Of a stretch of DNA of 64,000 nucleotides, positions 1 to 64,000 are shown piece after piece. A program made the position numbers and the translations under genes. The stretch covers positions 11,544,680 through 11,608,679 of the forward strand of contig JAJEKV010000023.1 in assembly GCA_021234155.1 (NCBI GenBank), given 5' to 3'. The first letter of the stretch is position 1; each line of letters opens with the position of its first letter. This DNA is from Isoetes taiwanensis. Lineage: Eukaryota > Streptophyta > Lycopodiopsida > Isoetales > Isoetaceae. The notes under the pieces were generated by a model that worked only from the letters and a program-made list of their open reading frames with translations, was not told where the DNA came from and made no database searches.

Positions 1-1449
1 CCCTAGAAGAAGTATGATAACCCATATACACTAAACATTACAGGCATCCATTTAAGCCTTGTAAAAATCAATTACTTTACGAAGCAAACTTTTAATTTGC
101 AAAAACTATGCATACCACAATTGATTTAGATTGAATTATCTTTTATCTTAAACAATGCCAATGTTAAGATATAGATGCAAATTGGAGTTGTGTAATTTTG
201 AATGTCTGCGACAGCCATCTATGCATGTGTCCTCCAAGCTAATTTGAAGGAACCTAGGAATGCAAACACATAATGCCTTGATATCACTGCGAAATGCCTG
301 CCCTTTCTGAAGTCGTCAAGTTGACGAAATGAGCAAACAATTGATCATCGAGAAGTTTTATCTAGAATGTGTGGTATTGGGTTTAACCACTCTTGATATG
401 ATGATGAGCATGGATACTAGCAATATTGCAAATATTGTGCTTCCACACCAACAATATTAGAATTATTTGGGATTATGATAAAGCCCATATAACTCTACAA
501 ACTAGTTTATGAAAAGAAATAGAAAGGGCTATAGTCACCATCACAAGCCAAGAACAAGATGCAATATTAGATACCTTACCTCCTGTCTAGCTCAATGATA
601 ACTTCAGACACACTTAGTTATGTATAAATAAACACATTAATAAAGAATTTATTCCAAACTCACTATTGTAAAGAAAAATATGGTTGAATTCTTTGTCCAA
701 ACTGCTTCGAATTCCTTCTGTAGTCTATTTGCCAAACTTCGTAAGCTGTCCATTTATCATTTTAAGCTTTGTAAATGATACAAGATTCTAAGAAGTCTTA
801 TCTTCTTGAATCAATCCCCATGTATTGTTTTGCACAATTCATTTAGGGTAATAATTGTGCATTAAAGAATAAGAAATCTATGAGAACATTGATATTATTA
901 CATGCCTAGAGGATTTTGTCACTTTGAGATATTAATATACCCAGATTAGTTTACACAAGAAAATTGGAATTCAATGAGTGATTTCTCCTAAGAGACTAGT
1001 AACAATCGGTATGCATAACTATACTGGGAGTACTTGAGTTGAGACAGTTGGACACCAACTCCCAAGGGAAGGTGTCCAGGTGTGACATCCGCACCATCCA
1101 AGCTGCGACATTTGACACAACAATATAAACCGCGGTCCATGGAATATAGGAAATATTCTAGCAATAGTAATCATCATATCTTTGCACTATATGTATTCAA
1201 TTTTAGCCTGGTAGAGAGATTTAATTTATCGCCGTAAAAAAGAAAAACGATGAACTTACTCCCGTGGATCGCCGCCACAAGAAGAATGTCACTCTCATTG
1301 TCAATGAAGACAAGTCGCCATATAGATGTGAGAGGGTCTTCAAGTTGTCCTTCTAAACCAAACATTCGAAAGCAAGCTCCCTCTTAAGTTCCTCATAATT
1401 CCTTAAGCGTGTGATGTCCGGGGATCTCTCCTAGCTTATAAACCCGAAA
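1..1449. other. No recognisable gene
   Basis: AT-rich sequence with stops in all frames and no protein motif I recognise. I see no tRNA, long terminal repeat or clear tandem repeat here. Confidence 0.6.
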
Positions 1450-1761
1450 GTGGATTTTGAACTTGAGATAACCATAAGAAAAGCAAACTTTGGCTTTTCA
1501 GAAGAACAAGCGCAAACCTTGGTGAATGTTCTAACAAATGCTTGGTATTGCCGATCTGAGCTAGGTTGCAGGATTCCATTCTCATCGATGCTTGAGTTTA
1601 TGACCATAGAAGAATTGATTGGAAGGTCATTGGAAGATGAACAAACCGCTCCATCAAGTAAAGTTCCTCCGAAAAAATTGATTTGGCATATCCTTCGCTT
1701 GTTCATGGATATGGATGCACTTACACTCGTGGAGTGGGGAATCAATATTTACTCCAAATAA
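1450..1761 (+). CDS. Unrecognised short ORF (103 aa)
   Basis: An open frame of 103 residues with a plausible mixed composition. It has an amphipathic first half and a hydrophobic stretch near residues 80-95 (LIWHILRLFMDMDAL). The opposite strand is also open over almost the same interval, which weakens the case for coding. I recognise no family. It could be an exon remnant of an element protein or chance. Nothing around it within 1 kb helps: no partner exon with a matching splice phase was found. Confidence 0.15.
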   Translation: MDFELEITIRKANFGFSEEQAQTLVNVLTNAWYCRSELGCRIPFSSMLEFMTIEELIGRSLEDEQTAPSSKVPPKKLIWHILRLFMDMDALTLVEWGINIYSK

Positions 1762-4700
1762 ATGGAGGGGTAAATTTGAAAGGTTATTTTGGCCCGCAAG
1801 ATCCCAATGTGGAATTGATATGACCCGTGCGGTTCTCTAATTGGCTTGCTTCTCTTTCTATTGAGAACCATGCATTTGAGATTTGAGGATCCCAACAGCG
1901 ACGATAACGCCTTGAGTGCTCACCACCAGATTGTCTTGACGCCGCCACGCTTGGATAATGATCGTGACCTCTTTCGTGCTCCAATGGTGCTTGAGATCTT
2001 GTAACGTGCATGCCGAGGGAGCAATGGAGTTGATTTTAGATTCCACAAAACCTGACCCTTTTTTAAAGGTGGTAGATCAAGAGATTTAGGCTCTGAATTA
2101 ATTGTTTGTTGTGCGAGTTGATTTTGGCTCGATGATGGTGAGCATGTTGATGTTGGCGAAGTCTGAATTTGTGCCTCGCCGCCGATGCATATTTTGTCGT
2201 CTTTGGATTAGAGGTGGCAACCGCTGCTGGCATCGCGTCGAAACCGCATTTGTTGAGATTGTAAGGCTTGTTGATTCTGAACCCCGCACAGCTTGCTTGA
2301 GGAATCAATTTCGATCTCCTCGCATACCGCCATTGTTCTATAATACTCGTAATGTGGTGAAGCTATAATGTCACTCCTTTGTGAAGATGCATCCAATGTT
2401 CCATGCTAAGGTTCATGTTTTGAGTATTCTCCCCTCATCCACAAAGTTTGTTGCTTTCCTGATTTGCCTCCATATCTTCTTCCTCACCCGCAAGACATGA
2501 AATAAAAATCTTCATTACAAAGAATTGATATATTGATGGGAGATTTTATTTTTGATCTTAATCAACGATCAAAATACAGTTACCCTGTAGTCGGGGACGC
2601 CTTGCTCTCAAAAAGGACAATGAAGGAGAGCAAAATAAAAATGGGGTTGTAAAGGTTCAATCTCCCACAATGATACTCTTTGTTGTCTTTCTCCAGCAGC
2701 TTGATTCATCCCATCCAACCCCGCCATTGAGTGTTTATCATGCCTATTGTTAGAAAAACAATTACATAACACAAGTGGCGCTTGGTGCCGTGGTCCTAAC
2801 GTTGTTTGTTACCTTTGAGGGATCTCCAACATGAATTTGGCCATCTCGACAGTGGTCGAGGTCACCAACGCCGCTATTGTACCGTATATATCTGTTCTAA
2901 GATTGACATTATTGTACTATGTATTTTTTTCTTTCTTGGTGATTTCTAACAACAATTATATGTCTAGACTACCTCCTTGTACTAAGCGCCCTCGGGCTCA
3001 AATTGCATTCCAGCGCATCCCAACCGACACTTGAACACCATATATTGCTTTCTTGGTACTTGGAAAGTGGGATGACAAATTACGATGGGCTTTCCCCGAG
3101 TGTAGACTTTACATCTTATTTCACAAATCAACAAGTTGTTTTGAATTGAAAGTTGTATAGGACAATTCTCAGAATTCACCTTGGATTATAAAATATCATA
3201 AAAACTACTTGTAGCATGTGCATGCGCAGAAAAGAAGAAGAACTCCAATATGCATGCCGTCACTAGATAAAAAGGATGATGGAGCGGTGATGGTTGTTGA
3301 TGGTTGGCGTCACGATACCCAAAAGGATCTGATTTTTTCTCATCCCTATATTTCAAAAAAAGCATTGCCAAGAGGATTTTAGAAAAAGAAGACAACACCT
3401 TAAAACTACGAAACAGAGAAGAATGAAGCAGATGCAAACCTGATAAATAAGACAGAATCACCAGCTTGTAGCCTCTTGGCACTAACAAACACGCTCCACC
3501 CTGTCGCGGAGAAGATGACCAGCGTGGCTGACCCGAAGCCAAAACTTTCAAATGGTTAGAGCAACGCTTAAGAAAATATCGCGGCCCAAAATTTTTCAAG
3601 TGCTCACCGCGTAGATGTGACTAAAAATGCCATTCAATATACTGCACCCTACGTGTTCAGAATTAGAGCCATAAATCAGATAGTGGTGCCAAGCTTGTCT
3701 CTGAGATTATTCAGCTCAACTCAAGGCTGTTGGCGGGGTATTTGAGTCATTCTGGCCAGTTTTAGTATCTCTTGCACACAAATGATCAAGCTTCAATGTG
3801 TGTGCTCTATTATGTGAAAAACTGGATTTGTCAACAATTTAAAGTCTCTGAAAGGAAACAAACTGTTAGAAAGGAGGCCCCAAACTAAGTAGAAGAGACA
3901 AAGGAGACAGAGGAGTACATGGACTAATGGGATCAGCCATCCATGAACACAATGAATGGAAGTGCTGCAAATTCGCAGATAAACTTGATCAATAGATATG
4001 CAAAGTATGGCTTTTTGCAAAAAACGATTGCAAGAAACTTTATCCTGATCCTACATGTTTTGTGATGTCATGCTCAGTTGAGATGCATTCGAAAAGAAAA
4101 ACAAACCTTTATGACTAAATACTGGATTTCGTCCTCTGCCGTGCTTCACCACGAATTAGGAGATCCGAAACAATGCAGTTGCCGTGTAGAGTGGAATGGA
4201 GGCAGTGAATGGAATTGGTCGGCCATAGCTGGAGCCTTCAATCGCTTAGCATAAACCCTATTTCATATGCTCTCCACATATTGTATATGCCTCATAAAAT
4301 TCCCTTTAAAAGAAACGGATAAATTTGGGTGATTAATAGCTCCGTTGGATTCTTGCCGATTTGATACTCCCAACTAGCAGAGAAACAGAGAGGTTTTTTC
4401 CTCCTCCATAAGCAGCCTGTTGAAAAAACCTTAAAGTATAAGGGCTCCATAGTTGCACGGAAAGAGAATGAAAATGGTAGGAAGATTATGCGGTAGACTG
4501 TTACGATCGCCGGAAGCAGAAGCAGAGGAGGGAATCGGGATGGTCGGAGAAGAGGAGAAGTGATTTTCAAAGAGTTTCTAATTTTCATGGCCGTCCGATG
4601 CGAAATTAAGAAATCTAATGGTTGAGATTAAAAACAGCTGATGTAGCACGACACGTGGCATAGCTAGGAATGCAGGAAATCCGGCAACCCTGCTAAAAAT

Positions 4701-5104
4701 CTTTCCCACGCCACTTCCAAACGATGCCCCTTTTCGAGGGTGCCTATAGCACCTTTTGGCATAAAAAAAAAAACACTTGACATGCCACGTGGCACTGTGA
4801 TTTATATGGTTATAAGTCCACAACTCGATTTTATGCTCACAATTTTATGCCCTTGGTAATTGTTAGCACAAATGAACCTGAGCCATTTATGTTTGATGCA
4901 TGACATACATACTTGCATGATAATTTTATTATATATAAACAAGTGTGGACTGTGGCCCCGTGCATATAACTTCTACTTTGTGGTCGTTGTTCCCATAATG
5001 GCATACAAGGCTTTCCAACCCGCCGCGACCATAACCCCTGATGGCGGCAGATCCCAATGGTGGTAGTTGAGAACTCGATCCCAAGTACTTGTAGGGCTGG
5101 AGCC
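1762..5104. other. Gene-free stretch with two G-box motifs
   Basis: No recognisable coding sequence in 3.3 kb. The longest minus-strand frame (3186-3599) has a low-complexity, hydrophobic composition and no motif. Two CACGTG G-box cores lie near 4,652 and 4,786 (contexts GACACGTGGC and GCCACGTGGC). They could belong to a plant promoter or a transposon regulatory region, but no gene start follows on either strand that I can support. Confidence 0.45.
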
Positions 5105-5935
5105 ACCTCTACATCTTGTCCCCGGGTAAGTGAATGAGGGAAGCCTTGGGCCGACGGATGATGAAACTAGCAAAGACCCTAGTTTTGGCCAAGTTAACTC
5201 GCATGCCGCTGAATCGGCAAAAAGTGTCAAGAGCATCCGGTGGCGCTGCATGTCCTCCTCCTCGAGTATAGGCCGAGGTTGACATCGTCAGCATATATGA
5301 GTTGCCGGATTGTGTGATGCATGAGATGGGTGCCCGCACCTCCATGCTCAGAGAGCCAATCCTCCAATTGGTCAATGTATAGGCCAAAGAGTGTGGGGAG
5401 AGGGGCAACCCCGACGTATTCAATACTTCTCGACATCGGCTGTTCTCGATGATGTGATACGCCCGAAAGCATGCCTCAGATAGCCTATATACTGCATTCT
5501 GCAAGTCAAGGGGAGTCCCTAGCTACCGCAGTCTCTCCCATAGCCTGTCACGGGGCACTGTGTCAAAAGCTTTTGCAAAATCCACGAAACAACAAGCATG
5601 TGTTTTGCCGGGATTCCCTCGCTATCCTCAATCAATGTCGCAGAGTGAAGATATGATCAATGGTGGAATGCCCGGGCCGAAACTTGCATGTGTAAGATCT
5701 CGCACATCCGCCTCCTCTCCCCATATTGTCACCAGCCGCCAAGGATGCCACCAACAGCTTTGCAAAGAAAGAGCTGACCATAATAGTACGGTAGTTGGTC
5801 GGGCATTGAGGGTCCCCCTCGCCTTTGTATATGGGCACAACTCTACTAGTGGTCCAACGCGAGGGAAGCCTTCTTGCAATGCTTTTATTGAACAATGCCG
5901 AGGGGACAAGCACCAATGGAGCCCCCAAATTTCAA
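5105..5935 (-). pseudogene. LINE-type reverse transcriptase relic
   Basis: Minus-strand pieces in several frames match the non-LTR (LINE) reverse transcriptase domain in the correct order. From 5,930 downward come VVPIYKGEGDP and PTNYRTIMVSS (fingers region), then FRPGHSTIDHIFTLRH. Near 5,400-5,280 come PTLFGLYIDQLEDWL and the catalytic box as LIYADDV (Y-A-D-D intact). Near 5,220 comes FCRFSGMRVNLAKTRV. At least three frame changes and a missing start show it is non-functional as read. No endonuclease domain or poly-A/short-repeat tail was recognised next to it, so it is a fragment. Family-level assignment is secure from the YADD box and motif order; the clade is not determined. Confidence 0.85.
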
Positions 5936-6640
5936 GTTCACCGCATGCCATCTAAATCGCCGCCTTCCCATTAGCTAGACATTGTAGGCCCATGATCACA
6001 TCCCCATCTCAGATGACCGAGCCATGCCTATCTCGTGGAGGGACTGGTGTCCCGGCCCGAGCGGGTCATAAAGTTGTTGCAAGACCGTACCCCATTGCTC
6101 GAGGTGATGTTCCCTCGGGTCTGTGCGGGTCTTGCTCAAGACCCTAACAAAGTTTAAAATGAAACGCGACTTATTTGGTTTGGAAACGCACTTGGAAGGA
6201 ATCTTTGAAAGATTCCCTAAAATTCCATTTAAAAAAGTCCATTTTTAAGATTTTTTTTGACAAAGTGACAATTTAAGTAAATTAGGTACCATTTTTGAGG
6301 GGTTGATTGAACATAACTTTCGTGCAAAAATTTTAAATAGCAATTTTCATCCTCCTAAACTAGAACAAAAAATAGTTACTTTTATAAAGTGTAGCAAAAA
6401 AGGGGCAATAAAAAAATAGCAAGGGTAGTAGAGTGACAAAGAAGTGATATATTCAAGGTTGTGAAAATTGTACAAAATTATGAACAAAATTGTCAAAAAT
6501 ATAGGACATTTTGACAAACACTCATCACCTGCACTTTCTCGTTTCTTTACATGTTCGAAGTCATCGGACAAACTTACATTTTGCAGCAAGATCATGATGC
6601 ATCTCATCCTCCCACTCATTTAATCCCCGATCACTTGAGC
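5936..6640. other. AT-rich spacer, nothing recognised
   Basis: Very AT-rich from about 6,150 onward, with no coding motif. It separates the LINE relic from the DUF7869-like relic. Confidence 0.5.
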
Positions 6641-6642
6641 CT

Positions 6643-8650
6643 TCATCCTCCCTTCACTCTCAAGACTTTGGATGTACTCGAACGATCTTCTTCCTCACTG
6701 TCTACAAGTGAGTCTTCATCATCATCTTTTTTTGCCACCTTTCTAGGTTGTTTGTCTAATCCACATGCCGACCTTATTAAAGTTTGAGTGACCATACGTA
6801 ACTTATTAGCAGCAGTCAGAACAAAGTCATATGCAAGAACCTTTACTTCAGCTAGATCTATGACGTTAGTTGCTTTGCTTTTGGACTTTGCTCTCTTTCC
6901 CACTCGCTTACCATCTCCAAAGTATAACTCCCATCAGCATTGGCGCATTTGTTCTCATCCGCACTTTTAATTGAGTGGGAATTCCATCCTCTCTTTGTTA
7001 CCTCCAAGCTTTAGCTAGCGAATGGCTTCCCATTCATCATTATCACCGGGACAAACTATGAGCATTCCTTTCTGGAATCTTCAGATCCAAACCGAGACTC
7101 GAGCAACTTGTTGTGCCGCAAGGCCTAGGCCATACATGACTCTATCATCTTCATCCGAAGCTAGCCAATATCTCTACATGTTCCTCTTGATTCTCGACTT
7201 GCACAGGGAGAGTTTGCCTAGATGGCCGTTGAATGTGGCTCCGTCTTCGACCTTGTAATGAAGCTTGCAACATGTCACGCTCTTCGAGAAAAAACTGAGG
7301 CCACCATAAAGCATCCGCCCCCAAAGTGGTTAGAGCACGATCAATACTTGTCTCAATGCAATCCAATGATTTGTTTGAGTCAAATGCTCTTCCCTCCTTT
7401 TTACTCTTTGTGATTTCTTTCAAGCTTTTAGAGGCATTTGATACTCGAGAGAGCATGGAACTAGTATTGGGATGGTGCGAATGAATTGAATACACTGCTG
7501 CTATCCGCCATTTGCAAGGATGTGGCATATTTCTTTCCTTGTAAGATGGCCTTGCCATCTACAAGTGAAATTTTGATCCGATGCTGAAATGTAATGTTTC
7601 TCAAGGGCTCAATAGCACAAGGACCCAGTTGATCTCTCCAAAAATCCATTCTTTGAAATCATAAGTTTCTTCCAATAACTCGATGTCCGGACGAGGATTG
7701 TAGGAATCTTGGATAACCTCAATCATTGCTTTGGTAGGTCGAGAGCTTTTTTCGAAAGCAAGACGTTTAGAGAACCTACCAACATCTCGATCAATTTGAT
7801 CGTGTGTATGACCAACAAGCAGAAACCAATCTTCACCTTCTTGAAGATTTGTTTCTACTAGCATAGCACGTAAGCAAACAACGCCTCGATTCTTATTTTT
7901 CCCTTTGTCGTGTTGTTCAGTCAAGATACTGAAACTGGTGGTATATGTTCTAGATTGGAAAGAAGCTTATTCAATATTGTGATAGTGAGATTTGGATCAA
8001 GATGAATGTTTGGATAATTCAAAAATGCCTTGCAAGATAGTTTTCCATTAAATACCATAGCACCAACAACATGCGGATGTATGAAATCTTCTTCAAAGAA
8101 GATCCTTAGGCACATTGACAAAATGTGGTAGGGTGGTCTTCTTCCATTCCATTCCATCAATAACAACCGATATGTAGTTGAGTGGTTGTTCCAATGCTTT
8201 CTTCCTATGTTTTGTCAATTTTCTCCTTTCAAAGATTGTTGTTCTCAGTGCTTGTTGTTTCTCCTTCAACGCATCCGGAAATGAAAATATGTTTAGGAAA
8301 GAACCTACTTTTAAGTAGAACTAGGCAAGAACACGCCCCGGAAGCTTACTTTTAGTGTGAAGTGTCCTTGCATTTTGTCTCGAGCTTTTAATTCGAGCAT
8401 GTAGCACAAACAGGACATCCTATGCTTTCTAGGAATGGACACGCCGAGAAAACTCTTTTTCCGAGCACGATAAAGTAAGAGTAGCGCACAAAAGCGCTCT
8501 CAGCCTCAACACACATCTCCTTATAATTATCGTAGACTTCTTGTTTCGCGGAAATTGTCACCAAGTGGTACATAGGGCTGTTAGGGGAGTTTCTCACAAG
8601 ACTCCTTAAAGAAACCTTCCATCCAGGAAACACATTGAAGGGCATGAATT
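6643..8650 (-). pseudogene. DUF7869-like transposon protein, broken
   Basis: Minus-strand ORFs form one decayed protein. Upstream (8,645-8,388) is a piece ending in a Cys motif (CPFLESIGCPVCATC). Then 8,166-7,924 gives a core strand/helix region (VVGAMVFNGKLSCKAFLNY). Then 7,924-7,601 carries KGKNKNR followed about 30 residues later by FLLVGHTHDQIDRDVGRFSK. The Q/D..NKN and GHTHxxID pair is, from memory, the signature of the DUF7869 family, which is found in transposon-like genes of plants and invertebrates and probably has an RNase-H-like fold. Further pieces at 7,558-7,151 and a charged, acidic tail at 6,903-6,643 (KKDDDEDSLVDSEEEDRSS) fit a C-terminal extension. Frameshifts at about 7,924 and 7,600 break it. 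Function in transposition is inferred from the family, not shown. Confidence 0.7.
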
Positions 8651-9639
8651 TGGTTATGCCTCCTAATGGCAGTAGTCATTGATGCCCGGATTCTTGTCAA
8701 GCCTTTTCTTCTCAAAGGGGTCAGTTCGTCACCCTAAAGCATGAATCAATTTAAGGCCGTTTGACAGGGCGGTGTGGCCACCCAGCTGTGTAAAGTAAAC
8801 TTCTCACCATCATCTGGCCTAATATTGAAGCTAAGTAGCCCCTTTGGTCTAGCGAGAGTCATTGAACTCAGACTATCAATGGGCTAAACAACCTCAATCT
8901 TAAGCAAACAACGCTGAGAACAACAAGCAGCTTTGTATGTGTTGCCCGCAAGTGAGCCTCGCCCATGAGTTTCTTTCTTCTAACGGTTGTACATGCTCTC
9001 TTTGTGTAAGTTAAGATTTTTACTTGCAAGGGCTTTGAATTCGAACATGGAGTCTTGTGGCTTTGGTAGGTCCTCGCCCCGAGACATCAACATGAGGTGT
9101 TTCTTCGTCGGAGAGATCAACATGAGGTGTACTTGTAGATGCTTTGAGGTTTGATGTCCCGGGAGGGTCCGGGAAAAAGTAATCGAGGCTGGTGGCGTAG
9201 TTGACCAGCTCCGGCGTCGTGAGAAATCAAGGGAGTTGGCGTCACCGACCGCCCCACTTGTTGTAGTACCATTTAGCGAAAATGGATGGAGTTGGTGTGA
9301 TTTGCCTCCGTGGAGGGAGCTCTACCGGGACTATGGGCTTAATGCATCAAAATGAACTGGAGTAGGTAGTCGGAGCTCTCTAGCCCTCGTGGTGGAGAGT
9401 AAACGCATTGGTGGGGGCAAACGACGTTCGGAGCGGGTGTGGTGGAGTAAATTGAACCGGTGGTGGAAGCCGAGGTGGTCTTGCCGGGAGTAAACTCAAC
9501 AGAGTCGGGTGTTGGAATGTCGGATGTAGAATATTCGTGGCTACTTCGGTATATCCGGCTGAGGAGGTGTAAAAGCCATTGCAGAGGAAGCCCGGCGAAT
9601 CAGGAGTTGAGGCTCTACTTGTTTTCTCTCGAATATACG
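8651..9639. other. Spacer without recognised gene
   Basis: Around 9,060-9,135 a phrase containing AACATGAGGTGT occurs twice. The minus-strand ORFs at 9,380-9,795 are proline-rich in one frame and have no motif. I see no element ends. Confidence 0.4.
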
Positions 9640-10178
9640 GTATAAATTTATACGAGTTGGTATAAATTTCATACGTGGAAGAAAACTTAAAATGCAAACC
9701 TGTATAAATTTATATAGTAGATGGTATAAATTTATACGAGAGGAGGGCAACATAAACGTAAAATCCAGTATAAATTTATACCTAAAACCACGCATTAATG
9801 GTATTGAAAACTTTATGGAGAAGCTATATGAAGCGCACTTAGCGGCAGGTACTTAAGCCCGCCCGCCACCCCTATTTTTCTATATAATCATGGCTGGAGT
9901 CTAAGGCACTTCAGCGGTCGCTTATATACCCCCATTTGCTCTCCAACGCCCATACGCTGCCTATATCGCCATGGCCAATGCAAGTCTACCACCCGCATCG
10001 TTTCTAGTTTCTCTTTGTTTTAATCACGCTAGAGTGTAAATCGGGTATAAATTTATCTGGATATGGTTACTGATCCCGGTATAAATGTATACCGCCGAAA
10101 GCACGAAGCGGTATAAATCTATACCGTTTCAAAACACATTATAAATTTATACTTCAGCGGGCGGGTATAAATTTATAC
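9640..10178. repeat. Cluster of GTATAAATTTATAC palindromes
   Basis: Ten exact or near copies of the 14-bp palindrome GTATAAATTTATAC. Exact copies are at 9640, 9724, 9768 and 10165. Variants with one or two changes or an indel start at 9660, 9702, 10045, 10079, 10111 and 10139. They form two groups (9,640-9,781 and 10,045-10,178) about 260 bp apart. Spacing is irregular (about 20-45 bp), so this is not a simple tandem array. Several copies are framed by G/C (CGG..CCG), extending the dyad. The cluster ends exactly where the transposase relic on its right begins. Function unknown. Confidence 0.85.
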
Positions 10179-11615
10179 CGCCGATAATAATAAAGATGCG
10201 TACTATTTTTTGCTTGGCAAACACCTTCATGGTTATTAGCAAGGCAGACCGAGCAATTACAAGTATAATTCTTGTGCAATTTTGAGCTCATACTGTTAAA
10301 AGCTTTTTCGAACAGATCCATTTGCTCATGTTTCACGCACAAACATGTATTCCTCTCTTTCAACCTTCTCACACAAGTTGGCTTCAGGTACTCAAATGTT
10401 CGAACACCAACCTTCATATGGGATTTTTATCCTTGAATGCCCCTGCATTCAAATGAAGGAAAAAGAAATATAGATTAGAATTGTCTAAGAACTATATATA
10501 TATATGAACTCACGTAAAACTGTACCACAATGTCATAAAGGATGATAACCAAATTACAATATGTTCTTTCATGTGCATGTGCAAATTCATATTCATGAAT
10601 GTACGTAATGTCATGAAGGATGATCATCAGTGTGCATTCTGTTCATTCTCATACATTTGAAAATTCTTGTTCATACATGTACCTTTATGATGTCATCTAC
10701 CTCTTGTACAAGTAAGTGTTATGGTGCATAGAAATGTCTTACAATGCACTACTAGCAAACATCAATGTTGGTCAGTACAAATGGATGGTTGTGCAGTGTA
10801 TGCACCAACCGAGTTGTATTCCATGCACTAAGACATCAAGTAGCACCAAATTTATGGATAGTACCACATGGACACTTTGCTGTTTATGCACAGAAAAAGG
10901 AGATCATGCAAACTTAGAAACATGGATAAATTTATGTAACAAGAGAGCAAGAAAGCATAAAATTAAGAGTTCTCAACCATATCTGAGGAATATCAAGGTA
11001 ACGAATTACTTCAGTTCTTTTCTTCCTCAGATCCCTCACATTTGGTAAAACTTTCATGTTCCTCGGCCAAAAATCTCAAACTTTTTCTTTCATTTCCTCA
11101 TCTATTCTATTTCTTCTTGGTTTTCTTCCCCCAAGAGCCCACAATTGCCTACCTGCCATAATCATTCACCTTTTTTTGACAGCAGACTTGATATTTCTTG
11201 GTTGCAAGCCTAATATTTTTGATGCCAATCTCTTTTGTTTGAGGCCACCATCCTTTCCTACGACCATAGAGAGGGGAGTATGTTTAGCTGCTAATCTGTC
11301 TTTACTATTAGAGCTTTTCACTTCTTGAAGCCCTCCTCTCAAATTTGTGAGAAGCATACCCCTGACAGCTGCTATTACACTCCTCTGTTCAAGGTGCAAC
11401 GTTTGAGACTCAGATTGGATGCATTGTGCAATTTTAGCAACCCTCTTCATGATCTTCTTTGTTGCATAACCAAATTTGCAAGTGGAATCAGATGTACCTT
11501 TTTGAATCTTGGTACCTGAATTCTCATCTGCCCCTAATACTGCTACTATTTTTGCAATTTTACTCTGAAAAAACAAAGAACAAAGAAACACAATTGAGAT
11601 TACAAAAAGAAGCAT
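10154..11615 (-). pseudogene. Transposase relic, N-terminal half (old copy)
   Basis: Minus-strand ORFs align with the N-terminal half of the near-complete transposases at 46.5-49.5 and 55.1-58.1 kb. At 11,340-11,170 the segment EVKSSNSKDRLAAKHTPLSM matches EVKSSNSSDKLAAKHSVLSM in those copies. At 11,055-10,985 the read MKVLPNVRDLRKKRTEVIRY-LDIPQ matches KVSPKYRDVRKKRHQAIQF-LDIPQ. At 10,417-10,190 the Cys-rich segment (LKPTCVRRLKERNTCLCVKH, then CNCSVCLANNHEGVCQAKN) matches the corresponding zinc-like block. An in-frame stop near 11,080 and loss of the whole catalytic half show it is dead. Divergence from the 46-58 kb copies is much greater than between those two, so it is an older insertion. 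The palindrome cluster replaces its downstream part. Confidence 0.75.
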
Positions 11616-13075
11616 AACCTAAAAATCACTGAAAAACTGCATGGAAGAGAGTTGCATGGATTTGCATCAAAACTGCATGAAGGAGAGTTACACGGATTTT
11701 TGTTCAGGCAAAGTTGCAATTTTTTCGTGAGAGAGATTTTGGTGTCGGAATTTCGTGAGAGGGAAAATTTTTCTTGATTTGGCACTTTCCATAATTAGAA
11801 TTTCACTCCTTGATTAGAGTTTAACACAATTCAAATGCCTAACTCACTCTTGGTGACGTGCCAGCTCAAAATTTACAATTCGTTCAAAAAAATGCACACC
11901 AAATACGTGCATTTTTTTAAATTAAGAAGGAATTTGGCACACCGTTTTGTGCTTCTACTCAATATCCACATTTTTTTCAAAGGAGCGTTTGTCTATATAT
12001 TTAGCATGACTCCCTGGGCAGAACCAAAGTCCTGAGATGAAGTACTCTTGGATAAATTGTTGCTTGGATAAATTGTTGAAGTACTCTTGCTTGGCTTCTA
12101 AGATGATGAAAGTATCATATGCATATTGCGTGAATGGAAGCCCGTTGGATCCAAGCATTTGACTTTGTTAAGCCCTTCCTTTCTAGCCCCTGTTGAGAGG
12201 CTTTGAAATAAGGTTGTATACCATACTTTATTAATAAAATAAAAAATATCTCAAATCTTCCATCATGACTACTTCTTACACATCCGATGGCAATATTTCT
12301 GAGGCAGGAACATGCCAGTTTTCTAACATTTTTGTATTTTCTCTTTATCAATTGTTCCAAAACCAAGTTTATTTCTGGAATTTGTATTATGTATACAATA
12401 GAATCTGTATTAAGTATATACAAACGATCCAGTGAATGCAATCTTATGCTGAATATAAAAGCGGTTGTACTATGAATGCATTTTATTTTGAATATAAAAA
12501 GGTGGAAGGCTAATTTCCAATATCCATATTTTTATTTTGAATATAAAGGATGGAAGGTGTTAATTCCCAATTGGGCTTCATATAGACACTCCAATTCTTG
12601 TGTCCAAGCCTTTTCATGCATGTCGTGTTCAGTCTTCCCAAGTGATGGGGGTACATGGTGTTTAACAATTGACATATATTTTGTTCATGCATAGTTAAGC
12701 CTGAATAGCTAAATGGGTTGGAGAACTCCACAGGATATGATCGGCTCTTCTGCCACTTGCCAAAAGTTGGAGATGGAGATTCTTTTGGTTGTGATAATGT
12801 AGGTGTGGCATTATTTTACAAGATCGCTGACACTTGGAAAGCCCTTAGCGTTACGTCTTGATTACATGATTAGCCTTGGCGTTACGTGTAGTTGAAAGCT
12901 TTTGCAACTCTAATTATGACTGTTCTTGCTTGAATACATATTCTTGATTATGGCCCTTTTGGACTCTTGTACATGTTCTTCTTGTAAAACTATTAGTAAA
13001 TTCTTAGAGCCAAACGACCAGTAACAGATTGTTCAGATTATGAAATGACCATTAACAGATTAATTTTTGTTTTGC
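11616..13075. other. AT-rich spacer with short repeats
   Basis: No gene recognised. Between about 12,450 and 12,555 a phrase of the form TTGAATATAAA(A)GGTGGAAG recurs about three times. ORFs here are short and AT-driven. Confidence 0.45.
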
Positions 13076-13079
13076 AATG

Positions 13080-13255
13080 TGAAAAGCTTTTTAACAGATT
13101 CTGTTAAGTTAAAAACTAACATAACAACTCCAATGCGAAAATATTTTTAACAAATTCTGTTATGTTAATAGATAACATAACAATCACATGTATGAAATTC
13201 ATTTTAATAGATTTCGTAACGTTAGTAATTAACATAACAAGTAGTGTGAAAGCTC
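13080..13255. repeat. Tandem repeat with internal palindromes
   Basis: Three degenerate units of about 60 bp (starting near 13,085, 13,145 and 13,205). Each holds a form of TTTTTAACAGATTCTGTTA followed by AACATAACAA. Unit 1 contains TTAACAGA-T-TCTGTTAA, a perfect 8-bp inverted repeat. Unit 2 contains arms TGTTATGTTA and TAACATAACA separated by 5 bp. A partial unit may precede at 13,020-13,075. Confidence 0.7.
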
Positions 13256-13889
13256 GATAATAATAACCTTAATTTAGCATAACAAACAATTGGTTAACTT
13301 AAAATTTACTTTAATTTAAATGGCGTGTAGGTACCCTAAAACGTCTAGATATGTTTGTCACCGCATAAAAAAGAACCCATACATCCGTTTTTGTCATGAT
13401 AGCCTTCAAATTGGAAGATGTCGGGATGTGAATTGCCTAGAAAATCACTTAACAAATGGGAGCTTTAAAGCACTCCTTAGTGTAGTTTGGCATGGCTATG
13501 TTCTAGCCTTGCATGATTTGGTTAAAAGCTAGGGTTTAAGATAAGTCGTAAGCAAGGCACATAGAATCTCATTAGGAATGCTAGAGTCGGAGAGCCGAGG
13601 AGGGACGTTGGGGCTAGGTCCTGAGCAGGAGACTAAAGATTTTCTTTGTATGGATGGGCTTACTCAAGCCTAATGGATGAGGCAGACACTCTGTATGCTG
13701 TTATTCTCCAAGGCTTGAGAATTGAGTCAATTCCTTTTCATGGATATCTGATGCTATACTCTATTGTTAATTCTGTAATCCGATTCTCTAAACTAGTAGG
13801 TTTCTTAAGGGAAAGTACCAGCAACCCTTTCTTGACAATCTGCTCCTTCCAAAAGATTTCATAAGGGATACAAATTATTGTGGTATCTT
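13256..13889. other. Spacer with two unrecognised short ORFs
   Basis: Plus-strand ORFs at 13,320-13,532 (70 aa) and 13,646-13,864 (72 aa) are the only open stretches. Neither shows a family motif. They may be exon-like remnants of repeats or chance. Confidence 0.3.
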
Positions 13890-14150
13890 TAGAATAGAAT
13901 AGAATATGATTTTATCGTCCACGGAGACCAACTGACCTATGGGACCCAAGTACAAAGAGAGAGCAGCAGGCGTATTACTACCAGGATTAAAAAACCCCCG
14001 CCCCGAAGGGTTTTCGGGGGAAAACCCTTAGTAGCAATAAGGATGCTGACATACTGCACAGTTATATACATAATCACAAGTACAGCTGAGGTTAATGTCA
14101 GACAGGGGGGCATAACTGAGTCCGCGTATCCATTACAAGCAGGCAGAGGA
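13890..14150 (-). mobile_element. Non-LTR retroposon 3' end with (TATTC)n tail, copy 1
   Basis: This about 260-bp block recurs at 49.9-50.15 and 58.5-58.76 kb. Read on the minus strand it has a GAGTC..TAACCTC start region, a short hairpin of C/G runs (around 13,992-14,030), the phrase GGTCTCCGTGGACGATAAAA, and a (TATTC)n tail (13,891-13,906). A short body ending in pentanucleotide repeats is typical of LINE/SINE 3' ends. No reverse transcriptase is attached. It is diverged from the two right-hand copies, so it is an independent insertion. Confidence 0.65.
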
Positions 14151-15287
14151 AACAATCGTAGTCCTTAGCATTTTAGTTCTCATTTTGAATTTAGAAAGTT
14201 CTCAGATGGGGTAATGGCTTCAATCTTTCAACCTAGTCCCCAAATCCTAATTTTTTGCAATATGTTGATAACAACTCAATAGCAATTTAGACATTAGGGA
14301 ATTTGGTCCCCTTCTGTCTTCTTGGTCTATCCATTAGATGGTTTTCAAGAAAAGTGAAAATAAAAAAAATATGAAAAGAACTAGTCCCTTAGAAGTCAAT
14401 AGTTTGTAGACTTTGATTGTCTAGTATGAATCTGAAGCATCTGACAACTTCAACAAGAAGTCAGATCACAATTTTTTTATTCAACCCCAGATTGTCGGCA
14501 ACTTTTCCCTTTTTCTCCCTTTTGTCCTTTTAATAGAAAATGTCCTCTCTTGTAATTCTCTCCCTGTGGAACAAAAAATACAAAAATCAAACCATTAAAG
14601 GATGATATTTGCTATATTTTGGAACTCAAGAAAGAAAGGAACTTAGTTTGGACCTATCTCAAGGAGTTGGTAGAGATCTTCAACATTTTTAAAACTCAAT
14701 CAATATTTGTATGGATCTAATGAAAGATGGTGAAGTTTTAGGTCATTTTAGCAACAGGTTGAGAATGAGACAGACCACAATTCAGTCATATTAGATGACA
14801 AGTGTTTTGCATTGAATTACTCTAGACAAAATTTAGCAAATCAATGTTCTCCTTACCTCCCTCATTGGGATTAAAACTGGGAACTTCTCTAAGGATTGTT
14901 GCAGTTGAGTCTTTAGAATAACTATGGATGAGCTCAAATAAAAGCCAACAAAAAATCGCAGAACCTGCATTAAGTTATTGGATGGAATACCACTGAAATG
15001 GTCAAGCTCTGGAAGGATGCATGTTCGGATGTAGCAGCAGAATGAAAAGAAAAAAATCAAGTTTTGTACAAAATGCGCCATTCTAGATGCTGTTGAGGAC
15101 TTCAAAAAGGTTGTTGCAATTATTATATTCGAGAGTTTCCCTTCTGCCCAGCTCCTGGTTGCAAAGTAAAAGACAGTAATGGATTCTTTGTACCTGAGGA
15201 GGTTGTTCTTTGCAAATGTGAGAATCGCAGCACTGTAGAAAAGAAGGTATGCATAGAAGCCAACCTCCACCTCCACCACCCCCACCC

Positions 15288-15320
<33 letters not shown>

Positions 15321-15488
15321 GAAAAGAAAATCTAGAGGGAGCCGAAGGCAGTTATTTATTGAAAAGAGGAGCTTAATCATTAATCATTAATCATAAGTAA
15401 TGGATACGCTTTTTCTTTTGTTTTATTTTTAGGAAATAAGAATCTTTATATTGCATAAGTATAACATCTTCTTTCTCTATTTTGATGC
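14151..15488. other. Spacer; poly-A tract at 15,298-15,340
   Basis: No gene recognised. The 153-aa minus-strand frame at 14,833-15,294 is a low-complexity product of a CCACCTCC repeat and has no motif. An A-run of more than 20 bases at about 15,298-15,320 could be a retroposon tail. A short plus-strand read near 15,155-15,200 (GCKVKDSNGFF) resembles a read near 63,930 (NCKIADSNGYF), suggesting a shared repeat. Confidence 0.35.
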
Positions 15489-15755
15489 ATGGTTGATATA
15501 AGCAAACAGGAGCAAGATTTACTCCGCCATGTTGATGTGTCTACTCGTTGTAATACTTGCATGAGAGCAATGGAAGAAAGCCTAACCTACCAAGTGACTG
15601 AGATTGCTAAGAAGACATCTGGTCGAGTTGCTCCTTGGAATGTTCCTTTTCTCATTCAACCAAGGCACCTCCAGCTTCTTCTTCAAAGCATAATGATCCT
15701 AATGAGAGATCCATGCTTATTTCATTCTCCCCACAATTCTGGCACTCCCATGTAA
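15489..15755 (+). CDS. Unrecognised short ORF (88 aa)
   Basis: Starts MVDISKQEQDLL and contains a CNTCMRAMEES segment. The N-terminal half has a globular-looking composition; the C-terminal third is leucine-rich. No family recognised and no adjoining exon found with confidence. It may be a remnant of a repeat-encoded protein. Confidence 0.15.
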   Translation: MVDISKQEQDLLRHVDVSTRCNTCMRAMEESLTYQVTEIAKKTSGRVAPWNVPFLIQPRHLQLLLQSIMILMRDPCLFHSPHNSGTPM

Positions 15756-17914
15756 TAGATATTGCATCTACATCTGCTTAGAGGCATAGAGAATACATTG
15801 AAGTACCAAAGCCATCATCATTTGAGAGGCCACTACTCAAGCATAGCAATACTTGAGATAGGAAACAGGTGCTAGAAAAATTTCAATGTGCTTGCTAGTC
15901 CACCTTACTACCTAATGGCGTTGTGATCACCTCGGCACCATCTTAAAGCACCAAGCAATGCATGAAGCAAGGCCTCAATGTCCTCTCAAAAAATCCTATG
16001 CCAATATAAAACAAAAATAAATAAACAACTTAAAAATTCAATATCAAGATCAATAAAGATGGCCATTCATACCGTTGTACCATAACATGTTGTACTGCCT
16101 CTGATGTCAAGCCAAGAATTTCTTAACCCTGGGCAGACGGTCGAAAAGAGGTCATGCTTTGTGGAGATACATGGAAAACAGTAGTTTTGCTCAATGGGGG
16201 AACACCCTCGCTACAGAACAAAGTGTTATGACCCCAAAAACCTCCTCCACAGAGGGGAAAGCAAACAATGCCATGTGATCTAATGACCTAATCGATCATG
16301 TATATTAGGCAGGAGTGGGGTTTGAGTCTTCCTATCCATAACCAGTCCAGAATGAGAGGGAATGAATGGAATGGTGAGAGGAGGCCAAGCTAGGCTAGCC
16401 TCGCAAAGAAAGAAATTGTGATGATGGCTTAACTAGCAGTGGGTCTACAATGACCATGCTCTACAGCAGTTAACGAAAGGTCAATGCAAGAATTCAAATT
16501 TGCTAAAGTTTCTGCAAGCTGGGACAGAAATGAGGATAATTTATCACAAAGACCATCAATGTTCAGGAATTTGTCAGCTTCTATACTAGAACATCTTGCG
16601 CATTAGAAATATAAAAGAATAGATCTAGTTCACATTCACTTGATACGCCAACATCTCTAATCAGACTCTACAAGAGAAACAATAGTCTTTGGTAGAAAAC
16701 TAGGGAAATCATCTGCAAACTACATTTGCAAATAAAAATGTAATTTTGGCATTTCAAATATACAAACTATATTTGGAAAAATCTAACGACAATCAAATAC
16801 TAGGTAAGGCCAAAGGCATGGACTTGAATCTTCAAAAAAGCTTCGCAAAGACCAAAAGCACAAAACGAGCAATAGATTTAGTTAGAAAATTTTTACTTGC
16901 AGAACTTCTACTCCAGAGAAACTCCAAACTAGAAACACACGTGAAAATTCCTCAAAGCAAGCCAGGGCTGCCACAACAATCTAGAATGTATTATATAATA
17001 GCTATATTCAATAGAAAAACCTAGATTTCCTCATGATGCAGCAAATCGACTGTTGTGACAGCTCGCATTCCTGAAAGTGTAGCAAATCAGCCACTCCAGT
17101 GGCAAATCCGACATCCAAAACAAGGCCACAACACCCAACACATAGTCCCTTCTAGATTAGCCTGATCTGGAAGCAAAAGGGTAGCAAAAATAGGCACCTA
17201 ATTTGGATGTCTTGATGTTTTCCCATAAAATCTCTAAGAAATTTACCATACTAAAATCATGTATTCACCATATTGTATTCACCATCATAAATCCCATAAA
17301 TCATTGCCTGAAATCCAATTGCCCAGTATTGCCATGCAAAGAAAACCTAAATTTAGATTACCCAATGTAAAACAATTACTACAAACCCTAATGTCATATA
17401 ACATAAGATTCCTAGCAATAAAAAATCCAAAATAGCAAGTCCACAAAACTATATGCCCCAGACCATTGAAAATAAGGTCATGACTCCTATTTTGCAAGAT
17501 AATAGAGAGATTATGCATATTATTTTATTTTCATTGCAAATGCTTACTCTGTCTTGATTCTGAATGGAGCTCCCACGAATTTCTTCCCGAATCCCCATAG
17601 AAAGAGGAGTTAGACAAGGATGTCCCTTAGCCCTTACCTCTTCCTCAGCATTGTTAAAATTCTTACTAGGCTGATTGCTATTCTTTTTCTTTTTTTCTCT
17701 TTTTTTTTCCTTTTTTTTTTTTCTTTTTTTCGGTTGTTCCAGAAAGGATGATCTGCAAAAACTGATGTGTAACTGTCATACACAACTATTTTACCACTTG
17801 TCACACTAGAATTCACACTTTTCGAAACATAAGAACCTGGAACAACTGATACAGAGAAAATAAAAAGAGGATATACCAGCAGCTTTACCAAACTTTAAGA
17901 GTTTTAAGTCTATT
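15756..17914. other. Spacer without recognised gene
   Basis: About 2.1 kb of AT-rich sequence. A long pyrimidine run at 17,684-17,735 (mostly T) explains the lysine-rich minus-strand frame there. The plus-strand ORF at 16,746-17,024 has no motif. Confidence 0.45.
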
Positions 17915-19073
17915 TTAATAGTTGACAACCAAATACTGTGCAAGGTTTGTTCTTATGGTTGCACCGTCATTCGTCGATGTGCTCTCTTGGTTCTCTTCTT
18001 CCTCTTCTTCTTCAAGCTCTAGGAGTTCCTTTTCCACATCTATATCTCAACTTTCAATCGAAAGATTATGAAGCACACAACAAGTTAATACGAGCTCAGG
18101 TATGTAATTTACATCCATTTCCAATCTTATCTTCAAGCACTTGAAGACTTTTTTCATAATCCCAAAGGATTGCTCAATGAAGAGTCTAGCCTGCACATGT
18201 CTCTCGTTGAACAACCCCTCAATAGGTGGCAGATTTGCGACATCTCCAATGTACGTGGATATGAGCCATGGAGAAGACACATACCCTTTGTCTCCAACAG
18301 TGTAAGGTTGAAGATAGATAGATAGATAGATACCATTAAAAATCAATGTAGGCTCTCGCAAAATTTGTCCTTCATGTGCTCTAGTTGCCAAATCTGAATT
18401 CCTAAGGACTCGCGCATCACGGGTAGAATAGAATGTCTTTGTGTCCTATCATAATAGTCAGCACCATGAGCACCGTCTGGCCTAATGATCTCAACATGCT
18501 TGCGATCAATAGCACCATAGCAGTTTGGTAAGCCACTCGCATCTCTAAATGATGCCTCAATACTTGCAATTTCATCACTATTTGGCCACCTAATTTTATG
18601 TTTGAGATGGATATTTATTGCATGACACACTTCTCTAAGAACCATAGAACTTGTGCTCACCCCAATTCCAAACTTTTCTGATGCTTCCATGAAGTCACAG
18701 CCTTTGAATAACTTATAGAATGCTGCCCCAACACGAACTAACATTGGAACTGCCATTCTATAGTGAGTATCTTGTTTTCTGATAGTAGGACCCAGAAGGA
18801 GGCTTTAGTCATTCTAAAATTTCCCTTCTAGCGAGCATCATCAAATACCTCCATCACAAACCTGTCAAACCACACCGTGCTTCTAGGCTTCACCCAGCAA
18901 GTATTCTCTGGATCAGCAACTGTAGCAATGATAGTTGCATTTTGCGTGGCATTTGAACCAGTTGGATAGGGCATTTTTCTAAAACTAGCAAGTCTAGATT
19001 CTCTCCTTTGGCGACGTGGGTGAAATATCAAGCCTGGCGTCATTAATGCAACGTACATCACATTGAACTTCAT
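17915..19073 (-). pseudogene. PIF/Harbinger transposase, frameshifted and deleted
   Basis: Reading the minus strand, 19,073-18,828 gives an N-terminal region ending STVWFDRFVMEVFDDAR. Then 18,756-18,400 gives MAVPMLVRVGAAFYKLFKGC, GLPNCYGAIDRKHVEIIRP (first catalytic Asp) and YYDRTQRHSI. Next comes DARVLRNSDLATR (likely second catalytic Asp). Then YTVGDKGYVSSPWLI, FNERHVQARLFIEQSFG (catalytic Glu) and LVLTCCVLHNL. After an in-frame stop an acidic tail (ELLELEEEEEEENQES) runs to a stop at 17,915. These are the hallmark motifs and DDE residues of Harbinger (DDE_Tnp_4) nucleases. About 25-30 residues between RHSI and DARVLRNS are missing, causing a frameshift. A GATA expansion adds four residues. 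No terminal inverted repeats or Myb-like partner gene identified. Confidence 0.88.
18307..18331. repeat. (GATA)n microsatellite inside Harbinger relic
   Basis: About five units of TAGA/GATA. In the reading frame of the transposase it turns the expected NGIYLQPY into NGIYLSIYLQPY, consistent with an in-frame 12-base expansion after insertion. Confidence 0.7.
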
Positions 19074-19439
19074 TTATAACAATTGGCGTATCTCCTATGT
19101 GCCCCTCGTCGTCCATATTGCTGTAAGAAAACAATTGAATTGATGAGCATGAATTACATAATGACGAGCATTAATTGACATACTTTAGTTTAGTCCAGAT
19201 TGATAACTTCAAAAATACCAAACAAGAGCTGCCATGATAAGTCAAATTTACCAACAGCTTGTTAACCACAACAATGAAATGTAAATGCAGGGATGTTAAC
19301 CACAACAAGGAAATGTAAATATTACAAGCCACTATAAGCTGCATCAATTTGTTGCTGCAAGAAGAATCTAAGATACTTGCTTGTAAATGTCCACAGATAT
19401 TTTCTGTTTCTCTTCCCCGACATGATCCTTGTTGAAGAT

Positions 19440-20414
19440 CTGATTGAAGAGCCTGGAGTTTCGCAAGTCGAGACTCGGCATTAGGATTGATAGAGTCATC
19501 GCCAGCGACACTAAGGTACCAACGAGGATGCTGATCAGAGTTCAGAAAGAACGGAGTCTAGCCAGTAGAAGCATGTACCAAGTTATTATAGGCAAACTCA
19601 GCTAATGGAAGATAATCGACCTAATCATCCTGTTGATAACTGATAAAGCACCTTAAATATTGCTCCAGAGTCTTATTAGTGCGCTCTGCCTGCCCATTAC
19701 TTTCTGGATGATGACCAGATGTTAGTGAGCAGTCAATATGCAATAACTCTAAAAGCTGCCTCCAAAAACCTGCGATGAACTGCAGTCCATGGTCGCTAAC
19801 AATAATATTGGATAAGCCATGAAGTATGACTACTTCATGAAGAAGAAGATCCATTATTCCCTCATTGGTGATGGTGATGTTGCAGGGAATAAAATGAGCC
19901 ATCTTAGAGAAACGATCAACAACAACCATGATGACATCATAATCCCGAGAGAGTGACAGCTCTGGAATAAAGTCTATAGAAATGCTCTTCCAAGATCCAT
20001 CGGCAGTGGCTGAAGAAGGCCATGAGGAAGATGTCTTGGAATCTCCGGTCGACAGCAGATGTCACAGGATCGGATAAAAGCTTTGACAGAGCGACGAAGC
20101 CCAAGCCACCAATACTCTCGACTAATAAGTTCAAGAGTCTTGGCTACTCCAAAGTGTCCAGCTATAGGTGAATCACGGCAAGCCTGGAGAACCCAAAGCT
20201 TAGAAGCACCCTCTATAACATACAAAAGTCCATCTTGGAACCGGAATCCATCTCGAACCTCAAAACGATCATAGTCTGATCGCATGTGCTGAGAAGAAGA
20301 TGCAGAGCCATCGTGTGAGAATACATCATGGGCCACTGGATCGAAAGGCAGAGATGCTCGAATAGACTCCAACAAGGCTGTATCATGAGGCCTCTCGAAT
20401 AAAGTGAGGGCCAT
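19440..20414 (-). pseudogene. Gypsy integrase domain
   Basis: The zinc-binding N-terminus reads GHFGVAKTLELISREYWWLG and SVKAFIRSCDICCR (H..H..C..C). The catalytic core reads MVVVDRFSKMAHFIPC (Asp 1), NIIVSDHGLQFIAGFW (Asp 2) and GHHPESNGQAERTNKTLEQY (Glu). Beyond 19,621 the frame continues as DDWVDYLPLAEFAYNNLVHA and TPFFLNSDQHP to about 19,440, where homology stops. Two frame breaks (near 19,930-19,975) are visible. No chromodomain was seen before the end. Confidence 0.85.
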
Positions 20415-20550
20415 AAGCTGGAACCGATCAGGCCCTAGATAACCTATGATTGCTGATCAAATGCAGGATCCCCCTTGGTTTAGGTTCAAGGGTCGAGACA
20501 AGGCATCAGGCTTCCCTTGGAGGGGTTCAGAACGGTACTTGATCACAAAG

Positions 20551-21066
20551 TCAATGCGAGATAGTACTTGAGTATGCCACCGGGCTGGCGACGATTGAGC
20601 ACTCGAGCAGACTGAAAATGTTCCAGATTTTGATGATCTGTATAGACTGTGACCTTATAAGGAGATCCCTATATCTCGACTCCTCGAAAAAATCAACTAT
20701 CGCCAACAATTCCTTGTCATAAATGGGATAGTTAATTTCAACAGCCTGAAATTTTCGTGAGAGATAGGCGATCGGATGCAATTCATGGTCATCCCCTTCC
20801 TATGATAGGATACCACCAAGAGCAAAATCAGAAGCATCTGCTTCAACAACATATGGCCGCAAAGGATCTGTGTGAGCAAGAACTGGTGCCGTGGTGAAAG
20901 CATGCTTTAAAGTAACGAAAGCAGATTCCGCTTCCACACTCCATTTAAATGGCATGTCTTTAACTGTGAGGCGTGTCAAAGGAAGGGCAATCTCCGAACA
21001 ATGCCGAATGAAACGCCGATAGAAATTGCCAAACCCAAGAAAACACTGAACATCAGTGTTTGCCAC
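20551..21066 (-). pseudogene. Gypsy RNase H domain
   Basis: Continues from the RT connection region: [20 protein letters not shown], then [37 protein letters not shown] (first RNase H Asp in EADASD), [20 protein letters not shown] and DKELLAIV (catalytic Glu in KELLAIV). Frameshifts at about 20,800 and 20,690 split it. The usual TDHQNL segment follows in another frame. Confidence 0.85.
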
Positions 21067-21821
21067 TCTAAAATAGTGCTGACCTTTTTGGGATCCGTAG
21101 AGACTCCATGTGGAGTGATATGATATCCAAGGAACTCTACATTATCCTGTTCAAACTGACACTTCTCAAGTTTGACATATAACCCGTGCTCACGAAGCTT
21201 CTGAAGGACCTGTCGGACATGCCTCTCATGTTCTTCAAGAGTCTTAGGATAAATAAGAACATCATCCAAATAGATGATGACAAAAGTGTCTAAGAACTTC
21301 CGGAAGACATCATTCGCCATATGCAGGAACACTGCTGGAGCATTGGTAAGCCCAAACCGCATAACTGTGTACTCAAAATGGCCATAGCGAGTACAAAAAG
21401 TTGTTTTCCACTCATCACCTTCTTAGATCCGGATAAGATTGTAGGCGCCCCGAAGATCAATCTAATAACGCACACTTTGGAGTCGCCCCAACAACTATGG
21501 GATCAGAGGAAGCGGCTACCGATTTAGCACGGTGATTTTATGGTGGCCACGATAATCAACGTCCAGACGCAGAGAATCATCCTTCTTTTTAATGAAGAAG
21601 ATAGGCGTTTCAGCAGGGGACTTAGAATGTCGAATGAAACCAGTGGCTAGATTCTCTTTAATATAATTCTGCAAAACCTTCAACTCGGCGGGAGATAGAC
21701 CATGTATCGGACCATATAATGGCATTGTGTCGGGCTGCAAATCAATAGGACAATCATATGGACGATGGTCCGAAAACTTTACTGGCCTTGACTTTGTCAA
21801 AAACATCAAAGAAGTCGCCAT
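20976..21821 (-). pseudogene. Gypsy reverse transcriptase domain
   Basis: From 21,821 downward: SDHRPYDCPIDLQPDTMPLY, GPIHGLSPAELKVLQNYI, GFIRHSKSPAETPIFFIKKK and DDSLRLDVDYRGHHKITVLN (normally VDYRxLN). After a frameshifted stretch come MRFGLTNAPAVFLHMANDVF and the catalytic YLDD box (FVIIYLDDVLIY), then [20 protein letters not shown]. These are the conserved RT blocks in order. Frame breaks near 21,516 and 21,362 and a decayed block between them make it inactive as read. Confidence 0.88.
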
Positions 21822-21848
21822 ATTTATCTGGGAGCATTGGGGCAGACT

Positions 21849-22398
21849 TCACCGGTGCAGAGCTAGCCGATGGATGAACCTGGATTGCAAATACTGAACT
21901 TGGATCTTGCCTTCCAGTTTAATAAACTCCGTAAAGTGAAATCTTCGAGATATGAAACTTAGGGCATGAGGAAGCATCTCTGAGCGAAGGAGAGCGGGGA
22001 GGCGGGGCTGGAGCCGGGCTGGAACCGGAGCGCGGCGAGGGGAACTTGAACAAGAAGGAGCTAGAACATGATCGAGAGCATGGTCAAATCTGGGGCATAA
22101 ACCGGGGCGAGACAAAAAGAGTCGAATCGGGGACATGTACGAAAACGAATAGTAAGGATAGAATCGAGCCCACGATCTTGCCGCAATTTGAAGTCGATGT
22201 TGGTGCAAAGGCACTCGAATCGCAAATATCTGGAACTAAAACATTGATGATTGGTGTCTCAAAGCATGCCTCGAGCTCAGTAGTGAAAGCGACAAAATCT
22301 TGCAGTGCAGGGCTCCTTTCTCCAATAAAGGAGCAAACCAACTTAGAGCTGGCCTTGTGAGGAGAGAACCAATCAGCCCAACCTATTCCTCGGGGCAT
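21849..22398 (-). pseudogene. Gypsy gag remnant
   Basis: A minus-strand 104-aa frame containing GERSPALQDFVAFTTELEAC resembles the end of the gag capsid region of chromoviral Gypsy elements. It is followed (toward 21,849) by a basic/proline-rich stretch. No zinc knuckle or protease DSG motif was seen, so that part appears deleted. Confidence 0.45.
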
Positions 22399-22500
22399 GG
22401 GAATATCTATGAGGGTGGAACTAGATCACATTCAAAAACCACAGAGCTTGGACCGAGTGCCATCAAACTTCTCTGGCAGGCTAATCTTAGGCTCTGATAG

Positions 22501-23040
22501 CCTCAACCCAGAGCTAGAAACAGATTCATGTGAGGCAACACGTTTCTTAAGCTCTTTATTGTCCAACTACAACTGCTGGCATACTTGAAAAAACTGCTGG
22601 ACCTACTGTAATAAAGTCGAAACCTCCTCCATAGATATAAAATTACCAAATATGAGCAAAAAATGCTTAGGGTCGAAAGCGGTAAGAACCCGGTAAGGGA
22701 TTCCTGGTTCAAACTGGCATGAACCTATGCAAAAACAAGGAAAATATGCAAGAAATACAGAAGAAATACGCCAAGATTGGCGAAGAATCTGATATATGAA
22801 CAGGAATCAAGAGTACAATGGCCTGAAGCCAAGCAGGAACACGAGACAGATGTCTAGGCTCAAGACTGGCGTTGAACCAGAATGATTTGACAAGAAAGAG
22901 GTGCCCCTTTATATATCTAGGCCAACGGTCAGGATCGCGCCACTCCAATGGATGAGATCATGCCAAGTGTCGCTCATGCATGTAGGTTCTAGAATATTCT
23001 AGAACCTCGTGGAAACAACCCCGCATATGAGAAAGACATG
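22501..23040. other. Possible Gypsy 5' LTR/leader region
   Basis: This lies upstream, in the element's orientation, of the primer-binding-site candidate, where a 5' LTR would be expected. Without a second LTR copy in the window its limits cannot be set. A palindromic TTCTAGAATATTCTAGAA occurs at about 22,987-23,004. Confidence 0.3.
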
Positions 23041-23059
23041 AGGGAATGCATTTAACAAA

Positions 23060-23110
23060 TATTGTGTGAATCGCAACTAGAAGGTTGCGAGTTCAAACCC
23101 CTCGCCTTGT
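23060..23110 (+). repeat. Possible SINE fragment (B box)
   Basis: The sequence AGAAGGTTGCGAGTTCAAACC at the end of this interval carries a good Pol III B box (GAGTTCAAACC). It resembles the tRNA-related head of plant SINEs of the Au type. The A box is unclear and no tail was found, so this is a weak call. Confidence 0.3.
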
Positions 23111-23126
23111 GCAACTACCCTTCAGA

Positions 23127-23350
23127 TGACAGGGACCATGATACCTTATATGTGCAGTATTGTTTGAATAAGCATCATGCATTTTTGACAAAAGGGCTTT
23201 AAAATATAACAAACACATCATGTGGTCTGATGGATGCTCCCATCAGTTCAAAGGAGCAAGGACCTTTTATTTCTTTGGTAGGAACTACCATAGCAATGGC
23301 ATTCCAATAAATTGGAATTACTTTGCTTCCTATCATGGCAAAGGTTACTA
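23127..23350 (+). pseudogene. Transposase relic, catalytic-core fragment
   Basis: The plus-strand read HDTLYVQYCLNKHHAFL, then HIMWSDGCSHQFKGARTFYF, then GIPINWNYFASYHGKG matches the catalytic core of the 46.5-58 kb transposases (HDTHFVQHAFKLHLKWL, HIVWSDGCAAQYKSRRNSYF, IRLQWNYFGSGHGKG). A stop and frame change occur between the first two blocks, and homology ends right after HGKG. Only about 75 residues remain, so this is a dead fragment on the opposite strand to the main copies. Confidence 0.75.
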
Positions 23351-23580
23351 TATTCTTTGTCAATGTATTTGTAGTTTTAATTTGTATTTTTTGGGTTGCC
23401 CCTAGGGGGGCAAGCCCTTGTTTATGTGGGTTTATGGCATATTCTTAGTTTATGCCAGTACATGCCCAGAATATTCTAATGACTGCTAAAAACTTGCTAT
23501 AGGGTGTAAACTGGCGGTGGCCGCTGTTCATGCGCAACCACTTTGAAACTGGCTAACCGGTTTTTCCTTGCTATTTCTTC

Positions 23581-23832
23581 TGGAGCTCCAGCGATGGCAA
23601 CAGATGTATCATCAAAACGATTAGCACGGGCAAAATATATACTTTTTACCATCCGGCCGGTTTTACTCCAGATTTTTTAAATGCAATTTTCATAGATTCG
23701 ATGGATCTGGAACCGAAACAGAGGGGGTCGGATTTTGATTGCTCTGATCCCTCCCCTGTTTTATCTGCATGTGCACCAAGCTATGGAGCTCCAGCGATGG
23801 CAATAGATCTAGCATCAAAACGATTAGCATGG
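23581..23832. repeat. Direct repeat of about 50 bp, 200 bp apart
   Basis: The phrase beginning GGAGCTCCAGCGATGGCAA and continuing through ATCAAAACGATTAGCA occurs at about 23,581-23,631 and again at about 23,783-23,831, with few differences. It lies upstream of the UXT-like gene. Confidence 0.7.
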
Positions 23833-24024
23833 GACAGGAGGCTAGTACCGTGAGTCACTGCCCTGAATGATATTTTCAATGCACAGTGATATATCTCGAG
23901 CTAGCACAAAGAGGATTTGGAGCCTTGATGTAGCTGCTTAGATGCCCAAACAGTATGCAAATAACGTAGTCCGGTCAGATCAAGGTTTTTCTGGGTTTTG
24001 AGCTTTCATGATTTTTGGTTGAAG

Positions 24025-24572
24025 ATGGCAAGTTCGGAGGATAAGAGCTTGAAAATTCAGCAATACGAGGCTTTTGTAGACCAACGTTTGAAGCCTGATT
24101 TGGTCAAGGCAACTGCTAGCCGGTATATTTTTTACGAATTTCTTGCAGACTTAGTTTCTTCTGTGTACTGTTCTTCTTGCTGAGCATGTTATGAATGCGC
24201 GACTTTTTCTTCTTTGTAATGGTATTGTTCCTGGCATGTTATGAATGGTGATTTTTTCTTTTTTGTAGTGTTGTTATTCCTGAGCATGTTTTGAATGCGT
24301 TTGCAGAGATGAAGTGTTGGAGCAGCTTAAAGTTTTGTATCCAAATACTGCACTTAGTACCAGGATCCTTTGGTTGCATTTGCAATTTTTGTCTGATTAT
24401 TACATAATTTGCTTTTGACTTCTGACACTCTTAAAAACTCACAATATCCTAAACTGTATGCTCATGATAGCTCCGACTTAGCTAAAAACATTAAGCTGCT
24501 GGAGGAAAATAGGCTGTCAAAGCTTAGGACAAAGATCAATCTTGGGTCTGAAATCTATATGCAGGCAGAAGT
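24025..24572 (+). CDS. UXT: UXT-like prefoldin subunit, 5' three exons only
   Basis: Three exons join in phase. Exon 1 (24,025-24,122) reads MASSEDKSLKIQQYEAFVDQ then RLKPDLVKATAS. Exon 2 (24,307-24,336) reads RDEVLEQLKV. Exon 3 (24,471-24,572) reads FSDLAKNIKLLEENRLSKLR then INLGSEIYMQAEV. All introns are GT-AG. The FVDxRLKPDL, RDxVxEQ, FSDL and LGSEIYMQAEV blocks are those of UXT (ART-27), an alpha-type prefoldin-like subunit of the URI/R2TP-associated complex that helps assemble RNA polymerases and other complexes. The family is about 150 aa; here only the first 77 or so are present. The second half (beta hairpin and C-terminal helix, starting around PDT..IFVDIG) is absent in the next kilobase. 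The copy is thus truncated: a gene fragment or pseudogene. The start is the Met directly before the conserved N-terminus. Confidence 0.75.
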
Positions 24573-25139
24573 GTAAGTGATTCTTTTAAAATGCATTTGA
24601 TTTTAATGTTCCTTTGTTTTCTCGGTTTTCCTGGTTCAAATTGTTTGCTTTATTACCGTCTCTTGTTTTTGGTTTCAAGAAGCTGATCAGGCTATACATC
24701 CCTTCCGAAGCCACACTACTTGATGCTGCATTGCCATCCTTTCTGCTTCAAGTAGATGATTTTGAGTTTGTTATGAAGTTGCCTGTCAAAGGCTTAGTGA
24801 ATCCATCTGCAACCTGTTGATTTATGGGACAGTACTATAAGCATATACGGCTGTTCTTAGACGAAGCAACTTTGCACACTAACATGTCCAGTAAGAAGAT
24901 GCCAATTAACACATTTGCATGCTGGATGGCTCCACGTTTGTCACAATGAAGAGTAGCTGACATTGATTCCAAGATCTTCAAATAAATGAACCAGCCATAA
25001 CATTTCCGTTGTCATGTGTTGATGAGCAGTCAAAAGTCAGGTATTCTGATAAGGCAAACAGAACTAATCACAAACGTAGTAATGAGAAAGCTTTGTATTT
25101 GACATGAATGCATGTTTGTGAAAATTGAATGCTTTACAG
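24573..25139. other. Intergenic/intronic, no UXT 3' exons
   Basis: No sequence matching the missing half of UXT is visible. The plus-strand ORF at 24,614-24,820 (68 aa) shows no family motif. The junction between UXT-derived and PPR-derived sequence lies somewhere here. Confidence 0.5.
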
Positions 25140-26740
25140 AAGACTCCCAAAGATGCCGAGCTCGTGTTTCAGAAGGTAAGCTCAAACTGATGGGATATAG
25201 AAATAATTGAACTAGCTTTCCTGAAAATTGTGTAGCACACGAGCAGATTTTGTAAAAAAATTATGTCATATGTGTGAATTGCATTTGGTTGAGCAGAACA
25301 TAATCAATGCATGGCAACACAGAATTGATGGGTCTACTTGTATCTATATAAACTAATTCTTGAAGGATAGACCACTTACAGGATTTGCTGTTTAATATCT
25401 TGCAGATGCACAATGCAAATGTTAAGCCTGATGTATTTACATATACTGCGCTAATAAACGCATATGCAGAAGCAAAGAAGAAAGAGTTTGCACATACTAT
25501 GTTTCAGTCAATGGTATTGGCTGGAATAAGGTAATATACACGACCCTTCACATACTCAATATCCGTGTCATACCATGTGCATGTCCGTTGCATATTGCAT
25601 GTCTTACACACATAAAAGATGTCGAGGGCCACTCAGATGCAACATGGGATTGGCACATAGCATATGTTTAAATCGCGAATAGTTAGCAGTTAAGCTCTTC
25701 ATGTTGGACTTCACATTAGTTGTCCAGCAAAATACTGAAGCGTAGTTTGCATTGCGTCAGCAGACGCTTGGGATCCTTCTAGTGCAATCATCTTGGAATT
25801 ATAAAGTACCCTATTGGCCTTTAACTTCTAGTATCATAACCAAGTTCCAATTTGGATGTGCTTGTGTCCATGCTTTGCCTGTAGATGTACTCGTTGGCAA
25901 GGGAAAGGCACTTCATCTTACTTTCATGTCACGCCGTTCTTTTATGGTTAACAGAGGTCTCTAAGTAGGTCTTACAAAGAAATCTTAAATCTCTATGATG
26001 CTTGTTGTTGATCTCTTTTCATCAAATAAGATGTAATGGTTTTTGGAGTTTATTAAGAAATATATAATTATTACTTCAATATCTACACTTAGAGTAAAGG
26101 GGAAGGGGTTTCTTGTCAATATTCATATTTCTAATTGTTGAAATACTCATGCTTTCTTCCTTCACTTGTACAGGCCCACACATGCTGCATACAATGCGTT
26201 GTTAGATGCCTATGCTAGGTCTAAAGACGTAGATGGTGCAGAAAAACTGCTAAAGAAAATGAAACTTGACAGGCAAGTTCATCCTAATATCTAAGTGTTA
26301 ACTAGCTCTTACTGTTAGGTTTCTTAATTTATTTGATGTTTAACAGGTGCCATCCCAGGGTAGACGCATATTCAATTTTGGTAACAGCATATGTCAACGC
26401 GTCTCAGCTGGAAGGGGCAGAAAAGGTGCTTTCAAGGATGAAAAACACGGGGGTTATCCCCAATGTTACGACCTATAGTATCCTGATAAATGCATATGCC
26501 AATACTCAGAACATTGAAAAGATGTTAAAAATTTATGAAGAGATGCGGGTCTCTGCGATTGAACCAAATCAAATTGTTTTTACTGAAATAATAAATGCAT
26601 ACGGACCTAAGCATGATTTTGGTACTGCATTTATTTAATTCAGGAACATGCTTTTTTCAGGCATTACTCCTGATGAAAGGTCAAGAAATACCTTGTTACA
26701 TTGTGCAAGGACTATTGAACAAAAAAATGAAGTTCAAGTT
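25140..26740 (+). pseudogene. PPR protein, 3' exons (At3g59040-like), one stop
   Basis: Exons join in phase: 25,140-25,175 (KTPKDAELVFQK), 25,406-25,530 (NVKPDVFTYTALINAYAEAK..), 26,174-26,272 (PTHAAYNALLDAYARSKDVD..) and 26,347 onward (CHPRVDAYSILVTAYVNASQ.., GVIPNVTTYSILINAYANTQ.., IEPNQIVFTEIINAYG, FRNMLFSGITPDERSRNTLL). These are about five consecutive P-class pentatricopeptide repeats. From memory they resemble the C-terminal part of Arabidopsis At3g59040, including the YVNAS..EGAEK and PDQKAKNVLL-like ends. PPR proteins bind organellar RNA. A TAA at 26,636-26,638 interrupts the last repeat, and a frame change near 26,730 follows. The N-terminal repeats and transit peptide are missing. 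The intron after 26,272 begins AG|GCAAGT, a GC-AG intron. Confidence 0.8.
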
Positions 26741-27339
26741 TAGGGAGCTTGTCACTTCGCACCAGTTCTTCTTGACTACAGCATTCATGCTTATTATCCA
26801 TAAGGTCTGTTTTCAAACTCCAGGACATTGTTGTGATTTATAAGAGGGAAAGTTGTACAAAGTGCATGCTCGGTGGCATTCTTTTATGGCAGGCATTGGT
26901 GCTTATAGCTGCATCGAGGCATGATGCAGCCTGACTGTAATTACAGATTGGGTTGCTTTCAAAAAGTATCTATAATAGAATTGGGAAGCCTAAAGCACTG
27001 CACCATACAACCTCCTATAATTTCCATCTTTAATCTTAATTATTGTTATTTTAATATTAATTATTGTTATTTTTAGTATTCTGTGATGCATGGCATCCTT
27101 ATTCTGTATTAGGAGGTCAAAATGTATTAAATGGTCTTTTTTGAGCCAAATTTGGTATATTAAATGGCATGTTTGGAGTCAAAGTAGGTATTTTTGGCAG
27201 GCAGTTATTTTGCATGCAAGTTATGCCTGAAGGTGCTCTTTCTATGTTGCCTTAATGATTCTGTCTGTGGCATTAATCATGGATCATGCATCTATTTTCA
27301 CCAAGAGACCAGAACACAAGGATGGAATAAAATGAATAT
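26741..27339. other. AT-rich spacer
   Basis: No coding motif seen. A repeated TTAATTATTGTTATTTTAATA phrase sits at about 27,035-27,075. Confidence 0.45.
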
Positions 27340-27936
27340 TTGGTTGGTCATCCTCATGGCCAAACATTGGTAACAAATTATCCTGTATCACCAAGGCTTC
27401 AGATGGCTCATAATTATGTAGTGCACAAGTTACCTCCATTAAGACAATCATTAGAAAGGTCAAGTGAGGCTTCTGTCATGCCGAGACCAGGAGTAGAATT
27501 GAATAAAGGTATGATATTTGGGTCTTCTATCTCTCATCAAGAAACCATATTACCAAGTGAGGCCAGAGGGGATAAGATTGCTGAGCTTGAGGGCTGTAAG
27601 ATACTCAAAATGGAAGAATCGGCTTTGGAAGTAGGGGATATAGCGCCATGCGACCTTGCATCTGGATTGGTTGATAGAGATAAGAGCTTAATTAAGGAGG
27701 ACACTCATTCAATGATATCTGAAAGAACATGTGATGATTCTTTAGTGGGAAAACTTTGCTCAAATTCCATGGTTATAAAGGATACGAGCATCTGCATTAT
27801 GCAATCAGCTAAGAGCACTAATGATCTAACTTACAAAATTTCCGCACCAGTTGTAGAAGCTAGTGGGCACGTGCTGCTAGAAACTGAAATTGAGGCAACA
27901 GATAGAAAGGTGGAACCATGTGATGTGTGCATATGA
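27340..27936 (+). CDS. Unrecognised ORF (198 aa)
   Basis: The longest continuous plus-strand frame in the left half. It is hydrophilic, with acidic and Ser/Thr-rich segments (DKIAELEGCKILKMEESALE, DRDKSLIKEDTHSMISERTC) and seven or so cysteines. There is no transmembrane segment, no repeat and no motif I recognise. Composition and length suggest an exon of a regulatory or linker-rich plant protein or a repeat-encoded protein. The frame is open a little upstream of the first Met, so an upstream exon is possible. It lies 0.6 kb downstream of the PPR fragment on the same strand but shows no similarity to PPR proteins. Confidence 0.35.
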   Translation: MVGHPHGQTLVTNYPVSPRLQMAHNYVVHKLPPLRQSLERSSEASVMPRPGVELNKGMIFGSSISHQETILPSEARGDKIAELEGCKILKMEESALEVGDIAPCDLASGLVDRDKSLIKEDTHSMISERTCDDSLVGKLCSNSMVIKDTSICIMQSAKSTNDLTYKISAPVVEASGHVLLETEIEATDRKVEPCDVCI

Positions 27937-28573
27937 CAAGTTCCTTAAATTAACACCCTCAAGTAATGGCTCCTTGGCAATGAGCATTAAATAGCATCTT
28001 CTCAAAATAAGATGGACATGCACCATGCTACCAAAGCTTGCATACATATCCGGCAAAGTGCTTGATAGCATTCAATTCCAATTTGTTTTCCATTTCTATC
28101 TACATGTATATCTTTACCTTCTGCATCTGCAATCATCACGCACACTCAAAAAAACAACAGCATAATCATAAACATCAATCTCATTGCTATCAGCTAACTG
28201 AAATGCATCAAATAATTTCCTTATTTTAACCACTCCTGCCCCTATTTGTAAGTGCTCCTTCGTGTGCCTTGTCTCCAATAATGACACGCCTAACCATGCC
28301 TTCAAATTTAACCTCTGAAGGTATTGCATGTAAGTATATAGCCACAAGTCTTGCAATCTTAATCTGTTCATTAAAGTAGGGGCAAACATGTAAACACTTA
28401 TATTCTGTGCCTTTCTTGATTGGTTACAACTCTAGATCAACAATACAATCTCATGAACTCAGTCAATTTGTGTTAACAAAACCTACATAACAATCACTAC
28501 ATGATAGAGCAACACATTACAACCATCTCAATGAATAGCAACTTTACTAATAAAGACAGATACTATTGCTCTT
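27937..28573. other. Spacer without recognised gene
   Basis: The minus-strand frame at 28,114-28,389 (91 aa) has no recognisable motif. The sequence is A-rich with no clear repeats. Confidence 0.35.
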
Positions 28574-30040
28574 ATGTTCACAAATAACGAAACAAAACCC
28601 ATGAAAACACACGCTCAGGCCACCGGAGGGCAACCCCTCGTGCGCAGCACCTTGTTTCTTACAATTAATGGAATAGGTGAATATGATGGTGCTGGAGTTG
28701 TCATTAAACGAGCTCTTACACATAAAATGTTGAAAAGAGGATTAGTACCACTAAGGAATGCACATGATGCGTATTTCAGGGACAACTCCACACTAAAGAC
28801 AAATTCAGGTATGCTGAAATACTGCTTTGTAGCTGTTAGGATTTAGGGTTTACATAGGACATTGAAATTTTCTTTCTTACACAGGTCTTTCTGGGAAATT
28901 GAAGTAGATGAGGTTGATAGGTCAGAGAGATATGATTGTGCTACACTTTCTGGTTCAAGCAAGTTCCAATCCATCAGGCCAATTCAAGCTACAGATCCAA
29001 CACAATTGCTCATATGGATTACAATTGTTTTTGTCATAATTGTTGGTTAGGCAAACATGGCAAGTGCCCTAACAAAGGTAGAATAGGTGCGTGCCAATAC
29101 TCTGAGCTAAGATTAGGTGCTGATTATGTGGAAGATGTTGTGGATGGCTCTGTTTTTGAAGGTGGTCCTCAATGGAAGTCTAACATTCTTGCAGTTGAAG
29201 ATAATTTTTCAGTAGTTGCAGAGCCAGACAATAAGAATAGAATAGAATAGAGAACGTGGAATGTTACGTGCTCAAGTGCACTAAGGTGAAACATGTGGTG
29301 GAGAAGGCATTCAAAGATCCGTGGGGCCAAAAGTTTGCTAGAAATGAGATAGTTGTTACTGGAATATGTAGCAAAATAACAGGGGGTTCGAGGGGGATTT
29401 GATATGAATGTAAAATTAACAATTCCTGAAATCATAGACCATATGCCCCTAAAACAATTGAATGTGTGGTTATAAAAAAAAAACATAAATACAAGATAAA
29501 AAATAATCACATTAGCTCACTGGGTACATTGGTTAAAGTAGTCTTATTAGGGCATTGAGTTATTTTGGTAGAGGTTCGATATTCCCTCAAAACCTTAGTC
29601 GAAATCGTATTTCATATTTCAAAATCATAGGCGCCTCCAATCATAAATGACTATAAGCGAAATGAGAGGTGCCCAGAGGCTCCAACATGCGATAGGATCG
29701 ACGAATCCGACGACTGTGGTAGTCCAGGGTGCACCTCGTTTAGAATATGTAGCAGCAGATATGAGTTACTAGTAAATGAACCAGAGTGTAATGTTTATAG
29801 TCATTTGGTTACTTCTGTTTGTTTTGAGTTGAGCAAGATTAGTGGTGACTGTTTTGATTTGCCAGAAAATACACATAACCAAATATTGGACAGCTTGCCA
29901 CAAAACAGTGCATTGATAGCTCAAAACTCAGATGAATCTACATCAAGTGAGTTGAATCCAACAAGAAGAACAAGAAACTCTGAGAAGAGAAGAGAATAGA
30001 ATAGAGGGTATAAGCACGCTAGGGTGATAAAAAAAAGGGC
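28574..30040 (+). pseudogene. Transposase relic, C-terminal part
   Basis: Plus-strand pieces match the C-terminal half of the 46.5-58 kb transposases. EYDGAGVVIKRALTHKML and VPLRNAHDAYF (28,676-28,785) correspond to EHDGESAKAKQVLAGLTIHE. After an intron (about 28,808-28,884) SFWEIEVDEVDRSERYD and QATDPTQ correspond to VYWEVKESDIDRTNALD and SPTDPTL. CFCHNCWLGKHGKCPN matches CFCNACINFEWDACES, and ENVECYVLKCTKVKHVV (29,245 on) matches ENVPYYILLCKKTKFVL. A basic tail (NPTRRTRNSEKRR, then GYKHARVIKKRA) follows after an inserted SINE. Two short (GAATA)n tracts, at 29,231-29,250 and 29,988-30,002, create stops. The N-terminal and main catalytic parts are absent. Confidence 0.7.
29505..29720 (+). mobile_element. 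tRNA-derived SINE
   Basis: Pol III promoter boxes are visible: an A box TAGCTCACTGG (29,513-29,523) and a B box GGTTCGATATTCC (29,573-29,585, one base longer than consensus), with tRNA-like spacing. It follows an A-rich run (29,474-29,508) and lies inside the transposase relic. Its 3' limit and target-site duplication were not defined. Confidence 0.5.
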
Positions 30041-30495
30041 CATTCGAATACATTACATATAACGTTATGTATTTTAATTATAGCAAGTTTTTGATTGTCA
30101 TCATTAAAGAAAATGTCATTATTCGAGTGTACCAAAAATTCCCTCCATTTTGTTCCCCCTGTTTCTTGGCTAACCGAGTGGAGCAAGAATTGGTTTTTTT
30201 CCGAAAATTGGCACTGCTAAGAACGTTTGAACCGGCTCGGAACACTGCATATCCGTGTGATCTGCCCTGTAGGTTTTGTTTTCTTTATTTTGTAGTTTTA
30301 ATTTTCTGTGATTTCAGTCCGAAAATGAATTCAAGAAGTAACAGAACTGGTTCTATGGATTAAAAATCGAAAAGCGGTATTTTTCAAGCTAAATCGATGT
30401 AGGAGTTACATGAATATAAACAATGTCTGATCTTCAAATATTTCGGGCAAATTTATCTTATGAAATCAAATTTGTTGCTTTGTTCATTTTGCAGG

Positions 30496-31728
30496 TACTG
30501 TAAACATGGCAAAGACCCCAAAGAAGACACCAATCAAGGGTTCAAGAAAGTCTCCAAGGACCAGAAAAGCCTCCGACAAATAAAGAAAGCTTCAAGTTCG
30601 CATGCCAAAAGGAAATTTTACCTCGATGATACGGGTTTTTACGTAAAGGCATTTCGGACAACCTGAATTTTTGTGATGTTCTGGCGGTATGATGCTATGG
30701 TAGGAGAGATATGGGGTGATGAAGCACCAAGCGGTATGGCTATAAGGATGACGAATTGATATGAAGTGGACGTAAGAATTACGCAAATGGTATGAGTTTG
30801 CTTTTGGAAGAAAAGATGTTATGAATCACTATGTCCCTCTGTACTTCGCAAGGGCATTTGCATTGCATCTGAAAGGTGCAGAAGTGGATTGGGAAGATGT
30901 GAAAGCATGGGCCAGATCGAAGCAAAAGGAATTCGATCTATCTAGTGAGGTGGTGGCAATGAAATCTAGCAATGCAAATGCAAAAGCCCCAAGAACTTCA
31001 GCTAAGAGTTACACAAAGGAGCAATTAGAAGTTTTCAGTAACTTCTTAGACATCAGATCTATTGTGAAAACATCTTTAAGCAAGAAATTAACTGAGTTAA
31101 AGGAAAGAAGGCAAGAGATCCTTGATACATTGAAGCACAAGGAAGGGAGAGAGCGGTTTATATTAGGTTGGTCCAGAAGCGAGAGAGGAATGTTGAAGCA
31201 AAGATGGCAGCATTGGAGGATCAACAATCAAAAGCTGGACCAAACATCTGAAAAGTGCCATAAGATTTCAGCACCTAAAATGGAAAGTTGAGGATGCTAT
31301 CGAGCAAAAGGAATCAAGAATCGCGAGGATCGGCTGAGCTCGAAACATATTGACATGAATCTTACGGATTGAAACATGTAGATGCAAAGATTGAAGCTAC
31401 ATCTGTTGATATGAGCTCAAATCCAGGCGAAGACAAAAAAATTATGGAACTCAGGGAATTTTTAGAACATTCCTCGATCCTTACTTTACAACCCCCTCCT
31501 CTCCAGTCTACAATTCTTGCAGATCAGATTATTGTTCAGCCTTTTTCTTCATGTACATATTGTGAGCAATCTTTTGGTGTGAATCCAGTGGTTCTGGCAC
31601 CCTGCAGACACCCTTATTGTCTGCTGTGTATATCCTATCTTGCTAGCACAAAGATTTCATGTGTTGATCCTGACTGCTCATGGAATAGCAATTTGCCTGT
31701 AGCACTTGGACTGCTTGCAACAAAAGGT
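30496..31728 (+). pseudogene. Coiled-coil/RING-like transposon protein, diverged copy
   Basis: The start reads MAKTPKKTPIKGSRKSPRTR, a basic, nucleus-targeting-like N-terminus. After frame breaks, 30,821-31,291 gives YFARAFALHLKGAEVDWEDV and a long charged helix region (SYTKEQLEVFSNFLDIRSIV, KKLTELKERRQEILDTLKHK). This corresponds to FARAFA..DDFKVNW and the coiled coil of the protein at 59.3-61.5 kb. Then 31,369-31,728 gives a zinc-finger-like block CTYCEQSF..APCRHPYCLLCIS (CxxC, CxHxxC, CxxC) ending CVDPDCSWNSNLPVALG, which parallels CEGCGLLF..SCGHIYHVICF..CDVEVPPSIL in that protein. A GT donor follows, so the gene continues after a long intron. The likely role is an accessory (perhaps ubiquitin-ligase-like) protein of the element; that function is an inference. 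Several frameshifts and stops are present. Confidence 0.6.
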
Positions 31729-34300
31729 TAGTAGATGTACATTTAATTTACAATTTCTTTTCTTGTTTTAACTTCTTATCATTATACGAAGATAAATTCA
31801 ATTGTCAAAACCATCAAGCTAACTAAGAGAGAGAGAATGCAAATGAAAGAAAGCCACATCTGGGCACTACAATGACAAAATATTGGACCCACAAGAAAGT
31901 TGAGAGAAATAGTAACATCAAGCAGCAAAATGGCCCATGGTGAAGAGACTCTTACAGTATTAAAGACTCTCATGAATCTCAAACTACAATAAAGACCACG
32001 AAATAGGCAAATATTGCTCCCAACTAGGGAATATCACCAAACAAGCATAGACTAGAAAACCGTAAGCAACTATAAATATTGCTAAGGTAGCTACGATTTC
32101 TTTAAGATAAAAATGGATAAAATGAGACCTAGCGATGCCTGTGACCCATACCAAGTGTAATGATTCCTTACACGTGCACAAGATTTGGCAACCTATCAAA
32201 TTCAACATCAACATATTTTATCCAAGAAAGCTCGTCTTGAAGTTGCATTTTAAGTAGTATGGGGTAAGGTAGAGTTGTAAAAAAGGGCTAAAATTACAAT
32301 TGCAAAGTTGGTCAAACCTTATAATTAGGAAAGTAGACAACTTAGAGCTTGCCATAACTGCGACTTTAGGAAGAGCTATCCTAACTCTCCCTCAACATCA
32401 AAGTTCAAAGGCACACATCAACTATAAACGTTCCCAATTAATAAGCGAACATGCCAAGCATCTCGTAAATATGTATCATAGTTAGGCAAGTTGAGACGAG
32501 GTAAAGTTCTATGGAGCTACCATCAGAAGGTCCCGACCAGAATGAATGAGAAACCAACATTCTTCTTTGAAGAGACGGGTAGTTATAGATCTCATGACAT
32601 TACGAAGGGAACTGCAAAGAAGCAATCCAAAGTGTGACCATATACAAAGGTTATATTTGTTGTAAACATAGGGGTGGACAAGTTTCTAAGCACATAGGTG
32701 AAGTCAACTAAAGGATACTCTGCATGTAGTGGATATCCAACAAAAGTGAAAACCCAACAGAAGCAATATTGATATTGACATAGGCAGCGGATTGGAATGG
32801 AAAAATTATGTAGGCAACAACAAGCAGGCTCCTCTTCCACTCAAGCAATCAAATGTCACTATTCAAGGCATTTCATAGTATTCTGAACCAAAATATCTGC
32901 CAATAGCAATAAAACTCATATAATTAATATTTAAAACCCTCAAGAACGTTAGAGAAACTAAACACATTGGATAAAGGCAATATAATCCACGGTAGCAAGT
33001 GGAGATAAGATATTTAGCATGGGGAGCAAAAAGTCAATATTATAACATATATAGGAAACTCACCAATACCTACTATTACCCCATAAATGTATGACACATA
33101 ACAAATGGTAAACATGATTCTATAAATATGCATGAGATTTGGCAACCTACTAAATTGAACATCACCATATTTTATACATGAAGGCTCGTCTTGAAGTTGC
33201 ATTTTAAATTGGTGTTGAGTAAGGTTGAGTGGCATAAAAGCGCCAAAATTGCAAATGCAATGTTGAATGTCTAAAACTCTATAACTAAAAACTATAGACG
33301 TGCAACTTTAGGAAGAGCTATTCTAACTTCTTCCTCAACATCAAAGTTCAAAACCGCACATCAACCCTAAACATTCCCCACTTAATAAACAACTCATAAA
33401 GCATCTTGTAAAATATGTACCACAAGTAGGCAAGTTGAGACGAGGTCAAGGAGGCTAGCCAAAAAGGAAAAGAAAAGGTGAGGGCGCAAAAACTTAAATA
33501 GACAAGGTAGAAGATATTGCTACACCTCAAATGATTTGCCACCACTTCCACAGCTATAATATAGTCCTAAGTCTATAATGTTGCAACAAGTCGATGGATT
33601 CCTGGTCATCTATTGAATTCTAGGCTAAGTCAAACCAAGTTAGTCACAAAATCTTGTTGGATCTTGGCTCCAAAGGGCACCCAACAAAAGTAACTAGAGA
33701 GAGAACGAATTAAGAGCAAGGTACAACTCAAATAGGAAGAGGTGCCAAAATGAGAAATGACAAAGAAAACAGCTTTAAAAAACAACAAACAAACCACGAC
33801 TAGAACTTTCCAAATTGCGACTAGGTACAAAATTGGAGAAAATGAACCGGGAGGGCTAGGTACAGTGACGGAGAAAGTGGTGGGGAGAATTATGCCTGAA
33901 AGAACACAAATAAAGGCAACTACATAAGCAAGATATCTCATATCTTGCTTGAATCCACCAGACTCAACTACTCCAATATCCCATTTGTTCACACATCAAA
34001 ACATACACAAAGCCACTTTACATAATAAAAAATGTGTTTGGGAAATAAAAAGGGGGGATCAATGTAGCTAAAGCCCATTAATGCAAACATCATAAGTCTC
34101 TTGGCCCGAATAAGGAAGCGAAATTCTTAGTCCTAATTTTACATGCCTCAATTTAGAAATTTGAAACCACAATAATTGAGAATTTAAACCACAATAAAAT
34201 TTTAGGAAAATTTGGAAAAGAAAGGTTACTCATCTGGAAATGGTTCGTCATCACCAACATGTCACCAACATCTCTGTTCTTCTTCTTGCATAAAGCAATG
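31729..34300. repeat. Nested non-coding repeats with a duplicated 0.45-kb block
   Basis: No ORF of interest. A block at about 32,030-32,510 recurs at about 33,060-33,465 with roughly 80-85% identity by eye. Shared phrases include AGATTTGGCAACCTA, CTCGTCTTGAAGTTGCATTT, CTTTAGGAAGAGCTAT and AGGCAAGTTGAGACGAGGT. The region appears to have been inserted into the intron after the RING-like exon. It may be a large non-autonomous element; ends not identified. Confidence 0.55.
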
Positions 34301-36435
34301 AAATAGAAACATCTATGTTCTTCTTAGCATAAAGCAAATGAAATAGAAGCTGCATGAAGGATTCTGGTTTGGATTGCAAGGAGCACATAAAATGACCACA
34401 AAGTGCATAGATGCAAACTTATATAGCATAGCATCCCTTTATCTGGAACTCGACCTCAAAATATCCTTTTCAATTCAAGGACAAGAGTCTTGGAGGTGCA
34501 TGACCCCAACATTAAGTGATACCAACTTCGGTCTCAAAGCAAAAGTATCGCTGAAATACAATTTGTCGAATCACTTATTTGTCAAAACAAATGGCACACA
34601 CAAAAACCACGTGGATTCCGCTGGATTGCAAACAACCGGAAAGGGACGGATATAGGGGCTTTCATGTTTGAGCTGCTTCAATTTGAAAACTACCGAGCGG
34701 AAAGAACTATCTGAAACTCTTGTTATAGCATGATCGAAGCTTCAGACGAGATAGCTCTGAGGAAACTCTTGTTATAGCCGTGGGCCGGTGCTCAAACTCA
34801 AAAGGCTGGTGCTTGAAAACTCCTCTCAAACCCTCCTCCTTGTCACTATAATTGGGTTAGAAGAAAAATATGAGCAATGATATCGGCATTTAAGCGATAA
34901 GATCTTCACCGACCCTAAAAAGATAAGTTCTTCAAGTTCTAAGAAAAGTTCTTCATGTTCACCTTAGCGGGGAAAATCACTAAGTTCTTCACGTTCACCT
35001 TAGCGGGAAAATCATTTTCACAAGTCAACTTCTTAGTTGCTCTAGCCAATAGGAAGATCATTGAGTCCTCAAGTCAACTATATCGATGGAAATAACTATC
35101 ATCTGCAGACCGCACCCAATTTGGATTCATCATTTTGCTATCTACTTAAACAATCCATAACTAACCAAACTCCACTTTGGGCATCCTCATTTTTATGTGA
35201 AGCAAGTTACAACATAAAATACAAGCATGCAGCAGCTGTCAAGAAATAACACATAAAACAACCCCGTGGGTTACGCTTCCACAACCACAATTTGCCCGGG
35301 CGACCCTAAAAATAAGTGTGGTGAAGCCTTCGGGCCAAAATAACCACCCCGATTTTGCTTGCTCGGGTAGCAGGGCCAAAATAACCTTGTGGATTCTACT
35401 TTCAGTTACACCAGTGGGAACTTAGGCGGCGGCTTCTAATGTTTGATTTGCTCCAACGCCATAATAAGAAGAGGAAAGCGGCGATTACGTACTTACCCGG
35501 CCGAACCCCACAAAGAAAACTTGAAGCAACAATTCAAAACAAACCTAACAGCAACTCTCAAGGAAAAAGCAAGAGCCCTATAATTTGTGAGGCGGGAGAA
35601 AAAGGGGCTCCTCAAGTCCAGAACCACTACTCGGGTCTGATTTTCCCCTCAAGTCGAACTATTTATCGGGCCATAATTTGCCCAGGAAGAACATTCAACG
35701 CATTCAACCAGATAGCAAGGCCGAAGGTTGAAAAGAAATTTCACATAAAAAGAACCCGTTATGGCCGTGAACAATTTTGGAGTTGAAATCGATGCTCAAA
35801 AACCATCCACAAATCGGAAGAAAACAAGGCTGCTTGAGTATTGTCGTCGAAGGAGAATAATCGGTAGTAAAAACTTTACGGCTAGAACAAAAACGGTGAA
35901 AAACTAGGCATAAGAAAGGAAAAATGGCATTAGGCATAAGCGTGATGTAGGGGATCAAAGCCAAGAAAGCGTGGAGGCATAAGCGGGTGGGTGGGTGCTA
36001 TAGGAGCACGTTCTCTGACAAAAAACCAAGGGAGATCTGAGATGATGGTGATGAAAAAGGAGGAGAAAAGAAAGGTATAAATAGGCGTCGGAAGAACATA
36101 ACGCAAAACTAACTCATGTGAATGGTTTTGACAATTACATTTAATAGTTAGATTCTTTTTTGCATGAAGGTTTTAGGCTTGCATTTACATTGAGTATTTA
36201 GATACATAGTTTTTGTAGTTGGAATAATGTGGGTTCAGTCATGTATAATCTGCCAAATAGACTACTTATTTTCAAAGATGAGAGTTTTTAATTTCATGTG
36301 CTCATCAGCTCAGTAATGTAGGTAGCTAATTACTTGTTATTGAGAACTGTATAGTGTAGCAATTGACAGATACATTGCTATTGTTGCTGTCAAAATTACA
36401 TTTTGAGTTATTATTGAATACTTCATGACTCATCA
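34301..36435. other. Gene-free repeat-like sequence
   Basis: No coding motif. Short direct repeats occur, such as AGTTCTTCACGTTCACCTTAGC-like phrases at 34,950-35,010 and ACTCTTGTTATAGC at 34,717 and 34,767. The stretch probably belongs to the same nested insertion as the preceding interval. Confidence 0.4.
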
Positions 36436-36439
36436 GTGG

Positions 36440-36640
36440 GCAGAGTACAATATCAGCTAGCTTTGTTTACATTGATTGTACTTCAGAACAATGCATTTCA
36501 GAGTACATTCAGTACATTTCAACAGTACATTGGGTACATTTACATGATAAATCAGAGTACATTATCAGATGGATACATTGGAGTACATTGTCTGTTAATT
36601 TTTTTCATTGACTGTACTTGTAGAGTACATTGAGAATACA
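36440..36640. repeat. GAGTACATT motif cluster
   Basis: At least nine occurrences of AGTACATT or close variants (GTACATT, GATACATT) lie within about 200 bp, irregularly spaced. Equivalent clusters in inverted orientation (AATGTACTC) lie in introns of the transposase copies at 48.2-48.45 and 56.8-57.05 kb. Confidence 0.65.
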
Positions 36641-36679
36641 TTTCTTAGCTGATGATCTGATATACTCAATGTTTGACTG

Positions 36680-38990
36680 ATGCAGGTGATTTTGGTAGCA
36701 TAAGGAAACCAGAAAAGGGTATGATATTGTAGTCTTGTTAATCATGCATATTCCTTTTCTTATCTCAAGTCTTTTTCTACTCTTTATTGTAGATGACAGC
36801 AAGAAGCCAACAACACTTTCTTCCAAGGTATTGGATTTGACAGAAGGTCAGGAGGATTTGGGAAATACTTCTACATGGGCATCACCTGTAAACCTTGTAA
36901 AGTCTTTTGAGGAAGAGCTTGAGGTACCAGTGAAGTCCTCGGATACATGTAAGTAAATATCACATTTGATTGATTTACAATCCCTGGAATTTAATTTTCA
37001 TGTCATATGAGCTTGATATGTCACTTGGAATTCCATATAGCCACGAGCATACTGATTCGAACATTTGTGGATTATCTTGTGAGAGGTTGAAAAGTTAAAA
37101 GCGTAGAAGCGGTAGTTAATCTTGCAAGTATGTTGCATCTTCTTTTTGCTTGTGTGTACTGCAATTATTAAACACCATTTTTTGTAGGTTCTTCAAGTTT
37201 TTCTTCATAGTATAAAGTTCGAGTCCATAGGTCTTTCTTCACAATACAAATTTCTAGAGAAACCAATTTGGAAACCTATTAAGCCAATGCCATCATTTCA
37301 GCGGAAATTCAAATCTTTGTTGAGTGATGATTCAACAATATACCATTAACTTAAAATTAGGATTCACAATCTTGATTAACTTTGGTGACTAATTTATGCG
37401 AAAGTGTTGGAAATTGGTGAATCTTCTGCGGCCTTTGTTCGGGGCAACCATTGAAAAGATAGAGGATAGTAGCCATATTAAGGGAGAGCAAGAGATGGTG
37501 GAGGTACAAAGAGATCCAAAAGAATGATGTGGCGGTGGAGGAAACCGGGGTGAGGAAACAAAGGTTGAGGAAACAAAGGTTGATGACATAGAGGAAACCA
37601 AGGTTGAGGAGACCAAGGTTGTTAAGCGGGGAGAAGCGGAGACAAAGAAAAAGGAAGGAGTGTATGCAAAATACAACTTCAACCAAAAGGTGAATATTTA
37701 TTATGTTAATTGAAGCTTTTAAAGTGTAATATCTGAACAATTTTATGATGACTTCTTGGGACTAGAAGCCAAACATCATCTGAAAAGTGCTTTCGATCAC
37801 GGAGATGACGGCCGCGAGAGTAAGTAAGATTACATTGTAGTTGCAATTCATTTGTCTCTCAATAATGCAAGTTTGCTTTTACGAGACACGGAGAGCTTGT
37901 TGAAAATAGTTCCATGCTACCCTTTCCAAAGCAAAAGCCTTTAATCAAGGTGACTAAATATTGTGTGGAAGGTCTTTGCGAGAGCGGGCACATGTCCAAC
38001 AGGGCATATAGATATATTTGGAAGGTAACTTGATCAGATTCTTTTTTTGCATTATGGTTAACTCTTGAACATCTAACCTCACTTTCTTTGTGAATAGGTA
38101 TCGATTAGCATTATGCGACAAATGGCGTGATGCATTTTTTTCTTCCCTTGAGGAGAATTTCTTAGCCCTCTGAGCGACCTTTAACAAAGCGTCATCGATG
38201 CAACCCGATGAGTACGGTCACGGATTGGCTGTAGTTCAAAAGGGCTTCAGGGGAATCATATTGAGCAAATGCCCGATTACATTATGATTCCAATCAGTTG
38301 AGGATCCTATGCACCATGCCTTTGGTCATCATTGTTTTAGATAAGGCCAAGAAGCTGTAGCGGCACCCCTTTGTCTTCTCCAGCTATCCTTATTACGGAC
38401 TTCGCTAAAGAATGTGCGGGGTTGACCACGAGGATGGTTATGATGTAAGTGCACTCACTATTAATTGATGTAATGCTTCATAATTGTGATGTTATTTTCT
38501 ATTGCGGGCTTCATAAAGATATCATTACAGCATTGACTAATTCCAGTTCTCGTAAGATTGATATTTATGTAAAGAATTCAGTGTAGAAAGAAATTAGACC
38601 TGAGGTTCTACAACAAGGTGACACGGCCTCCTGTGGTCTTTATGTCATGGCTTATATGCAAGCCTTTGTGGATGCCAAGGTGCAGTCTAAGAGCATGGTG
38701 AGATAACATATACACAATTGCTTTTTATATAATATTTAATTCTGAAAACTATTTGTTTTCATTCTTTCGATTCTCTTGATTGGTTTGATCGCGGGTATGC
38801 AGTCGGGGAGACATGTGCTCATTAAGGCTATGATTAATTATAAGAGCCATCTCATCCGAAGCGAGGCACTACTAGCACCTCGCAAGAGAAGCATGGTAGT
38901 GCTTAACTTCTTTCATAACTCTTTATCAAATGAGGCCAATTGGCTTTTTCTTATTGGAAACAACACTAAGCCATTTGGCTTTATGTAATC
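36680..38990 (+). pseudogene. Ulp1-like C48 cysteine protease (transposon-borne)
   Basis: Short exons are followed by a protease domain. Exon 36,793-36,949 is acidic (VLDLTEGQEDLGNT..). A lysine/glutamate repeat region (EETKVEETKV) lies at 37,550-37,650. Then come YIMIPI (38,277-38,292, the beta strand before the catalytic His in this family), HKDIITALTNSSSRKIDIYV, and the catalytic block EVLQQGDTASCGLYVMAYMQ near 38,600-38,660. The Gln before GD and the Cys in SCGLYV are the oxyanion-hole Gln and nucleophile of Ulp1/SENP SUMO proteases. The His and Asp are not clearly readable, and several stops and frameshifts break the gene; some could be sequencing errors. Ulp1 domains are frequent passengers of plant DNA transposons. 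It may be the 3' part of the same gene as the RING-like exons at 30.5-31.7 kb. Confidence 0.65.
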
Positions 38991-39009
38991 TTGATAATGT
39001 AATCAATGA

Positions 39010-40180
39010 ATGGTTGCAATCCTAGTGCTCTTTGTATGTTAATTATATTTTGCTTCCTTACGGACTCCTAATATTTGAGATCCAAGGTGTTACGGGTTAC
39101 TTTTATAGAACTCGAGGAATGAATATTTCCTCTTACAAGCCCATAATTCTGAGAACATGGAGTTTTCTCTGCGGACCAACAATGAAAGCAATGCTTCAAT
39201 ATGCCTCCTTTCATTTGGGATTTGGCCATATGGTCAACTCTTACCTTAGATATCATAACATCAATTTTGGACAAGCTCTATGAAGATGGCATCCCAAATT
39301 TAAACATGTTTATGGAAAAGAGATGTTGGGGACTTCCTTACACAAATTCAGGTTGGTGTAACCCCTCAAGTAGTACCTATGGATAGTATTGTCATTGAAT
39401 ATCCTAAATACAATGGTGGACTACGTGGTGTGTTTGAGTCTAAGCACAAAGCTCTTTTCAACAAAGAAAGTTATGTTTGTGTGCCACTATGGACACCTTT
39501 GATAGAAACGACAACCATCTGTCCTTCTTATTTGATTGGTTGGTAGGGTTGAAATATGCACCAGATTTTACCAATTACATAAAGGAGCATAAGTTGGATG
39601 ACTCTTGGATGTACAATGCCTTTGATAAACTGAATCTGTTTTACTGTAACTTTACTTGATGTTGATTTGCTTTCATAACTCTTTTGAGTACTTGTTAAAT
39701 TATATCTATTATTAATATTTAAGGTTGAGGAAGTTTTAGATTTAATACTTTATAAATGCTAATAATTTTTAACTTTTGTTATTGGATTAGAAGTTGAGGA
39801 AAATGAAATTGAAGAGGAATTTATACATGGAGCAGAGGTTGAACCAGAACAAAAGGAACTTGTACATGTACATGGGCGAGAGGTTGAACCCGGATGAACC
39901 ACCTTCTACTTTAGGGACTGAAGCGAATATGTTCGGATGTACCATTCTCTTGTGGCTTAATGTATGAAGCAAGATTCCTTACCAGCCTGCTGGATTATGG
40001 GAACAGTCGAGCGGTCGAAGATAGAAGCACCGGGGATGAGATGCTAACAATACTTTGGGCAATTCACAAGATCTATGATCCCGATCCTTGGGGAAGAATC
40101 GGTTGCCAAGTCTTGCCACGAGTCAAGCTACTTATTTGTGTGAGGGCTGGAGTGGGCTTCCAATTGCAAGAGAAGTAGCG
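39010..40180 (+). pseudogene. Unrecognised acidic element protein, copy 1
   Basis: Two main blocks. 39,380-39,656 encodes MDSIVIEYPKYNGG..GVFESKHKALFNKESYVC..LFDWLVGLKYAPDFTNYIKE..DDSWMYNAFDKLNLFYC. About 130 bp later, 39,795-40,178 encodes an acidic stretch (EENEIEEEFIHGAEVEPEQK) and GLMYEARFLTSL, then LTILWAIHKIYDPDPWG. The same protein is read more cleanly at 52.0-52.85 kb. I recognise no family. It follows the Ulp1 domain on the same strand by less than 0.8 kb and could be its C-terminal part or a separate element gene. Differences from the second copy are concentrated at CAG/CTG sites and include frameshifts. Confidence 0.5.
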
Positions 40181-40199
40181 CGTTGCTCTGCCACCGACT

Positions 40200-41410
40200 A
40201 GTCCCTAACATTATATATGGCTCGAAATCTTAGGAGAATGGATGCAATACCTATGAGATTTCAGCCACCACGGGGATGTAATAGTTAGGCATAAAAGAAG
40301 TTGATATATTACGTAAAGTTATCAATAACAAGAAACATGTTTTGAAATAAGTTGATGTACTCAATTACAATGTAATATAAATCATGTTACACACTTTTTC
40401 TCTTTTCAGATCTCTCCAACATATAATCATCCCAACATATAATCTGTTCAAGCTATTCCGGATCATGTAGCATTTCGGGCGGACTTTCCGGTAGCATCTC
40501 ATGCACATCGGTAGACAATGCATAAGCTGCAGAAGCACCCTTCACCTTATGATTTACTTTTGGCATTGCAAACTTTGCTCCAATAACAGACTCTGCAGGT
40601 ACAAGAACTTCTTGTCATCCAATAACTTCTAGAGCCTAGTTGCACTCAACCAAAACACCACAACAACATCTTTGAATGAATGAATGAATGAGCCATGTGG
40701 CCCTCCCTTTATTTCCAAAGCAATGATACAAAAATATTTCACTTCTAATAATCCCTCATGCACCACCGGCCTTTTGGGCATATAAAAAGCATCAAAAGTA
40801 ACACAAAGGATCCAAAACTCAAATAAGTTCATAAAGATTTAAGGCCTCCGTTGCTAATGTCCAACACGACCCCAACACGCCAAGACTTTTGCAAAACTCG
40901 CAAAGGACGTCTCCACATCCAACTCTAAGCAAACCTGCAAAAGGAACAAAAAGAAACACACGATGCGAGGACCCCAATCTCGGCACAAAGGCCGCCACAT
41001 CATTGGCATCTGAGGGGCCACCACCATGGCGCAAAGGGCCCTCAACATCGACCCCACTTAAAACCCAACATTCAAGCCATAAGAGTTGCCCCAACAACAA
41101 TGCTTGGCATGAGAGCCTCGACCATTGTACAAGATAACCGCCAAGATCGGGGAAGTCAAACACCGAAGGCTAAACAACATAAAAGCGAAGATATTGACTA
41201 TTAGAATACTTCAATGGCGCGCCAAGGTAAGAGCATAAGGCTAAAACTAAAGAGGGAGGGGGTGGGGCATGCGACTACAAAGGGGAGGCTCAAAAGGCGG
41301 TGATGAAAATGGGAGGAATGCAACAAGGCTATAAATACTCAAAGGGGCTCTCTCAACTAGCCTCAAAAGCCCGGTTTATCTGCTAATCTCAAAACAGCGG
41401 TCAATCGCAC
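40200..41410. other. Non-coding repeat; tail copy of transposase 3' flank
   Basis: No gene. The block at about 41,258-41,410 is a second copy of 46,386-46,548: the phrases ATGCGACTACAAAG, AATGCAACAAGGCTATAAAT and CTCTCTCAACTAGCCTCAA, then the transposase C-terminal end sequence. A 48-bp phrase starting CTAGAGCCTAGTTGCACTCA occurs at 40,629 and again at 41,412. Confidence 0.6.
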
Positions 41411-44400
41411 TTCTAGAGCCTAGTTGCACTCAACAAAAACACCGCAACAACATCTTTGAAAAAGAGGCGAAACAACAAGAAACTAAACGCCTAAAAGAAC
41501 TAAAGGGTATAATATCACCACTCGGGAACCACCAAGGCAAAGACAATGAGCGGTGAAGGGGAGCAAGAGACCAAGGCACATCAAACAACCAAGAATATGA
41601 AAAAGAATACTACGATACCGCAACTCTGAAATGAGGAATCTAAGCAAAAAAAACGGCGCCAAAGGCTGACCTATCAAGACAAATAGCCTACAAGAAAAGG
41701 GTTGGGTGCCATATTTAATGCAAGGAAAAGGGACCACGAGATTGAGGCGAGAATTGAGAGCACGAGACAAAGCGCAGATCAAACAGCTAACACCACCATA
41801 AGAGGAGATGAACGAAATGCTCTACTAACCTGTAAATGAGCAAAGAGCCAAGAGCAAAAGATCTACACATGAACGAAATGCTCTACTAACCTCCATGGTC
41901 AATATACACACGCACAACCAACTCGTTCAATGGTCCTACAAGATGCAGCAAGCCTAAGGGCATGAAATCTCAAGATATCGGATTATGCCTCTCACGTGCC
42001 AACCAATTGTTGCAAAGGACAATCCTTAAAATGTATGACTAAAAAAAAAAAAAATGCAATTAGTCGACAAAGGTCCGAAACCACGAAGCTCGTACCCTGA
42101 CAACATGTGATAGAAAACATGCATAGAAGGAGAAAAACTAAAACCCAATGTGATGAAACTCTGACCTAGAAAAAAGGCAACTTGGGAATGGATTCAAGCA
42201 TATATTCCCTAAAATGGAAGGGGGTATACCAAATAGACCATGACCAACTTCATTACAAGGGTCCTTCCAAAGTCGCAATGCTAACATCTAATCCGAAGGC
42301 ATATAATTAAAACTATAGACCAATCAACTCCTGTAAAGAGAGAACTGGATGCCATTAAAAGTATGAGGAGGAGTAACTAAGCATAACTGCTTGAGAAAAT
42401 TAAAGGGGTCAAGGGTCAGGGAGATGAAGAGCAAAGAGACCAAAGTAGATCAACAACTAACACCACTAACATAGCCCTAAAGAAGAGATGAAAGAAGCAT
42501 TAAACCTCCAAAAGGAATTCACATACAACATCCAGCTGTAATAAATAAAAAATGACACATAAAGATTTTAAGAGCACAAAACTACACGCAATAAAAAGCC
42601 ACTTAGAAATCGACAACAAAGCTCCAAACTTTGCGGGTCCCAAGACAAACAACTTCAGAACAACATAGCACCAAAGTAGAAACTAGATCAGTGTAACTCA
42701 AAGCATACTCAAAACAACAAGCAGATCAAAATCTCCAACGTTGGAAATGTATGACCCTGAGGAGGAGGTTTGAAAAGGCAAGCCAAAATAAAATGCTGAA
42801 AAAATCGAAAGCTTAAACAAGCACCCCCCTCACCTTAAGCACGAGCTAACGCCCCAACAATTTATGTACAATCTAAAGCACACAAGAACTGGCAAACTAA
42901 AGGAGAGAATAAGCTCCAACAAACCCACTCCTACAAAGGTCCTTTAATGCGAGCTTAATAACCTTGAATCTAAAAGGCCTTTGAAGGATGAACCGGCTTG
43001 CTACTAAGTGAGCCATAAGTGGAAAGGTGAAAGGTTTCATTGGAAAAACCCGACTCCGATAAATAAGCACCTCATGCCTAGAAACCCGAGAACTCACTAT
43101 GGGCCATATAGATGGGAGCAAATTGACATCTTTAGACTAGGCGAATGGTTAGCCACAAACCGCAATCTAAGGGAAGCAACAAGAGAGGCAAAGTTCCATG
43201 TTTGGCAAGAATCATAAAATTCTAAAATACTGTCCAACATCAGCAATACCATCTAGACAAAAAATTCCCTCAAGGTTAACCAATTGTGGACCACTTGCGA
43301 GGCACAAAACACAATAGTATTATGTACCACAAGGGAATCCCTAAGACTAAATTAACTACTAGGCACAAGGCTTATGATTAAGATTCTATAAGGCCATTAG
43401 ATCATGGAACACGTTAATGCAACAATGCAGGCACAAGGCTTATGATTGAGATTCTAAAAGGCCATTAGATCATGAAACGCGTCAATGCAACCATGCAAAA
43501 GCTTACGTTAAATTAAACTACAACTCAACCAACACACATTCCCCAAGAAAATACCATCGAAGCATACGTCATGCAACCAAACCCAAAACTATTGCAAAGG
43601 TTTTAACGGTGGAGTGACGGATGCTAGACTTATATTGGCAAGGACAAGTCAACAAAGATGAAAGTAACAAATGATCTAAAGCTCCAAAACTAGAATAGGC
43701 AAATCAAGTAGGTTACCCAAAAGCAAAAAGTTAGAACGATCTAAAGACTAACATTCTCCATATTCCTTAAAACAAGAGCAAAGGTCAAGGACGATTTCTC
43801 AATATGAAGAGAGTATATGGGTAAACAAGCCTAAAGGTGAAGCTTGATGGTGCATAAAAGATCTTGTGATGTGATTTGTGAAAGAAGCGAGAAAAAAGAT
43901 GTGGCAAGAAGTTACATAACTCTAATGAACAAGTATAGTTCAAGAAACTAGGATTGCTAGCAATAAGCAAGGGCAAAAAATAAGTTCTTCAGCTCGTAAG
44001 AAAATATCAAGGATTCGATCCGATAAGCCTCAAGAGAACTTATAAAGTCAAAATACCCCAGGGCTAAGAGGCCTCAAGTTTGTAAAGTGGCCAATCCAGC
44101 CAAAAAGTAAAAATACTTCAAAACGAAAAGCTTCTCTTCCAACGAATGTAACGGGACATCTTTGCATGGTTCCAGTTCCAAATAATTAATGAAGTTCAAA
44201 TGATTGTTGGCGCCTACAAGACCTGGCTTTATAGAACCTTCATTGAATAGCTAGTTGAACCACCATCGCTGCTACAAGAACCTGCACTTGGCATTTCACA
44301 ACAATAGGACAACAACAATAGGACCTCGATGCGCCCAAGATGCACGTAGCGATCTTTGAACCAATCCATTTCAGCCACAAAGATATTCCTTTGGACATCG

Positions 44401-45390
44401 TGGCATGAAATCTGTGCCCAAATGCTCATCTTTGACGAACTCTTGCATGTTGCACTGGAAAAATGAGAAAGCAAAGGGAACTGGAAGACTGCAGTTAGAA
44501 ACACAAGGATACTGCACCAGAATGCAAAACTTCTCCATGCAAAATGAATTGAAGGCAATGCACAGAACAGAAACACGACTAAACGGTAATTAGCTAATAT
44601 AGCTCGGGTCTCAATAAAATTAGTTCATATCGAATTACATAAGTATAAATGTCAATCCAACCAAATAGATAAGGTCCACCACTATTCTACTTCCAGCCAG
44701 AAAAAATAGACTAGAACAAGTAACGTTAAAGACTGTAGACAAACAAGACCACGTTCCATCTTCCTGAGAAAGAGCAGCATACTTGGCTACCTTACCTTAT
44801 CTCGCGTACATAACTACCTTATCTCGCGTACATAACGTCCTCTAAATATCACCTTAGGCTTCTGCTTTTGCCAGCGATGTCGTACTACTTTGACAATGCA
44901 GCAAACCAGATCAGGCAAATGACCAAATTCATAACCTATTGTGAGCCACTAATCTATCTGCAGTAAGCAACATTTCTCTATACTTCAATACCGCATTAAT
45001 AAACACCTACAGAGAGGTGCATTCCAAGGCATGGGAATATGTTGCATAAAACTACAGCTAACGTGATCTGATAGATTAAATAATGAACTACAGTAATTAC
45101 AACAAGCAAGGTCAACTATTAAGTATATTGGAAAAACTAACAAAAATGAGAGGAGGAGTTGGAAGTGTAAGAACAGAGGACGAAAATCAAGAACAAAACT
45201 ACGGGGATAACCCTTAGCTTCGTTTTGAACACATCTCTTGCAACTTAAAAAGGCAACCGACCACATATCGACAGCTACAACTTAGTATCTTGAGCATTGG
45301 AGCATATAAACAGCAAATACTTCGGTGAGGTTGTAGCACCGCTGACACAGAAAGCTATGGATGTCACAAGATGAGAAAAATCAAACCGGC
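41411..45390. other. 4-kb segment unique to duplication unit 1
   Basis: No recognisable coding region; A-rich and purine-rich on the plus strand, with stops in all frames. Short imperfect repeats occur, for example AACGAAATGCTCTACTAACCT at 41,813 and 41,873, and GGCACAAGGCTTATGATT at 43,363 and 43,432. It is absent from unit 2 between AAAATGGGGG and CTGGCATCC, so it is either a deletion there or an insertion here. Confidence 0.55.
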
Positions 45391-46502
45391 TGGCATCCAC
45401 AGTGAAAATCGTGAGTCCAAAAAGATAGCAGGCAAGGATATTATGACAGGTGCAACACACATAAGCTATACTAATGGCAACCGACATGAACTAGGATCAA
45501 AGCTGGCTTATGCAAAGCATAGAAAACAGAGGAAAATAAACTGAAAGTTATCACCTGAGTAGATTGTGGAGTCCAGAAAGCTGCAAATCAGATATGTTGA
45601 AGACGTGAAGCGACGAAGGAAGTCTTGAATATTGTGAGCAATCCAAACCCAGCCTTTGCCTGAAGCATGTGTCTTCGAGACTCTTAAAACGGCTTGGATT
45701 CAAAACTCTTCAAGAAAAGGACTTGCAACATGGCAAGAACGAATTGCATATAGCCTGGATTCGAACCTATAGCAAGAGTACACTAAGTATGAAGAAAACT
45801 AGGCCTGTAGGTAAACTCAAACCCTGAATCCGTGAATCGTAAGTTGCACTAGCTCCTCAAAAATGGACTGGCTTTTGGATTCATCCATACACTGGCGACA
45901 AGCATAATCCCGCTTCCAAACTGTAGCACCACAGCTCAAGGCAACACAACTCCAAACAGCTCGAAAAATCAAGCACGGCCAATGTTCTTCTGAAATCCGA
46001 GATTTGAGCACCGATTACAACCCCTCATGAGACTAAGCGGACTCAGGTGAACTATATCACCGCGAGCTTGGTGACGTTGTCGCACCGCTGACACAGAAGG
46101 CTAGGGCTGAGTAGCTTGAGGAGCCCAGAAAGCAGCCTGCTAGCAGGAACTAGACACTTCGATTCGCCCAAAGAGATACGACCCAAACCGTTAATAACGT
46201 CATCTGTGCTTATGAAGCAAGTGCCTTGGAGACTCTAAAATCGTCTGGAAGAAATCAAAGGCGCAAATAAAATGGTAGCTTCACAAACCCTAAGCTCCGG
46301 GACCAAACGACCAACAAATTAGCGCAGATGAGATGAGTACAAAAGGCAGACTCAAAGGCGGCTCAGAAGAGAGCGCCTAAGAAAATTACAAAGCGCCTAC
46401 ATGCGACTACAAAGGGGGAGGCTCAAAGACGGCTGATGAAAATGGGAGGAATGCAACAAGGCTATAAATACTCCAAGGGGGCTCTCTCAACTAGCCTCAA
46501 GA
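45391..46502. other. Transposase downstream flank, copy 1
   Basis: Non-coding in both copies (matches 53,950-55,065). It contains two related phrases with GCACCGCTGACACAGAA, at about 45,338 (just before this interval) and 46,083, and a TATA-like GCTATAAATACTC at about 46,460. Confidence 0.5.
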
Positions 46503-46546
46503 AGCGGATTTATCTGCTAATCTCAAAACGCAGATAAATCGCACTT
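46503..46546. repeat. Hairpin across the transposase stop codon
   Basis: GCGGATTTATCTGC and GCAGATAAATCGC are inverted arms separated by 12 bases. The right arm encodes the last residues of the transposase (CDLSAF on the minus strand), and the stop codon is in the loop. The same hairpin is at 55,066-55,109. Confidence 0.75.
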
Positions 46547-49528
46547 ATACTTGTGGTGACAACCAGGCAATTTTTGATAGTAATACGCGGATATGACTGT
46601 TTCATCTGTATGGTGATAATTTTTGTAATCGTCAATAACATTTTCCTGCAAAACAAATTTTGTTTTCTTGCAAAGAAGGATATAGTATGGCACATTTTCT
46701 CCATTTCCTGGTGCAGCAAAAGAAGCAAACATACCACCTACCTGTACTAGATCTTCTAGCTCTTCATTTTCATTTGCAAAAGCAACAGTTTCCTCATTCT
46801 CTACTTCACAATGAGTACTTACTCGGGGTACTAGCTTCTTTAATTGCCACTTCCCACAGAATGAAATGGACTCACAAGCATCCCATTCAAAGTTAATGCA
46901 AGCATTGCAGAAGCAAGATAATGGTCTCACCATTACTAAGGTGGGGTCAGTTGGACTTATAGAAGCTATAGCATGCAATTTCTGAATACCAGGAAGAGGT
47001 TGCACATCCAATGCATTGGTTCTATCAATATCTGACTCCTTCACTTCCCAGTATACTCTGTTAACATTAGATTGCTTGCTCCTCAAGACAACACAAGCAT
47101 CATGTGCACCTCTAATCTCTGTTCCATGTTCTCGTGAATCGTTAAACCTGCAAGTACCTGCTTGGCCTTGGCAGACTCTCCATCATGTTCACCTTTTCCA
47201 TGCCCAGAACCAAAGTAGTTCCATTGTAAACGAATGCCATATTCAACATAGTACCTGGTAATGAAATATGAATTTCTTCTGGACTTGTATTGTGCAGCAC
47301 AACCATCAGACCACACAATATGATACTGTACATGAGATCCACCATTCTCTTTCAGCCATTTTAGATGAAGCTTAAATGCATGTTGTACAAAATGTGTATC
47401 ATGATTTACGTCATCGAAATATACAAGTGAACAGATCTTCTTCAAGATGCCATTTACCTTTAGCATGGTAATCTGTACCATTATAGTAACTTGGTCTGCA
47501 TTCCAATGTTCTGACTGAACCTCTTTGAAAGGCTTCAATGTATAATTTTCTGCAAAGTCAACCACCGATATCAACTTTGAATCATCTCTCGGGTTTTGAA
47601 CACATCTTCTCGAATTCTTTGCTTTGCCCGGTGAGTCTGCAAAGTTGTGATGGATAAATGTCTTCATGTGACCAAACATGGCATCCAAAGATTACAGGTG
47701 CATTTGTTGTCTTCTCCACCAATCTGAGCCTTCTTGAGACTCCTTTTTTAGACTTCTCATCCACATAAGAGTATATTTGCCAATTGACTTTACTTTCAAT
47801 GTCATTTTCAGTTTCTTTTGGACACAAGCTAATGTTCTGCTTACCACAGTTCTTGCAATCACTTATAATACAATTTAATTTGTACCACTCGTCACTATCC
47901 TGTTTTGGACAAACCATACTCCTCCATAGAGTGCTGACATTACAGTATGTATGCTTGTGAGCCTGACAAATTCCATCATTTTTGTTAGCAGCACAAACTT
48001 CACAATTGCAGCTACAATTGATGTGAAGCTTAGCCCTCATAGAATTAAATGCCTTCCTGAAGTTCTCTGCTTGCTCATGCTTGACACAACAACATGTGTT
48101 TCTTTCCTTTAGCTTCCTTACACAATCAGGTTTGAGGTATTCGAACAATCTGATGCCAATGTCTGCCTCTGGGTGTTGCTCCACAAACAGTCTGTGCATT
48201 CAAATCATCATAGTTAATAAAAGATTTTGTATGTGCAATTGAGTACATGCGGAGTCAAAATGTACTAACATGTACTCATAATGTACTAATATGTACTCAG
48301 ATGCACTCATATGCACTCATATGTACTCATATGTACTCAGAATGTACTTACAATATACATAAGGACAACAGAATACACATTACACATGTACATTAAATAC
48401 GTGTGTAAGGATAAAGTAGCAGTGTGGGTACATTACTGTACCCTAGAGCATATTAATGTTCTAGAGTAGATTCTTGAAGTCCATAGGCACTATCTGAAAG
48501 TCTGAGTACAAGATATGTACTCTATAGACATGTATAACATACAATATTATGCAAATATCTAATCTGTACATTGCTTAAGAATTTTGGAGTCACTGCATAA
48601 ATAAGAAAGAAAGATTTAAATGTAAGCAAACCAACAAAGGTGATTGCATATGTAAAAGTAAGTAAAAGTGAATACATAAATAATAGATCAGTCATTAGAA
48701 AGCATTCATACATCAAAACAAAGAAGATACTATAAATTCCAATAAAAATGAACATATACATGAGGGATCAGAAGCATTTCACACAGTAAAGAATGAAATA
48801 CCTGTGGTATATCAAGAAACTGGATTGCCTGATGCCTTTTCTTTCTTACATCCCTGTATTTAGGTGAAACCTTGGTGTTGTTTAACCAAAATTGGATGAC
48901 TAATTGCTTTGTGTCTTCGTCCAAACAATCAGATCTTCTCTTTACTTTTGCTAATGCCCATATACTTGGACCTGCAATTTTCATTCTCTTTCTTACGCTG
49001 CGCACAGATGACAAATTTCGAGGATGGCGGTTCAACATTTTTGAAGCAACTCCTTTTTGCTTCAATTCCCCATTTTCCCAACAATCATGGATAAAACAGA
49101 GTGCTTGGTCGCCAACTTGTCACTTTGCTATTAGAAGATTTAACCTCTTCTAATCCATCTTTGAGATTTTGTAACAATGAATGTTTCACCACCGCTCAAG
49201 GTAGCCCAATCACAGGTTTAAACAACGCCAAGAGCCTGTTATCTTGCAAGATCCTGGAAACCAATACCTCTCTTTCACCAGGAGATAGAGAACTGGCTTC
49301 ATTTCTAAAGCATTCAACACTTTTCCTGATTTTTTTGGTGAAGTACCTGGAATATGATCTGCCATTCTCACTGTTGACAGTATCACTCTCTGTCACTTCA
49401 TTCAGCATGTCATTTAGAGTATCTTGTTCAACCATTTTCTGCTTCCCTTTGTCGATTTCGGTATCACCGTCCTCATTTTCGACATCAGCCTGAGTAATTC
49501 TGTTCATACTTTGATTTTCTTGTGCCAT
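46523..49528 (-). CDS. Putative DDE-type transposase, copy 1
   Basis: Multi-exon minus-strand gene starting MAQENQSMNRITQADVENED at 49,528. Order: an acidic/basic N-terminal region; a helical block (EVKSSNSSDKLAAKHSVLSM, KYRDVRKKRHQAIQFLDIP); an intron with AATGTACTC repeats; a Cys/His-rich block (CVRKLKERNTCCCVKHEQ, CSCNCEVCAANKNDGIC, CIISDCKNCGKQNISLC), likely zinc-binding. Then comes the core: VVDFAENYTLKPFKEV..HWNADQVT, NHDTHFVQHAFK, HIVWSDGCAAQYKSRRNSYF, WNYFGSGHGKGEHDGESAKA. A C-terminal Cys block follows (CFCNACINFEWDACESISFC), then ENVPYYILLCKKTKF, with the stop at 46,523. Asp of DFAENY, Asp of WSDGC and an acidic residue of GEHDGE are candidate catalytic residues of an RNase-H-like fold. 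From memory, similar DFAENY/SDGC/HGKG proteins are widespread and poorly characterised in invertebrate genomes. Frameshifts near 47,580-47,690 may be sequence errors. Confidence 0.7.
48236..48460. repeat. AATGTACTC cluster in transposase intron, copy 1
   Basis: About nine copies of ATGTACTC/ATGCACTC-like octamers lie between 48,240 and 48,350, plus scattered ones to 48,460. They are irregularly spaced within the intron between the Cys-rich and helical exons. Confidence 0.7.
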
Positions 49529-49888
49529 GCCACTACTACTACTATGAAAACTGATATGCATGCAAAGATCCGGCAAGAATTTGAAATTCTTTTCTTTGTT
49601 TTAGATTCTTAGACCGTAAATTGGAGGGAATTTGCTTGCTTCGGATGGATTGGAGGGAATTTGCTTGGATCGGAGGGAATCCAGTGATTGTGCCCAAAAT
49701 TTCGCAACAACCGTCGGCCACTTCATGTCATGATGACAAACAATCAAATATATTCCTTTTTTAAATATATAACGACAAGCACGTGGCCTCCTACCATACA
49801 TTCAAAATTACATAAAAAACGGGTTTCTAGTGCAAAATAGTACATGAATTTAGAACTAATGTATGACACCCTAGCATGCTTTTACCCT

Positions 49889-50150
49889 AGAATAGAATAG
49901 AATAGAATAGAATAGAATAGAATAGAATAGATTTTTTAGCGTCCACAGAGACCAATTGGCCTATGGGACCCAAACAAAAAAGAGAGCAGCAAGCGTATTA
50001 TTGACAGGATTAAAAAACCCCCGCCCCGAAAGGTTTTCGAGGGAAAAACCTTAGCAGTAATAAGTATGCTGGCACGCTGTACAATTGTATAGGACTGTTC
50101 AATATCGTCCCGGAGGACACAACTGAGTCCGTGCATCCATAACCTCCTGG
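49889..50150 (-). mobile_element. Non-LTR retroposon 3' end, copy 2
   Basis: Same body as at 13.89-14.15 kb, on the minus strand, ending in eight AATAG (= CTATT) units at 49,891-49,930. It lies between the transposase and RING-like genes. The flank just outside the tail reads ACCCTAGCATGCTTTTACCCT. Confidence 0.7.
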
Positions 50151-50289
50151 AGGTATGACCCCAACAAACCCACTGATGCCGTAGTCAATAACTGATGCAA
50201 CGGCTGGCCAGAACGGTTACAAACCGGTTGTTCTTTTTAATTGTAAATTTCATACTATTGTAATATGCTCTTTCATTGTCTTGGTAGAG

Positions 50290-50600
50290 CATGCTCGCAA
50301 TGAAATTTTAACCATTGATTCGTATTGAGATTAATTTGTATTGAATTTTTTAAGCATTGATTTGTATTGAAATTTTAATCATTGTTTTTATTGAGATTAA
50401 AATTGAATTGTGTGTGAATTGAAATTGAAACAAAAGTGTGTTTGAATTGAAATTGTGTATGAATTGGACTTGTAGCATTCATACATAACAGATTGAACAT
50501 GATATCAAACATGATATTGAACAGATTCATAATAGATTGAACATGCTATCTAACATTCCTAACAGATTGAACATGAACACATTCGTAACAAATTGAACTG
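50290..50600. repeat. Low-complexity tandem repeats (GAATTGAAATTG; AACAGATTGAACATG)
   Basis: At 50,300-50,470 there are repeated TTGTATTGA/GAATTGAAATTG units. At 50,485-50,600 the phrase AACAGATTGAACATG recurs about five times in diverged form. The block is duplicated in unit 2 at about 58,910-59,215. Confidence 0.65.
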
Positions 50601-50649
50601 ATATCAAGTCCTACAAAATTTACAAAACAGATGTCACATTCACGAAAAT

Positions 50650-51700
50650 AGTGTTTCACAAAGTCTCTGCATCTAAGGGGATTGGTGCAGTACTAGTCTT
50701 GAACAGGAAAGCAATATTAGTCAGTATTGGTTCATCACTTAAAATTACATTTGCAACTTCTTATGCAGCTTCTTCTCCAACCACTTTTCCATGGCAACAT
50801 CATCCTCCATGGTTCTGTCTGAGCTTTGTGGAGACAATAGTGCTTTCCTCTGTGATGGAGAAAGTATGTCACATACTGGTGAAATCACCACTGTGCTCAA
50901 TTCTCGACCTGCAAACCCAAACAAGTAAATACAAAATTATTTTTGCAAGCAAATTGTGCAAGCTAACACTTACAAGTGCTCAAGGTAGTTGGAATTCACT
51001 CAGACTCATCCACTGCAACTAGAACTTGAGGATCTGCATGATACAACTTAGGCTAGTCTATAAATAAAACTCCTTACACATGTGCTGAAAAGGCGCTTAC
51101 CTTTTTAAGTGGAGTGTTCATTGGAGATAAACCTTTGTCTCGAAACCTCAGTCTCCACAACACCTTCCCCGTCCAACCTCATTAACTACTTTTGAAATTT
51201 TTTTCGCATCAAAAAAAGTTGTTGTAAGTTATATACACGTCAGTGAATGTTATGCTCAAATGTTGCTTACCTTTCATTTTTGGAGACAAATTATGCACTG
51301 CAAAACAATGCTGGACAATGTTATCTATAACATCATCACAGGTATTGTCTGCAGCAAAAAAATCTTAAGTAAGATAGTACATCTCATATCTCAATGTTAA
51401 ATTAATTACCTACTGATTTAGTAGCTATCTGAGGACTCTCTTCATGAGTTAAGTGTGAAAACTTCATTATCTTATCTATATCAACTGGATCTGCAAGGAA
51501 TAAATAAACTTGAAGCAACTAAATCAATTGAGAAAATACTGATAAATACCTTTGTCTATTGGTTTTTGACCACATGACTTAGTAGCACTCCTTGTTATTC
51601 TTTTCTTTGCCATTTTGACAGGCTGAAAGTCTGTGCTTGATGGATCATTGAACAAAGAGGTGTTGGAGCTGGTTTCTTCTCTGAATCTCTTCTTAGGTGT
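50650..51700 (-). pseudogene. RING-like gene, 3' exons only (duplication copy)
   Basis: Near-identical to 59,262-60,310. It contains the small Ser/Thr- and acid-rich exons downstream of the RING-like domain (reads such as AEKISKVVNEV and GLSPMNTPLKK in the intact copy). The 5' part, including the coiled coil and zinc motif, is missing because the duplication breakpoint at 51,700 cuts the gene. Several CTG sites here read as TCG or CCCG relative to the other copy. Confidence 0.65.
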
Positions 51701-51930
51701 AATGCTTCATAATTGTGATGTTATTTTCTATTGCAGGCTTCATAAAGATATCATTACAGCATTGACTAATTCCAGTTCTCGTAAGATTGATATTTATGTA
51801 AAGAATTCAGTGCAGAAAGAAATTAGACCTGAGGTTCCACAACAAGGTGACCTGGCCTCCTGTGGTCTTTATGTCATGGCTTATATGCATTTCATTGGGA
51901 TTTGGCCATATGGTCAACTCTTACCTTAGA
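51700..51930 (+). pseudogene. Ulp1-like protease fragment, copy 2
   Basis: Reads LHKDIITALTNSSSRKIDIY then EVPQQGDLASCGLYVMAYM, the same Gln-Cys block as at 38.5-38.66 kb but with a cleaner reading. Homology stops right after AYM, where about 0.55 kb is deleted relative to unit 1. The His-containing part is missing because the duplication unit starts inside the domain. Confidence 0.7.
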
Positions 51931-51989
51931 TATCATAACATCAATTTTGGACAAGCTCTATGAAGATGGCATCCCAAATTTAAACATGT

Positions 51990-52852
51990 TTATGGAAAAG
52001 AGATATGTTGGGGACTTCCTTACACAAATTCAGTTGGTGTAACCCCTCAAGTAGTACCTATGGATAGTATTGTCATTGAATATCCTAAATACAATGGTCG
52101 ACTCTGTGGTGTGTTTGAGTCTAAGCACAAAGCTCTTTTCAACAAAGAAAGTTATGTTTGTGTGCCACTATGGACACCTTTGATAGAACGCGACAACCAT
52201 CTGTCCTTCTTATTTGATTGGTTGGTAGGGTTGAAATATGCACCAGATTTTACGAATTACATAAAGGAGCATAAGTTGGATGACTCTTGGATGTACAATG
52301 CCTTTGATAAACTGAATCTGTTTTACTGTAACTTTTCTTGATGTTGATTTGCTTTCATAACTCTTTTGAGTACTTGTTAAATTATATCTATTATTAATAT
52401 TTAAGGTTGAGGAAGTTTTAGATTTAATACTTTATAAATGCTAATAATTTTTAACTTTTGTTATTGGATTAGAAGTTGAGGAAAATGAAATTGAAGAGGA
52501 ATTTATACATGGAGCAGAGGTTGAACCAGAACAAAAGGAACTTGTACATGTACATGGAGCAGAGGTTGAACCAGATGAACCACCTTCTACTTTAGGGACT
52601 GAAGCAGAATATGTTCCAGATGTACCATTCTCTTGTGGCTTAATGTATGAAGCAAGATTCCTTACCAGCCTGCCTGGATTATGGGAACAGGTCGAACAGA
52701 TCGAAGATAGAAGCACCAGGGATGAGATGCTAACAATACTTTGGGCAATTCACAAGATCTATGATCCTGATCCTTGGGGAAGGAATCAGTTGCCAAGTGC
52801 GCACGAAGTCAATCTATACTGCAGGAGGGGCTGGAGGGGCTTCCAATTGTAA
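51990..52852 (+). CDS. Unrecognised acidic element protein, copy 2
   Basis: A cleaner copy of the protein at 39.0-40.2 kb. The first block (52,025-52,341) encodes VGVTPQVVPMDSIVIEYPKY..GVFESKHKALFNKESY..LFDWLVGLKYAPDFTNYI..NAFDKLNLFYC. A GT donor candidate at 52,328 and an AG at 52,471 could bound an intron, though the phase was not resolved. The second block (52,474-52,852) encodes VEENEIEEEFIHGAEVEPEQ, a second HGAEVEP repeat, CGLMYEARFLTSLPGLWEQV, LTILWAIHKIYDPDPWGRNQ and a stop. No family recognised. Conservation of the frame in both units suggests it was coding until recently. Confidence 0.5.
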
Positions 52853-52859
52853 GAGAAGT

Positions 52860-55065
52860 AGCAAAGTGGCCTCTCGCCACGCTAGTCCTAACATTATATG
52901 GCGCTCCGAAAATCTTAGGAGAATGGATGCAAGAAGTTGATATATTCTGTAAAGTTATCAATAACAAGAAACATGTTTTGAAATAAGTTGATGTACTCAA
53001 TTACAATGTAATATAAATCATGTTACACCTGCACTTTTCTCTTTTCGGATCTCTCTCAACATATAATCATTCAATATATAACTGCTTCAAGCTATTCCGG
53101 ATCATGTAGCATTTCAGCAGACTTCCCAAGAGCATCTCATGCACATCAAGAGACAATGCATAAGTTTGCGAGAAGCACCCTTCACCTTATGATTTACTTT
53201 TGGCATTGCAAACTTTGCTCCAATAACAGACTCTGCAGGTACAAGAACTTCTTTGTCATCCAATAACTTCTAGAGCCTAGTTGCACTCAACCAAAACACC
53301 ACAACAACATGCTGAATGAATGAATGAATGAGCCATGTGGCCCTCCCCTTTATTTCCAAAACAGCAGTACAAAAATATTTCACTTCTAATAATCCCTCAT
53401 GCACACCGCCTTTTGGGCATATAAAAAGCATCAAAGTAACACAAAGGATCCAAAACTCAAATAAGTTCATAAAGATTTAAGGCCTCCGTTGCTAATGTCC
53501 AACACGACCCCAACACGCCAAGACTTTTGCAAAACTCGCAAAGGACGTCTCCACATCCAACTCTAAGCAAACCTGCAAAAGGAACAAAGAAACACCTGGT
53601 ACGAGGACCCCAATCTCGGCACAAAGGCCGCCACATCATTGGCATACGAGGGGCCACCACCATGGCGCAAGGGCCCTCAACATCGACCCCAGTTAAAACC
53701 CAACATTCAAGCCATAAGAGTTGCCCCAACAACAATGCTTGGCATGAGAGCCTCTAGCCATTGTACAAGATAACCGCAAAGATCGTGAAGTCAAACACCG
53801 AGCTAAACAACATAAAACGAAGATATTGACTATTAGAATACTTCAATGACGCAAGGTAAGAACGCAAGGCTAAAACTAAAGAGGGGGGGGGGGGGTGGGG
53901 CATGCGACTACAAAGGGAGAGGCTCAAAGACGGCTGATGAAAATGGGGGCTGGCATCCACAGTGAAAATCGTGAGTCCAAAAAGATAGCAGGCAAGGATA
54001 TTATGACAGGTGCAACACACATAAGCTATACTAATGGCAACCGACATGAACTAGGATCAAAGCTGGCTTATGCAAAGCATAGAAAACAGAGGAAAATAAA
54101 CTGAAAGTTATCACCTGAGTAGATTGTGGAGTCCAGAAAGCTGCAAATCAGATATGTTGAAGACGTGAAGCGACGAAGGAAGTCTTGAATATTGTGAGCA
54201 ATCCAAACCCAGCCTTTGCCTGAAGCATGTGTCTTCGAGACTCTTAAAACGGCTTGGATTCAAAACTCTTCAAGAAAAGGACTTGCAACATGGCAAGAAC
54301 GAATTGCATATAGCCTGGATTCGAACCTATAGCAAGAGTACACTAAGTATGAAGAAAACTAGGCCTGTAGGTAAACTCAAACCCTGAATCCGTGAATCGT
54401 AAGTTGCACTAGCTCCTCAAAAATGGACTGGCTTTTGGATTCATCCATACACTGGCGACAAGCATAATCCCGCTTCCAAACTCAGAGCACCACAAAATCA
54501 AGGCAACACAACTCCAAACAAAAAAAATCAAGCACGGCCAATGTTCTTCCTGAACCGAGAGATTTGAGCACCGATTAAACCCCTCATGAGACTAAGCGGA
54601 CTCAGTGAACTATATCACCATGAGCTTGGTGACGTTTTTGTCGCACCGGCCCGACGTATAAGGCTAGGGCTGAGTAGCTTGAGGAGCCCAGAAAGCAGCC
54701 TGCTAGCAGGAACTAGACACTTCGATTCGCCCAAAGAGATACGATCCAAACCGTTAATAACGTCATCTGTGCTTATGAAGCAAGTGCCTTGGAGACTCTA
54801 AAATCGTCTGGAAGAAATCAAAGGCGCAAATAAAATGGTAGCTTCACAAACCCTAAGCTCCGGGACCAAACGACCAACAAATTAGCTCAGATGAGATGAG
54901 TACAAAAGGCAGACTCAAAGGCGGCTCAGAAGAGAGCGCCTAAGAAAATTACAAAGCGCCTACATGCGACTACAAAGGGGGAGGCTCAAAGACGGCTGAT
55001 GAAAATGGGAGGAATGCAACAAGGCTATAAATACTCCAAGGGGGCTCTCTCAACTAGCCTCAAGA
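52860..55065. other. Non-coding part of unit 2
   Basis: Matches 40,180-41,313 and 45,388-46,502 of unit 1. A G-run (GGGGGGGGGGGGG at about 53,884) replaces GGGAGGGGG in unit 1, close to the 4-kb length difference. No gene recognised. Confidence 0.55.
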
Positions 55066-55109
55066 AGCGGATTTATCTGCTAATCTCAAAACGCAGATAA
55101 ATCGCACTT
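55066..55109. repeat. Hairpin across transposase stop codon, copy 2
   Basis: Identical to the hairpin at 46,503-46,546, including the single missing base in the right arm (GCAGATAAATCGC against the expected CCGC end). Confidence 0.75.
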
Positions 55110-58100
55110 ATACTTGTGGTGACAACCAGGCAATTTTTGATAGTAATACGGGATATGACCTGTTTCATCTGTATGGTGATAATTTTTGTAATCGTCAATA
55201 ACATTTTCCTGCAAAACAAATTTTGTTTTCTTGCAAAGAAGGATATAGTATGGCACATTTTCTCCATTTCCTGGTGCAGCAAAAGAAGCAAACATACCAC
55301 CTACCTGTACTAGATCTTCTAGCTCTTCATTTTCATTTGCAAAAGCAGCAGTTTCCTCATTCTCTACTTCACAATGAGTACTTACTCGGGGTACTAGCTT
55401 CTTTAATTGCCACTTCCCACAGAATGAAATGGACTCACAAGCATCCCATTCAAAGTTAATGCAAGCATTGCGTAGAAGCAAGATAATGGTCTCACCATTA
55501 CTAAGGTGGGGTCATTGGACTTATAGAAGCTATAGCATGCAATTTCTGAATACCGGAAGAGGTTGCACATCCAATGCATTGGTTCTATCAATATCCGACT
55601 CCTTCACTTCCCAAAGATACTCTGTTAACATTAGATTGCTTGCTCCTCAAGACAACACACAAGCATCATGTGCACCTCTAATCTCTGCTTCCATGTTCTC
55701 GTGAATCGCTCGGGTGCAAGTACCGCTTGGCCTTGGCGGACTCTCCATCATGTTCACCTTTTCCATGCCCGTAACCAAAGTAGTTCCATTGTAAACGAAT
55801 GCCATATTCAACATAGTACCGGTAATGAAATATGAATTTCTTCCGGACTTGTATTGTGCAAAGACAACCATCGTACCACACAATATGATACCGTATATGA
55901 GATCCACCATTCTCTTTCAGCCATTTTAGATGAAGCTTAAATGCATGTTGTACAAAATGTGTATCATGATTTACGCATCGAAATATACAAGTGAAAACAT
56001 CTTCTTCAAGATGCCATTTACCTTTAGCATGGTAACTGTACCATTATAGTAACTTGGTCTCGCATTCCAATGTTCTCGACCAACCTCTTTGAAAGGCTTC
56101 AATGTATAATTTTCTGCAAAGTCAACCACTGATATCAATGAATCATCTTTCGTGTTTTGAACACATCTTCTCGAATTTTTGCTTTGCCGCTGAGTCGCAA
56201 AGTTGTGATGGATAAATGTCTTCATGTGACCAAACATGGCATCCAAAGATTCTGAGTGCATTTGTTGTCTTCTCCACCAACTCGAGCCTTCTTGAGACTC
56301 CTTTTTAGACTTCTCATCCACATAAGAGTATATTTGCCAATTGACTTTACTTTCAATGTCATTTTCGGTTTCTTTTGGACACAAGCTAATGTTCTCTTAC
56401 CACGTTCTTGCAATCACTTGTAATACAATTTAATTTGTACCACTCGTCACTATCCCCTGCTTTTGGACAAACCATACTCCTCCATAGAGGCCGACATTAC
56501 AAAGATGTATGCTTGTGAGCCCCGACAAATTCCATCATTTTTGTTAGCAAAGACAAACTTCACAATTGCAGCTACAATTGATGTGAAGCTTAGCCCTCAT
56601 AGAATTAAATGCCTTCCTGAAGTTCTCTGCTTGCTCATGCTTGACACAACAACATGTGTTTCTTTCCTTTAGCTTCCTTACACAATCAGGTTTGAGGTAT
56701 TCGAACAATCTGATGCCAATGTCTGCCTCTGGGTGTTGCTCCACAAAGTTCTGGTACAGTTCAGCCTGTGCATTCAAATCATCATAGTTAATAAAAGATT
56801 TTGTATGTGCAATTGAGTACATGCGGAGTCAAAATGTACTAACATGTAGTCATAATGTACTAATATGTACTCAGATGTACTCATATGCACTCATATGCAC
56901 TCATATGTACTCAGAATGTACTTACAATATACATAAGGACAACAGAATACACATTACACATGTACATTAAATACGTGTGTAAGGATAAAGTAGCAGTGTG
57001 GGTACATTACTGTACCCTAGAGCATATTAATGTTCTAGAGTAAATTCTTGAAGTCCATAGGCACTATCTGAAAGTCTGAGTACAAGATATGTACTCTATA
57101 GACATGTATAACATACAATATTATGCAAATATCTAATCTGTACATTGCTTAAGAATTTTGGAGTCACTGCATAAATAAGAAAGGAAGATTTAGTGTAATA
57201 TACATGGTCAATAAATGTAAGCAAACCAACAAAGGTGATTGCATATGTAAAAGTAAGTAAAAGTGAATACATAAATAATAGATCACCATTAGAAAGCATT
57301 CATACATCAAAACAAAGAAGATACTATAAATTCCAATAAAATGAACATATACATGAGGGATCGAAGCATTTCACACAAGAAAGAATGAAATACCCGTGGT
57401 ATATCAAGAAACCGGATTGCTTCGATGCCTTTTCTTTCTTACATCCCCAGATTTAGGGTGAAACCTTGGTGTTGTTTAACCAAAATTGGATGACTAATTG
57501 CTTTGTGTCTTCGTCCAAACAATCAGATCTTCTCTTTCTGCCTGCTAATGCCCATATACTTGGACCTGCAATTTTCATTCTCTTTCTTTTGCCCGGCAAC
57601 AGATGACAAATTTCGAGGATGGCGCTTCAACATTTTGAAGCAACTCCTTTTTGCTTCAATTCCCCATTTTTCCCAACAATCATGGATAAAACAGAGTGCT
57701 TGGCTGCCAACTTGTCACTGCTATTAGAAGATTTAACCTCTTCTAATCCATCTTTGAGATTTTGTAACAATGAATGTTTCACCACCGCTTCTGAAGGTAG
57801 CCCAATCACAGGTTTAAACAACGCCAAGAGCTTGTTATCTTGCAAGATCCTGGAAACCAATACCTCTCTTTCACCGTGAGATAGAAATCGGCTTCATTTC
57901 TAAAGCATTCAACAACCTTTTCTGCTCTTTTCCTGATTTTTTTGGTGAAGTACCTGGTATATGATCTGCCATTCTCACTGTTGACAGTATCACTCTCTGT
58001 CACTTCATTCAGCATGTCATTTAGAGCATCTTGTTCAACCATTTTCTGCTTCCCTTTGTCGATTTCGGTATCACCGTCCTCATTTTCGACATCAGCCTGA

Positions 58101-58135
58101 GTAATTCTGTTCATACTTTGATTTTCTTGTGCCAT
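55086..58135 (-). CDS. Putative DDE-type transposase, copy 2
   Basis: Duplicate of the 46,523-49,528 gene with the same exon order and start (MAQENQSMNRIT.. at 58,135). It preserves an N-terminal piece of the Cys-rich exon that is shortened in copy 1: MYSIAHTKSFINYDDLNAQA then ELYQNFVEQHPEADIG near 56,822-56,715. The DFAENY, WNYFGYGHGKGEHDGES and C-terminal Cys blocks are readable, but the SDGC block reads in shifted frames (CGTMVV..). Most interruptions coincide with CAG or CTG in copy 1 appearing as CGG, CGT, CAAAG, CCG or CCCG here. I therefore suspect sequence error rather than gene death. A combined reading of the two copies is probably closer to the real gene than either alone. Confidence 0.65.
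56810..57040. repeat. AATGTACTC cluster in transposase intron, copy 2
   Basis: Same irregular cluster of ATGTACTC-like octamers as at 48.24-48.46 kb, with one or two single-base differences. Confidence 0.7.
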
Positions 58136-58497
58136 GCCACTACTACTACTATGAAAACTGATATGCATGCAAAGATCCGGCAAGAATTTGAAATTCTTTT
58201 CTTTGTTTTAGATTCTTAGACCGTAAATTGGAGGGAATTTGCTTGCTTCGGATGGATTGGAGGGAATTTACTTGGATCGGAGGGAATCCAGTGATTGTGC
58301 CCAAAATTTCGCAACAACAAATCACCCACTTCATGTCATGATGACAAACAATCAAATATATTCCTTTTTAAATATATAACGACAAGCACGTGGCCTCCTA
58401 CCATACATTCAAAATTACATAAAAAACGGGTTTCTAGTGCAAAATAGTACATGAATTTAGAACTAATGTATGACACCCTAGCATGCTTTTACCCTAG

Positions 58498-58760
58498 AAT
58501 AGAATAGAATAGAATAGAATAGAATAGAATAGAATAGAATAGATTTTTTAGCGTCCACAGAGACCAATTGGCCTATGGGACCCAAACAAAAAAAAGAGAG
58601 CAAAGAAGCGTATTATTGATGAGATTAAAAACCCCGCCAAAAGGTTTCGAGGGAAAAACCTTAGCAAATAATAAGTATCTTTGTACGCATGTACAATTGT
58701 ATAGGACTGTTCAATATCGTCCCGGAGGACACAACTGAGTCCGTGCATCCATAACCTCCT
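58498..58760 (-). mobile_element. Non-LTR retroposon 3' end, copy 3
   Basis: Duplicate of 49,889-50,150, including the eight-unit (AATAG) tract. The hairpin region is corrupted relative to copy 2 (CAGCA read as CAAAGA; GCTGG as CTTTG), again at CHG sites. Confidence 0.7.
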
Positions 58761-58899
58761 GGAGGTATGACCCCAACAAACCCACTGATGCCGTAGTCAA
58801 TAACTGATGCAACGGCTGGCCGAATCTGCTACAAACCGGTTGTTCTTTTAATTGTAAATTTCATACTATTGTAATATGCTCTTTCATTGTCTTGGTAGA

Positions 58900-59220
58900 G
58901 CATGCTCGCAATGAAATTTTAACCATTGATTCGTATTGAGATTAATTTGTATTGAATTTTTTAAGCATTGATTTGTATTGAAATTTTAATCATTGTTTTT
59001 ATTGAGATTAAAATTGAATTGTGTGTGAATTGAAATTGAAACAAAAGTGTGTTTGAATTGAAATTGTGTATGAATTGGACTTGTAACATTCATACATAAC
59101 AGATTGAACATGATATCAAACATGATATTGAACAGATTCATAATAGATTGAACATGCTATCTAACATTCCTAACAGATTGAACATGAACACATTCAGAAC
59201 AAATTGAACCCGATATCAAG
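58900..59220. repeat. Low-complexity tandem repeats, copy 2
   Basis: Duplicate of 50,290-50,600. Confidence 0.65.
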
Positions 59221-59261
59221 TCCTACAAAATTTACAAAACAGATGTCACATTCACGAAAAA

Positions 59262-61532
59262 TAGTGTTTCACAAAATCTCGCATCTAAGGGGATTGGTGC
59301 GAGACTAGTCTTGAAACAGAAAGCAATATTAGTCAGTATTGGTTCATCACTTAAAATTACATTTGCAACTTCTTATGCAGCTTCTTCTCCAACCACTTTT
59401 CCATGGCAACATCATCCTCCATGGTTCTGTCTGAGCTTTGTGGAGACAATAGTGCTTTCCTCTGTGATGGAGAAAGTATGTCACATACTGGTGAGATCAC
59501 CACTGTGCTCAATTCTCGACCTGCAAACCCAAACAAGTAAATACAAAATTATTTTTGCAAGCAAATTGTGCAAGCTAACACTTACAAGTGCTCAAGGTAG
59601 TTGGAATTCACTCAGACTCATCCACTGCAACTAGAACTTGAGGATCTGCATGATACAACTTAGGCTAGTCTATAAATAAAACTCCTTACACATGTGCTGA
59701 AAAGGCGCTTACCTTTTTTAAGTGGAGTGTTCATTGGAGATAAACCTTTGTCTGAAACCTCAGTCTCCACAACACCTTCCTGTCCAACCTCATTAACTAC
59801 TTTTGAAATTTTTTCTGCATCAAAAAAGTTGTTGTAAGTTATATACACATCAGTGAATGTTATGCTCAAATGTTGCTTACCTTTCATTTTTGGAGACAAA
59901 TTATGCACTGCAAAACAATGCTGGACAATGTTATCTATAACATCATCACAGGTATTGTCTGCAGCAAAAAAATCTTAAGTAAGATAGTACATCTCATATC
60001 TCAATGTTAAATTAATTACCTACTGATTTAGTAGCTATCTGAGGACTCTCTTCATGAGTTAAGTGTGAAAACTTCATTATCTTATCTATATCAACTGGAT
60101 CTGCAAGGAATAAATAAACTTGAAGCAACTAAATCAATTGAGAAAATACTGATAAATACCTTTGTCTATTGGTTTTTGACCACATGACTTAGTAGCACTC
60201 CTTGTTATTCTTTTCTTTGCCATTTTGACAGGCTGAAAGTCTGTGCTTGATGGATCATTGAACAAAGAGGTGTTGGAGCTGGTTTCTTCTCTGAATCTCT
60301 TCTTAGGTGTCACCTCCTTCTTATCACTCTTGACCTTGCTGCTTTTTCCAATTCTTCTGCTTCAATTTCTTCACTTGCTTCTTCATCATCTGAATCTGGT
60401 GGTTTGAGTTCCTTGAAACCAAGTTCGTCCAAAATACTTGGAGGAACCTCAACATCACAACCAGATACAATGCAATGCATGCTTTCCAGCACAACACTGA
60501 AGCATATAACATGGTAGATGTGACCACATGATTTAAGTTTAACATGCAATTCATATTCTTCTGAAAACAGAAGGCCACAACCCTCACATGTGGTTGCCCC
60601 TTTGAACGTTGGGAAATTATAAGTTCCCATTCCCAGTATTTGATGCAAATGTGCAACATGCTTGCACTTGGCATGCCAATACTTCATATTACTTTCATAA
60701 CTATCAATATCAGATTTAAAAATAGAAATTTCTTTCTTTAGTTCCTACAAACCTGATGTGTTCACCTTAAACATCTGCTTGTCTAGAAAAGCTTGCAGAG
60801 CTTGCTCATCCCTTTGCAATTCTTGTATTGCCACTCCTTCATCAGGATTAAATAGCTGCAATTCCATCCACATTTGCCTCTTCTCCTTTATCTCTTCTTC
60901 AAGATCCTTGAAGTTTGCATTCGAGTTACTGATGGAACCTTCCATTCTCAACAGGCCGGCCTGTTTCTGCACCATTTCTTTCCTACTATCCTCATACATG
61001 AAAAAAAGTGACCTTATGTAATTCAGCAATGCAGTAGTGTTCTTCTCGAAAGCATTCACATGCTCTTTGTTCAGCTGAACTTGGTCAATCCTATAAGCAT
61101 CTGCTGCTAAACTCACCCAATTAACCTTAAAATCATCAGGATTCTGCAATGCCTTTGCAGTATGTGACCAGGCAAAAGCCCTTGCAAAAGGGTTCTCAAT
61201 TCATTATTTGGAAGCAATTTTTGATAAACTCTCGCTATCAAATCAGTGAGTGTTGTCTTGAACTGGGGCTTAATTAACTTGACGTGTATCTTGCTGGTCT
61301 TGGGCATATGTTTTTCCCAAACCTGCAAAAAATCAGCACTTGGAACATCTGCCCACTTGATACTTCTTGCATTCTTTCCCTCCATCGAAAGTTTCCAATT
61401 TCTTGCAAATTCAATGGGCGTTCTTGCAAAACGTAACTCCTGCAAAACCGAGTTCTTAGCCTAGTCCCTTAAAAATAAATTAGAAATGCAAGAGGGAACT
61501 TATACCTCGTCGGAATTGGGTTTGGTTGCCAT
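59262..61532 (-). CDS. Coiled-coil protein with RING-like zinc motif (element gene)
   Basis: Minus-strand, multi-exon. Exon 1 (61,532-61,506) reads MATKPNSDE with a GTATAA donor. Exon 2 starts at 61,439 after a TTTTGCAG acceptor and reads ELRFARTPIEFARNWKLSME.., IKWADVPSADFLQVWEKHMP.. A frameshift near 61,195 is followed by FARAFAWSHTAKALQNPDDF.. and a long coiled coil (FEKNTTALLNYIRSLFFMYE, FKDLEEEIKEKRQMW, to 60,745). A zinc block at 60,600-60,430 has CEGCGLLF, then SCGHIYHVICF, then HCIVSGCDVEVPP, an approximate C..C/C.H..H..C/C..C RING-type spacing. It continues as an acidic tail (PPDSDDEEASEEIEAEELEK) and small exons to about 59,300. A diverged homologue sits at 30.5-31.7 kb, also beside transposase sequence, so it is probably an element accessory gene. 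Ubiquitin-ligase function is only a possibility. Confidence 0.6.
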
Positions 61533-61539
61533 GCTTCAA

Positions 61540-62536
61540 GTTATGGTAATATAGATAAAAAAAACAGAGTTTTTTTTAACTCAAAACATGAATTATCTCC
61601 ATATTAATTCAAGATGCTGCACTAATGGGCCGGACGATCCAGGAAATGATGAATTTCAGCAACCCGAGGAAAATTCATCAGTAATTCATCAAATGCAGAG
61701 ATTCATCAGTGTAGCAAATTTGCGCCCAAAAGCTTTTCTGAATGGTGGCCTTCTCCGACCGTCACTATCCTTCAACTTTATGACTGGTGGCTCGACAAAT
61801 TGCTGCCCGTCACGGAAAGTCCGTGTAAAAAAAATGGAAAGAAACTGCTAAAAAACTGGTTGACGGGCGGAAAATGACACATATCAAGCATAAATAGACC
61901 ATATAGTACTAATTTTTTGGAGGCCTTGTGTATTGGATATAACAATCTATAAGACTTAGAAGTCATAAGAATCTTACGCTTGGATTGAAATAAAATATGT
62001 GCAATTATTGTTAGAGAAGTTGTTGAAAGCCGCTACAAAATAGACCAAGCGCCTGATGGATTCCTTAAGCAATAAAGTAACTTGACCTGTCATTATATAC
62101 AATTCCCTGAATTTTCCAAACTGAAGACTATGAATGAAGGCCCTAACTGTTTTCGAAGGCTCACTTGGCAAATTTATTTTGGATTAAAGAGAAAAAATTT
62201 GCTGGAGCAAGAAATAATTATTTCTAAGCTGCCATCATTTAAAGAAGAACAAATTTTCATTGTTGTTTACTATGATAATGGTTCTTTTGCTTCTAGATCA
62301 ATGTTTATGTAATGTATGCCATTCAACAATATAAACGATATTGTGATGCTTCTAACACCTAAATAAATAGTATAAGTCATAATAATAAATAGTATAACGC
62401 CATAATAAGATCCTTCAAAATTAAAATATATAACAATAATAATAATAACAATAACAGTAACAATAACAATAATATGAATGCGTTTTTTGGAGAAAAATGA
62501 GCGCATCCTTCTCGTGCCTCAGACCCGAGCCGATGG
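61540..62536. other. Spacer; AAT/AAC-rich simple repeat
   Basis: No gene recognised. AATAAT/AACAAT-type simple repeats occupy about 62,375-62,475. The short plus-strand ORFs at 61,588 and 62,082 have no motif. Confidence 0.45.
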
Positions 62537-62935
62537 ATGAGGCTTTGCTCGAAGCTTGTTCTCCAGGGGCTGGGTTATGTCATTCCTCCCGGGGCCATGA
62601 GAGCACCCTTCGAGGCCATCGAGGATTTGATTGAATTAGCTAGTAATAATCAGTCTAGAATAGATTTCTGTAGAGCAGATTTTGAGTTCTTTAACAAGTT
62701 TTTTCTTTGCATACTTTGCTTCGACAGAGTCGTCTCCCTCAGAGTCTCTGCTCATAACTCTCAGCCTTATCTGGCTTTGGGCAACAGATTCGAGAGAAAT
62801 ATCTTTCTTCTAGAGGTCCCTATAGAATTCGGAATTGAACCTATCCACCACTGGGCAGATTTCTTTGATCTTCAGCCAGCAGAAGTCTTTGGGGACCTTG
62901 GCGTTGTGGTTTGGAGGTTTGGGGTGGCCAATTGA
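62537..62935 (+). CDS. Unrecognised ORF (132 aa)
   Basis: Starts MRLCSKLVLQGLGYVIPPGA and includes FEAIEDLIELASNNQSRIDF and a C-terminal aromatic stretch (HHWADFFDLQPAEVFGDLGV). The composition is globular, but I recognise no family. It lies 0.3 kb upstream of the next ORF on the same strand and may belong to the same gene or repeat. Confidence 0.3.
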   Translation: MRLCSKLVLQGLGYVIPPGAMRAPFEAIEDLIELASNNQSRIDFCRADFEFFNKFFLCILCFDRVVSLRVSAHNSQPYLALGNRFERNIFLLEVPIEFGIEPIHHWADFFDLQPAEVFGDLGVVVWRFGVAN

Positions 62936-63246
62936 TTTTGTCGGCAGATTGGCTCTCTTTCTTTCTTTCTCTGGTTTCTCCGGTTTGCTATTTCTCTGAC
63001 GGTTGATGGGACCCTCTTCCCCTGTTAGATCCTCGCAGATGGTTCAGGGTACGAGCAGCAGTCTTTCTTGATTATAATGGCAGCTTTCCTCTTTTTTATC
63101 AATCAGTTTCTTTCCCTTGTCCTTTTTCCCCCTTTCTGATCTTCCGCCCCTTTTGCATTTCTTTTCCCTCTTTCTTTCGATTTTCTTCTCAGTTCGCCTT
63201 TGTTTCTCCTTTTTCTGTCGACCGTTTCCCCTTTCTTTGTTGCATT

Positions 63247-64000
63247 ATGAGAACCAAAAGCTTGACGAGTAAACCGGCGGTTGGAGGACCTTCGTCCTCA
63301 ACAAGAGTGCCTTACGAGTACAAGGATACTGATCCAATTTTGATTATCCAAAGTTGGGATCAGATTTTTGTTCTGGATGACAAGAAAGATCAAACATGGA
63401 TCAAGATGAAAGAATTAAAGGCTGCCTTTGATATAATCAGGGAACAACAAGAAGTTGCAGCAGAATGCTTGGGAGTACAGAAGGAAGGGAAGATCTTGGT
63501 GTGCAAACTCGAAATGCAGAGGCTAGAGAACCAATATAAAGAAGGCAAAGCTAATGACCGGGACCTAGCTTGGTAGATGCTTCAGAAGATTCAGGAAATG
63601 GACATTCTTCTATACCAACTCATCAGAGTGAAGACGGGACATTCAAAAGAGGATTGTTGCAGCCTCAAAAACCAATTTTTTAGAAGATCTATGACGGAAA
63701 TGCTGCAGGCAACAAAAGGTTTAGTTGAAGAACTCGAGGATCTTGGGTGGAAATCCAAAGCCTCTTTCTAGTTGGTTAAAATTTGGGAGGAAGCCGACGA
63801 TCGTGTTATTGAGAACTTCCGGAAAGGTTTCAAAAATAGACTCCCCTTTTTTGCCGCTGAAACTCTGAAGGAAGTGGAGATGGATTACAAGACCTACCAA
63901 CTCCCGCTAGAGACACCTACCAATTGCAAAATTGCTGACAGTAATGGCTATTTTCACCCGACCGACTGTGCTAATTGTGAATGCCAAAATTGTACCAGCA
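63247..64000 (+). pseudogene. Unrecognised ORF with two in-frame TAG codons, runs off the window
   Basis: One frame stays open for 251 codons to the window edge except for TAG at 63,574-63,576 and 63,769-63,771. The N-terminus reads MRTKSLTSKPAVGGPSSSTR. The middle is a helical, charged region (KMKELKAAFDIIREQQEVAA, LEMQRLENQYKEGKANDRDL; MTEMLQATKGLVEELEDLGW). The end is Cys-rich (TNCKIADSNGYFHPTDCANC, ECQNC), possibly a zinc-binding module. No family recognised. Both stops are single C-to-T changes away from CAG, compatible with deamination of methylated CHG cytosines. It could be a repeat-encoded (gag-like) protein. Confidence 0.35.

What the first reader, a model, noticed from the sequence alone, without database searches (positions are those of the whole stretch)
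28574..61532. A multi-gene plant DNA-transposon-like system: DFAENY/WSDGC/HGKG transposase with RING-like and Ulp1-like partners
Seen: a transposase-like protein with motifs VVDFAENY, HDTHFVQ, WSDGCAAQYK and HGKGEHDG lies beside a coiled-coil protein with a RING-like zinc block in two separate clusters. One is on the plus strand (28.6-31.7 kb), the other on the minus strand (61.5-55.1 kb). A C48 protease Gln-Cys block occurs downstream in the plus cluster. Known: Ulp1-type proteases are carried by several plant transposon superfamilies. Inferred: these genes form one element family. The transposase motifs do not match MULE, hAT, CACTA, Harbinger or KDZ as I remember them. Pairing a possible ubiquitin-type ligase domain with a SUMO-protease domain in one element would be unusual.
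Basis: partly seen in the sequence, partly recalled or inferred. Interest (0 to 1): 0.8.

Follow-up and report, generated by a model that had tools for sequence, protein, structure and literature searches.

The report
Plant jumping gene carrying RING partner
This is an abundant cut-and-paste transposon whose cutting enzyme is regularly accompanied by a RING-type (probable ubiquitin-ligase) gene and, in one branch, also by a SUMO-protease-like gene, so it links DNA jumping to the cell's protein-tagging systems.

Summary
The motifs are real. The two "clusters" are a mosaic of two elements, but properly delimited elements do carry the partner genes. Window copy: a minus-strand TIR element with ends at 30006 and 49887 and 4-bp TSD, cut up by insertions and partly tandem-duplicated (second 5' end 58494); it holds transposase, an NIF-phosphatase-like remnant, Ulp1 and RING. 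It lies within a second-clade element (transposase exons 23.1-29.4 kb, RING 61.5-59.4 kb). Three TIR families give exact 4-bp TSDs in 14/18, 18/20 and 23/25 end pairs. The catalytic core is predicted as an RNase-H/integrase fold (pLDDT 79; best Z about 10) with a DDD triad. Where a listed partner lies within 15 kb of a listed transposase it is nearly always convergent and downstream: RING-B 52 of 53, RING-A 25 of 28, Ulp1 24 of 24. RING occurs in both clades (about 40% identical cores); Ulp1 was found in clade 1 only. No Pfam transposase model and no PDB sequence matched. DDD, 4-bp TSD and size fit the Sola superfamily as reviewed, but no Sola sequence was available to test membership. Verdict: DDD transposon, new variant; partner function inferred.

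The parts
30006..49887 (-). clade-1 (family 1) transposon copy, transposase strand = minus; interrupted by insertions about 31772-36139 and 40629-46542
   Evidence: matches near-full copies F56/F52a in pieces; TIRs and TSD
30006..30026 (+). 3' terminal inverted repeat GGGTATAAGCACGCTAGGGTG
   Evidence: this end with two more bases at 40 genome places
49867..49887 (-). 5' terminal inverted repeat GGGTAAAAGCATGCTAGGGTG
   Evidence: 54 and 46 genome places with two longer patterns
58474..58494 (-). duplicate of the 5' TIR made by the tandem duplication
30002..30005 (.). target-site duplication TAGA (TCTA on the other strand), within an (ATTCT)n microsatellite
49888..49891 (.). target-site duplication TAGA, other side
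46544..48199 (-). main transposase exon region, copy A, frameshifted; carries VVDFAENY/HDTHFVQ/WSDGCAAQYK/HGKGEHDG
   Evidence: tblastn with P0001; motifs
40456..40644 (-). C-terminal end of the transposase of copy A, cut off by the insertion
55107..56828 (-). transposase, tandem-duplicate copy, frameshifted (WYDGCLCTIQ in place of WSDGCAAQYK)
57806..58207 (-). N-terminal frame of the transposase gene (MAQENQSMNRITQADVEN...), gene model inferred
   Evidence: open frame; just downstream, 57569-57396, a distant match to a clade-2 N-terminal exon
39109..39423 (+). NIF/FCP1-like HAD phosphatase remnant inside the element
   Evidence: tblastn; Pfam NIF E=2.2e-5 in sister copy F56
51887..52104 (+). 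duplicate of the NIF-like remnant
38545..38703 (+). Ulp1 (C48) protease, Gln-Cys block
   Evidence: tblastn 43% over 51 aa to the Ulp1 of E30; Pfam C48 E=0.0013 in E30
51774..51890 (+). duplicate of the Ulp1 block
30752..31731 (+). coiled-coil RING gene (RING-A) of family 1; zinc block CTYC...CRHPYCLLC...CVDPDC at 31552
38469..60310 (.). tandem duplication: unit 38469-51697 repeated as 51698-60310, with stretches missing from the second copy
   Evidence: self-BLAST
23116..23345 (+). catalytic exon of the clade-2 host transposase (WSDGCSHQFKGAR...HGKG)
28632..28846 (+). clade-2 transposase exon with NGIGEYDGAG (EHDGAG in relatives)
29113..29390 (+). clade-2 transposase C-terminal exon
59358..61520 (-). 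coiled-coil RING-H2 gene (RING-B) of the clade-2 host element, limits approximate; zinc block CEGC...CGHIYHVIC...CIVSGC at 60588

Best explanation
The window holds a DDD-type cut-and-paste DNA transposon nested inside a relative of a second clade. Shown: the family has 21-23 bp TIRs starting GGGT, makes 4-bp target duplications, and in the copies examined carries a transposase gene reading inward from the 5' end and, on the opposite strand reading inward from the 3' end, a coiled-coil RING gene (both clades) and a Ulp1-type protease gene (clade 1). Predicted: the transposase core is an RNase-H/integrase fold with a D-D-D triad (DFAEN, WSDGC, HDG; 40-41 residues between the second and third D). 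Inferred: the transposase binds the TIRs, cuts the element out and joins it to a staggered 4-bp target; the coiled-coil RING protein is a second transposition protein, most likely an E3-type ligase or a zinc-stabilised assembly factor acting on the transposase or on host silencing or repair proteins; Ulp1 in clade 1 removes SUMO or a similar tag from the same targets.
For: Two near-full copies, 9755 and 9712 bp, with matching ends and TSDs TATA and CTAA. E30 family: identical 21-bp TIRs at both ends, TSD ATTT; 456 exact ends in the genome against 0 for the reversed pattern; of 18 plus/minus end pairs within 45 kb among the 100 places listed, 14 show a 4-bp TSD, against 4.4% over all 342 pairings, true pairs included. 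Family 1: 18 of 20 pairs; three repeat another pair's flanks, leaving 15 of 17. Clade 2: 23 of 25 pairs, against 16 of 600 mismatched pairs. Catalytic core model pLDDT 79.4, pTM 0.72; best VIA matches are retroviral integrases and Mos1/Metnase, Z 10.5-9.4. D at columns 1 and 2 in 18 of 18 rows; D at column 3 in the 9 rows that reach it; of the other 9, 8 are clade-2 rows that end at an exon border, and the next exon reads EHDG in L055, L056 and L059-L062. Among listed hits within 15 kb: tpase/Ulp1 24 of 24 convergent and downstream, tpase/RING-A 25 of 28, Ulp1/RING-A 56 of 58 on one strand with RING upstream; clade-2 tpase/RING-B 52 of 53; shifted controls average under 0.6.
Against: Most listed hits had no listed partner within 15 kb: 24 of 150 transposases near Ulp1, 28 of 150 near RING-A, 53 of 150 RING-B hits near a clade-2 transposase, 58 of 136 Ulp1 near RING-A. 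The lists hold only the best 150 or so of thousands and many copies are fragments, so these are lower bounds, but transposase-only elements are not excluded. RING matches to Pfam are all below the curated cut-offs, and L063's RING had no Pfam RING match. The Ulp1 match, 19.0 bits, is below its cut-off of 20.7. Foldseek gave no PDB match at E <= 0.001, and in the VIA list two Argonaute-type chains (Z 9.8, 9.5) tie with the integrases. No expression, excision or enzymatic data. The role of RING and Ulp1 is inference.
Confidence: 0.8

Rival explanations
1. The transposase is a member of the already named Sola superfamily, so the element is a plant Sola with accessory genes rather than a new superfamily.
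For: A review describes Sola as DDD transposases with 4-bp TSDs, mostly 2-9 kb, TIRs from 11 bp, present in moss (PMC10741241, passages); Sola2 has AT-rich 4-bp TSDs and short TIRs (PMC3627910, passages). The element has a DDD pattern, 4-bp TSDs, 21-23 bp TIRs and about 7-10 kb length.
Against: No sequence comparison with a Sola transposase was possible; nothing named Sola appeared in the Pfam or NCBIfam results, though whether such models are in the libraries was not checked. The passages seen mention no RING or Ulp1 in Sola.
Confidence: 0.55
2. RING, Ulp1 and NIF genes are chance-captured host gene pieces (as in Pack-type elements) with no role in transposition.
For: The NIF-like piece is in family-1 copies and in L049 but not in E30 or L063. 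Many RING and Ulp1 frames are broken, as are many transposases.
Against: RING sits at the same place and orientation in clades with only about 40% identical transposase cores, and Ulp1 hits of 97% down to about 50% identity keep it too; RING-A hits have open frames of up to 468 aa without stops. Chance capture would not give fixed order and spacing. This rival may hold for NIF.
Confidence: 0.12
3. It is a Ginger- or Mutator-type element, known transposons that carry Ulp1.
For: Ginger1 and some MULEs carry Ulp1 domains; Ginger1 has 4-bp TSDs and an integrase-like core (PMC2836005, passages).
Against: Ginger1 and Ginger2 ends are TGTNR and Ginger1 targets CCGG; here ends are GGGT and targets vary and are AT-rich. 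MULE TSDs are 7-12 bp by the review. No MULE or integrase Pfam hit. Here Ulp1 is a separate convergent gene.
Confidence: 0.03
4. The association is only local: unrelated repeats piled up in this window.
For: True for the two clusters as drawn: each joins genes of two different elements.
Against: Fixed order, orientation and spacing at many places in the genome, and whole TIR/TSD-bounded copies with the genes.
Confidence: 0.02

Closest known systems
Sola superfamily (Sola1-3)
   Same: DDD transposase, 4-bp TSDs, short TIRs, several kb, reported in some plants (PMC10741241 and PMC3627910, passages seen)
   Different: Convergent RING gene in both clades and Ulp1 in one; sequence kinship to Sola not tested
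Ginger1
   Same: Integrase-like core, 4-bp TSD, Ulp1 domain in many members (PMC2836005, passages seen)
   Different: TGTNR ends and CCGG-type targets in Ginger1; GGGT ends and varied AT-rich targets here; Ulp1 is a separate gene here, fused to the transposase in Ginger1
Mutator-like elements with Ulp1, including plant ones
   Same: DNA transposon with a C48 protease (named in PMC2836005, passages seen)
   Different: 7-12 bp TSDs in MULEs (PMC10741241), 4 bp here; no MULE Pfam match
Kolobok lineages with a second protein (KolX; KolobokP nuclease)
   Same: DDD/E transposase with a second protein, in KolobokP downstream on the complementary strand (PMC9587614, passages seen)
   Different: TTAA-specific targets and other partners; here RING and Ulp1
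Retroviral integrase / Mos1 mariner transposase cores
   Same: Predicted fold, Z about 10
   Different: 5-13% identity over the aligned part; integrases have DDE (recalled); mariner has 2-bp TA TSDs

Membership tests
DDE/D cut-and-paste TIR transposon | Terminal inverted repeats shared by copies | tested here: met
DDE/D cut-and-paste TIR transposon | Fixed-length target-site duplication | tested here: met
   4 bp in 14/18, 18/20 and 23/25 pairs
DDE/D cut-and-paste TIR transposon | RNase-H fold with acidic triad | tested here: met
   By prediction and conservation only:
Sola | 4-bp TSD | tested here: met
Sola | DDD (not DDE) triad | tested here: met
   By conservation and predicted fold; no mutagenesis
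Sola | Sequence similarity to Sola1-3 transposases | not testable with these tools
   No Sola sequence was at hand
Ginger1 | TGTNR ends and CCGG-type targets | tested here: not met
   GGGT ends, AT-rich varied targets; rule from PMC2836005
Kolobok / piggyBac | TTAA-only target | tested here: not met
   TSDs such as CTAA, ATGG, TTCC, GTCC; Kolobok rule from PMC9587614 passages, piggyBac rule from the listing of PMC7351741
Mutator (MULE) | 7-12 bp TSD | tested here: not met
   4 bp; rule
Tc1/mariner | TA 2-bp TSD | tested here: not met
   4 bp, not TA; rule
KDZ | Pfam KDZ/CxC transposase domains | tested here: inconclusive
   No KDZ match at E <= 1; the models' presence in the copy was not checked
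RING-type E3 ligase | Eight Cys/His ligands in cross-brace order | tested here: met
   Pattern present in RING-A, RING-B and L063, 0 in one shuffle; Pfam scores below cut-off, none for L063
RING-type E3 ligase | Ubiquitin transfer activity | not testable with these tools
   Needs an assay
Ulp1 / peptidase C48 | Pfam PF02902 above gathering score | tested here: inconclusive
   19.0 bits against 20.7 for the C-terminal exon alone; Gln-Cys block present

The most novel reading that the evidence does not exclude
A distinct superfamily of DDD transposons, not Sola, that moves as a two-protein system: transposase plus an element-encoded RING E3 ligase, to which one clade has added its own SUMO protease (and some families an FCP1/NIF-like phosphatase). 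Such an element would write and erase protein tags on the transposase or on host silencing factors and so escape control, which would explain its very large numbers in this genome.
Probability: 0.25. Interest if true: 0.82.

Novelty: new variant of a known kind. Interest (0 to 1): 0.6.

Why it matters
Ubiquitin/SUMO-pathway domains recur in transposons, and the Ginger paper suggested that these pathways take part in transposition (PMC2836005, passages seen). Here a RING gene is kept at a fixed convergent place in two well-separated clades, with long open frames in many hits, so the idea becomes testable: remove or mutate the RING gene and measure excision. It also gives exact ends, a TSD rule and likely catalytic residues for a transposase that no Pfam transposase model recognised, which should help repeat annotation in genomes with this family.

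Tried and rejected
The first structure model, of the whole 629-residue frame, was poor (pLDDT 40) and was not used for fold searches; the core alone with clade-2 rows worked. Foldseek in the viral library gave RNase H, RuvC, terminase and polyprotein matches (best E 9.4e-5, TM at most 0.36 by query length among the 50 rows shown). VIA rows list mostly integrases and mariner-type transposases, plus two Argonaute-type chains; the absence of other families there is not used as evidence. Relatives in viral contigs, prokaryote contigs and phages: none confirmed. Pfam hits to Pro-kuma_activ (0.0073 and 0.0016) and an NCBIfam hit (0.0033) were taken as chance.

An idea that copies have a fixed 5' end and ragged 3' ends was dropped: for E28 and E67 a 3' end with the matching TSD lies beyond later insertions (C1028 pair 21.9 kb apart, TTCG; C1067 pair 32.7 kb apart, TATA).

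NIF phosphatase as a core gene was not borne out. It is in family-1 copies and, at a like place, in L049, but no match was found in E30 or L063; the NIF frame upstream of the transposase in L048 lies on the other side and belongs to a very large repeat family (6366 first-look candidates). Ulp1 as a universal partner was not borne out: 0 of 150 clade-2 transposases had a listed E30-type Ulp1 within 15 kb and L063 had no match at E <= 1, though a diverged Ulp1 could be missed.

First-look candidate counts (5581, 4921, 1838, 6366, 1492, 1997) are rough and are not copy numbers. Seven paper searches for such an element listed nothing that, by title and start of abstract, describes it; three more were for Sola. 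Only open-licence PMC papers are held. The original Sola paper was not held.
Full report
What was checked. The finding describes two clusters of a transposase-like gene beside a RING-like gene, with a C48 protease downstream. The motifs VVDFAENY, HDTHFVQ, WSDGCAAQYK and HGKGEHDG are present on the minus strand at 47.2-47.6 kb, and all but WSDGCAAQYK again at 55.8-56.1 kb. Eight-ligand RING blocks lie at 31552 (+) and 60588 (-), and a Ulp1 block around 38.6 kb (+) with a duplicate around 51.8 kb. The transposase frames in the window are broken by frameshifts; frames of up to 629 aa without a stop exist elsewhere in the same genome.

What the window really holds. A self-comparison shows a tandem duplication: 38469-51697 is repeated at 51698-60310, in pieces 93-97% alike. 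Comparison with two near-full copies fetched from the same genome, F56 (9755 bp) and F52a (9712 bp), shows that the minus-strand transposase at 49.9-46.5 kb, its C-terminus at 40.6 kb, the stretch 39.6-36.1 kb and the RING gene at 31.8-30.0 kb are pieces of one element, with ends at 49887 and 30006, split by other sequence. The ends are inverted repeats, GGGTAAAAGCATGCTAGGGTG and GGGTATAAGCACGCTAGGGTG, flanked by TAGA on both sides, inside an (ATTCT)n microsatellite. The rest belongs to an element of a second clade: transposase exons at 23.1, 28.6 and 29.1-29.4 kb (+) and a RING-H2 gene at 61.5-59.4 kb (-). The family-1 copy lies between that transposase and that RING gene. That it inserted there is inferred from the order of the pieces and from the microsatellite on both flanks; the host's own ends were not found by a search for exact inverted matches of 11 bases or more between 11.0-23.2 and 61.3-64.0 kb.

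Ends and target duplications across the genome. Family E30, with a transposase 55% identical to family 1, has identical 21-bp inverted repeats and TSD ATTT. Its end occurs 456 times exactly, the reversed control 0 times. Among the 100 places listed, 18 adjacent plus/minus pairs lie within 45 kb; 14 show an exact 4-bp duplication, against 4.4% in all 342 pairings, true pairs included. For family 1, 18 of 20 pairs; three of these repeat another pair's flanks (the duplicated 5' end in the window, C1094, C1100), leaving 15 of 17, and one pair spans 102 kb. For clade 2, whose ends read GGGTGCTTTTTTTATTGACCTAC, 23 of 25 pairs, against 16 of 600 mismatched pairs; one of the two misses looks like a twin of another locus. 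Lengths run from 264 bp to 12.6 kb, with 8 of 25 at 6.98-7.13 kb. The targets are AT-rich but varied.

The enzyme. The 629-aa frame has no Pfam match above cut-off and no PDB sequence match at E <= 1; none of the 18 core sequences matched a transposase model. The core (260 aa, alignment A2 with both clades) was predicted with mean pLDDT 79.4 and pTM 0.72. The order of strands and helices is that of an RNase-H fold. Foldseek hits are weak (best E 1.1e-3, HIV integrase). VIA-align, which only re-ranks Foldseek's matches, gives Z 10.5-9.4 over 119-166 residues, mostly to integrases, Mos1 and Metnase/SETMAR, with two Argonaute-type chains tied among them. The first two acidic residues (DFAEN, WSDGC) are D in all 18 rows. 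The third, D of HDG, is D in the 9 rows that reach the column; the other 9 (8 clade-2, 1 partial clade-1) stop before it. It is also among the invariant columns of A1. In clade 2 the frame breaks between HGKG and EHDG, most simply an intron. Spacing is 81-95 residues between the first two Ds (18 rows) and 40-41 between the second and third (9 rows).

The partners. In E30 a Ulp1-like frame (PF02902, E 0.0013, 19.0 bits, just under the cut-off) and a coiled-coil RING frame lie on the strand opposite to the transposase. In listed best hits, 24 of 150 clade-1 transposases have a listed Ulp1 within 15 kb, all 24 convergent and downstream; 28 of 150 have a listed RING-A, 25 of them convergent and downstream; 58 of 136 Ulp1 hits have a RING-A, 56 of them on the same strand with RING upstream, mostly 2.2-3.3 kb away. 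Position-shifted controls average 0.37-0.58, at most 3. For clade 2, 53 of 150 RING-B hits have a listed transposase, 52 of them convergent and downstream, typically about 3 kb away; control mean 0.26, at most 3. No clade-2 transposase of 150 had a listed E30-type Ulp1 nearby, and the one clade-2 copy fetched whole, L063, has a RING gene but no Ulp1 or NIF match at E <= 1. The RING ligand pattern is C-x2-C ... C-x-H-x2-[CH]-x2-C ... C-x(3,4)-C, with Cys at the fifth ligand in the clade-1 block and His in the two clade-2 blocks. Family-1 copies carry an NIF/FCP1-like phosphatase piece between transposase and Ulp1 (PF03031 E 2.2e-5); an NIF-like piece lies at a like place, antisense and downstream of the transposase, in L049; none was found in E30.

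How it most likely works. Shown: TIR-bounded units with 4-bp target duplications, many copies, and fixed gene order. Predicted: a DDD RNase-H-type nuclease. Inferred: cut-and-paste with a 4-bp stagger. Inferred and uncertain: the RING protein as a second transposition protein, either a ubiquitin ligase aimed at the transposase or host factors, or an assembly factor; Ulp1 as its SUMO-directed counterpart in clade 1. A second gene downstream on the complementary strand has a parallel in KolobokP (PMC9587614, passages seen).

Comparison with known kinds. By the review seen in passages (PMC10741241), Sola transposases are DDD with 4-bp TSDs, mostly 2-9 kb, and occur in moss; Sola2 has AT-rich 4-bp TSDs (PMC3627910). 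These features are met, but kinship by sequence could not be tested, so membership stays open. I recall, from no call, animal proteins with similar DFAENY/HGKG motifs; this is a lead only. Ginger1 is excluded by termini and target (PMC2836005), MULE, mariner and Kolobok/piggyBac by TSD. Ulp1 in transposons is known from Ginger1 and MULEs. A conserved RING partner did not show in the papers listed by seven searches, judged by title and start of abstract, which cover only open-licence PMC text.

Verdict. An ordinary kind of machine (DDD TIR transposon) with an unusual, well-conserved RING partner and, in one clade, Ulp1: a new variant of a known kind.

Noticed in passing
L048:7565-8665 (+), G000:C1033: A 367-aa open frame starts MARTKQTARK, the histone H3 tail as I recall it, and ends in a histone fold (Pfam Histone E 3.5e-28) with about 250 aa between; a 60%-identical piece lies in L022:5276-5550, so it may be a repeat-encoded H3-like protein.
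   Followed up: partly
L048:3-842 (+): Open frame with an NIF/FCP1-like phosphatase domain (E 3.4e-11) that belongs to a repeat family with 6366 first-look candidates in the genome, apparently separate from the transposon described here.
   Followed up: partly
window 41268-41412, 46400-46546, 54963-55109: About 147-bp repeats (the first is 91% like the other two) at or near the edges of the sequence that cuts the transposase gene; possibly ends of another mobile element, partly lost in the tandem duplicate.
   Followed up: no
window 10160-11960 (-): Further relative: TIR-like GAGTAGAAGCACAAAACGGTG at 11960 (4 mismatches) and a transposase exon VGVRTFEYLKPTCVRRLKERNTCLCVKHEQ at about 10.4 kb.
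   Followed up: no
G000 C1005:339907 and 352570; C1094:4572041 and 4693843; C1100:16708797 and 17095095: Element ends with identical 12-nt flanks at two places, the C1005 pair sharing the window's flank; segmental duplications or unmerged haplotypes.
   Followed up: no
G000 C1078:15514113-15514396: A 264-bp unit bounded by clade-2 ends with a 4-bp TSD (TTCC): a likely miniature non-autonomous form.
   Followed up: no
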